A model generated the notes under the pieces. The model saw only the letters and a program-made list of their open reading frames with translations, made no database searches and had not been told where the DNA came from. The position numbers and the translations under genes were made by a program. Shown one piece after another: positions 1-32,265 of a stretch of 32,265 nucleotides of DNA (its first letter is position 1; every line of letters begins with the position of its first letter). The stretch comes from Faecalibacterium prausnitzii (lineage in GTDB: Bacteria > Bacillota > Clostridia > Oscillospirales > Ruminococcaceae). Location of the stretch: positions 1 through 32,265 of the forward strand of contig NZ_PXUP01000024.1 of the NCBI RefSeq assembly GCF_003324185.1. The letters are read 5' to 3'.

Positions 1-384
1 CGCCCTGTGCTGAAACGAGTGCTTGTTGCAGCCATGACGCTGGTAATTTTAACTCTCGGCGCGCTTGCAGTAAGTGCGGACTTCCGAAAGGCAGTCTATA
101 CGATGATTCAGAAATTCCTGCCGATTGAGATGCAGCTAACGTATCAAGTGGACGGAGAGCCATTAGAGCAGCTCCCGAATGGATACAGCGACCATTATGT
201 GCCGGATGGCTTTGAACGAGATTATGAACAAGGGTATGATGATGCACAAGCTTTTTTGCATGTTTACACAGATATCATGACGAATGATTTTTACACAGTT
301 AGCTGCGCGATAGTGCAAAACCAAAATCAAAAGGAAACATCAGTGTACAAGGGGTACAAACAAGATAAAATAGAAATGAGGGGC
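1..384 (+). pseudogene. DUF4367 protein, 5' part, split by the element
   Basis: Reading frame open from the window edge (no start needed in view; GTG at 7 is internal or alternative). It shows a membrane-anchor segment (about residues 5-25 of the visible part), then a charged extracytoplasmic stretch with the look of DUF4367 proteins, which are often encoded beside ECF sigma factors as anti-sigma-like partners. The host frame stops matching at codon GAT 385-387, where the element begins; the frame then runs by chance to 522 antisense to the recombinase. The missing C-terminal domain is found at 28598-28771. Family assignment is from memory of the fold pattern and moderately sure; the split itself is strongly supported by the rejoining frame. 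Confidence 0.75.
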
Positions 385-418
385 GATAGAGCGGAAATGT
401 CAGATTTTCCACTCTATC
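385..418. repeat. Left-end inverted repeat at the inferred attachment site
   Basis: GATAGAGCGGAAA (385-397) is mirrored by TTTCCACTCTATC (406-418), 12 of 13 positions complementary with an 8-base spacer. The repeat begins exactly at the GATA shared by the two junctions and overlaps the stop codon of the recombinase gene (400-402). This is a plausible binding site for the recombinase at the left end; binding is inferred. Confidence 0.6.
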
Positions 419-1908
419 TGAACACGGTCGCTGGTGGCCTTGATCGTAGAGATCAAACCATCGGCGGCTTTTCTTTTGTCGTCAAAATCTATGCTGTCCC
501 AGTTGTCGAGATAATAGGATAACTTCTTTATCTGCTGGGGAGATATGGTTTCAACGCTCAATTCAGCGATTGCCTTTGAAATGGTCTGGCGTCGGTTGTC
601 CAGTTCTTCAATTTTTTTGTTAGCGTAGGCAAGCAAGGTCGCATTGGCTCCGGTCAGCGTATCCAGCAGCTTTTCAATTTCTGACTCCACCTGTGCCAGC
701 TCCACTTGATAGGCGGTCAGTTTCGGATTGACTTTTTCCTCTCTGCCGTGGAGTATCTGAAAGTCTTTGAATTTCTCCTGCATGGCCGAGAAAATGAATT
801 GCTCAAATTCTTCTTTGCGGATTTTCCCGCAGCCCGGACAGCCTTTGTTTTCCGTCCGTTTGGTACAGCGGAAATATCCAGTGCTGTTTGGTACATGGGT
901 GGCTTTCAGAGCATACCCACAATGCCCGCATTTGATTTTTCCGGCCAGCCAAGTGTTCTTCGGTTTCCGTCCCTGCTGGAAGGTGGTATTTGCCATAAGT
1001 TTTTTCCGGCATTTAAGCCATGTGTCAGAGGAAATGAGTGCTTCGTGGGGAGCGATAACAAGTATCTGGTCTTTTAAGCACCTGTCCTTGTCCTCCTTCA
1101 CATCCCGCCCCTGATAGAGATAGCAGCCGTTTGTTCCGGCAAAGTCGGAAGCGTCATTGACAATCGCTGCGCCCTGGCTCTTGAAAAATTCGTACAGCTC
1201 CAAATCGGCCTGTGCGTAAACGGGGTTTCTTAAAAGCTGGGAAAGAAATGTACGGAACATGGATTTGCCATAAATTTTTATGTCATGTTCCTCGAAGTAT
1301 CGGGTAATATCTCCGAAGGAGGTTTCCGGTTCAGCGTACATTTCAAACATCAGCCGAACATGGTCGGCGGCTACGGGGTCGGCAACCATTTTCTTTGTGC
1401 GGATACCCTCTACCACAGTAGGCTCTAACTGATAACCGTATGGTGCCTGTCCGCTCATGTGAAAGCCTTTCAGGCACCGTGAATAGTAGGCGTCTGTGAC
1501 ACGCTTCTGAATTGTCTCACGTTCAAGCTGGGCGAATACAATGCAGATATTCAGCATGGCCCGGCCCATCGGGGTCGAAGTATCAAACTTTTCTGTGGAT
1601 GATACAAACTCCACATCATACTCTTGAAACAGCTCCATCATCGTTGCAAAGTCCAGAATAGAGCGGCTTATACGGTCCAGTTTATACACGATGACCCGCC
1701 TGACCTTTCCCTTGCGGATCTCGCCCAGCAGCTTTTGAAACTCCGGCCTGTCCGTATTTTTACCGGAATAGCCTTTGTCCTTGAATACCCGGCAGCTCCC
1801 ACCTTTCAATTCATACTTGCAAAAGTCGATCTGACTTTCAATGCTGATACTGTCCTTGCGGTCTACTGACTGTCTTGCGTAAATACAATCTTCTCTGATA
1901 AATTCCAT
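400..1908 (-). CDS. Large serine recombinase (site-specific integrase/excisionase)
   Basis: About 502 residues. An N-terminal resolvase catalytic domain carries the nucleophile in the YARQS motif (Ser14 from the chosen start) and the downstream arginine-rich RVIVYKLDRISRS segment. A recombinase domain follows, then a zinc ribbon (CGHCGY near residue 330, then C-x7-C and CPGC) and a C-terminal coiled coil typical of large serine integrases. The start is ATG at 1908 (MEFIRED) because AAGGAG lies 7 bases upstream; a longer frame to 1944 lacks a site. It catalyses integration and excision at the ends of this element and its 3' end lies inside the left-end inverted repeat. A promoter with TATAAT lies upstream (1957-1985). 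No tyrosine integrase is present in the window. Confidence 0.95.
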   Translation of the reverse strand: MEFIREDCIYARQSVDRKDSISIESQIDFCKYELKGGSCRVFKDKGYSGKNTDRPEFQKLLGEIRKGKVRRVIVYKLDRISRSILDFATMMELFQEYDVEFVSSTEKFDTSTPMGRAMLNICIVFAQLERETIQKRVTDAYYSRCLKGFHMSGQAPYGYQLEPTVVEGIRTKKMVADPVAADHVRLMFEMYAEPETSFGDITRYFEEHDIKIYGKSMFRTFLSQLLRNPVYAQADLELYEFFKSQGAAIVNDASDFAGTNGCYLYQGRDVKEDKDRCLKDQILVIAPHEALISSDTWLKCRKKLMANTTFQQGRKPKNTWLAGKIKCGHCGYALKATHVPNSTGYFRCTKRTENKGCPGCGKIRKEEFEQFIFSAMQEKFKDFQILHGREEKVNPKLTAYQVELAQVESEIEKLLDTLTGANATLLAYANKKIEELDNRRQTISKAIAELSVETISPQQIKKLSYYLDNWDSIDFDDKRKAADGLISTIKATSDRVQIEWKI

Positions 1909-1956
1909 ATTGGGCTCCTTTCCTTGTTGGAATGGAGCTACCAACCTTACAACTAT

Positions 1957-1985
1957 ATTATACCATCAGCAGCCCCGGACAACAA
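1957..1985 (-). promoter_or_regulatory. Promoter of the recombinase gene
   Basis: On the minus strand TTGTTG (1980-1985), 17 bases, then TATAAT (1957-1962), about 50 bases before the recombinase start. The sequence just upstream, CTAATCATTCGCAACATT, is shared with the promoter before CD1845/relaxase (10922-10950), suggesting a common regulator. Confidence 0.7.
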
Positions 1986-1997
1986 TGTTGCGAATGA

Positions 1998-2174
1998 TTA
2001 GGGAAATCTGTCTCCATATTTGCGGAACACCTCATAAAGACAACGCTCAATTTCTTTTTTGCGCTGTGCTTTCTCCTTCGGGGGAAGTACCGGCGTGAGG
2101 CTTTCCAGCACAATGATCTTCCCTTGAAATGCGACAGACTTTGTTTCTCGTTCATAAGTGACAGCTTGCGTCAT
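1998..2174 (-). CDS. Small conserved-looking protein of unknown function
   Basis: 58 residues starting at MTQAVTYERET; the ATG at 2174 is preceded by AAGGAGG, while the longer frame to 2285 has no ribosome site. It has a short beta-like N-terminal half (SVAFQGKIIVLESLTP) and a basic helical C-terminal half ending RKYGDRFP. I recall similar small genes next to recombinases in Tn1549-like elements, but no function is known to me. It lies 90 bases before the recombinase gene and its 3' end overlaps the conserved box upstream of the recombinase promoter. Confidence 0.65.
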   Translation of the reverse strand: MTQAVTYERETKSVAFQGKIIVLESLTPVLPPKEKAQRKKEIERCLYEVFRKYGDRFP

Positions 2175-2240
2175 TGAAAACCTCCTTTGCGAAAGTGCGT
2201 GTATATGCCAGCCTTTCCCACTTGTCCCGTGGGGAAATGT

Positions 2241-2270
2241 CAAAAGACGGCACCCAGCAGGTGCCGCCCT
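2241..2270 (-). terminator. Hairpin terminator
   Basis: On the minus strand GGGCGGCACC and GGGTGCCGTC form a stem with a short loop, followed by TTTTG. It lies between the 67-residue gene ending at 2308 and the small gene starting at 2174. Confidence 0.55.
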
Positions 2271-2284
2271 TTGAGCTTTCTCCA

Positions 2285-2306
2285 CTTCGGGTCAATGTGG
2301 TCCGAG
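2285..2306. repeat. Intergenic palindrome, copy 1
   Basis: CTTCGGGTCA, ATG, TGGTCCGAG. One base after the stop codon (2308-2310) of the 67-residue gene. The most diverged clear copy. Confidence 0.7.
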
Positions 2307-2307
2307 G

Positions 2308-2511
2308 TCAGTAAGGACTGGAAAGGTACTTTTCTTTGGCATCCTCCACGCTGTTGAGGTCGAATACTTCATAAAGCTGCCCCACAACACGCCGTATATC
2401 CTTCTTTGAAAATCCGCAGTTCTCCATTGCCATAATGACATAACCACGGCAGGCGTCATTGCTCCATTCGTCCGGTTCCAAGCCGGGGATCATTCCAAAC
2501 GCATTTCCCAT
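2308..2511 (-). CDS. Small acidic protein of unknown function
   Basis: 67 residues from MGNAFGMIPG. The ATG at 2511 has AAAGGAG with 6 bases spacing, whereas the longer frame to 2604 has none. It is acidic with helical segments (EWSNDACRGYVIMAMENCGF, then DIRRVVGQLYEVFDLNSVEDAKE). I do not recognise a characterised family. It lies downstream of an unusually long non-coding gap (2512-3018) and ends one base before a palindrome copy. Confidence 0.65.
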   Translation of the reverse strand: MGNAFGMIPGLEPDEWSNDACRGYVIMAMENCGFSKKDIRRVVGQLYEVFDLNSVEDAKEKYLSSPY

Positions 2512-3018
2512 AAAATGCTCCTTTTTTGAAAAGATGGGGAGCCACACCGGATCGGTTGGCCTATCATCAGACAGCATTGCCGGGGGCTCCCCATAGGTTT
2601 TCACTTCATTTCAGACACACCGGACGGGCATAGGCTTCATGCCCCATAGTATTTCAACTCTCCCCATTCTGATGGCAAGGCGTTCTCATTGCCTGCGACG
2701 GCTCACGGCTTGCAAGACCGCTTCAACGCTCGGACTGTGACTAAACGCAAGTATCCGGGTTCTGCGCCTGTTCCGGTGGAGCCAGCCTTGCCCCACCTAT
2801 GGCATGGACCTGTTCGCTCGCTCAGTTTTACAAAGACTGTATTCTCTGAAATCCGAGGTCATGGCGGGTCTGTCACACAGCGCGTTCCCCTTCGTATCCG
2901 GGTGTCTTTTTATTCGATTTTCAATCTGCATGAGGCTTGTCTGAACCTCGGGCCATTGTGACCCGAAGTGTTTTGCCTCTCATAAGCCATTTCATTTTCC
3001 GGCCTAAATCGGTACGCC
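2512..3018 (-). other. 507-base gap, candidate structured RNA or group II intron remnant
   Basis: No gene with a ribosome site on either strand. Read on the minus strand it is rich in short stems, for example GGGCATGAAGCCTATGCCC near 2630-2650, and has long stretches without start-linked frames. GTGTGAC near 2873-2879 resembles the GUGYG 5' end of group II introns, but no reverse transcriptase frame and no domain V are visible, so an intact intron is ruled out. In an otherwise tightly packed element such a gap is exceptional. It contains palindrome copy 2 at its upstream edge. Confidence 0.4.
2947..2968. repeat. Intergenic palindrome, copy 2
   Basis: CTCGGGCCA, TTG, TGACCCGAAG. 50 bases after the sigma factor stop codon. 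Confidence 0.85.
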
Positions 3019-3441
3019 TTACAAAGAATTTTTCAAAATTTTTTCTAAGCGCCGCAGACCTCGCTCGATTGCGACACGAACTACTTTTTCATGGACGCCC
3101 TCTGCCCGGGCAATGTCCTGTTTGGTCATGCCGAGAATGAAATGAGCATAAATCCGTTTTGCCTGTTTGTCCGGCAAACTGGAAATCGCTGCGTGAAGCT
3201 CCTGCATGGTCACTTTCCGCTCATACAGTTCATGGGGAGATAAGGCAACAAAGACAGCTTCATGCTCCAGCCCGTCATCCCGATCAAGGGAATAGTAGGC
3301 TTTGTGGCGGTATGTACGCAGCCGGTAGGCAGCCTCTTTACGATCAAACTCTTTGAACATTTCTGCAACTTCTTCCGATACTTCCATGAAGCAATCTGAT
3401 GTATAGAATGGGTAATAGTCCCGCAAATTGATAATAGCCAT
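3019..3441 (-). CDS. Sigma-70 family (ECF-like) sigma factor of the element
   Basis: 140 residues starting MAIINLRDYY; ATG at 3441 follows GGAGG by 5 bases, so the longer frame to 3591 is not used. An N-terminal region of about 70 residues carries many charged residues. The C-terminal part (about 75-140) has the sigma region 4 helix-turn-helix pattern: LPDKQAKRIYAHFILGMT, then KQDIARAEGVHEKVVRVAI. Short sigma-like proteins of this kind are standard in Tn916/Tn1549-type elements, where they are thought to control transfer genes. Palindrome copies flank it (2947-2968 and 3515-3537). Confidence 0.85.
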   Translation of the reverse strand: MAIINLRDYYPFYTSDCFMEVSEEVAEMFKEFDRKEAAYRLRTYRHKAYYSLDRDDGLEHEAVFVALSPHELYERKVTMQELHAAISSLPDKQAKRIYAHFILGMTKQDIARAEGVHEKVVRVAIERGLRRLEKILKNSL

Positions 3442-3514
3442 ATTGACCTCCGTTTCGGTTGTTGGTTGACGAGTGACCGAAACGAAGGCGGCGGGGAGCG
3501 GCACCGGGGAATGA

Positions 3515-3537
3515 CTTCGGGCCAACATGACCCGAAG
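3515..3537. repeat. Intergenic palindrome, copy 3
   Basis: CTTCGGGCCA, ACA, TGACCCGAAG. Upstream of the sigma factor and the last copy before the palindrome-free cargo region. Confidence 0.9.
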
Positions 3538-3591
3538 CAGCCCCATAAGAACACAAAAGCGCCCGGGCGGCATGAAGCCACACGAACGCAT

Positions 3592-3903
3592 GAAGTTACA
3601 TATTCATTTATGTACTGTCTGATTTCACATTCATAACCAGACTGTCCCGGAGGGGGCGCTATGCTTTTTTTAATTGATGTAGGTCATGGGTACTATGAAA
3701 AGAGGCAAAAATAGACACGGCGGCAATCCTCCTTATATGCCGCCGTGGATTTACACGGTGTTAGGTCGTCGTTATTTTAAGGTAGACGAAAAGAAACGGC
3801 GGCTCTGAAAATCAAAGCCGCCGCTTCATAGGCGCGTGAAAATGTGTCTGCTGTACGACGGCTTTTTTTCTTTTGCCGTCGTCCGGCAGATTAACATATG
3901 AAA
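3592..3903. other. Cargo-backbone boundary gap with several hairpins
   Basis: No convincing gene. Three strong inverted repeats are visible: ACGGCGGCA/TGCCGCCGT (about 3717-3745), CGGCGGCT/AGCCGCCG (about 3796-3825) and ACGACGGC/GCCGTCGT around a T-rich loop (about 3856-3890), the last just after the permease stop and possibly ending its transcript. A 37-residue basic frame on the plus strand (3695-3808, MKRGKNRHGG) lacks a ribosome site and I do not call it. The gap marks the join of the AT-richer cargo to the GC-rich backbone. Confidence 0.45.
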
Positions 3904-5712
3904 CTATAATTCATTGATGGTTGCAGTAATCGACATATTGCGAATTCGTTTTGCCGGAGCATATACAGCTGCGATTGCCGCAATCGAGACAAACAGAAGA
4001 ATAACGCCCAAAGAGATAATTGGGAACTGCCACACAGCAGATGGAAAATGCCCTGCAATAAGGAAATCATACAGCGATTTGCTAAGCGGCAAGCCAATAG
4101 CACAACCAACAACGCACCCCAAAACAGCATAGGTGAATGCTTCACAGGCAATCATTTTCGTCATTTGCCGTTCATCCATTCCTACTGCCCGCATAGCTCC
4201 ATATTGCTTCATTCTGGCAGACACACTCATGGAAATGCTATTGACAATGTTCATTACCGTTACCAGTGCAATAATTGCCAAAAACGCATAAACACAGAAA
4301 ACAAAAGCCATATAAGTTCCCGTAGTGCGCTCGTCGCGTTTATCTTGAAAGCTATATGTTTGATCTACGGAATTCTGGATTGCCTGAACATTTTCGTCCG
4401 TAACATCTCCCGTTGTTTGTATCAGCACAAGAGAATAACCTTCCTCTCCTGTCAAACGGACAAATGTTTCATCAGAGGTAATCAATGTGAGCTTTCCATT
4501 TGTCAATCCATTCTCACTAAATGGGTCGTTTTTTAACAGTCCGGCTATGGTAAGGGTTTCATCCCCAATCTGAACAGTGTCACCGATTTTCCATGTGCTG
4601 TCCTGATCGGATGTTGCCAAAACAAAATTGCTGTCCCTAAAAACTTTGGACAGATCACTCCCCCTTTTCAAAGCACTGTCTTTTTTCAGACATTGTAAAT
4701 CAAAATCGTCATAAGAAATCAAATCGACTGTGCCAGAAAAGTTGGTGTCGTCGTTTAGTTTGGCAGAAACATCAAATACACTACGACGCCCGTAAACTTC
4801 CTTCACTCCATCCATTTCGCGGATGGTTGTAAGCAGTTCCCAAGGAATCGTATTACCGTCAGCACTTGCAATATCTATATCTGATGTGGCAGCCGACTGA
4901 GGAATCAGGTAATCCACAAAATCGACCATAATAGAAAAGCTCAAAAACAGGATGATGCTAAGTGCAAAAGAACCTGTCATCAGGAATAAATTTTTCTTCC
5001 CGGAGACCGCATGGCCGATACCGAGAAGGGCTTCAATCTTTCCGAATCCTGTATACTGGGAATGACGCATTGTTTTTCCGTGGTCTGCATTTCCAGACAC
5101 CGCTGTGATAGGAGATACCTTCGCGGCATGTTTCGCCGGAGCATTTGCGGCGATCAGTACAGTAATCAGTCCAACAAAGATACCGCAGGCAATGCCAAAA
5201 ATACTGATACCAAAGAGGGGAATATCAGAAAATTCTTCTCTGACTACAAAGCGCAGTACCGCACACAGCCCCCATGTTGTAACAACCCCTAAAATAAGAC
5301 CGATGGGTACAGCCGTTTTGCACCAGTTCAATGCCTCCAGACGAACAAACCGAATAATCTGCTGCTTACTCATACCAATGCAACGCATCATTCCAAAAAA
5401 TTTGGTTCTCTGGGCAACGCTACTGTTCATACTGCTGGAAATCATCAAAACGCCTGCAATCAAAATCAGCAGGAACAGAACAACCGCAACAGAAAGAAGG
5501 GTTTGCCCCATGGAACTGCCGAGCAAGTCTCCAATAGAGAAACTTCCATGCTTACCAACCAATCGGGCCTGTTCCATCCGAAAACCCATTTCTGCCATAC
5601 TGAATACTGCTGTTACCATAAACACAGCAAATACAATGCAAAGCAGCGTCATACGATTTTGTCGGCGATGAACTTTAGCGGAGATGGGAATAAGACTAAG
5701 ATAGCTTTTCAT
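3904..5712 (-). CDS. ABC transporter permease, double FtsX type
   Basis: 602 residues, integral membrane. The first transmembrane segment is at about 22-42, followed by an FtsX block (three helices about 72-190) containing the typical FFGMMRCIGMSKQQI cytoplasmic motif. A fifth helix lies at about 232-257, then an extracytoplasmic domain of about 190 residues, and a second FtsX block (three C-terminal helices) with the matching KQYGAMRAVGMDERQM motif. The ATG overlaps the stop codon of the ATPase gene (ATGA, 5709-5712) and has GGGAGG upstream, so the two are translationally coupled. With the adjacent ATPase it should form an exporter or membrane-extraction pump; in such neighbourhoods the usual substrates are antimicrobial peptides or lipids, which is inference here. 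It lacks the exact BceB layout, so I do not call it BceB. Confidence 0.88.
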   Translation of the reverse strand: MKSYLSLIPISAKVHRRQNRMTLLCIVFAVFMVTAVFSMAEMGFRMEQARLVGKHGSFSIGDLLGSSMGQTLLSVAVVLFLLILIAGVLMISSSMNSSVAQRTKFFGMMRCIGMSKQQIIRFVRLEALNWCKTAVPIGLILGVVTTWGLCAVLRFVVREEFSDIPLFGISIFGIACGIFVGLITVLIAANAPAKHAAKVSPITAVSGNADHGKTMRHSQYTGFGKIEALLGIGHAVSGKKNLFLMTGSFALSIILFLSFSIMVDFVDYLIPQSAATSDIDIASADGNTIPWELLTTIREMDGVKEVYGRRSVFDVSAKLNDDTNFSGTVDLISYDDFDLQCLKKDSALKRGSDLSKVFRDSNFVLATSDQDSTWKIGDTVQIGDETLTIAGLLKNDPFSENGLTNGKLTLITSDETFVRLTGEEGYSLVLIQTTGDVTDENVQAIQNSVDQTYSFQDKRDERTTGTYMAFVFCVYAFLAIIALVTVMNIVNSISMSVSARMKQYGAMRAVGMDERQMTKMIACEAFTYAVLGCVVGCAIGLPLSKSLYDFLIAGHFPSAVWQFPIISLGVILLFVSIAAIAAVYAPAKRIRNMSITATINEL

Positions 5713-6392
5713 TCACGGCACCTCCCAAAATCAGTCAAAGTACCATCCGATACCTGTAATACCCGGTCTGCCGTTTGCGCAATACTGCGGTTATGGGTAA
5801 TCATAATGATGGTCTGCTCGTATTTTTTCGATGTTTCTTTGAGCAATGCTATGACCTCACTGCTGTTTTGTGAGTCCAAATTTCCTGTTGGCTCGTCTGC
5901 CAGAATCAGAGAAGGACGGGTAATCAATGCGCGGCCAATCGCCACTCTCTGCTGTTGACCGCCGGAAAGCTGACTGGGTAAATGATTACGACGATCTTTC
6001 AAATTCAAAACCGTCAGCAGTTCCTCCAAATATCTCTTATCCGGCTTTTGATAATCCAACAACAGCGGAAAAATAATATTTTGTTCCACCGTCAACTCCG
6101 GGATAAGGTTAAACGCCTGAAAGATAAAGCCGATATTCCTCCGGCGGAAAACGGTCAGCTTTCGATCGTTCATGGCAAAAATGTCCTTGCCGTCAATCAG
6201 AACCTTGCCAGATGTTGGCGTGTCCAAAGCACCGATCATATTCAGCAGTGTACTTTTACCAGAACCGGATTCCCCGACGATTGCCACATACTCGCCCTTT
6301 GGAACAGAAAAGCTGACATCCTTTAATGCCTTGACAGCGGTTTCTCCGTTGCCATAGGTCTTACTGATATTTTTGACTTCTAATAAGTTCAT
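5709..6392 (-). CDS. ABC transporter ATP-binding protein (LolD/MacB/BceA class)
   Basis: 227 residues. Walker A GESGSGKST at 40-48, Q-loop FQAFNL at 91-96, signature LSGGQ at 142-146, Walker B LILADE at 162-167 with the DEPTGNLD form typical of the LolD/MacB/BceA group, and H-loop ITHN near residue 200. Cytoplasmic partner of the FtsX permease that follows and overlaps it by four bases. The start at 6392 has a modest GAGGTG site. The 112-base gap before it carries a paired TGTAGGCT operator and a hairpin leader, so expression is probably under the adjacent response regulator. Confidence 0.93.
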   Translation of the reverse strand: MNLLEVKNISKTYGNGETAVKALKDVSFSVPKGEYVAIVGESGSGKSTLLNMIGALDTPTSGKVLIDGKDIFAMNDRKLTVFRRRNIGFIFQAFNLIPELTVEQNIIFPLLLDYQKPDKRYLEELLTVLNLKDRRNHLPSQLSGGQQQRVAIGRALITRPSLILADEPTGNLDSQNSSEVIALLKETSKKYEQTIIMITHNRSIAQTADRVLQVSDGTLTDFGRCRE

Positions 6393-6426
6393 AGTGTAAA
6401 CACCTCTTTCTGAATGATTTTGCGAT

Positions 6427-6458
6427 ATAGGCAGGCTGTCTTTGTTTGTCCTGCCTAT
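6427..6458 (-). other. Leader hairpin before the exporter genes
   Basis: ATAGGCAGG and CCTGCCTAT are perfectly complementary across a 14-base loop, in the untranslated leader of the ATPase gene. No T-run follows, so it looks like an mRNA structure rather than a terminator. Confidence 0.5.
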
Positions 6459-6465
6459 GTGTGAG

Positions 6466-6509
6466 AGAATAGCACCTGAATCTTACTGTAAGCCTACAGC
6501 CAGCCTACA
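6466..6509 (-). promoter_or_regulatory. Operator and promoter of the exporter genes
   Basis: On the minus strand TGTAGGCT occurs twice (6502-6509 and 6491-6498) with an 11-base period, the arrangement usual for OmpR-family response regulators. A -10-like TATTCT (6466-6471) follows. The only -35-like hexamer (TTACAG) is at a poor 14-base spacing, consistent with activator dependence. The same octamer lies upstream of the regulator operon promoter (8473-8480). It overlaps the stop codon of the histidine kinase gene. Confidence 0.6.
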
Positions 6510-7542
6510 ATTTTGTAGGAATCAGAAAATTCATTGTGAAAGTTGTCCCGATACCTAATTCGCTGTCAACCTCAATGGTGCCGTTATGTGCTTCAACGAT
6601 TGCCTTTGCCAAAGGTAATCCCAGTCCAATCCCTTGCTTGTCCTTAGAAAAACGACTGCGATAAAACCGCTTGAAGATGTGATGTATATCCTCTGGGTGG
6701 ATGCCGCATCCATTATCCGTTATCACAATTTGGACACCAGACGGCAACTCGTTCCACGCAACACGAATTGTTGCACCACTTTCTGTATGGTCAAACGCAT
6801 TTTTCACAATATTGTCGATTGCCTCATTCAACCAATCACGATCACAAAAAAGAGAAAGATGATCCGAGCCAGACAGAATGATTTCTTTCTTTTCCTGTCT
6901 GGCTCTATATGCAAAATGCAGTTCAATATCCCGCATCATATCTGCAACATTTTCTGCGTTCTTTTCCAAGACAATGGCTCCGGCATCCAATCTTGTAATC
7001 TTGAGCAGACTTTGCACCAGTGTTTCGATACGGTCAAGTTCCTGCTCAGACAAACCCGCAAATTCTTTCACGGAGGACACTTCTATATCCTCGTCTTGAA
7101 GGAGTCCGTTATAAATATTGAGTGCTGCCAGCGGTGTTTTCAGTTGGTGTGAAATGTCGGAGATTGTATTTTTCAAAAACTCTTTCTCTCGTAACTCGTT
7201 ATCTGCATGGGCATTTAACACTGCCGCTAAAGAATTGATGGAATGAAGCAGTCGGTACAATTCGCCCTCATTGTCACATTCAATACGGGCATTGCGATCA
7301 CCATCAAGATACGCATTGATTTGTAATATCGCCTGCTCCATGATCTGATTTTGCCGATTAAAATATACAAAGCAGACTGCCCATACAGCACCGCCAGCCA
7401 ATAGAAAAAGGATTAGCAATAACAGAGAAAGCCGTCGATATGACAGCCATAGAAAAACCTCGGCTAAGAGAAATGTAACCCCAAAAACCAGTGAAAGCGA
7501 AAGAAATAGATTTTTGATTTCTTTATTTGCCAGTATCTTCAT
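6505..7542 (-). CDS. Sensor histidine kinase with two membrane helices
   Basis: 345 residues from MKILANKEIK: the ATG at 7542 has GAGG six bases upstream and lies 8 bases after the regulator stop codon; a longer frame to 7569 would overlap it. Two transmembrane helices (about 12-34 and 38-60) are separated only by a few residues (SYRR), so there is practically no external sensor domain. Then follow the phosphoacceptor H-box (ISDISHQLKTPL, about residue 130), N-box (NEAIDNIVKNAFDHT), G1 (ITDNGCGI), F-box (IFKRFYRSRF) and G2 (GIGLGLPLAKAI). Kinases of this design usually sense within the membrane or through a partner ABC transporter; the FtsX exporter next door is the obvious candidate partner. 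Confidence 0.93.
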   Translation of the reverse strand: MKILANKEIKNLFLSLSLVFGVTFLLAEVFLWLSYRRLSLLLLILFLLAGGAVWAVCFVYFNRQNQIMEQAILQINAYLDGDRNARIECDNEGELYRLLHSINSLAAVLNAHADNELREKEFLKNTISDISHQLKTPLAALNIYNGLLQDEDIEVSSVKEFAGLSEQELDRIETLVQSLLKITRLDAGAIVLEKNAENVADMMRDIELHFAYRARQEKKEIILSGSDHLSLFCDRDWLNEAIDNIVKNAFDHTESGATIRVAWNELPSGVQIVITDNGCGIHPEDIHHIFKRFYRSRFSKDKQGIGLGLPLAKAIVEAHNGTIEVDSELGIGTTFTMNFLIPTKL

Positions 7543-7550
7543 TCTGTACC

Positions 7551-8237
7551 TCACCCGATAATATTCCATTTATATCCCATACCTCGAACAGTCAGGAGCA
7601 TTTGTGGTTCACTTGGATTATCCTCGATCTTCATACGAAGCCGACGCATATAGACCGTAAGGGTACTACTGTCGATATAATTCCCGTCGCAATCCCATAG
7701 CTTATCTAAAATTTGTCCCTTTGTCAGCACCATGCTTGGGTTTCTCATAAACAAGCACAGTAGCTTGTATTCCGCGGCAGTCAAATCCAACAGCTCCCCA
7801 TTTTTGAAAACCTGTCCTTGCAGCAAAAGAACTTTGATGCCATTCGACTGCAATTCTGTGTCTGCTGTTTGAAAAGAATTTGCACGTCGAAGTAAGGCGT
7901 TAATCCTTGAAACGAGAACCCCCAGTTTGAACGGTTTTGTGATATAGTCATCACCTCCAATATCCAGCCCCATAATAATACTTGTTTCCTCATCCGAAGC
8001 CGTCAGAAAAATAATTGGCACCTTTGATGTAAGTCGAACTCTTTTGCAAAATTCAAAGCCAGACCCATCTGGCAGAGATACGTCCAACACCAACAAATCA
8101 TATTTTCCGTCTGTCCACAATTCCTCCGCTTCTTTGAGCGTTCTGGCGATATTTAATTCAAATCCCTGCTTTTTGAAAGCAAAAGAAAGCCCGTTAATCA
8201 GGCTTAGATCATCTTCAAGAAGTAATATATTACTCAT
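7551..8237 (-). CDS. OmpR-family response regulator
   Basis: 228 residues. Receiver domain with acidic pocket EDD at 8-10, phosphoacceptor Asp52 (LLVLDVSLPDGSG), conserved threonine near 79 (FLTAS) and Lys101 (ITKPF). C-terminal winged helix (about 130-228) with LTAAEYKLLCLFMRN and the recognition region SSTLTVYMRRLRMKI. Its ATG lies inside the end of the preceding 62-residue DNA-binding gene (overlap 8230-8237), so translation is coupled. Probably activates the exporter genes through the TGTAGGCT repeats at 6491-6509 and its own operon through the copy at 8473-8480; binding is inferred from position and repeat spacing. Confidence 0.94.
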   Translation of the reverse strand: MSNILLLEDDLSLINGLSFAFKKQGFELNIARTLKEAEELWTDGKYDLLVLDVSLPDGSGFEFCKRVRLTSKVPIIFLTASDEETSIIMGLDIGGDDYITKPFKLGVLVSRINALLRRANSFQTADTELQSNGIKVLLLQGQVFKNGELLDLTAAEYKLLCLFMRNPSMVLTKGQILDKLWDCDGNYIDSSTLTVYMRRLRMKIEDNPSEPQMLLTVRGMGYKWNIIG

Positions 8238-8418
8238 ACTTTTTTACCTTTCCTTGTTTTGTTCGACCATCAATCGGCTTCTCCGCAGTTTTAGGGAGCA
8301 GCCAAACACCGGCCATTTTCACAGCACCGGGGATACGTCCACCAGCACAATAATAATTTACCCTACGAGGTGTCACGCCCCACTTCTCGGCGGCCTCTTT
8401 TAATGTCATATAGTCCAT
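8230..8418 (-). CDS. Small excisionase-like / MerR-like helix-turn-helix protein
   Basis: 62 residues, MDYMTLKEAAEKWGVTPRRVNYYCAG at the N-terminus written in two parts: MDYMTLKEAAEKWGV gives the first helix, TPRRVNYYC the recognition helix, followed by a wing with RIPGAVKMAGVWLLPK. This winged-helix pattern is shared by excisionases and helix-turn-helix_17 proteins. Ribosome site GGAGG 7 bases before ATG. First gene of the cargo operon, overlapping the response regulator start by 8 bases. It may regulate the operon; a role in excision of the element is possible but less likely because it sits with the cargo and not with the recombinase. Confidence 0.8.
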   Translation of the reverse strand: MDYMTLKEAAEKWGVTPRRVNYYCAGGRIPGAVKMAGVWLLPKTAEKPIDGRTKQGKVKKYE

Positions 8419-8438
8419 TTCGCACCTCCACAGGATAT

Positions 8439-8480
8439 ATTATAGTTCTCTATCTCGAATAATACAAGTTAGAGCCTACA
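8439..8480 (-). promoter_or_regulatory. Promoter of the regulator operon with TGTAGGCT box
   Basis: Minus strand TTGTAT (8462-8467), 17 bases, TATAAT (8439-8444). A single TGTAGGCT octamer (8473-8480) lies directly upstream of the -35 hexamer, matching the paired octamers before the exporter genes. Suggests autoregulation. Confidence 0.65.
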
Positions 8481-8522
8481 CGGATGCGAAATAAAATACT
8501 ACTTAATGTAAAATCTCATTAC

Positions 8523-8573
8523 ATTCTCATAATTCAACCCGAAATGTAGAATGATATAGGGTGATATGAGAAT
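8523..8573. promoter_or_regulatory. Inverted repeat at the XRE gene start (possible operator)
   Basis: ATTCTCAT (8523-8530) and ATGAGAAT (8566-8573) are exact inverted copies flanking the promoter region of the plus-strand XRE gene. A repressor site for the XRE protein is a reasonable guess. Confidence 0.4.
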
Positions 8574-8931
8574 GAACCAAGATGAAAGAAGGTTTGACTT
8601 TCACGGCCTCGGGGCAGCTCTCAAACGAGCCAGAGAAGAAAAGGGCTGGACACAAGCCTATGTTGCGGAATTAGTAGACCGTGACTCCCGTACCATTATG
8701 AATATTGAGAACAAAGGACAGTATCCCAGCTTCGACCTTTTTGTTAAACTCATTACTATGTTTGACGTTTCAGTTGACCAGTTTATTCATGCGGACGGAG
8801 GGGCAAGGTCAAGCTCTTGCAGAAAGCACATTGATGTTCTTCTAAACTCCATGAACGAAAAAGAGCTTGTCGTGATAGAAGCCACAGCCGAGGGCATTAA
8901 GAAAGCCAGAGAAACGGAGGTTCCAGAATAA
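8572..8931 (+). CDS. XRE-family helix-turn-helix regulator
   Basis: About 119 residues (MNQDERRFDF). ATG at 8572 is preferred because AGGGTG lies 8 bases upstream; ATG at 8566 is the alternative and is too close. The HTH_3 domain covers about residues 10-65: LGAALKRAREEKGWTQAYVAEL, split as helix 1 and 2, then DSRTIMNIENKGQYPSF as the recognition helix. The C-terminal tail is helical (ELVVIEATAEGIKKA). It is transcribed divergently from the cargo operon and shares a 150-base control region with it, so it probably represses itself and perhaps the cargo. Confidence 0.88.
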   Translation: MNQDERRFDFHGLGAALKRAREEKGWTQAYVAELVDRDSRTIMNIENKGQYPSFDLFVKLITMFDVSVDQFIHADGGARSSSCRKHIDVLLNSMNEKELVVIEATAEGIKKARETEVPE

Positions 8932-8947
8932 GGGCCTCTGTTTTTTT
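8914..8947 (+). terminator. Rho-independent terminator after the XRE gene
   Basis: A stem of ACGGAGG with CCTCTGT around a short loop, followed by TTTTTTT. It overlaps the end of the XRE coding sequence. Confidence 0.75.
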
Positions 8948-9043
8948 GCGCCATTTTAGGGGCTGCCGCTAAGTGGCAAGCAATGCCTCTGTGGCCACAA
9001 GTGGCACAAAGGCGGCTTGTTGGGGCTCGCCCCAAACCCGTAT

Positions 9044-9066
9044 CTTCGGGCCAACATGGCCCGAAG
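9044..9066. repeat. Intergenic palindrome, copy 4
   Basis: CTTCGGGCCA, ACA, TGGCCCGAAG. 34 bases after the relaxase stop codon; first copy after the palindrome-free cargo. Confidence 0.92.
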
Positions 9067-9100
9067 TGTCAGCGTCGCTTTGCTCCTTATTTTCATAACC

Positions 9101-10516
9101 TTAACGCTCCTTTTCCTGCTTTCTTCCCGGCTCGGTGTAGCCCATCAGAGTGTCAATGTTCGCCTTGATCGTGACGATCTCCTGCATATCCCGTCGTGCC
9201 TTCTGGTATTCTCCATAGAGCTGTTTTTTCTTTGCTGTGAGCTTGCGGCCTTCCTCCTTCAGCACATCCATTTTAGGGAGCTTCGCCCCGCCCAGCAGAG
9301 AGCGCATTTCCGCTTGTGCAGCCCGGTACAGTTCAAGGTCGGCCTCATGCTCCGCAAGGAATTTCCGGCTGTACTTCGTCGCCTTATACTGCTCAAAGAC
9401 TGGGCGGGTTTTGGCATACTGAACCGTTGCGGCCTTTAGCCCGGCATTGGTTTTCATGGCCTGTTCCGTCTGCTTGACCTGTTCGGAAATAACATGGAAA
9501 CGGTCTGCCGCCTCGGTGGCTTTCTTCGCCAACTGCTTATAATCGGTCAGGTTATTGTCCTGTATATAGGCAAGAGCGGCGGCCATCTGCTTAATGTTAA
9601 ATACCTTCGCCCAGCGTTCATATCCCGGCCCCTTACCGGCAGCCAGCTTTGCTTGAATATCCACCGCCAGACTGATTTTCCGCTCCGAGTGCCCGGGGCG
9701 TTTTTCTTTGCCCTCAATGGCGGACAGAACATCTTGCAAGTCGTAGCCGTCCCCCAGCGTGGAGGCACGCAGACGGGTGAAGCGTTCCTGTCCCTGCCCG
9801 GTCAGCCGGAAGCTGATACCGCCGCCCCGAACCGTCTTGACCTCATACCCGGCCCGCTTCATCAAATTGAGAAATTCGTCCAGATCAGCGGGGCGTTCCG
9901 CCAGCGCAGTATCAATGGCAAGGCGCAGTCGGTCCTGATAGGAAAGCGGCCCTTTCCGGTCTTTCTGCCACTCCCCATAGTTCCGATACTTGCCCTTGCT
10001 CCGGGGCTTCGGGTTCTCCACGATGGACAGCCCGTTTTCAAGGCACAGCCTGTCAGAGAGCCGCCGAAGGGCGAAGCTGGAGCCCCAAAAGTTTCGGAAT
10101 TTCCGGGTGCAGTCAAGGGTGGTGGAGTTATAATAAATGTGACAATGGATGTGCTGGCGGTCTGTGTGCGTGGTAACGATAAAAGCGTGCCGCCCCTTTG
10201 TCCAGCGCATAGCCAGATCATAGCCGATACGGTTCGCCTCCTTCGGTGTGATCTCCCCCGGATAGAAGGACTGTCGTATCTGATAGCACAGCACATCATT
10301 GGCCTTTTTCTGTTCCCGGCCTGTCATGGCGGCATAGTTGGCTTTCGCCAAAAGAAACTCGTCCGCCACGGTGGCGGGGTCGCACTCATAAGTGGAGATA
10401 TACTTTCCGCTTTCTGTTTTCTCCGGGTTTTTGCCATAGTCCAGACAATCCCGGATAGCCTCGGCAATCGTTTCGCCTTCGCCTGCATGGCGCTGCAACA
10501 AAGTTGTGGTAGCCAA
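9101..10516 (-). CDS. MOBP-type relaxase (mobilisation nuclease)
   Basis: 471 residues. The relaxase domain covers about 1-200 with the metal-binding histidine motif THTDRQHIHCHIYYN (about 115-130). The C-terminal half is a long helical, coiled-coil region. It nicks the element at its transfer origin and stays attached to the transferred strand. The start codon is TTG at 10516, with AAAGGAGG 9 bases upstream; no ATG fits. The order CD1845, relaxase is the same as in the second element (30564 onward), whose relaxase resembles this one throughout its N-terminal domain. A GC-rich hairpin lies between CD1845 and this gene in both elements. Confidence 0.93.
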   Translation of the reverse strand: MATTTLLQRHAGEGETIAEAIRDCLDYGKNPEKTESGKYISTYECDPATVADEFLLAKANYAAMTGREQKKANDVLCYQIRQSFYPGEITPKEANRIGYDLAMRWTKGRHAFIVTTHTDRQHIHCHIYYNSTTLDCTRKFRNFWGSSFALRRLSDRLCLENGLSIVENPKPRSKGKYRNYGEWQKDRKGPLSYQDRLRLAIDTALAERPADLDEFLNLMKRAGYEVKTVRGGGISFRLTGQGQERFTRLRASTLGDGYDLQDVLSAIEGKEKRPGHSERKISLAVDIQAKLAAGKGPGYERWAKVFNIKQMAAALAYIQDNNLTDYKQLAKKATEAADRFHVISEQVKQTEQAMKTNAGLKAATVQYAKTRPVFEQYKATKYSRKFLAEHEADLELYRAAQAEMRSLLGGAKLPKMDVLKEEGRKLTAKKKQLYGEYQKARRDMQEIVTIKANIDTLMGYTEPGRKQEKER

Positions 10517-10542
10517 AAATCATTCCTCCTTTCCATGAGAAA

Positions 10543-10566
10543 GGGGCGGCCCATTCAGACCGCCCC
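10543..10566 (-). other. Hairpin in front of the relaxase gene
   Basis: GGGGCGG and CCGCCCC pair around a 10-base loop, followed on the minus strand by TTTCTC. It could attenuate relaxase expression. The second element has a stronger version at the matching place (31968-31994). Confidence 0.5.
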
Positions 10567-10568
10567 GA

Positions 10569-10590
10569 CTTCGGGCCAGTATGGCCCGAG
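10569..10590. repeat. Intergenic palindrome, copy 5
   Basis: CTTCGGGCCA, GTA, TGGCCCGAG. Five bases after the CD1845 stop codon. Confidence 0.9.
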
Positions 10591-10595
10591 GCTGC

Positions 10596-10886
10596 TTAAC
10601 TTGCCAGAAACCGGTACAGAGCGGATTTGCCTCCGTCCAGCGCCCAAAGAAGGGAGCCCGCCGCCGCTTGCAGTCCATACGGCGAAAGAAGGAAGGCAAG
10701 AAACAGAAATACAATCCCGCCTATGGGCGTCGGCGTGAAAAAGAGAGCGACACCCAGCACCGTCAGGATCACAGAGGCAATCGTCAGCAGGACGGCACAA
10801 ATATCAAATAGGAACACCAGCAGAGCCGCCAGAAGGGACAACGCTAAAGCAAAGGGAGCAACCAATATTTTCAGCAGTATCTTCAT
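10596..10886 (-). CDS. CD1845-family small membrane protein
   Basis: 96 residues from MKILLKIL (ATG at 10886, AGGAGG 8 bases upstream). Three strongly hydrophobic stretches fill most of the protein: LLKILVAPFALALSLL, FLFDICAVLLTIASVILTV and IGGIVFLFLAFLLSPYGL. The family occurs beside relaxases in clostridial conjugative elements; its role in transfer is not established. Transcribed from its own promoter (10922-10950), together with the relaxase gene. Confidence 0.8.
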   Translation of the reverse strand: MKILLKILVAPFALALSLLAALLVFLFDICAVLLTIASVILTVLGVALFFTPTPIGGIVFLFLAFLLSPYGLQAAAGSLLWALDGGKSALYRFLAS

Positions 10887-10921
10887 CTTCAAAACCTCCT
10901 TTATCTATCCTTCCTACCTCT

Positions 10922-10950
10922 ATTTTATCATGCTTGCCCGGGGACATAAA
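10922..10950 (-). promoter_or_regulatory. Promoter of the CD1845-relaxase operon
   Basis: Minus strand TTTATG (10945-10950), 17 bases, TAAAAT (10922-10927). The upstream CTAATCTTTCGCAACATT closely matches the sequence at the recombinase promoter, and both sit within a 35-base segment running from GACAG to TGTC. Confidence 0.65.
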
Positions 10951-10982
10951 TGTTGCGAAAGATTAGTAAATCCTGTCCCAAA

Positions 10983-11006
10983 CTTTTGGGTCATACTGGC
11001 CCGAAG
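10983..11006. repeat. Intergenic palindrome, copy 6
   Basis: CTTTTGGGTCA, TAC, TGGCCCGAAG. Between the MobC terminator and the CD1845 promoter; left arm diverged. Confidence 0.75.
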
Positions 11007-11010
11007 TGGT

Positions 11011-11057
11011 AAAAAAAGAGCAGGGCGGCAAGCCCCGCAACGGAAGCCTGCCGCCCT
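11011..11057 (-). terminator. Rho-independent terminator after mobC
   Basis: Minus strand AGGGCGGCAGGC pairs with GCTTGCCGCCCT around a loop, and TTTTTTT follows shortly after. It separates the long transfer operon from the relaxase operon. Confidence 0.85.
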
Positions 11058-11061
11058 CGTC

Positions 11062-11403
11062 TTACTTTGCCACCAGCTCGGAAAGCTCCCGCAGCACCTT
11101 TGACACCTCGCCCCACAGCTTTTCATAGTCCCGCTTCAATCCGTCGATTTCCTCCGGGTACACGCCATAGGTGTGTGCGTGTACGGCGACCTGATTGAGA
11201 TTGTTGGAACAGCGCCGTTGCAGAGAGATCAGCTCTTTTACGGGCGTAAGGTCGATGTGCAGGATATACCCGTTCAGAGCCATTTTCCGTACATAAGCCC
11301 CGGCGTTGGAAATGCCCGCCTCGGCCATCCGCTCATGGATGGCCGCCAGCTCGTCCGGTGTTACCATGACGTGCAGATGGACATTCCGCTTGCGGTTCTC
11401 CAT
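11062..11403 (-). CDS. MobC-like relaxosome protein
   Basis: 113 residues. The N-terminal ribbon-helix-helix region (RKRNVHLHVMVTPDEL, then ERMAEAGISNAGAYVRKMA) is followed by a MobC-type helix LISLQRRCSNNLNQVAVHAH and a C-terminal coil. MobC proteins bind the transfer origin and help the relaxase open it. The ATG overlaps the stop of the preceding 60-residue gene by one base (TGATG). Ends just before a strong terminator. Confidence 0.9.
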   Translation of the reverse strand: MENRKRNVHLHVMVTPDELAAIHERMAEAGISNAGAYVRKMALNGYILHIDLTPVKELISLQRRCSNNLNQVAVHAHTYGVYPEEIDGLKRDYEKLWGEVSKVLRELSELVAK

Positions 11404-11585
11404 CAGCGTTCCAGCTCCCGGCCTTTCCGGCGTTCTTTGGGTTCCTTTACCTTATCCAGCGGTTTTGCGTCCAACTCCGGGGGCGTGGGCGGGATGGGCG
11501 TGTTGTTGGGTACGCCGTCGATCATGTTGCAGTTCTGCTCTGTGGAGAGCTCGGCGGTTTTCAGATAGTTGTCTTTTTCGTGCAT
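11403..11585 (-). CDS. Small proline-rich protein (DUF4316-like)
   Basis: 60 residues, MHEKDNYLKTAE at the N-terminus, a proline stretch TPIPPTPPE in the middle and a basic end. ATG at 11585 follows AAAGGAGG. From memory it resembles the short tails of DUF4316 proteins in Tn1549-like elements; function unknown. Overlaps mobC. Confidence 0.65.
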   Translation of the reverse strand: MHEKDNYLKTAELSTEQNCNMIDGVPNNTPIPPTPPELDAKPLDKVKEPKERRKGRELER

Positions 11586-11597
11586 GGCGATCCTCCT

Positions 11598-12188
11598 TTA
11601 TCGTTCCTCATGGTTTTTATGGTTTCGCTTCTGGCCGGGTTCCTTCGGGGGTTCCTGCCCTCTGGTTTCATCTTTGAGCCGGGCAGTAATGGATGGGCGC
11701 ACCCGGTCAGGATTGCCCGGTGCTGGTTTCAGCTCATAATCCTCCATCTGCTTTTCGGTCAGCGGCTTTGCGTAGGTCAGTTCGCCCCATGCCATCAGCC
11801 TGCCGTCTGCCACAGGACGCCGCCTGTCATCATCGTAGTTGACGATGGAAAGAGGCTGGTTATCCGGCGGCTTCGGGTAAGTTCCTATGTCCACGGGCCG
11901 CTGGGTGGAATAATAGCGGTAAACGCCCTCCGGTCCCAGCTCGGTATGCTTGACCGCCGCATGGTAAAACTGCTGATAGTCGTCCACCCGGCGGTCAAAG
12001 TCCCTCTGCGCCCACGCCTGACTGGTTCCATAGCGGCCCCAGTAGTAATCCCGATGGCCGTTTTCCCCCTCGGTAAACTGCCAGGTCACAAAGGGGCTCG
12101 GCGCTCCCGGATTATGCCCCAGCGCAAAGCCGTGTCCGGTTTCAAAGGTGGCAGCTTTCAAAATCACATATCCTTGTACTGTCTCCAA
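11598..12188 (-). CDS. Conserved element protein of unknown function
   Basis: 196 residues if the TTG at 12188 is the start (AAGGAGG 6 bases upstream); the longer frame to 12221 begins inside a palindrome and has no site. It begins ETVQGYVILKAATFETGHGF and continues with aromatic-rich segments (FVTWQFTEGENGHRDYYWG) and a proline- and charge-rich C-terminal tail. No catalytic motif or membrane segment is seen. I recall similar proteins in this element family but no function. Located between the VLP protein and the DUF4316-like gene in the transfer operon. Confidence 0.75.
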   Translation of the reverse strand: METVQGYVILKAATFETGHGFALGHNPGAPSPFVTWQFTEGENGHRDYYWGRYGTSQAWAQRDFDRRVDDYQQFYHAAVKHTELGPEGVYRYYSTQRPVDIGTYPKPPDNQPLSIVNYDDDRRRPVADGRLMAWGELTYAKPLTEKQMEDYELKPAPGNPDRVRPSITARLKDETRGQEPPKEPGQKRNHKNHEER

Positions 12189-12208
12189 GAGATTCCTCCT
12201 TTCTGTGC

Positions 12209-12230
12209 CTCGGGCCAACATGACCCGAAG
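12209..12230. repeat. Intergenic palindrome, copy 7
   Basis: CTCGGGCCA, ACA, TGACCCGAAG. Between the VLP gene and the following gene, 90 bases after the stop codon. Confidence 0.88.
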
Positions 12231-12259
12231 TGCTGGATGTTACGAAATAAGAGGGCAGA

Positions 12260-12294
12260 CCGGGGAGGAATGTAATAAGATATTCCCACCCCGG
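12260..12294 (-). other. Intergenic hairpin
   Basis: CCGGGGTGGGAAT and ATTCCTCCCCGG pair with one bulge around a 10-base AT-rich loop. No T-run. Lies between the VLP gene and the next gene. Confidence 0.5.
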
Positions 12295-12320
12295 AAACAC
12301 CCTCAAAAAAGCCCGGAATG

Positions 12321-12722
12321 TCAAGCCTTTGGAGGCGGCAAATCGTAACAGCCGCCCGGCCTTTTCTCCCGCATTTTCCTCATGCGTTCCCGGCTTTTCC
12401 GTCGGTTCCCTTCGGCCTTGCAGGCGTCGGAGCAGTAGGCTTGACGCCCCTCGGGCAAAAATGCCTTTCCGCAGACCGCACAGGTCCGCAACTCCGGGGA
12501 GATGCCTTCCGTTGTCAGCGCCGCTTGAAGCTCCGGGTTAAGGGGCAGGACAGCCTCACGGAAGTAACGGCAGTACGCCCCTGTCCAGCACTTGTGCAGC
12601 ATATAGCAGGCACAGTCCAGAGGAAGGCACAGGCCGCTTTCCCGGTCATAGTTGGCGCACATCCCCGTGACCAGAGTGCGGATTTTCTTCTTCTCGTCAC
12701 GGGTCAGCTCCCGGGCGTCCAT
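12321..12722 (-). CDS. Cysteine-rich VLP protein
   Basis: 133 residues with two cysteine clusters. The first is in the N-terminal half (CANYDRESGLCLPLDCACYMLHK given in parts: CANYDRESG, LCLPLDCACY, then CWTGAYCRYF). The second is a zinc-finger-like CAVCGKAF with CSDAC near residues 82-106, followed by a basic helix RRKSRERMRKMREKR. This matches the cysteine-rich VLP family of clostridial conjugative elements; probably zinc and nucleic acid binding. The ATG follows directly on the TAA of the upstream small gene. Confidence 0.85.
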   Translation of the reverse strand: MDARELTRDEKKKIRTLVTGMCANYDRESGLCLPLDCACYMLHKCWTGAYCRYFREAVLPLNPELQAALTTEGISPELRTCAVCGKAFLPEGRQAYCSDACKAEGNRRKSRERMRKMREKRPGGCYDLPPPKA

Positions 12723-12914
12723 TTATGACTTCGGGCCACGATGGCCCGAAGGGCGGGGCTCCACGATCAGCGCCCGGAACTTCTTCCGGCACTGTTTTTT
12801 CTTTCCTTTGCACTCCTTGTAATAACGGCATCCCTTACAAGGGTCGTCATTGTCCCAGCCGGGGTGCGGTACTTCCTTCATCATTCGTTCAAAAGGGCTG
12901 CTTGTAAAATTCAT
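12723..12914 (-). CDS. Small cysteine-containing protein ending in the palindrome
   Basis: 63 residues from MNFTSSPFERMM (ATG at 12914, GGAGG 7 bases upstream; the ATG at 12920 overlaps the DUF4366 stop but is too close to the site). CKGCRYYKECKGKKKQC looks like a small metal site. The last residues, PSGHRGPKS, are encoded by palindrome copy 8. Function unknown; sits between DUF4366 and the VLP gene. Confidence 0.7.
   Translation of the reverse strand: MNFTSSPFERMMKEVPHPGWDNDDPCKGCRYYKECKGKKKQCRKKFRALIVEPRPSGHRGPKS
12729..12751. repeat. Palindrome copy 8, inside a reading frame
   Basis: CTTCGGGCCA, CGA, TGGCCCGAAG. Encodes SGHRGPK at the C-terminus of the 63-residue protein. Confidence 0.9.
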
Positions 12915-12916
12915 TC

Positions 12917-13564
12917 TCATTCCTCCGTATCTTCCTCCCATGGCGGGGTATCTTCGTCCTCGGGTTCCTCTGCGATCTCCTCCAGCTCCCCGTCCTCATA
13001 TTCGCAGTAATCATCTTCCAAATCCGGGGCTTCATGCTTCGGCTTGTAAATCTTGAAATAGTAACCAATTCCACCGCCGGCCAGCACCACCGCACCGATT
13101 AGGAGCAGAGAGAGAAGGGGGCTGTCCTTTTTCTCCGGCTTGGGTTCCGGTACTTCCTCCACCGGTTCGGTGGGCTTTGGCTCTGGCTCAGGGGTCACTT
13201 CTTTGGGCGGTTCCTTACCCTGTTCAGCAAGAGGCAGAAGGTCGTCTGTGGTAACGGTATTGAGGAAATAGACGTTCTCGCTGGTTTTCTGTTTGTCGAT
13301 CACCAGATAAAACACGCTCTCGTCTGCTGTGGTGATGGTGTAGAACTCCTTTCCATCCTCGTCGGTGGCGTTGTCCACCACGGTTCCCGTCCCGTCCGGG
13401 GTAAAGGGGTTCTGGGTTTCCGGCTCTGCTTCGGTTTCTGCCGGGGAGGGAGCTGTCTCCGGCTGCGGCTCGCTGCTCTGTGCATAAGCCGGGACTGTAA
13501 AGATCAGGCAACACAAAAGGCTGGCAGCCATCGCCACCAGCCTGCGAAATTTAGTTTTCTTCAT
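12917..13564 (-). CDS. DUF4366 protein, secreted and membrane-anchored
   Basis: 215 residues from MKKTKFRR (ATG at 13564, GGAGG 9 bases upstream). Signal peptide at 1-28 (LVAMAASLLCCLIFTVPAYA), a short acidic proline-rich linker, the compact DUF4366 domain (about 55-110, GKEFYTITTADESVFYLVID), a Pro/Glu-rich spacer, one transmembrane helix (about 150-172) and an acidic cytoplasmic tail. Standard part of the Tn1549-type transfer operon, probably at the cell surface. Overlaps the DUF4315 gene upstream and the small gene downstream. Confidence 0.88.
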   Translation of the reverse strand: MKKTKFRRLVAMAASLLCCLIFTVPAYAQSSEPQPETAPSPAETEAEPETQNPFTPDGTGTVVDNATDEDGKEFYTITTADESVFYLVIDKQKTSENVYFLNTVTTDDLLPLAEQGKEPPKEVTPEPEPKPTEPVEEVPEPKPEKKDSPLLSLLLIGAVVLAGGGIGYYFKIYKPKHEAPDLEDDYCEYEDGELEEIAEEPEDEDTPPWEEDTEE

Positions 13565-13817
13565 GGGCCGTGTCCTCCTTTTCGGGTGCCTCCGGCTTCG
13601 GGTCAGTATGGCCCGAAGCGGTAAGGCTGTTTTTGGGGTCATTCAGAAAAGCCATAAGCTGGGCGGGCGTCAGTTTGAGGGAGCGCACCGCCTGCACGAT
13701 CTGGCTGTTTTCTTCCTCCTGTTTCTGCTTTTCCAGCTCCCGGATTTTGGCCTGCCATTCGGCGGCCTTCTCCCGGGCTTTTTCCAGTTCCTTATCGAGC
13801 TTGTCGATCTTGTTCAT
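13551..13817 (-). CDS. DUF4315 protein
   Basis: 88 residues from MNKIDKLDKELEKARE (ATG at 13817, AAGGAG site). A coiled coil at about 1-38, then a short helical part (LKLTPAQLMAFLNDPKN). Palindrome copy 9 follows inside the frame and is read as ASGHTDPK, then an acidic tail. DUF4315 sits next to CD1108-type NlpC/P60 proteins and DUF4366 in this element family. Overlaps the next gene by 14 bases. Confidence 0.88.
   Translation of the reverse strand: MNKIDKLDKELEKAREKAAEWQAKIRELEKQKQEEENSQIVQAVRSLKLTPAQLMAFLNDPKNSLTASGHTDPKPEAPEKEDTAHEEN
13596..13618. repeat. Palindrome copy 9, inside DUF4315
   Basis: CTTCGGGTCA, GTA, TGGCCCGAAG. Encodes ASGHTDPK near the DUF4315 C-terminus. Confidence 0.9.
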
Positions 13818-13839
13818 GCAAGGACTCCTTTCCTCTGGC

Positions 13840-15741
13840 TCACAAACGCCCGAAGGCATAGAAATGTGTCTGCCAGTAGCTTGAATTGATGTTTGCGTAT
13901 TGGATGGGCGAACCACAATGGAGCATCATCCCGTCGCCCACATAAATCCCCACATGGGACACAGGGCCGGGGCTGTCATAGGTTCCCGTGAAAAAGATAA
14001 TGTCGCCGGGCTTTGCCTCGGAGGGGGAAATGATAGCGCACTGGTTATAAATGCCCTGCGCCGTGGTACGGGGCAGGTTGTGGACGCCGCTGGCCGTGTA
14101 CACCCAGCAGACAAAGCCCGAACAGTCAAAGGAGGTGGACGGGCTGGAGCCGCCCCACACATAGGGCCAGCCGATGTACTTTGTGGCTTCTTCCATGAGC
14201 GCCGCAAAAGCCGGGTCATCCAGCGCCTCGCCGGGTATCTCATAGCTGGGGCCGGTATCTTCGCCGCCGTTGTAAATCCCTTCCCACAGATAGGGTTTGT
14301 TGCCTTTGAGCTGCTGCATAACGGTGTAGATTTCCCGCTGCTGTTCGTTAAGCCTCGGCAGGATCACGGCGGGCAGCGTCTTGTTTGTGAGGGTCACATT
14401 GAGAATGTAATACTCATAGGGGACTTCCTCGGTGGTGGTTTCCCCGGTCTCCGGGTCGGTGCTGGTTTCGGTGCGGTAGCGTATCTCGACTTCCTCCGTC
14501 AAGGTCAGCTCATACTGTGCCTCGAAGATCTCCCGCAGCTCGTCCTGCACCTGTTCCCGGAAATACACATGGTACTTTGCCGAGAAATAGGACGCCAGCT
14601 CATAGGGGTTATGGCCGATCTCGTCCACGGAATAGCGGTACTCGTCATAGCCGGGATGGGTGCTTTCGATGTTCGCTACCGTCTGTGCCAGCTCGTTTTC
14701 CAGTGCCGTGTAGTCCTCGTCCACCCCCAGCAGGTCCGTATCCTCCGAGGCGTAGGAGGTGCCGGATAACGCATTGGCAAGGCCGCTGCCAAGCGTGGGA
14801 AAGATAGAGCTTACCGCCGACACAAGAAAACAGAGCAGCAACAGCAGGAGCAGGACCAGCACCGCCACGGGATGACGGGTCACAAACTGCGCCGCCCGAC
14901 GGGTCGCAGTTCCCGAAGCGGCAGCGGTTTTCTTTGCGGCCTTTGCGCCCTGTTTTGCAGCCGCCTTTGCTTCTTTGGAATACCGGCGTTTCAGTTTCCA
15001 TTTCTGCTGCACACGGGAAAGCGGATTGCTGGCAAGTTCCGGGTGCTCGGAGGCCATCTTTTGAAAATCCACATTGGCCCGGGCTTTTATGTCCTTCCGT
15101 TCCCACTTTGCCACCTTCCGGGCTGGGTGTTCCCGCCAGCGGCGTTTGGCATAGCGGGTCAGTTTCCGGGCTCCGGCCTCTGCGGCCAGCTCGGATTTAT
15201 GGGCTCCTTCCACACCCACATTTTCATGCTCAACCTCGTGTATCTTGTTGTGGACATAGAACCACGCTTCTGTACGGGCTCCCCGGACTGCCTTTTTTGC
15301 AAGCCCCGGCGGCTTCTTCGCTGCCCGTTTTGCCTCGGTCTTGTCCAGTTTCTCCCGGGCCTTTCCCAGCTTTTCCCCGGCGTGTTCCGCTTTTGCCTGT
15401 GCTTTCTGGTACTTGTCCTTTTTGCTCCCGGCCTTCTCGGCGGAGCCCTCCGGCTCCTGTGCCTTGCCGGTATCCTGCGGCCCGCCCGCTTCATCTTCCT
15501 GCCTCATGCGGTCAGAGGGACGGCTTTTCCGGCTGTCCTCTTGAAACTTACCGCTTTTGGACTTCGGGCCATTGTGGCCCGAAGGACTGTCCTGCCCGGT
15601 ATCCTCGTCCTTAAACCGTAGACGTCGGGACGGTGCGGGGGAAGGTCCTTCCCGTTCTGCCGGTCCGGGGCGATTGTCCCCGGTATCCTCCGTCGGCCCC
15701 GGCCTTTGAAAATTCCGTTTGTCCGGTTTCTTTCCGATAAT
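13840..15741 (-). CDS. CD1108-family membrane protein with NlpC/P60 peptidoglycan hydrolase
   Basis: 555 residues from the ATG at 15507, or about 633 from an ATT at 15741 that has AAAGGAGG five bases upstream and is in frame with no stop between; I prefer the longer form although ATT is a rare start. Order: charged Lys/Ala-rich N-terminal cytoplasmic region (about 300 residues in the long form), one transmembrane helix (VAVLVLLLLLLLCFLV), an extracytoplasmic region, then a C-terminal NlpC/P60 domain with catalytic Cys in FDCSGFVCWVY and His in VSHVGIYVGDG. It should cut peptidoglycan to open a path for the transfer channel, like VirB1/Orf14. Palindrome copy 10 is read as PSGHNGPK in the N-terminal extension. 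Confidence 0.88.
   Translation of the reverse strand: MIGKKPDKRNFQRPGPTEDTGDNRPGPAEREGPSPAPSRRLRFKDEDTGQDSPSGHNGPKSKSGKFQEDSRKSRPSDRMRQEDEAGGPQDTGKAQEPEGSAEKAGSKKDKYQKAQAKAEHAGEKLGKAREKLDKTEAKRAAKKPPGLAKKAVRGARTEAWFYVHNKIHEVEHENVGVEGAHKSELAAEAGARKLTRYAKRRWREHPARKVAKWERKDIKARANVDFQKMASEHPELASNPLSRVQQKWKLKRRYSKEAKAAAKQGAKAAKKTAAASGTATRRAAQFVTRHPVAVLVLLLLLLLCFLVSAVSSIFPTLGSGLANALSGTSYASEDTDLLGVDEDYTALENELAQTVANIESTHPGYDEYRYSVDEIGHNPYELASYFSAKYHVYFREQVQDELREIFEAQYELTLTEEVEIRYRTETSTDPETGETTTEEVPYEYYILNVTLTNKTLPAVILPRLNEQQREIYTVMQQLKGNKPYLWEGIYNGGEDTGPSYEIPGEALDDPAFAALMEEATKYIGWPYVWGGSSPSTSFDCSGFVCWVYTASGVHNLPRTTAQGIYNQCAIISPSEAKPGDIIFFTGTYDSPGPVSHVGIYVGDGMMLHCGSPIQYANINSSYWQTHFYAFGRL
15562..15584. 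repeat. Palindrome copy 10, inside the CD1108 extension
   Basis: CTTCGGGCCA, TTG, TGGCCCGAAG. In frame, read PSGHNGPK, if the ATT start at 15741 is used. Confidence 0.9.
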
Positions 15742-15760
15742 GTATCCCTCCTTTCCAAAC

Positions 15761-15782
15761 CTCGGGCCATCATGGCCCGAAG
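15761..15782. repeat. Intergenic palindrome, copy 11
   Basis: CTCGGGCCA, TCA, TGGCCCGAAG. Four bases after the VirB4 stop and just before the ribosome site of CD1108. Confidence 0.92.
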
Positions 15783-15786
15783 TGTG

Positions 15787-18180
15787 TTACGCCCGGTTCA
15801 TTTCCTGTTTTTTGTCCTCCGGGCGGGTGGTCATAATGGCGTACAGCTCGGTATTCTGCGGGAAGCGGTCAACAAACGGGATGGTGGTATTCCCGAAGAA
15901 CAGCAGCCCTTCGCCGGAATTGGTATGGGTCACATAGGAAAGCTGGTGGGGGCTGATCCCAAGCTGTTTGGCTAAAATCTGCCGGTCCCCCTGTGCCTGC
16001 GAGAGCAGCACAAGGAAGTCCGAGTTTTCAAAGATGTTCTCAATCTCCGGGCTTGCCAGAAAATCCTTTACGTTCTGCGTTAAAGCACTGGGAACGCACC
16101 CTTTTTTTCGCAGCATTTTCCAGATCGCCACACAGTAGCTTGCCGTCAGCCGGTCACGGAGCAGCACATGGAACTCGTCGAAGTAGCACCATGTAGCGAT
16201 ACCGCGGAGGAAATTCATGGACACCTGCGAGTTTACCAAGTCCTGCATAATGAGCATGGCAATCGTCCGAAGCCCGGCCCCCAGCTTTTTTAAGTCAAGG
16301 CATACCAGACGGCGGTTTAAGTCCACATTGGTTTCATGGTTGAACACGTTAAGGGAACCCGACACATAGATTTCAAGGGCCGTTGCCAGCCGCACCGCCT
16401 CGCCCTCCGGCTGGGAACAGAGCAGGTCATATAGCGTTTGGAGGGTCGGCATTTTGCTTGTTTCCGGGTCCTGCAAGTGTTCCCGGTACATCTGGCGTAC
16501 ACAGCGGTCAATGACGGTCCGCTCCACCGGCTGCAAGCCGTCCTTGCCGCCAACGATCAGCTCCATCAGCGACAGGATAAAGTCGGCTTTCAGCGCCATC
16601 GGGTTTTCCTCGTCAAAGCTCAGGTCAATGTCCATCGGGTTGATGTGGTGGGGGCTGTCCGGGGCGATCTCGATGACCTGACCGCCCAGCCGCTTGATAA
16701 GGGGCGAATATTCGCCCATCGGGTCAACCACAATGATCCGGTCACGGGTGGCAAGGAACACGTTCACAAGCTCCCGCTTTGCGGCAAAGGATTTGCCGGA
16801 GCCCGGCACGCCGAGGAACAGGCCGTTGGGGTTTTTGAGCTTTTTCCGGTTTGCCATGATGACGTTATGGGAAAGTGCGTTGAGCCCGTAATAGACGGCT
16901 TCGCCATCCATGCGGAGCTCCTGCGTCATAAAGGGAACGAAAATGGCCGTGGAGCTGGTCGTCATGCCGCGCTTGATCTCAATGCCGTTATGGCCCAGCG
17001 GAAGGCTGGAAAGAAAACCGTCCTCCTGCTGGAAGTCCAGCCGCTTCAAGGTGCAGTTGTATTTCTGGACGATACCCGACACCGTGAACAGGTCATTGTC
17101 CAGCTCCCGGCGGGTCGGGGCCATGTTTACCACAAGGAAGGTCAGCAGGAACATCCTTTCATTCCGGCTCTGTAAATCTTCCAGAAGGGTCTTTGCGTCG
17201 TTGCTGTACGTTACAAGGTCGGGCGGAAGTATGTCCATGTCGTACCCTGACCGGGCTGCCTTTTTTTGTTCCTCCACTTTCATCTTGTCAATGTCGGAGA
17301 CTTTGGCCTTGATGGATTTTACGGCGGCGGCCTGATCGACGGTCTGGATATGGAGGGTAATGGTCATTTCCGCATCCATTTCCAAAAGCTCCGCCAGCAG
17401 CTTGTCCGAGAGCTCCGAGGCCAAAATCTGCAAGTAAGAGGCAGCGCCCCAGGTCGTCCCCACCCGGAACAGTCGGCTGAAACGGAAATCGAAGCTGTCC
17501 GGGGCGATAAAGTCTTTGGTGGAAAGCCCGGTTTTGGGGATCATATCCCATGAAAACCGGAAGGGGGAGCCGCTGCCGGGGTGGAGCTGCCCGTGAAGGA
17601 GCTCCAGCCGTTCCAGCCCCGAAAGGGAGCGGCACTTGACGCCCAGCTTTTTGAAGTTTCCGCAAATGTCCGCCTCTACACGTTCCAGCCTTGCCCTGGC
17701 GGTGGAAAGGTCATCCACGTTTACGCCGAAGGTCAGGAGCTTTGTGCGGACAATGCCGTTGTTACTTTTGGCGATCTGGTTTTCCAGCATTTCCACATAC
17801 TCGCACCGGACGCTGTTGTAATCGTCATCCTGCATGGGGATGTTCACGCTGTACCGGCTGCCCGGGCGGCTCCGGTGGTTGAGGAAGGAAAGCTGGAACG
17901 GAAGGCTGCTGTCAAAGTAGTTGAGGCAGGCGCTCCACCCATCAAAGATGGCTGCCTGATTTTCGGACTGTGCGAGCTGGTAGTTGATGTCCTCGTATTC
18001 AATGGTTTTGGTGTAATAGCGGTCCGCTACCCGGCACACCCCGTCCCGGTACATTTCCCGGTAAGGGAGGGTCTGCTGGGCGGTGGTGGGAATGTTCTTT
18101 CCTTTCGTGAACAGGCCGGTAAGGCCCTGCTTTTCAGACTTTCCGCCTGCGGGCTTTCCGGCCCTTCTGCTGTTTCGCAA
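15787..18180 (-). CDS. VirB4/TraE-type conjugation ATPase
   Basis: 797 residues if started at TTG 18180, which has AAAGGAGG 9 bases upstream; the frame runs on to 18246 but without a site. The N-terminal VirB4 domain (about 50-400) is followed by a C-terminal RecA-like ATPase with Walker A GVPGSGKS (in NGLFLGVPGSGKSFAAK) and Walker B WCYFDEFH. It energises assembly of the type IV secretion channel at the membrane. It overlaps the end of the PrgI gene by 47 bases, a typical coupling in this family. Confidence 0.94.
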   Translation of the reverse strand: MRNSRRAGKPAGGKSEKQGLTGLFTKGKNIPTTAQQTLPYREMYRDGVCRVADRYYTKTIEYEDINYQLAQSENQAAIFDGWSACLNYFDSSLPFQLSFLNHRSRPGSRYSVNIPMQDDDYNSVRCEYVEMLENQIAKSNNGIVRTKLLTFGVNVDDLSTARARLERVEADICGNFKKLGVKCRSLSGLERLELLHGQLHPGSGSPFRFSWDMIPKTGLSTKDFIAPDSFDFRFSRLFRVGTTWGAASYLQILASELSDKLLAELLEMDAEMTITLHIQTVDQAAAVKSIKAKVSDIDKMKVEEQKKAARSGYDMDILPPDLVTYSNDAKTLLEDLQSRNERMFLLTFLVVNMAPTRRELDNDLFTVSGIVQKYNCTLKRLDFQQEDGFLSSLPLGHNGIEIKRGMTTSSTAIFVPFMTQELRMDGEAVYYGLNALSHNVIMANRKKLKNPNGLFLGVPGSGKSFAAKRELVNVFLATRDRIIVVDPMGEYSPLIKRLGGQVIEIAPDSPHHINPMDIDLSFDEENPMALKADFILSLMELIVGGKDGLQPVERTVIDRCVRQMYREHLQDPETSKMPTLQTLYDLLCSQPEGEAVRLATALEIYVSGSLNVFNHETNVDLNRRLVCLDLKKLGAGLRTIAMLIMQDLVNSQVSMNFLRGIATWCYFDEFHVLLRDRLTASYCVAIWKMLRKKGCVPSALTQNVKDFLASPEIENIFENSDFLVLLSQAQGDRQILAKQLGISPHQLSYVTHTNSGEGLLFFGNTTIPFVDRFPQNTELYAIMTTRPEDKKQEMNRA

Positions 18181-18520
18181 TCGGCTGCGCCTCCTTTCTG
18201 GCGCTAAGCAGCGCATAGAAGTTTTCGGTTTTGTAAGGCCGCACACGGGGATAGAGGAACCGGGTGCGGATGATGTTTTTCAGCACTTTTTCCAGCGGCA
18301 GACCGTCTCGTTCATACATAGCCAGAAAGAAGAACGGGAGCATGAGGCCGATCATCAGGAACATGGCGGCACTGTTCCCGATACTGCCACGGGAAAACAA
18401 GTAAGCCGGGAGGCCCACCGCCGCCGCGCTGGAAAAACAAACAAGCTGGCGCTTCGTTAGGTTGAAGGCCAGCTTTGTCTTGATTTTGGAAAGGTCTTTT
18501 GGTACTGGCACATAGGCCAT
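18134..18520 (-). CDS. PrgI-family membrane protein of the transfer channel
   Basis: 128 residues. N-terminal MAYVPVPKDLSKIKTK, then two adjacent transmembrane helices (about 28-48 and 50-70) and a basic cytoplasmic tail ending KARRRKV. PrgI/VirB3-like proteins pair with VirB4 ATPases at the inner membrane. ATG at 18520 follows AAAGGAGG. Overlaps the VirB4 gene. Confidence 0.9.
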   Translation of the reverse strand: MAYVPVPKDLSKIKTKLAFNLTKRQLVCFSSAAAVGLPAYLFSRGSIGNSAAMFLMIGLMLPFFFLAMYERDGLPLEKVLKNIIRTRFLYPRVRPYKTENFYALLSARKEAQPIAKQQKGRKARRRKV

Positions 18521-18541
18521 TTTGGTATACCTCCTTTACTG

Positions 18542-18563
18542 CTTCGGGCCAGCATGGCCCGAG
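18542..18563. repeat. Intergenic palindrome, copy 12
   Basis: CTTCGGGCCA, GCA, TGGCCCGAG. One base after the stop of the following-upstream gene (18565). Confidence 0.92.
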
Positions 18564-18564
18564 G

Positions 18565-19185
18565 TTATCTTGCGGCCTCTTTGGCCGGGGCTGTGCTGCG
18601 GGCAGCTTCGGCGGCCTCTCGTCCGCTCTGCCTTGCCCGCCAGTATTCGGGATTATACTGCCGGATGGACTGATTGAGTTTTTCTTCAAACTGTCCTTTG
18701 TCCTTAATGCGGTCAGGGATTTTCCACAGCTTTTTGTCCAGCAGCTCCCGGAGCACTACGCTTTCCTGTGCGTCCTCCTCATAGCAAATATAGCCCTTGT
18801 CCTTGAAGCCGCATTTTTTGGCCGCTGGGGAGAGGACGGCGGCTACCTCGTTTGCCACCATCGTTCCGCCGTGGCTGGCGGTAGATACCAGAAACACCCC
18901 TGGACAGAGGGTTTCACAGCTCTGCACCTCTCCCCACGGGGAGCTTTTCGGCGCATGGAACATTCCGCCCGTCCGGTTCCGGTCCGCCTGCATGAGCGCC
19001 GCATTTTCCAATATGGCGCGAAGTTCCGGGGAAAAATAGGCATATTCCCGCAGGACACGGGCGGCGTCCCCACCGCAGGCGTTCATCAACAGGGTATAGG
19101 CGTCGCTGTCCGCTTTGGTACAGCGGCCCAGCAGTTTTCCGTCGTAATAGCAGGCCGCGTCATAGCCCGTCCGTTTGCGTGGCAT
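18565..19185 (-). CDS. Unrecognised transfer-operon protein
   Basis: 206 residues from MPRKRTGYDA (ATG at 19185, AAAGGAGA site). Soluble, mixed alpha/beta, with several cysteines, a central segment CPGVFLVSTASHGGTMVANEVAA suggestive of a small enzyme-like or binding fold, and a basic Ala/Arg-rich tail. No catalytic signature I can name; I do not assign a family with confidence. Lies between the SpoVG-like gene and PrgI. Confidence 0.75.
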   Translation of the reverse strand: MPRKRTGYDAACYYDGKLLGRCTKADSDAYTLLMNACGGDAARVLREYAYFSPELRAILENAALMQADRNRTGGMFHAPKSSPWGEVQSCETLCPGVFLVSTASHGGTMVANEVAAVLSPAAKKCGFKDKGYICYEEDAQESVVLRELLDKKLWKIPDRIKDKGQFEEKLNQSIRQYNPEYWRARQSGREAAEAARSTAPAKEAAR

Positions 19186-19204
19186 GGTTCCCGTCTCCTT
19201 TCTG

Positions 19205-19226
19205 CTTCGTGCCAGCATGGCCCGAG
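19205..19226. repeat. Intergenic palindrome, copy 13
   Basis: CTTCGTGCCA, GCA, TGGCCCGAG. One base after the stop codon at 19228; one left-arm substitution. Confidence 0.88.
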
Positions 19227-19227
19227 G

Positions 19228-19869
19228 TCAACGCTCTGCACTGCGGCTGGGCTTTTCCTTCGGAGGCCGCTCTGCCTTTGCCTGTTCGGCAGCCGCTTTT
19301 CCGGCTTTGAGCTGGTCGCTGATGGATGCACGCCCCACAGAGCCGCGCTCCGCCATCTGTTCCAGCTTTGCCTCATAGGCTTGCAGAACAGCGGTATTGA
19401 GCTGTTCCCGGAACTCCTTTGTGACAGGGTAGGCCATATCCCGGTAGCCGCCTTTGCCGTCTGGCTGGCTGGGCATCCCAAGAAAGAGCCCCTTGCTGCC
19501 CTGTACGATTTTCAGATTTTCCACCACAAAGCAGTCATTGAATTTCACGCTGGCAAAGCCCATGAGGTTTTTCACAGGTTCGATGACCCGCACGCTTACA
19601 TCCAGCTTCAACGGTGCGGCCGGGGTGGTGTTTGCAACCTTTTCCTGCATGGTTTCCTCCTTTCCGGCGGGAACAAGGTTCCCGTCCTTGTAGTCATAGC
19701 CTTCCGCCCGGAGTGCCGCCAGCGTGTCCGCCGATACGCACCCGGACAGTTTCAGATCGGTTTCCACCATAAAGCGCATGGTGTCTGCTTTAGAAAATTC
19801 TTCGGGGAGCTTTCCGTAGAAAGCCGGGTGCGGCTGTCCGTCCGCACCCTGTTTGTAACGCCGGGGCAT
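19228..19869 (-). CDS. SpoVG-domain protein with N-terminal extension
   Basis: 213 residues. Residues about 85-170 match the SpoVG DNA/RNA-binding fold (DVSVRVIEPVKNLMGFASVKF, then FVVENLKIVQG, then FLGMPSQPDGKGGYRDMAYPVT). The first 73 residues are a separate helical segment (ADTMRFMVETDLKLSG, then ADTLAALRAEGYDYKDG). ATG at 19869 has AAAGGAGG. A second ATG at 19650 (MQEKVANTT) has its own GGAAAGGAGG six bases upstream, so a 140-residue SpoVG protein may also be made. SpoVG proteins are common regulators in clostridial elements; the target here is unknown. Confidence 0.82.
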   Translation of the reverse strand: MPRRYKQGADGQPHPAFYGKLPEEFSKADTMRFMVETDLKLSGCVSADTLAALRAEGYDYKDGNLVPAGKEETMQEKVANTTPAAPLKLDVSVRVIEPVKNLMGFASVKFNDCFVVENLKIVQGSKGLFLGMPSQPDGKGGYRDMAYPVTKEFREQLNTAVLQAYEAKLEQMAERGSVGRASISDQLKAGKAAAEQAKAERPPKEKPSRSAER

Positions 19870-19884
19870 ACCGCCTCCTTTCCG

Positions 19885-19907
19885 CTTCGGGTCAGCATGG
19901 CCCGAAG
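19885..19907. repeat. Intergenic palindrome, copy 14
   Basis: CTTCGGGTCA, GCA, TGGCCCGAAG. Four bases after the VirB6-like stop codon. Confidence 0.92.
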
Positions 19908-19911
19908 TCTC

Positions 19912-20778
19912 TTAATGGCAGCCGAAGATGGATTTTGCAAGGCTGCCCGTTTTGAACAGGGTAAAACACAGCAACACCGTATATCCCACGCATCCCCAGA
20001 TCGCCCCGATGGGGTCGCCGTCGGCGGCGATACTCTGGATCAGCACCGCATAGATGGCAACACAGACTAAGATCAATAGACCTTGAAAGCCCACCGCAAA
20101 GAGGGAGCGGAAATAGTTCTGCCCCATGTGTCCGGTTTCCCTGTTGGGGACGGTGGCAAACGGGATAGGCGCTAAACTTGTGAGTAAATAAATTTCAATC
20201 ATACGGCCATATACGATGACGAAAATCACGATGTTTAAGGCAATCATGGTAAGCTGGATCAGGAAGGACTGGAGCCAGAGTCCGAACAGAGGGCCTAACT
20301 CCATCGCCTCAAGCTCTGTCCGCAGACTGTCCAGCACATCCGGCGTGATTTCTGTCCCGTTCTGGATAATGCCCGCTGACTGCTGGATCACATACTGGCT
20401 CACATCAAAGACCGCCAGCACGATATTGAAGGTATTCGTCAGGATCATCACAGCCACAAAGGTTTTGAACACCCACTTAAAAAACATCCATGTGTCAACT
20501 TCATGGAGGTTGTTGCGTTCTATGAGCATCTGTATCAGTTCATAGGTCATAACAAAAGTGAGGATGACCCCGGCGATTGGCAGAATGGCAGTTTCGGAGA
20601 TCTGTCGTATCATGGAAAAGACCCCGGCGTTCCAGTCCGCCGGGGTCGTGCCTACCTGTGTGGCGATCTCGCCAACGCTCTGATTGACGTTATCGAAAAG
20701 GCCGTCCAGATTTCCCATGATACCATCGACGAGCAGACCTTTCAGCCATTCAACGATTGCGTCGATGATAAAGTCCAT
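19912..20778 (-). CDS. VirB6/TrbL-like channel protein, CD1112 family
   Basis: 288 residues. After an amphipathic N-terminus (FIIDAIVEWLKGLLVDGIMG) there are about six transmembrane helices, including LPIAGVILTFVMTYELIQML, FVAVMILTNTFNIVLAVF, LTMIALNIVIFVIVYG and two near the C-terminus. This is the polytopic inner-membrane channel subunit of the type IV system. ATG at 20778 after GGAGCTGATGT. Follows the Maff2 gene, the usual order. Confidence 0.9.
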   Translation of the reverse strand: MDFIIDAIVEWLKGLLVDGIMGNLDGLFDNVNQSVGEIATQVGTTPADWNAGVFSMIRQISETAILPIAGVILTFVMTYELIQMLIERNNLHEVDTWMFFKWVFKTFVAVMILTNTFNIVLAVFDVSQYVIQQSAGIIQNGTEITPDVLDSLRTELEAMELGPLFGLWLQSFLIQLTMIALNIVIFVIVYGRMIEIYLLTSLAPIPFATVPNRETGHMGQNYFRSLFAVGFQGLLILVCVAIYAVLIQSIAADGDPIGAIWGCVGYTVLLCFTLFKTGSLAKSIFGCH

Positions 20779-20819
20779 ACATCAGCTCCTTTTCTGGAAA
20801 AAGGGACAACGGGTGACAC

Positions 20820-21035
20820 TTAGCTGAACAGGCCGGACAGCAGAGGGATAAGCTGAAGGCCGATCAGAACGACACCGCCGCCAGCCATGAGCTGCTTAAT
20901 GCCCTGTGATTTTGCCGCAGGGTTGTCCGACCCGTAACCTTCCAGAAGGTTGATGACGCCCCACACCGCCAGACCGGCGCCAAGAGCCATGACCAGAATT
21001 TTAAGAATGTCGATTGCCTGATTGAAAAATTCCAT
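20820..21035 (-). CDS. Maff2-family small membrane protein
   Basis: 71 residues from MEFFNQAIDI (ATG at 21035, GGAGG 7 bases upstream). Two transmembrane helices (about 10-30 and 48-68) joined by a loop EGYGSDNPAAKSQGIKQ. Maff2 proteins are invariant in Tn1549-like transfer operons; their size and topology resemble VirB2 pilins, which is only a suggestion. Confidence 0.88.
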   Translation of the reverse strand: MEFFNQAIDILKILVMALGAGLAVWGVINLLEGYGSDNPAAKSQGIKQLMAGGGVVLIGLQLIPLLSGLFS

Positions 21036-21075
21036 ATACGTTCCTCCATTTTGTTTGTTTGATGATTTTGGGTAC

Positions 21076-21100
21076 AAAAAAAGCCGCCCACATCGGCGGC
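21076..21100 (-). terminator. Rho-independent terminator between virD4-like and Maff2 genes
   Basis: Minus strand GCCGCC and GGCGGC pair around a short loop, followed by TTTTTTT. In the middle of the transfer operon, so it probably gives partial termination. Confidence 0.75.
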
Positions 21101-21101
21101 G

Positions 21102-21124
21102 CTTCGGGTCAACATGGCCCGAAG
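21102..21124. repeat. Intergenic palindrome, copy 15
   Basis: CTTCGGGTCA, ACA, TGGCCCGAAG. Directly abuts the VirD4-like stop codon (21125). Confidence 0.92.
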
Positions 21125-22948
21125 TTACACAAACTCGTCGCTGTCCAGATCATCGAAATTCAACAGGTCAGCTTCTTCGTCCGTGTCGGAGCCGTCCACT
21201 TCGTACACCGTGTATTCGTCCTCCGGCTTTAGTCTCAATGGCCGGTGGCGGAACAGGCTTTCCAAGCGGAAGGCGTTTTTCTTTTTATCAAATTCGGCTG
21301 TGTACTTGTAATTCGGGTGCTTTTTCAAGTCATACTTCGGAGACAGGAAGGGCGGGAGCCCCCGAAGCTGCAAGATACATTTATCCCCGGGCATGGTGGT
21401 GATCTCGCTGGTGGTCATCAGCTCCCGGCCAAGCCGCTGCATATTCTGGCTGTAACTTTCAGACTGCCCACGGCTTCGGCCCTCGGTCTGCATAGAGATG
21501 GTGGCCTTGCCCAGCCAGTTTTCCGAAATATCCTTTAGGGTGGAAGCCTCCCGGCCTCCGAGGAATACGATACTGTCCATGTTGCCCATGATGGTTTCGG
21601 AATGGTCTTTGTACAATGCCTTGCACTGGCTCATTGCCTGATAAAAAAGCGTCAGGCTGATCTCACGGGAGCGGATGACGGCCACGATCTTTTCCAGCCC
21701 CGGCACCTGCCCGGTGTTGGCAGCCTCGTCCCATAGCACCCGCACATGGTAGGGCAGACGCCCGCCATAGGTGTTATCAGCCCGTTCACACAGAAGGTTG
21801 AACATCTGCGAAAAAGCGAGGGCAACCAAAAAGTTGTAGGTGGTGTCCGTGTCGCTGATAAGAAAGAACAGCGCTGATTTTTCATCCCCCAGCTTATCCA
21901 GCTCCAGTTCGTCATAAGATATGATCTCCCGAAGCTGGGGAATATCAAAGGGAGCCAGTCTTGCACCGCAGGAAATCAAGATGCTTTTGGCTGTCTTGCC
22001 GCTGGCGAGCTTGTATTTCTTATACTGCCTCACGGCGAAGTGCTGGGGGCTGCGACGTTCCAACCCGTCAAACATATAGTCCACCGCATTTTTGAAGGTT
22101 TCGTCATCCTCCCGGACTTCCATGCTGTTTATCATTTCCACCAGCGTATTCATGTTGCGTTCTTCCTCCGGCCCCTCAAAGACGATGTAGGCCACAAGGG
22201 CGCAGTACAAGAGGGTTTCAGCTTTAGTCCAGAACTCGTCGCCCTCCTTGCCGTCGCCTTTGGTGTTGGCGATCAGAGCAGTAACGAATTTCAAAACATC
22301 GCTTTCCGTCTTGATATAGGCCAGCGGATTGTAGTGCATGGATTTTGAAAAGTCGATACTGTTGAACACCCGCACCCTGTATTTCTCCCGTTGCAGGAAC
22401 CGCCCGCACTGATCGAGGGTGCCGCCCTTCGGGTCTACCACCACATACGAGGAATGAGCTTGAAGAAGCTGCGGGGTCAGCCAGAACCTTGTCTTACCCG
22501 AACCGGACGAGCCGATGACACAGGCGTTTAGGTTCCGGGCATTGGCGGGTATTTTCGGACGGGTGTTCATGGTCAGGAACTCCGTCCCGGTCAGAATGAC
22601 ATTGTTCTGAAATTTAGGGTCTACAAACGGCTTTATATCCTCCTTTGTTCCAAAGCGGGCGGTGCCGTACTCTGCATCCCGCCGGAATTTTTTCGCCTGC
22701 CTGATCTTTGACTGTATCAGCAGATACACCCCAGCCGCACCGGCAAGGCCCACCAGCAGGTCAATACCGCCAAGCCCCGGCCAGTAGGTTTCAAAGGCTT
22801 TGGGGAAGGTATCGAGCATCCCCATGAGCTTTGTCCCGAAGTCTGTGCCGGGGGCGATCCGGTAGGCCGTCCCGATTTTGGAGAAGAACCAGAACACAAA
22901 GAGGTACGGCAGGTTTGGGAGCACATATTTTCTAATCTTGTCACTCAA
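21125..22948 (-). CDS. VirD4/TraG-type coupling protein
   Basis: 607 residues. Two N-terminal transmembrane regions (about 10-25 and 62-80), then the TraG/TraD ATPase core with Walker A IGSSGSGKT (about 140-150), the DPKGGT motif, Walker B-like VRVLWDEAANTG and the SLTLFYQAMSQ segment. It links the relaxase-DNA complex to the secretion channel. ATG overlaps the PcfB stop (ATGA, 22945-22948). The C-terminal tail is strongly acidic (DGSDTDEEADLLNFDDLDSD). Confidence 0.95.
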   Translation of the reverse strand: MSDKIRKYVLPNLPYLFVFWFFSKIGTAYRIAPGTDFGTKLMGMLDTFPKAFETYWPGLGGIDLLVGLAGAAGVYLLIQSKIRQAKKFRRDAEYGTARFGTKEDIKPFVDPKFQNNVILTGTEFLTMNTRPKIPANARNLNACVIGSSGSGKTRFWLTPQLLQAHSSYVVVDPKGGTLDQCGRFLQREKYRVRVFNSIDFSKSMHYNPLAYIKTESDVLKFVTALIANTKGDGKEGDEFWTKAETLLYCALVAYIVFEGPEEERNMNTLVEMINSMEVREDDETFKNAVDYMFDGLERRSPQHFAVRQYKKYKLASGKTAKSILISCGARLAPFDIPQLREIISYDELELDKLGDEKSALFFLISDTDTTYNFLVALAFSQMFNLLCERADNTYGGRLPYHVRVLWDEAANTGQVPGLEKIVAVIRSREISLTLFYQAMSQCKALYKDHSETIMGNMDSIVFLGGREASTLKDISENWLGKATISMQTEGRSRGQSESYSQNMQRLGRELMTTSEITTMPGDKCILQLRGLPPFLSPKYDLKKHPNYKYTAEFDKKKNAFRLESLFRHRPLRLKPEDEYTVYEVDGSDTDEEADLLNFDDLDSDEFV

Positions 22949-23415
22949 CGTCCGTCCTTCACCGCCTCTCTGGTCCGCTGCTTTTCCTTTGCCTGCGTCC
23001 TGATCTGCTCCGTGAATTTCCGAAGCTGGCCGAGGATGGAAGCCTTGTCCTGCTCTTTGTTCAGCACCTTTGCGCTGTACTTCTGGAAGGCCGCCGTGAT
23101 AGCGTCCGCCTGATTGGCTTTGAAAAACAGTAGGTAATGACCGGGGCTCACTTTATGGAAAGCGTAGTCCACATGGAACTCCTTTGCGATCCGGTCAAAA
23201 TCCTTTGGGGCTCCCACATAGGGCATGGCGCTTTTGCCGCCATAGTGGTTCATCAGCTTTTTTACACTCTGGCGTCCCTGCGGGGTCAGCGCCTTCCGGT
23301 GGTGCTTTTGCAGCGCCCGCGCTACCTTCCCAAGAGCGGCAGCCAGCACTTTTCCCGTGAGCTTCGTTGTCCTGATCGAAAGGGCAACCGTTTTTTGGTT
23401 TACTTCTTCCTGCAT
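22945..23415 (-). CDS. PcfB-family (DUF3801) protein
   Basis: 156 residues. Contains the DUF3801 pattern: LTGKVLAAALGKVARAL near the start, GRQSVKKLM, and the central DFDRIAKEFHVDYAFHKV with FFKANQADAITAAF. PcfB is an accessory of the coupling protein in Gram-positive conjugation systems. ATG at 23415 follows AAAGGAGG. Overlaps the VirD4-like gene by four bases. Confidence 0.88.
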   Translation of the reverse strand: MQEEVNQKTVALSIRTTKLTGKVLAAALGKVARALQKHHRKALTPQGRQSVKKLMNHYGGKSAMPYVGAPKDFDRIAKEFHVDYAFHKVSPGHYLLFFKANQADAITAAFQKYSAKVLNKEQDKASILGQLRKFTEQIRTQAKEKQRTREAVKDGR

Positions 23416-23483
23416 AAAACCTCCTTTCCGTCGGGGTTCCCGCTATCCGGGAGGCCCCCGTACAATCTCGGGGAACAGAAAAC

Positions 23484-23504
23484 CTCGGGCCAATGTGGCC
23501 CGAG
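23484..23504. repeat. Intergenic palindrome, copy 16
   Basis: CTCGGGCCA, ATG, TGGCCCGAG. Two bases after the stop codon at 23507. Confidence 0.9.
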
Positions 23505-23506
23505 GC

Positions 23507-24556
23507 TTACCGCTCGGCATCTCTGCCGGACGGAGCTTTCTTTTCCGGCTCCGTCTGGATTTTTTCGCCCTGTTCCCGCATGGTCTGCAAGATAGAGGGC
23601 TTCTTTTGAAGCTGGGAGGGCTTTTCGCCGGACAGCGGCTTGATACATTCCAGACGGTCAGCCGCCCGGATGGCGTTGTCCGTGAGCTGCCTCTGCCATA
23701 CGCCTACACTGGGAGCCCAGCGGAAACCGCTGCTTTTCAACTCGGCCCGGGTGTCCGCGTCAGGCTTTCCATCAAAGAATACCTGCAAGCGGTTGTCCTC
23801 CCGGTTCATCTCCACACGGCCCCCGTCGAACTCCCAGCCGGAAAACTCCCGCTGCGCCTGTTTGGAGAGCTGTTCGATACGCGTCTTTACCCGGCGGATC
23901 TCCGCATTGTTGTTGGTAAGCTGGTAGCTTTCAAAGGGCCTCGGGTCGCTCCGCCAGTTTGCCGCCATGCTTGCTTTCAGCTTTTCGATCTGGTCCGGCG
24001 ACAGCAGCGCACAGCCATCCAGCTTGCCATGCTTGCGGTAATAGGCGTTGACCTCCTTCATAATGAGCTGGGAGCGTTCCAGCCCGTCCAGCTTCTTCTG
24101 GAGCTTTTCAATGGCCGCCGGGTCATCGGCGCTGATCCCGCCCATGCCGGTACTGCGTATCTTATCCAGCAGCCCTTGAATATACCGCCATTCCTCCATG
24201 TTGCTGTCCCGGGCCCGGTTCTGTTTTTCCTTCTTTCCCACCGGGAAATTGGCAGGTCCGGCGATCATCACAGAGGGAACCCTTGCGTCAATGGCAAAGC
24301 CCTGGTTCATGTTTTCGGCCAGCTTGCGGGCGTAGGTGTCTAACAGATGGTCGATCTTCTCATGGTACATGGGGTCCACCCGGGATTTCTGCTGTTCCGC
24401 TATGGCGGCGGCCTTGTCCACCATTGCCCGGTATTCCGCCGTTGCGCTCCCTTCCTTGTAGTCGGAAAAGCTGTTCATTTCCTTTGCCCGGCGGGCGGCT
24501 CCTTCATTGATAGGGTAATAGTTGATGGTATGCACCTCCTTTATGCTTCGGGCCAT
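23507..24556 (-). CDS. Unrecognised helical transfer-operon protein
   Basis: Up to 349 residues. Mostly helical and charged, with a small alpha/beta motif near the C-terminus (RLQVFFDGKPDADTRAEL, then GFRWAPSVGVWQRQLT) that I recall from DUF3560-like and related mobile-element proteins. The start is uncertain: the only ATG (24556) lies inside palindrome copy 17 with no ribosome site, while AAAGGAGG lies 8 bases before an ATC at 24526 (INYYPINEGA). Compare the ATT start of the CD1108 gene. Function unknown. Confidence 0.78.
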   Translation of the reverse strand: MARSIKEVHTINYYPINEGAARRAKEMNSFSDYKEGSATAEYRAMVDKAAAIAEQQKSRVDPMYHEKIDHLLDTYARKLAENMNQGFAIDARVPSVMIAGPANFPVGKKEKQNRARDSNMEEWRYIQGLLDKIRSTGMGGISADDPAAIEKLQKKLDGLERSQLIMKEVNAYYRKHGKLDGCALLSPDQIEKLKASMAANWRSDPRPFESYQLTNNNAEIRRVKTRIEQLSKQAQREFSGWEFDGGRVEMNREDNRLQVFFDGKPDADTRAELKSSGFRWAPSVGVWQRQLTDNAIRAADRLECIKPLSGEKPSQLQKKPSILQTMREQGEKIQTEPEKKAPSGRDAER

Positions 24557-24568
24557 GCTGGCCCGAAG
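24546..24568. repeat. Intergenic palindrome, copy 17
   Basis: CTTCGGGCCA, TGC, TGGCCCGAAG. Two bases after the ArdA stop codon. Confidence 0.92.
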
Positions 24569-24570
24569 TC

Positions 24571-25284
24571 CTACCGTTCTTCATGGGAAGTCCCCGCCTT
24601 GTCCTTTTTCGGAGTGGGTGGGGCTTCTTGAAACCGTTTGAGTGCAGCGAGAATGGAGTGGACAGGCTCGGCCTTTTCAGGATAAGCAAATATCCGGTGT
24701 TCCGGCGGAATGTCCTGTGGCCCGTGGTAATACTCCTTGAAGCCCTCCGGGACTGCCGACACATACCCACCGGGAGCGAATACGCCGCCCTCGTTGATAC
24801 GCACATCCCGTCCGTATGCTTCATAATCGAAGTAGTTCTGAATGTGCTCCGGTATGTCGATGGTCCCAAGCTCGTCGGCGTACAGACGGCCCAGCCCTTC
24901 ATCATCAGAAATATCCGGGTAAAAGCGGTACAGGTCAAGGTTCTGCGTCAGGTTTATCAAATCCTTCACGCTCCGTGTGTGGTTTCCCAAGACAAGAGCG
25001 GCTTCAAAGGTTTCCAGTCCGCCCTTATCCCGTACTTCCAGCAGAGCGTGGCCCAGCTCGTTCAGCTCGTCGATGTTCTCACATTCGTAGAGATGATCGT
25101 AGAGCCCCAACACATCGCTGTCAAAGCTGGTAAAGAACACTTCGCTGTACCGTTTCCCATCTATCCCGATTTTGGCAAGGGCGGCCTGCAACTCCTGTGT
25201 CGTCGTGGGGAAATGTACCGTTGTCCCTACCTCGATCCCCATTAAGGGGTACAGGGCTGTATTGGTTATATAGGCTTCAAACAT
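24571..25284 (-). CDS. ardA: ArdA antirestriction protein
   Basis: 237 residues from MFEAYITNTALY (ATG at 25284, AGGAGG upstream). The N-terminal half carries the ArdA pattern (GTTVHFPTTTQELQAALAKIGI, then LYDHLYECENIDELNELGHAL). ArdA is a DNA mimic that blocks type I restriction enzymes when the element enters a new cell. The protein is acidic overall, as expected. The C-terminal Pro/Lys tail is an extension. Follows the methyltransferase gene after 4 bases, forming an anti-restriction pair. Confidence 0.9.
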   Translation of the reverse strand: MFEAYITNTALYPLMGIEVGTTVHFPTTTQELQAALAKIGIDGKRYSEVFFTSFDSDVLGLYDHLYECENIDELNELGHALLEVRDKGGLETFEAALVLGNHTRSVKDLINLTQNLDLYRFYPDISDDEGLGRLYADELGTIDIPEHIQNYFDYEAYGRDVRINEGGVFAPGGYVSAVPEGFKEYYHGPQDIPPEHRIFAYPEKAEPVHSILAALKRFQEAPPTPKKDKAGTSHEER

Positions 25285-25288
25285 GGGC

Positions 25289-26374
25289 TTATTCCTCCTT
25301 TCCGGCCCGGTCAGCCAGCACCTCATAGATCCCGGCCATAATGTAATCGGCACAAGGGAGGGCAATCGCGTTTCCCAGCGCCTTGTAGCGTTGCAGAGGC
25401 CGAATCTCCACGCCGTCCGCCCCGTACTTTGTCCAGCCCTCTGGCAGCCCCATCAGCCGTTCACTTTCTGTTTCCGTCAGAAAACGGATACAGCCGCCCT
25501 CCGGGTCGCCCTCATACCAGAAGGCGAAGGGCGTCACGTCACTGGCTAAAAGAGTGGGAAAAGGGTCAGTTGGTAATCCGAAGCTGTTTCGGAAGGCCGT
25601 TTCTTCCTGCCTTTTTGCCGCTCCCCGCATACGGAAGCACTGAAAGGGGTGGATGACTGGTATCTGCCGCCCTGTTTCAAAAGAAGCTGTTCGATCTCCT
25701 TCGGCGGCGGCCCGCCCGCCCTCTCCGCAAGGCGGAGGAAGTGGGAGCATTGGACGGGGCTTAAATAGTATGTCTGCGGCACGTCTGCCTCCAAAATCCG
25801 CCACGACGAAAATCCGCTGCCTTCGTGCCAGCCTTCGGGGGCCTGCCCAATACTGGGCGTCCATGAGCCGCCAGCACACATCAGGCGTTCCCCCTCGCAC
25901 CATTCCGGCGTTTCCCCATCTTCCCGAAGGAGGCATTGGAACTTCGGTGTCCGAGAAGGCGGATAAGACGGCTCTAAAGTCCATCCGGTCATTTGTAGAA
26001 AACGCTCCCATGACGTTTTCCCAAACAGCGATAGCTGGATATAGGTTATCAGTAGCATCCCTCATTTCCTGTATGATACGAAACGCCTGATAGAACAGGC
26101 TTGATTTTGCCCCGGCAAGGCCGGAGCGGTTGCCGATCAGAGAAAGGTTCTGACAGGGGGAACCGAAGGTTATCACATGGACCGGCGGGATTTTCCCGCC
26201 GTCCACCTTCGTAATATCCCCCAAATGCACCATGTCGGGAAAGTGCCTTTTGGTTATGGAGATGGGCGCTTTTTCAATCTCGCTGGCCCAGACCGGACGG
26301 ATACCGCACCGGGAAGCAGCCAGAGGGAACACGCCAATCCCGTCGAAAAGGCTCCCCAGCTTAATGTCCGGCAT
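25289..26374 (-). CDS. DNA cytosine-5 methyltransferase
   Basis: 361 residues. Motif I LGSLFDGIGVFPLAA, motif IV GSPCQNLS with catalytic Cys74, motif VI WENVMGA with Glu119, motif VIII RRQRIFVV, and motif X-like RYKALGNAIALP near the C-terminus. The target-recognition region lies about 200-280. No restriction endonuclease gene is adjacent, so it is an orphan enzyme that probably protects the element from host restriction. ATG at 26374 overlaps the DUF7768 gene by 14 bases and has only a weak site, implying coupled translation. Confidence 0.93.
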   Translation of the reverse strand: MPDIKLGSLFDGIGVFPLAASRCGIRPVWASEIEKAPISITKRHFPDMVHLGDITKVDGGKIPPVHVITFGSPCQNLSLIGNRSGLAGAKSSLFYQAFRIIQEMRDATDNLYPAIAVWENVMGAFSTNDRMDFRAVLSAFSDTEVPMPPSGRWGNAGMVRGGTPDVCWRLMDAQYWAGPRRLARRQRIFVVADFGGRRAADILFKPRPMLPLPPPCGEGGRAAAEGDRTASFETGRQIPVIHPFQCFRMRGAAKRQEETAFRNSFGLPTDPFPTLLASDVTPFAFWYEGDPEGGCIRFLTETESERLMGLPEGWTKYGADGVEIRPLQRYKALGNAIALPCADYIMAGIYEVLADRAGKEE

Positions 26375-26717
26375 GGCCCGGGGTGCCGTGTCCCTTCACG
26401 GCAAGCACCCCTTCCAGCGTTGTCGCCGCAATGCCCAGCCGTCCGGCAACCGCAATATCGTTTTTCACATCCTCGTCCACAGCGCTGCCGCAGACGATCA
26501 GGGTGTGGGAGCGCCGCAGCATATCCCGGCGCATATCGATCCCGGCCTTATGTTCCTCGGGAACGCTGTCATTCAAAAACAGCGGCAGATACAAGAGCGG
26601 GCAGATCGGGGAAAAGCCCGCCTCATAAGCAAGGCGGCAGTAGTGGGTCGCCAGCTCCATATCAACATCCGGCTCGCCGCTCCATGCGGCGGTCAGGTAT
26701 GCTAAAGGTCGTTTCAT
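26361..26717 (-). CDS. DUF7768 / DUF4406-like small protein
   Basis: 118 residues from MKRPLAYLTAAWSG (ATG at 26717, GGAGG upstream). Rossmann-like nucleoside deoxyribosyltransferase-related pattern: N-terminal LAYLTAAW, central CPLLYLPLFLND and ADEHKAGIDM-like region (EEHKAGIDMRRDML), then LIVCGSAVDEDVKNDIAVAGRLGI. These proteins lie beside DNA methylases in clostridial elements; activity unproven. The last codons PGHAG fall where a palindrome would be expected and look like a decayed copy. Confidence 0.78.
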   Translation of the reverse strand: MKRPLAYLTAAWSGEPDVDMELATHYCRLAYEAGFSPICPLLYLPLFLNDSVPEEHKAGIDMRRDMLRRSHTLIVCGSAVDEDVKNDIAVAGRLGIAATTLEGVLAVKGHGTPGHAGH

Positions 26718-26802
26718 TGGTTGAACCTCCATTTCTGTTTTGGTTTAGGGAAAAGCAAGGTATCGCCCAACCCCTCCGCCCCTTCCCCCGGGAAGGGGAA
26801 CG

Positions 26803-26968
26803 GCTCTGGAGAATTTATATCCCCGTCGCTTGATCGGGAAAAAGCATAACCGGGAGAAATCCGTCAAGGGTGCCTCTGGCACCGCCTGCGGCAGCGCTGC
26901 CCTTGACTGATTTTCCCGGCTATGCTACGGAATAACTGGCGACGGGGAATAATTTATATCTCCAGAGC
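26803..26968. repeat. Nested 166-base inverted repeat, candidate oriT or structured RNA
   Basis: Outer arms: GCTCTGGAGA with TCCAGAGC side, and CCCCGTCGC with GCGACGGGG. Inner arms: AGCATAACCGGGAGAAATC (26842-26861) with the reverse complement GATTTTCCCGGCTATGCT (26910-26927), continuing into CGTCAAGGG with CCCTTGACTG. A GC-rich apex has two small hairpins (GTGCCTCTGGCAC and CGCCTGCGGCAGCG). Unpaired internal loops of 12-13 bases separate the arms. It occupies the only sizeable gap (26718-27026) in the right half of the element, between the DUF7768 and ParB-like genes, flanked by two more GC hairpins. Confidence 0.75.
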
Positions 26969-26997
26969 TTCGGGGCGCGGGGCAGAGCCCCGCAATC

Positions 26998-27019
26998 CTC
27001 GGGCCACGTTGACCCGAAG
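26998..27019. repeat. Intergenic palindrome, copy 18
   Basis: CTCGGGCCA, CGT, TGACCCGAAG. Seven bases after the ParB-like stop codon. Confidence 0.9.
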
Positions 27020-27026
27020 TTTCGGC

Positions 27027-28400
27027 TTACTTTTCCTGTTCGTTTTTCTTCTCCGGCTTTTCGTGTTCCTTCTGCTGGCCCTTCCAGTCGTCCAGCAGCT
27101 TGATAATCTGGTCCTTCATTTCCCTCGGCGTAGTTTCCTTGCCGAAATACTTGCTCAGTTCCGCACCTGTCAAAATCACTTTGTCTACCTCCTTTTTGTC
27201 CTCCATCATAATGCCGTCGATCACGTCCCCGTTGAGTAGCTTCTTTTCGTCCAACTCACGCATACGCTTTGCCTGCGCCTGTGAAGGCGAGGACTGCTGG
27301 CTGTCAATGGCGACGGCGATATAGTTCTGGTTCTTCTTGCCGATATAGGAAAGCTCCACCGCCGTAGTAAAACCCAGCTTTTTTTCATCCATCAGCTTCA
27401 TCAGGTCTGGAACCAGCTCATTGAGACGGATATACCGCTGCACCTGCTTGACGGCCATCTTGTTCCGCTCGGCCACGATCTCGTTGGAGCGTTTACCTGC
27501 GTCCTTCGGGTCAATCTGGCCCGAAGTACGGGAGCCCTGGTGCTTGATGGCTTCAAGCTGCATTTTTAAGGCTTTGGCCCGCTCACTGGGGAGGATTTCT
27601 TCACGCTGGTTCAGATTGTCCTCCACCATCTGTGTGATGGCTTCATCATCTGTCAGGTTTCGGACGATACAGGGCATATCCGCATATCCGGCAAGCTCAC
27701 TGGCTTTCTGGCGGCGGTGGCCGGACACGATCTCATAGCCGCCATCCTCACGGGGACGGACGATAGCGGGCTGGGTCACGCCCTTGTCCTTGACGCTGGA
27801 CACCATAGCCCGCATTTCTTCATCATCCCGGACTTCAAAGGGATGGTTCTTGAAGGCGTGGAGTTCGTTCAGCTTGATATAGACGATCTGCTCCTTGCCC
27901 CGGCGTGGAGCATCCTTTGGCTTTTCGGGTCCTTTCGGAGCGGGAGCGGCCTGTATCGTTGGAGCCGTTTTTTTCTCCGGTTCCTTTTTGACCGCCTTTT
28001 CCGGTTTCTGTGCGGGAGCTTTGGACTTCGGGGCTGCGTCCTTGTCCTTATTTGCTTTCGGGGGACGGCCCCGGCGCTTCGGCTGTTCCGGCTCTTTGGG
28101 TTTTTCCTCTGCTTTTTTCGGAGCCTCCGGCTGCTTTTCCGGTTTCTCCGCTTTTGCCGGGTCAGGCTTTTCCACGCCGGGAGCTGCCGCCCGTTCCTCG
28201 ACTTTCTTTTCCTTCATAATTTCAGCGAAGTTATAGACAGAAACCTGTGGGTTCTTTACCTCTGGTTCCGTCTTTTTTTCCGGCTTCGGGGAAACGGAAA
28301 CCTTCCCCGGCTCTTTTGGGGGAGCGGGAGGCGTTTCCTTGCCCGGCCCGCTATCCGTTACCGGCTGTTCCGGCGTTTTTGTGGTTTTATCATCTGCCAT
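27027..28400 (-). CDS. ParB-like protein with long charged N-terminus
   Basis: 457 residues from the second ATG (28400, AGGAGG 9 bases upstream; the ATG at 28406 is too close). Residues 1-170 are a low-complexity Pro/Lys/Glu region. The ParB N-terminal domain follows (about 175-275) with the box SGHRRQKA and the segment MVEDNLNQREEILPSERAKA, then a helix-turn-helix region (QVQRYIRLNELVPDL). No ParA partner is found in the element. Palindrome copy 19 lies in the coding region between the two domains and is read TSGQIDPK. It is the first gene from the right end and probably the start of the long transfer operon. Function as a partition protein or as a regulator is open. Confidence 0.88.
   Translation of the reverse strand: MADDKTTKTPEQPVTDSGPGKETPPAPPKEPGKVSVSPKPEKKTEPEVKNPQVSVYNFAEIMKEKKVEERAAAPGVEKPDPAKAEKPEKQPEAPKKAEEKPKEPEQPKRRGRPPKANKDKDAAPKSKAPAQKPEKAVKKEPEKKTAPTIQAAPAPKGPEKPKDAPRRGKEQIVYIKLNELHAFKNHPFEVRDDEEMRAMVSSVKDKGVTQPAIVRPREDGGYEIVSGHRRQKASELAGYADMPCIVRNLTDDEAITQMVEDNLNQREEILPSERAKALKMQLEAIKHQGSRTSGQIDPKDAGKRSNEIVAERNKMAVKQVQRYIRLNELVPDLMKLMDEKKLGFTTAVELSYIGKKNQNYIAVAIDSQQSSPSQAQAKRMRELDEKKLLNGDVIDGIMMEDKKEVDKVILTGAELSKYFGKETTPREMKDQIIKLLDDWKGQQKEHEKPEKKNEQEK
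27504..27526. repeat. Palindrome copy 19, inside the ParB-like gene
   Basis: CTTCGGGTCA, ATC, TGGCCCGAAG. Read TSGQIDPK in frame. ParB relatives often have a TSxQ motif here, so the site may be native coding sequence or an insertion. Confidence 0.88.
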
Positions 28401-28428
28401 AAGCATTTACCTCCTGTTTTTTGGCATG

Positions 28429-28460
28429 AAAAAAGGGGCTCAACTTTTCAGTCAAGCCCC
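28429..28460 (-). terminator. Hairpin terminator in the ParB leader
   Basis: Minus strand GGGGCTTGACT... pairs through GGGGCT and AGCCCC, followed by TTTTTT. Lies between the right-end promoter and the ParB-like start, so it may act as an attenuator. Confidence 0.7.
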
Positions 28461-28493
28461 CGTGGGAAGTTCCTCCTTTCTCCGCCATGATAC

Positions 28494-28526
28494 AAAAATA
28501 CCGCCCGTAGTCTCGTTTGGGCGGTA
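28494..28526 (-). terminator. Second hairpin terminator in the ParB leader
   Basis: TACCGCCC and GGGCGGTA pair around a 12-base loop, followed on the minus strand by TTTTT. Upstream of the previous hairpin. Confidence 0.7.
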
Positions 28527-28561
28527 CTTTGTGTAAGATTGGCAGTCCATTATTAAGTTTT

Positions 28562-28591
28562 TTATTATGTTCCCTTTGTACACCGTTGCAA
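28562..28591 (-). promoter_or_regulatory. Candidate promoter at the right end of the element
   Basis: Minus strand TTGCAA (28586-28591), 18 bases, TAATAA (28562-28567), or 16 bases to CATAAT. It points inward to the ParB-like gene and lies within 40 bases of the inferred right end. Confidence 0.5.
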
Positions 28592-28597
28592 CTATTT

Positions 28598-28771
28598 GAT
28601 AATGAACACACAAAATATAGAAAAGTTAAAATGGGAGATGTGGAAGCGCTATTAGGAGAAGACAAAAATACTGGATATTATTTGATTTGGGAAGATGAGG
28701 GAATTACACATACAATAATTGGAAGAATTAGTATTAAAGAACTTATGTTAGTGGCTCAAAAAATTTACTGA
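28598..28771 (+). pseudogene. DUF4367 protein, 3' part
   Basis: Encodes DNEHTKYRKVKMGD followed by VEALLGEDKNTGYYLIW, then the typical DUF4367 end (GRISIKELMLVAQKIY). It has no start of its own; the frame upstream belongs to the element. Codon GAT at 28598-28600 is in phase with GAT at 385-387 of the 5' half. The two together give one continuous frame, the main evidence for the element boundaries. Confidence 0.78.
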
Positions 28772-28787
28772 GGTCAATTGCAAAACG

Positions 28788-28837
28788 AAAGGTCATGCGA
28801 AATTTGTGAGAAAGCACAGTTTTTGCATGACTTTTTT
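28788..28837 (+). terminator. Terminator of the DUF4367 transcript
   Basis: GTCATGC (28792-28798) and GCATGAC (28825-28831) form a stem, followed by TTTTTT. It lies just after the DUF4367 stop codon and before the next host genes. Confidence 0.75.
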
Positions 28838-28874
28838 GTTTGAAGCAACAAACTTGAAAAATTTCAAGAATTTC

Positions 28875-28901
28875 TGTAACAAAAAAGGCATCGACAACGT
28901 T
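28875..28901 (+). promoter_or_regulatory. Candidate ECF sigma promoter
   Basis: TGTAAC (28875-28880), 17 bases, CGTT (28898-28901). Matches the AAC and CGT pattern of ECF promoters and lies about 55 bases before the 128-residue secreted protein gene. Confidence 0.5.
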
Positions 28902-28956
28902 GCCTAGATAGAAGTTCTAAAAGGGACTTCACATAGAAATGGAGGTTTGATATCTG

Positions 28957-29343
28957 ATGGCAAGAAAACGGTTGCTAACATTGACGCTTTCGGCAATTTT
29001 TCTGTTATGCTTTGTTGGCTCGGCTTTAGCAGTTGGACCGGCAAGGAGATATGTCGGAAGTAGTACTGCGAAGGGGGCGATTTATCAAAGTTCGTATAGG
29101 GTTGATGCACAGTCTCTAACAGGAGTAAAAAGCATCAATATTTCTGCGACGCTGTATGAAAAAGGACGTATTGGAACATGGCAGGTAGTTAGTCGATGCT
29201 CAAATTCAAGCCAAATGCAGACTTGTGTTGCGAGTGCTAATTATAACATGAAGCCCGGAAAAAGTTATCGGTTGGATTTTTCAGCAACATTCCAGTATTC
29301 AAATGGAAAAAGTGAAACTATAACGGGAAGTACGAGTCACTAA
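28957..29343 (+). CDS. Small secreted beta-rich protein of unknown function
   Basis: 128 residues. Signal peptide MARKRLLTLTLSAIFLLCF and on to SALA with likely cleavage before VGPARRYVG. The mature part (about 100 residues) is rich in Ser, Thr and aromatic strands with two cysteines (SRCSNSS and QTCVAS), looking like a disulphide-linked beta-sandwich. It may belong with DUF6147-type exported proteins, but I am not sure. Ribosome site GGAGG about 11 bases upstream. First gene of a three-gene host operon under a possible ECF promoter. Confidence 0.75.
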   Translation: MARKRLLTLTLSAIFLLCFVGSALAVGPARRYVGSSTAKGAIYQSSYRVDAQSLTGVKSINISATLYEKGRIGTWQVVSRCSNSSQMQTCVASANYNMKPGKSYRLDFSATFQYSNGKSETITGSTSH

Positions 29344-29371
29344 TAATAAAGTTTTGAAGGGAGATTATAGT

Positions 29372-30091
29372 ATGAACTGTGTCAACTATGTAAAAAAGAC
29401 TGTTTGTATGGCTCTTATGCTTGCATTTGTTTTAATCAGTTGCTTAGGAGCCTTTGCAACTTCAGAAAATCCGAAGAAACTTGGAATTTTAGCAAGTTCA
29501 ATAAAAACAACTGATACAAAGGTTGAGTACATCGAGTATAAGGACGATGGAGCGTATTTTGTTGAAGAAACAATTTCCGGAAATATCATTACGTCCGATT
29601 TTTATAAAATAAGTAATGGAGAGAAGATTCACTCTTCTCAAATAATCAGCTCTGTAAGCGGAAAAAACGTTATCAGTCGAGAAACTGATGCAAATGGACA
29701 GGTTACGACATATTCCGTTAAAGGTATAGTATCTAGAGATACAAATGAGAAATCAATTGTTCCATATGCTATTCGAACGGATAACTACTCGATTTCACTG
29801 GTTGGAAAAAAGGTGACAATTGCATCAGCTGCGATGGCAATAACGCTGGTTTCAAATTATATTCCGACTACTGGAGCCGAAGATATTATAAAAAAGGCAA
29901 TTGTTGTGGTAGCTGGAGCTGTAGGTGCGGGAGTGGCTTGCCTTCCGGATTATCTTTATGTGACGAGTGCCCTTTCAATGCATAAGAGCGTAGGAAAGAT
30001 TTACTATGTTTATGACAACGATTATTACTTGGATTCTAATAAATCTCAACTTATTGGACATTGGACATTTAGACACCGTTCAGGACATTAA
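29372..30091 (+). CDS. Secreted or membrane protein of unknown function
   Basis: 239 residues from MNCVNYVKKTV (ATG at 29372, GGGAG site). N-terminal export signal; LISC near residue 25 would fit a lipobox, with AFA cleavage as alternative. The middle is a soluble Ser/Lys-rich domain, and two hydrophobic stretches follow in the C-terminal half (KVTIASAAMAITLVSNYI and KKAIVVVAGAVGAGVACL), then a tyrosine-rich end (KIYYVYDNDYYLD). AT-rich, host-type codon use. No family recognised. Follows the 128-residue gene by 28 bases. Confidence 0.75.
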   Translation: MNCVNYVKKTVCMALMLAFVLISCLGAFATSENPKKLGILASSIKTTDTKVEYIEYKDDGAYFVEETISGNIITSDFYKISNGEKIHSSQIISSVSGKNVISRETDANGQVTTYSVKGIVSRDTNEKSIVPYAIRTDNYSISLVGKKVTIASAAMAITLVSNYIPTTGAEDIIKKAIVVVAGAVGAGVACLPDYLYVTSALSMHKSVGKIYYVYDNDYYLDSNKSQLIGHWTFRHRSGH

Positions 30092-30102
30092 AGAAGAAAA
30101 TT

Positions 30103-30300
30103 ATGAAAAAACACGGTTTTAAGTTGATTTTTGAAGTTTGTGCAGCACTGCTTGCTCAATATATAGCATTCTATATGATTTCGTCTCGGTTGGGAAAGGA
30201 AGCGGAAATTGAAAATTTTTTGACCAATAAGTTTGTTATGATATTTTGGGTAATTTATTTAACAAATAAATTCATACGATCGTCGAAAACAAAGAAGTAA
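30103..30300 (+). CDS. Small two-helix membrane protein
   Basis: 65 residues. Two hydrophobic segments (FEVCAALLAQYIAFYMI and FVMIFWVIYLTNKFI) with a short charged loop and a basic end KTKK. Weak ribosome site, 11 bases after the previous stop; probably cotranscribed. Function unknown, perhaps a partner or immunity-type protein of the two secreted products. Confidence 0.6.
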   Translation: MKKHGFKLIFEVCAALLAQYIAFYMISSRLGKEAEIENFLTNKFVMIFWVIYLTNKFIRSSKTKK

Positions 30301-30318
30301 ACAGGCTAAAAACGCTAA

Positions 30319-30366
30319 AGCAACAGCCATCCATTTTGCATTGATTGCAAGTGGATGGCTGTTGCT
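30319..30366. terminator. Strong hairpin after the host operon
   Basis: AGCAACAGCCATCCA (30319-30333) is perfectly matched by TGGATGGCTGTTGCT (30352-30366). No clean T-run directly after it on the plus strand, so termination is likely but not certain. Confidence 0.6.
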
Positions 30367-30508
30367 CTACTTAAAATGCAGTATTCTTTTTTCTGTTTCT
30401 GCTCCTATTCCTGTTTTGTATATATACCGACAAAAGACCTTCATAGCAAGAATACCACGATAATTAGTGCTTGACGAAAATCCAGTCATGGATTTCCGCT
30501 ATACATAC

Positions 30509-30555
30509 AAAAAAGCGCCGAGGACATCTTCCCAAAATGGGAAGAGTCCTCGGCG
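30509..30555 (-). terminator. Terminator of the second relaxase gene
   Basis: CGCCGAGGAC (30516-30525) and GTCCTCGGCG (30546-30555) pair, with an inner TCTTCCCA/TGGGAAGA stem, followed on the minus strand by TTTTTT. Directly downstream of the relaxase. Confidence 0.9.
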
Positions 30556-30563
30556 GTATTCGT

Positions 30564-31952
30564 TTATCGTGTTGGCTCTTTTTCGGCTGTGTCTTTTTCC
30601 TCTGCAAAAAACATCTCTACATTTTTCTGAGCTTTCATCAACTCCTGCATCTCATCTCGTGCCTTCCGGTAGTCCGGGTATGCTTCTTTCTTCTTTTTCA
30701 GAAGTTCAGCGTATTCGATGCTCAAGTCCTTCGCCTTTGGCAGATTTTTCAATCCAGCTTCATCAAAAGCAGCTTTTGCAGCCTTATGCAGCGTGATTTC
30801 TTCCCGGTGGGCTTCCAGAAATCTCTTACTGTACCCGGCTTTGCGGTAGGCATCATAAACCGGACGTGTCCGGGCGTAATTGACGATGTGCGTCCGCAGC
30901 ACGGCAATCTCGGCCATGCGCGCTTCTGCAGCTTTAATGGAATCGCCCAACTCGTGATAGCGAGCAGTTGCTGCATCCACACGTTCCTGCATTTCTTTAA
31001 TGCTGCCGATTTTATGCTCCTGTAAGAAAATCAGCGTCTTGGATATTTCTTTCAGATTATATCGCTTTGCCCAGCGAGCATACCCCGTGCTCTTGCCCTC
31101 GGTCAGTTTTGCCTGAATATCCACTAGCATCTGAAATTTTTGTTCCGGTACGATGTGCTTCTGCTTCTGCCGGGGATGGTGTTCGGCTTCCCCAGAGATA
31201 ACAGCTTTCAGCTCTTCTTCACTATATCCTGCGCCCAAAGTGCGGAACCGGATGAATCGCTTCTGCCGTGCGCCCTTGACGGAGGTGTATTTTCCACGCT
31301 TGACCTCATAACCCTGCTGCTCCAGTCCTTGCAGAAAATCTTCGTAGTCTTTGGGCTTTTCCGCCAGAATAGTGTCAATCACGCCACATAGACGGTCACG
31401 ATTGCTTTCTTTGGGCGGGTAGAGTGTGCGCTTCTGCCGCTCCCGATAGGGTTTTATCTCAATGACGGAAAGCTGATGCTCTAAGCAGATCAGATCGCTC
31501 AACCGTTGCACAGCCAGCCCGGACAATAAAAAATCCCGGAATTTCCGGGTGCTGTCCAACGCAGTGGAGTTGTAGATAATGTGATTATGAATGTGTTCCC
31601 GGTCCGTGTGGGTTGCAACGATAAACGCATACTTGCCTTTGGTGAAACGCATTGCCAGCTCATAACCCACCTTGTTGGCTTCTTCGGCGGTGATCTCGCC
31701 GGGTTTGAACGACTGCCGGATCTGATAGGCAATCACGTCACTTTTTTGTCTGCGCCCAGTGACAAGTTCATACTGCCGTTTGGACAGCATAAATTCTTCA
31801 TCCACCGTCAAAGGACTGCACTCGTAGCTGCTAATCAGTTCACCATGCTCAGTCTTGTCGGGATTCTGTACATAGTCTGTACGGCTTTTCAGACAGGCCG
31901 CAACCGACTTGCCTTTGTTTTTGTGCAGCGCGATCAGCCGTGTCGCGGCCAT
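30564..31952 (-). CDS. Relaxase of a second, related mobile element
   Basis: 462 residues. Histidine motif THTDREHIHNHIIYN (about 115-130) and the same order of segments as the relaxase at 9101-10516, for example YECSPLTVDEEF against YECDPATVADEF, and YQIRQSFKPGEIT against YQIRQSFYPGEIT. The C-terminal half is coiled coil. ATG at 31952 has GGGGGTGA. It lies in lower-GC DNA than the first element and without the palindromes, so it belongs to a different element lineage. The boundary of this element lies somewhere in 30300-30510 and cannot be fixed. Confidence 0.9.
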   Translation of the reverse strand: MAATRLIALHKNKGKSVAACLKSRTDYVQNPDKTEHGELISSYECSPLTVDEEFMLSKRQYELVTGRRQKSDVIAYQIRQSFKPGEITAEEANKVGYELAMRFTKGKYAFIVATHTDREHIHNHIIYNSTALDSTRKFRDFLLSGLAVQRLSDLICLEHQLSVIEIKPYRERQKRTLYPPKESNRDRLCGVIDTILAEKPKDYEDFLQGLEQQGYEVKRGKYTSVKGARQKRFIRFRTLGAGYSEEELKAVISGEAEHHPRQKQKHIVPEQKFQMLVDIQAKLTEGKSTGYARWAKRYNLKEISKTLIFLQEHKIGSIKEMQERVDAATARYHELGDSIKAAEARMAEIAVLRTHIVNYARTRPVYDAYRKAGYSKRFLEAHREEITLHKAAKAAFDEAGLKNLPKAKDLSIEYAELLKKKKEAYPDYRKARDEMQELMKAQKNVEMFFAEEKDTAEKEPTR

Positions 31953-31967
31953 CCTAAATCACCCCCA

Positions 31968-31994
31968 TAAAAGAAAAAGCCGCCCGAAGGCGGC
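31968..31994 (-). terminator. Hairpin between the CD1845-like gene and second relaxase
   Basis: GCCGCC and GGCGGC around CTTCGG-like loop (GCCTTCGGGC), followed by TTTTT on the minus strand. Matches the position of the hairpin at 10543-10566 in the first element. Confidence 0.75.
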
Positions 31995-32013
31995 AAAAGG
32001 TTGAAAATGCTCC

Positions 32014-32265
32014 TTACAGTTCGGCCAACCACTCACTGAACCGCCCGATGCCCTCGGTGATGGCAGTTGCGCCGAAAAAGAGGACAAAGCAGATGAACTC
32101 GGCCACCAGCAGGATAAAGAACTGATTCCAAGTCTGACGGTAAGCCGTGTAGATGCCGCAGCCGAAGATGTAGAGCATCAGCGGAGCGACTACATAGCTG
32201 GACAGGGTTAGCAGCCACCTTGCCATCAGAGCTAGAAACGCCACAAAGAGAGAAATCGGGAAAAG
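32014..32265 (-). CDS. CD1845-like small membrane protein, cut by the window edge
   Basis: Frame open to the window end (FPISLFVAFLALMARW at the visible N-terminal side). Three hydrophobic stretches: FVAFLALMARWLLTL, YVVAPLMLYIFGCGIY and FFILLVAEFICFVLFFGA. Size, topology and position before a relaxase match CD1845 at 10596. The GTG at 32244 is probably not the start, since the frame continues upstream without a stop. Confidence 0.75.
   Translation of the reverse strand, partial: LFPISLFVAFLALMARWLLTLSSYVVAPLMLYIFGCGIYTAYRQTWNQFFILLVAEFICFVLFFGATAITEGIGRFSEWLAEL

Follow-up and report, generated by a model that had tools for sequence, protein, structure and literature searches.

Dispersed palindromes of a Tn1549-like ICE as probable recognition sites of the element's own ParB-family protein

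KorB, Noc and the IncC plasmids already provide examples of ParB proteins that have many dispersed sites, and each of these systems resembles the element studied here in part. KorB of RK2 is a ParB-fold protein of a conjugative element and is described as sliding from its OB sites to promoters as distant as 1.5 kb (PMC11790492). Noc of Bacillus subtilis is a ParB relative whose sites are scattered over its own DNA, the chromosome, and its specificity is reported to change with a few helix-turn-helix residues (PMC7383237, PMC4331003). IncC plasmids are conjugative elements with 12-14 parS sites in the form of dispersed inverted repeats; they keep a ParA, their ParB is described with a helix-turn-helix near the N-terminus, and they are accompanied by a hitch-hiker, SGI1, that bears two parS mimics, one of them near the repA operon promoter (PMC10954446). 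Cluster A mycobacteriophages have more than 20 repressor sites, the stoperators, in promoter regions and short intergenic spaces, and their immunity specificity differs among relatives; the account describes a monomeric repressor and an asymmetric 13-mer with orientation-dependent action (PMC9283540). BisD of ICEclc is a ParB-type ICE protein described as using CTP for gene regulation; it acts with BisC as a promoter activator, and the portions of the two accounts on which we draw describe no dispersed palindromes (PMC7423338, PMC12704722).

In this study, we examine a 32,265-nucleotide stretch of Faecalibacterium prausnitzii DNA, the window, in which a palindrome recurs over a Tn1549-like ICE. 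The candidate operators are dispersed, with 19 in the window and 2-19 per locus across 81 loci, many of which are ended by contig ends. Half of the intergenic sites abut stop codons and one site is embedded in the gene of its probable reader and co-evolves with it, which sets the element apart from KorB/OB. Its sites lie on a mobile element rather than on a chromosome as for Noc, and the consulted portion of the IncC account describes neither dialects nor a parB-internal site (PMC10954446). The literature searched holds no description of a ParB site within the parB reading frame that covaries with the reading helix, of a residue-to-base ParB code legible from natural variation, or of concerted replacement of an element's many sites as the code changes. 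The best explanation overall, which we hold with good confidence, is that the palindromes are parS- or operator-like recognition sites of the ICE's own ParB-family protein, with CTTCGGGCCANNNTGGCCCGAAG as the predicted site. Such a system makes both the evolution of DNA-binding specificity and the separation of co-resident mobile elements directly testable in gut Firmicutes, and offers a sequence-based clue to which ICE a given mobilisable element may respond to.

Palindromes of the window and its relatives

Alignment to the 23-bp CYTCGGGYCANNNTGRCCCGARG bore out the existence of all 19 copies that had been noticed in the sequence, and with up to three mismatches allowed there were 19 matches in the window against none in 100 dinucleotide shuffles. 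In this frame six starts shift by one base (to 2946, 10984, 12208, 15760, 23483 and 26997). The copies are as follows.

2285..2307, copy 1, one mismatch, 0 nt past the stop of ORF 2308-2604
2946..2968, copy 2
3515..3537, copy 3, close to the 5' end of the sigma-region-4 ORF 3019-3591
9044..9066, copy 4, after the relaxase gene
10569..10591, copy 5, 4 nt past the stop of ORF 10596-10892
10984..11006, copy 6, two mismatches, after MobC/NikA
12208..12230, copy 7, between the Cys_rich_VLP and DarA_C genes
12729..12751, copy 8, inside a short recurrent ORF, toward its 3' end
13596..13618, copy 9, inside a short recurrent ORF (family f5), toward its 3' end
15562..15584, copy 10, inside a short recurrent ORF, toward its 3' end
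15760..15782, copy 11, 4 nt past the VirB4 stop, a junction occupied in all four dialects
18542..18564, copy 12, 0 nt past the DUF7007 stop
19205..19227, copy 13, one mismatch, 0 nt past the stop of the SpoVG protein
19885..19907, copy 14, 4 nt past the TrbL stop
21102..21124, copy 15, 0 nt past the VirD4 stop
23483..23505, copy 16, 1 nt past the stop of ORF 23507-24556
24546..24568, copy 17, 2 nt past the ArdA stop
26997..27019, copy 18, 7 nt past the ParB stop
27504..27526, copy 19, inside the ParB gene, in the linker codons for TSGQIDPK, where other ParBs have their own palindrome

The original prediction placed the palindromes after the genes of the element, ten of them 0-7 bases past minus-strand stop codons. 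The coordinates agree for those ten (2285, 10569, 15760, 18542, 19205, 19885, 21102, 23483, 24546 and 26997); the general description does not extend to the copy at 27504, which lies inside the ParB-like gene 27027-28406, nor to those at 12729, 13596 and 15562, which lie within short ORFs that recur in related loci.

The host genome is not rich in the palindrome. Matches to the strict core CGGGYCANNNTGRCCCGA number 16, every one of them in the window's contig and confined to the Tn1549-like ICE, whereas the reversed pattern occurs once; the looser CGGGYCANNNTGRCCCG occurs at 19 places, three of them outside the window's contig (once in C7 and twice in C76). Palindromes are present in all of the 80 best of 185 VirB4 relatives (66-100% identical), and together with the window these loci hold 750 sites, against none in the reversed control, with a median spacing of 1.4 kb over the 81 loci. 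Commensals such as Roseburia and Gemmiger are among the carriers. A chance origin is rejected by the dinucleotide shuffles and reversed-sequence controls; one further such control gave 15 against 1.

The palindromes fall into four sequence dialects, A to D, the window being of type A, L120 an example of B, L294 of C and L143 of D, and the copies within one element share one dialect. Many gene junctions have a site in two or more dialects; the concern that related gaps might hold random sequence did not materialize, as sister dialects hold a shifted palindrome there. This junction analysis used gene families found in at least eight loci, with genes tiled on the transcript strand, and for 3 of the 750 sites there was no gene upstream. 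Some junctions have a site in a single dialect, those after DUF7007 and o349 only in A and those in PrgI and f12 only in B; gene content or order may differ at these places. In a VirB4 tree made by a quick method the dialects follow descent, with five label changes where the minimum is four, and the clade thus holds few independent events. Independent support for the putative code described below is given by ParBs less than 50% identical.

The ParB-family protein and the site within its gene

The palindromes are very probably read by the ParB-family protein that the element itself encodes, judged from the features that follow and from the covariation set out below.

27027..28406, minus strand, ParB-family protein of 459 aa, the inferred reader
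27417..27491, minus strand, ParB helix-turn-helix, residues 306-330, with putative base readers R306, N308, V319 and K320 (also Q323 and R324)
27912..28406, minus strand, N-terminal low-complexity tail, residues 1-165, with an AT-hook-like RGRPPK

The protein belongs to the ParB/Noc/KorB superfamily, since it has a ParB_N domain (Pfam, 2.5e-19) followed by a helix-turn-helix. It gives PDB profile and fold matches to Spo0J, ParB, Noc and KorB, and the window model matches KorB structures. At the place where aligned chromosomal ParBs read GERR, this family has GHRR, with the RR of the motif kept, and CTP turnover may therefore differ from that of chromosomal ParBs.

ParBs of this family are of two kinds. 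Short ParBs are often preceded by ParA and mostly have one site, whereas the long ParBs of the window's lineage have no adjacent ParA, a disordered tail and many sites, the low-complexity N-terminal tail being typical of multi-site ParBs. Among proteins with upstream sequence, ParA is a neighbour of none of the 26 long ParBs and of 62 of the 105 short ones, and the remaining 43 short ones are likewise without it; this count leaves out L013, L054 and L145, and 3 short and 11 long ParBs had insufficient upstream sequence. The AT-hook occurs in 27 of 52 long ParBs and in 1 of 114 short ones, a frequency that weakens it as a defining mark of the long kind; the 52 include some duplicate entries of the same gene.

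The ParB gene of the window contains one copy of the palindrome, 12 bp ahead of the first DNA-reading codon. Palindromes in this linker were compared with another segment of the same ParB genes, after ORFs under 200 codons had been dropped and duplicate C-termini merged (158 reduced to 148). The linker palindrome exceeded the expectation from synonymous codons (p<=0.01) in 95 of 148 ParB ORFs, as against 1 of 146 control segments; the other 53 fell short of this threshold. It is absent from every dialect B, C or D ParB that was scored, and several dialect B and D ParB genes have an internal copy further upstream than the linker. A site that lies within the gene of its probable reader passes to descendants along with it.

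On an alternative reading, the sites form a dispersed centromere, through which an orphan ParB, alone or with a foreign or host ParA, keeps the excised circle in both daughters. Among the short relatives, ParA-ParB pairs with a parB-internal site are common, and the 12-14 dispersed parS of IncC plasmids are exploited by SGI1 for partition (PMC10954446). In parABS systems ParA is encoded with ParB, and here none of the 26 long ParBs has ParA beside it; ParA also had no match in the window or in the 81 multi-site loci, which cover parts of elements only. We regard partition as unlikely.

Covariation of helix residues with site bases

Covariation with the bases of the site was computed over ParB columns for 101 of the 148 ParBs (effective number 49.6), a ParB being excluded if no linker palindrome scored 7 or more at the expected position. 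Outside the codons of the palindrome itself, column 320 covaried most strongly with arm bases 2 and 3, column 308 with base 4 and column 306 with base 5, and the same columns came first of 254 when only pairs less than 50% identical were used. Pairs sharing residues 319 and 320 had the same arm base 2 in 96% of 163 cases, compared with 24% of 3724, and pairs sharing residue 306 had the same base 5 in 84% of 540 cases, compared with 20% of 2756. Residue 308 was only narrowly best for arm base 4 (0.255 vs 0.247).

From the concerted change of protein and sites we infer a simple protein-to-DNA reading code. At residue 306, R goes with G (32/34), E with C (7/7) and L or N with T (10/10); at residues 319-320, RN goes with CC (16/17) and YK with GA (5/5). 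Dialects A-D form a two-by-two scheme of these positions, with R or L at residue 306 and VK or YK at residues 319-320, dialect D resting on one ParB gene (L143, of which L301 is the same gene). In a HMMER alignment to Spo0J, ParB residues 308, 319 and 324 fall on what we take to be Caulobacter Q162, R173 and N178. These three residues are described as contacting parS, and R173 as a ParB/Noc specificity residue (PMC7383237).

A prediction for dialect C, set down beforehand, held in the only one of the four dialect C loci where it could be scored; the genomes of L125 and L127 yielded no ParB, and that of L128 none of dialect C. All 21 long ParBs compared match the sites that lie within or next to their genes; 17 of these 21 C-termini were new, and L297 (398 aa) was counted as of the short kind. 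These computations (linker palindrome, covariation and dialect C) strongly support the proposal that the sites bind protein throughout the element, a ParB-like protein being one of the binders suggested. DNA-level selection, the identity of the reader, the code and concerted change are likewise supported at the level of computation.

Candidate roles of the sites

On the preferred reading, a symmetric ParB dimer would read the palindrome on double-stranded DNA, with residues 319/320, which open the recognition helix, reading the inner variable bases and 306/308 the outer ones. The wider Tn1549-like family has a ParB often paired with ParA and one site in parB just before the helix-turn-helix, and the window's lineage has no adjoining ParA, a long disordered tail and sites at many gene junctions. 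ParB, whose gene appears to head the transfer operon, would load at each site as a clamp and coat that operon, with element-wide autoregulation or silencing, KorB-like or Noc-like, as the outcome. Regulation of this kind has about an even chance of being what the sites are for, and partition, roadblock and other roles share the remainder.

A broader proposal is tentative, and we rate it at somewhat less than even. The ParB gene may carry its cognate site in the linker before the reading helix so that both change together, yielding fast-evolving private dialects that tell co-resident mobile elements apart. The ParA-free lineage would have made the site an element-wide self-mark, and small mobilisable elements, which carry sites of two dialects such as B with D, would be bilingual eavesdroppers with the two kinds adjacent.

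Bound sites might instead act as elongation roadblocks that stop RNA polymerase between genes, like the stoperators of mycobacteriophage L5, which occupy short intergenic spaces (PMC9283540). Consistent with this role, a stop codon lies 0-10 nt ahead of 278 of the 571 sites outside genes. Stoperators are asymmetric and oriented with transcription, whereas the element's sites are palindromic, and variants that depart from symmetry at positions 2, 4 and 8 are seen in either orientation (at dialect B position 4, C-A 134 and T-G 125). The exception, dialect B position 6, has an orientation bias (A-C 53 vs G-T 1). Copies inside genes would be unneeded, and we consider this role improbable.

Recognition by ParB also has to be weighed against recognition by another protein of the element. 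SpoVG-LPD26, DUF7007, a cytosine methylase and sigma are all encoded in the window, and by tblastn the window SpoVG matches 59 of the 80 palindrome loci compared with 30 for ParB, a number cut because many loci end before the ParB gene. DUF7007, sigma and the methylase match only 26, 16 and 10 of the 80, and the covarying columns sit in the ParB helix-turn-helix, covariation having covered ParB only; a different reader is very improbable.

The protein-binding role was one of three put forward originally, and the other two, an mRNA 3' hairpin and a mobile cassette, did not survive. Hairpins that stabilise or process mRNA 3' ends would suit sites lying between a stop codon and the next ribosome site. 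In the transcript strand, A·C mismatches are not avoided relative to G·U pairs (358 vs 311; 115 vs 111 distinct), and one or more A·C mismatches arise in the minus-strand RNA of 9 of the 19 window copies, rather than about five as first thought. Copies also lie inside coding sequence, and the variable bases covary with a DNA-binding protein; this strand-asymmetry test and these placements leave an RNA element barely tenable. Least credible of all is a mobile cassette or REP/MITE-like repeat inserting after genes, for although there are many near-identical copies, many junctions are common to more than one dialect, each element's copies share its own, and scanned loci outside the VirB4 clade hold only ParB-internal copies, mobilisable-element copies and a single L054 site next to a long-type ParB fragment. 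A REP/BIME or MITE repeat is disfavoured by the many conserved junctions and by the confinement of the strict core to the element in its own genome.

Beyond the clade, the dispersed set is absent from 20 more distant loci, in which VirB4 is at most 63% identical. Viral contigs hold one copy of the element in five pieces and 11 single sites, for three of which (L013, L021 and L026) one protein each was scanned. L148 and L149 have one palindrome each, inside ParB. L149 additionally holds a different palindrome family at three places.

Dispersed palindromes in the window element and its relatives

Contig C18 of a 3.03 Mb genome (G000) begins with the window, which carries a Tn1549-like ICE. Its genes all lie on the minus strand:

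400-1944, minus strand: serine recombinase
27027-28406, minus strand: ParB-like gene
Other genes, minus strand: sigma-like ORF, relaxase, MobC, DarA_C, Cys_rich_VLP, NlpC/P60, VirB4
Further genes, minus strand: PrgI, SpoVG, TrbL, VirD4, ArdA, C5 methylase, DUF7768

The 19 palindrome copies of the original prediction are real, with 19 matches in the window and none in 100 shuffles. A search of the whole genome placed the strict palindrome core at 16 positions, all on the window contig; no palindrome lies among the window's cargo genes (about 3.9-8.2 kb). Past the ParB end of the ICE lies a second relaxase gene (30564-31952), which is 43% identical to the relaxase in the copy of the window ICE in another genome (G005) and probably belongs to another mobile element.

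Relatives were collected through VirB4; of 185 loci encoding it, the best 80 were kept (66-100% identical). Dispersed 23-bp palindromes were present in all 80, at 2 to 18 per locus in stretches often ended by contig ends. With the window included they total 750 sites, and reversing these sequences as a control gave 0. Twenty loci whose VirB4 is no more than 63% identical lacked a dispersed set of this kind. The palindromes of one element have a common arm type, or dialect.

Palindrome dialects, with the number of loci occupied at two gene junctions
Dialect A: arm CYTCGGGYCA; 32 loci, including the window; after VirB4, 25; after VirD4, 18
Dialect B: arm CYTYGGGACA; 44 loci; after VirB4, 44; after VirD4, 19
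Dialect C: arm CYTCTGGYCA; 4 loci; after VirB4, 4; after VirD4, 1
Dialect D: arm CYTCTGGACA; 1 locus; after VirB4, 1; after VirD4, 1

Many junctions are occupied in common by sites of differing dialects, including those after TrbL, relaxase, MobC, SpoVG, ArdA and ParB, and some others are occupied in a single dialect only. The median distance between sites is 1,368 bp, and of 669 gaps 96% are no longer than 3 kb. Computation supports a concerted change of dialect across the sites of an element.

Selection on DNA rather than on the transcript

Selection for an RNA hairpin, one of the roles originally proposed, would tolerate G·U and avoid A·C. Read on the transcript strand, the 750 sites contain 311 cells with G·U (111 distinct) and 358 with A·C (115 distinct); A·C is not avoided relative to G·U, which speaks strongly against the palindromes as selected transcript hairpins. 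Computation instead supports selection at the DNA level. At position 4 of dialect B the two sides of most copies differ, one carrying C and the other T; of 375 copies, 134 have this in one orientation and 125 in the reverse. Position 6 has A-C 53 times and G-T once, which misfits random orientation, and A-C here also disrupts RNA pairing. In many copies of dialect B one arm has TCGAGACA or TTGAGACA where the other has TYGGGACA, and with respect to transcription the deviating arm is almost always on one given side, an orientation bias.

The parB gene and its probable residue-to-base code

The copy at 27504 lies within the ParB gene, 12 bp ahead of the codon for residue 306 (numbering of the 459-aa window ParB), in the linker that precedes the helix-turn-helix. 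In two elements without dispersed sites, L148 and L149, the available DNA holds a single generalised palindrome each, in the same parB linker. Among 148 ParB ORFs gathered more broadly, most carry a linker palindrome, with differing variable bases and its centre mostly 16-24 codons before residue 320. When synonymous codons of the same linker were redrawn, the palindrome score fell from 8.2 observed to a mean of 3.4, and p<=0.01 was reached in 95 of 148 linkers as compared to 1 of 146 for a control segment in the ParB_N domain. Because the linker score exceeds the synonymous-codon expectation, the palindrome of these genes is kept at the DNA level inside the reading frame. Loci L120 (886), L143 (2147) and L284-L288 (dialects B, D) have an internal site further upstream in the gene, outside the linker; none was seen in other dialect B parB genes. 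Locus L149 also bears a different palindrome family, CGGAACCAGTGTRGTTCCG, at 11841, 12729 and 13486, in an element with a single ParB-type site. The window genome holds six ParB genes with five differing palindrome dialects (contigs C18, C29, C5, C16, C42 and C8, that is, L166, L223-L226 and L272); those on C29 and C5, which agree in dialect, may be copies of one element.

Mutual information was computed over the 101 ParBs whose gene has a linker palindrome; the codons of that palindrome were set aside. For arm bases 2 and 3 the top column was residue 320, followed by 319; base 4 pointed to residue 308 and base 5 to 306. With just the 3,887 pairs less than 50% identical, the same columns ranked first of 254, though 308 narrowly. 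Such pairs with 319 and 320 in common had the same arm base 2 in 96% of cases, as compared to 24% otherwise. The code residues lie where the predicted recognition helix and the helix ahead of it begin (model number = residue minus 2). By Spo0J alignment, with Caulobacter numbers placed by us, 308, 319 and 324 correspond to Q162, R173 and N178, which contact parS, R173 being one of four ParB/Noc specificity residues (PMC7383237). This covariation supports, by computation, the element's own ParB as the putative reader of the palindromes.

Dialect B, C and D ParBs have no scored linker palindrome and lie outside the 101. Dialect B ParBs combine YK and R306 with GGGACA, and dialect D YK and L306 with TGGACA. 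For dialect C, VK and a non-Arg residue at 306 were forecast before any such ParB was seen; the sole ParB found in the L114 genome, with dialect C sites beside it, has L306 and VK and agrees with the forecast, which was testable in one of the four C loci. By our count, all 21 long ParBs compared in this way agree with sites in or beside their own genes, the L302 protein having one flanking site of mixed type; 17 of the 21 C-termini are new and four had already been seen (L301, equal to L143 and the only D; L295, L298, L306). The literature library searched, which excludes preprints and most subscription papers, gave no description of a site that lies within the gene of its own reader and has a co-varying code.

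ParB classes, the role of the sites and mobilisable elements

Short ParBs, of about 210-365 aa, mostly have a single site: for 88 of the 101 ParBs with a linker palindrome just one copy was present in the available DNA, and 27 of these 88 come from loci spanning 15 kb or more. Long ParBs, of about 400-570 aa, have a low-complexity tail and accompany many sites, and an AT-hook-like RGRP occurs in 27 of 52 long vs 1 of 114 short ParBs. ParA adjoins 62 of 105 short ParBs having upstream sequence and 0 of 26 long ones, and had no match in 81 multi-site loci. Of six proteins scanned upstream of long ParBs, five matched Pfam (ThiC, glycosyltransferase, M56/M23 peptidase, primase domain, DUF5057) and none was ParA; ParB therefore probably opens the operon. 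By eye, the minus-strand leader of the ParB gene (28410-28530) has two inverted repeats, the second of which, GGGGCT...AGCCCC followed by TTTTTT, resembles an intrinsic-terminator attenuator just upstream of the transfer operon.

Dispersed ParB sites already have precedents: ParB relatives such as KorB (PMC11790492) and Noc (PMC4331003) load at sites and then spread along DNA. The ICE ParB would likewise load at the gene-junction sites and, once loaded, coat the transfer operon and so regulate or silence it. Partition and roadblock, as roles of the sites, are both serious rivals to such coating. This ParB family has GHRR where aligned chromosomal ParBs have GERR, a replacement that might alter CTP turnover.

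Sites also occur in small mobilisable elements (XRE regulator, Cys_rich_VLP, RepA_N, Mob_Pre), upstream of the Cys_rich_VLP-RepA_N-Mob genes, in loci with no ParB match. Ten copies have a Mob_Pre that is 83% or more identical; eight of these ten carry a dialect B-type site, and in four a tandem D+B pair 26 bp apart was found (L165:1328-1376, the same element as L313; L324, L327, L329). Single sites occur in L314, L315, L325 and L333; L316 and L336 have none within the 1.5 kb examined. Of less similar Mob_Pre copies, L334 (78%) and L328 (73%) have no site, and close to its locus end L335 (60%) carries a single perfect B-type palindrome. Searching the four carrier genomes for dialect B gave 11 matches, 7 of them in these mobilisable elements, and no dispersed set of that dialect. 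An element with D+B sites is possibly a bilingual hitch-hiker; a known parallel is SGI1 with two parS mimics for IncC (PMC10954446). Single CTTCGGGCCAANTTGGCCCGAAG sites were also observed in viral contigs L013, L024 and L026, near an AraC-type gene in L013 and a BRO-N gene in L026.
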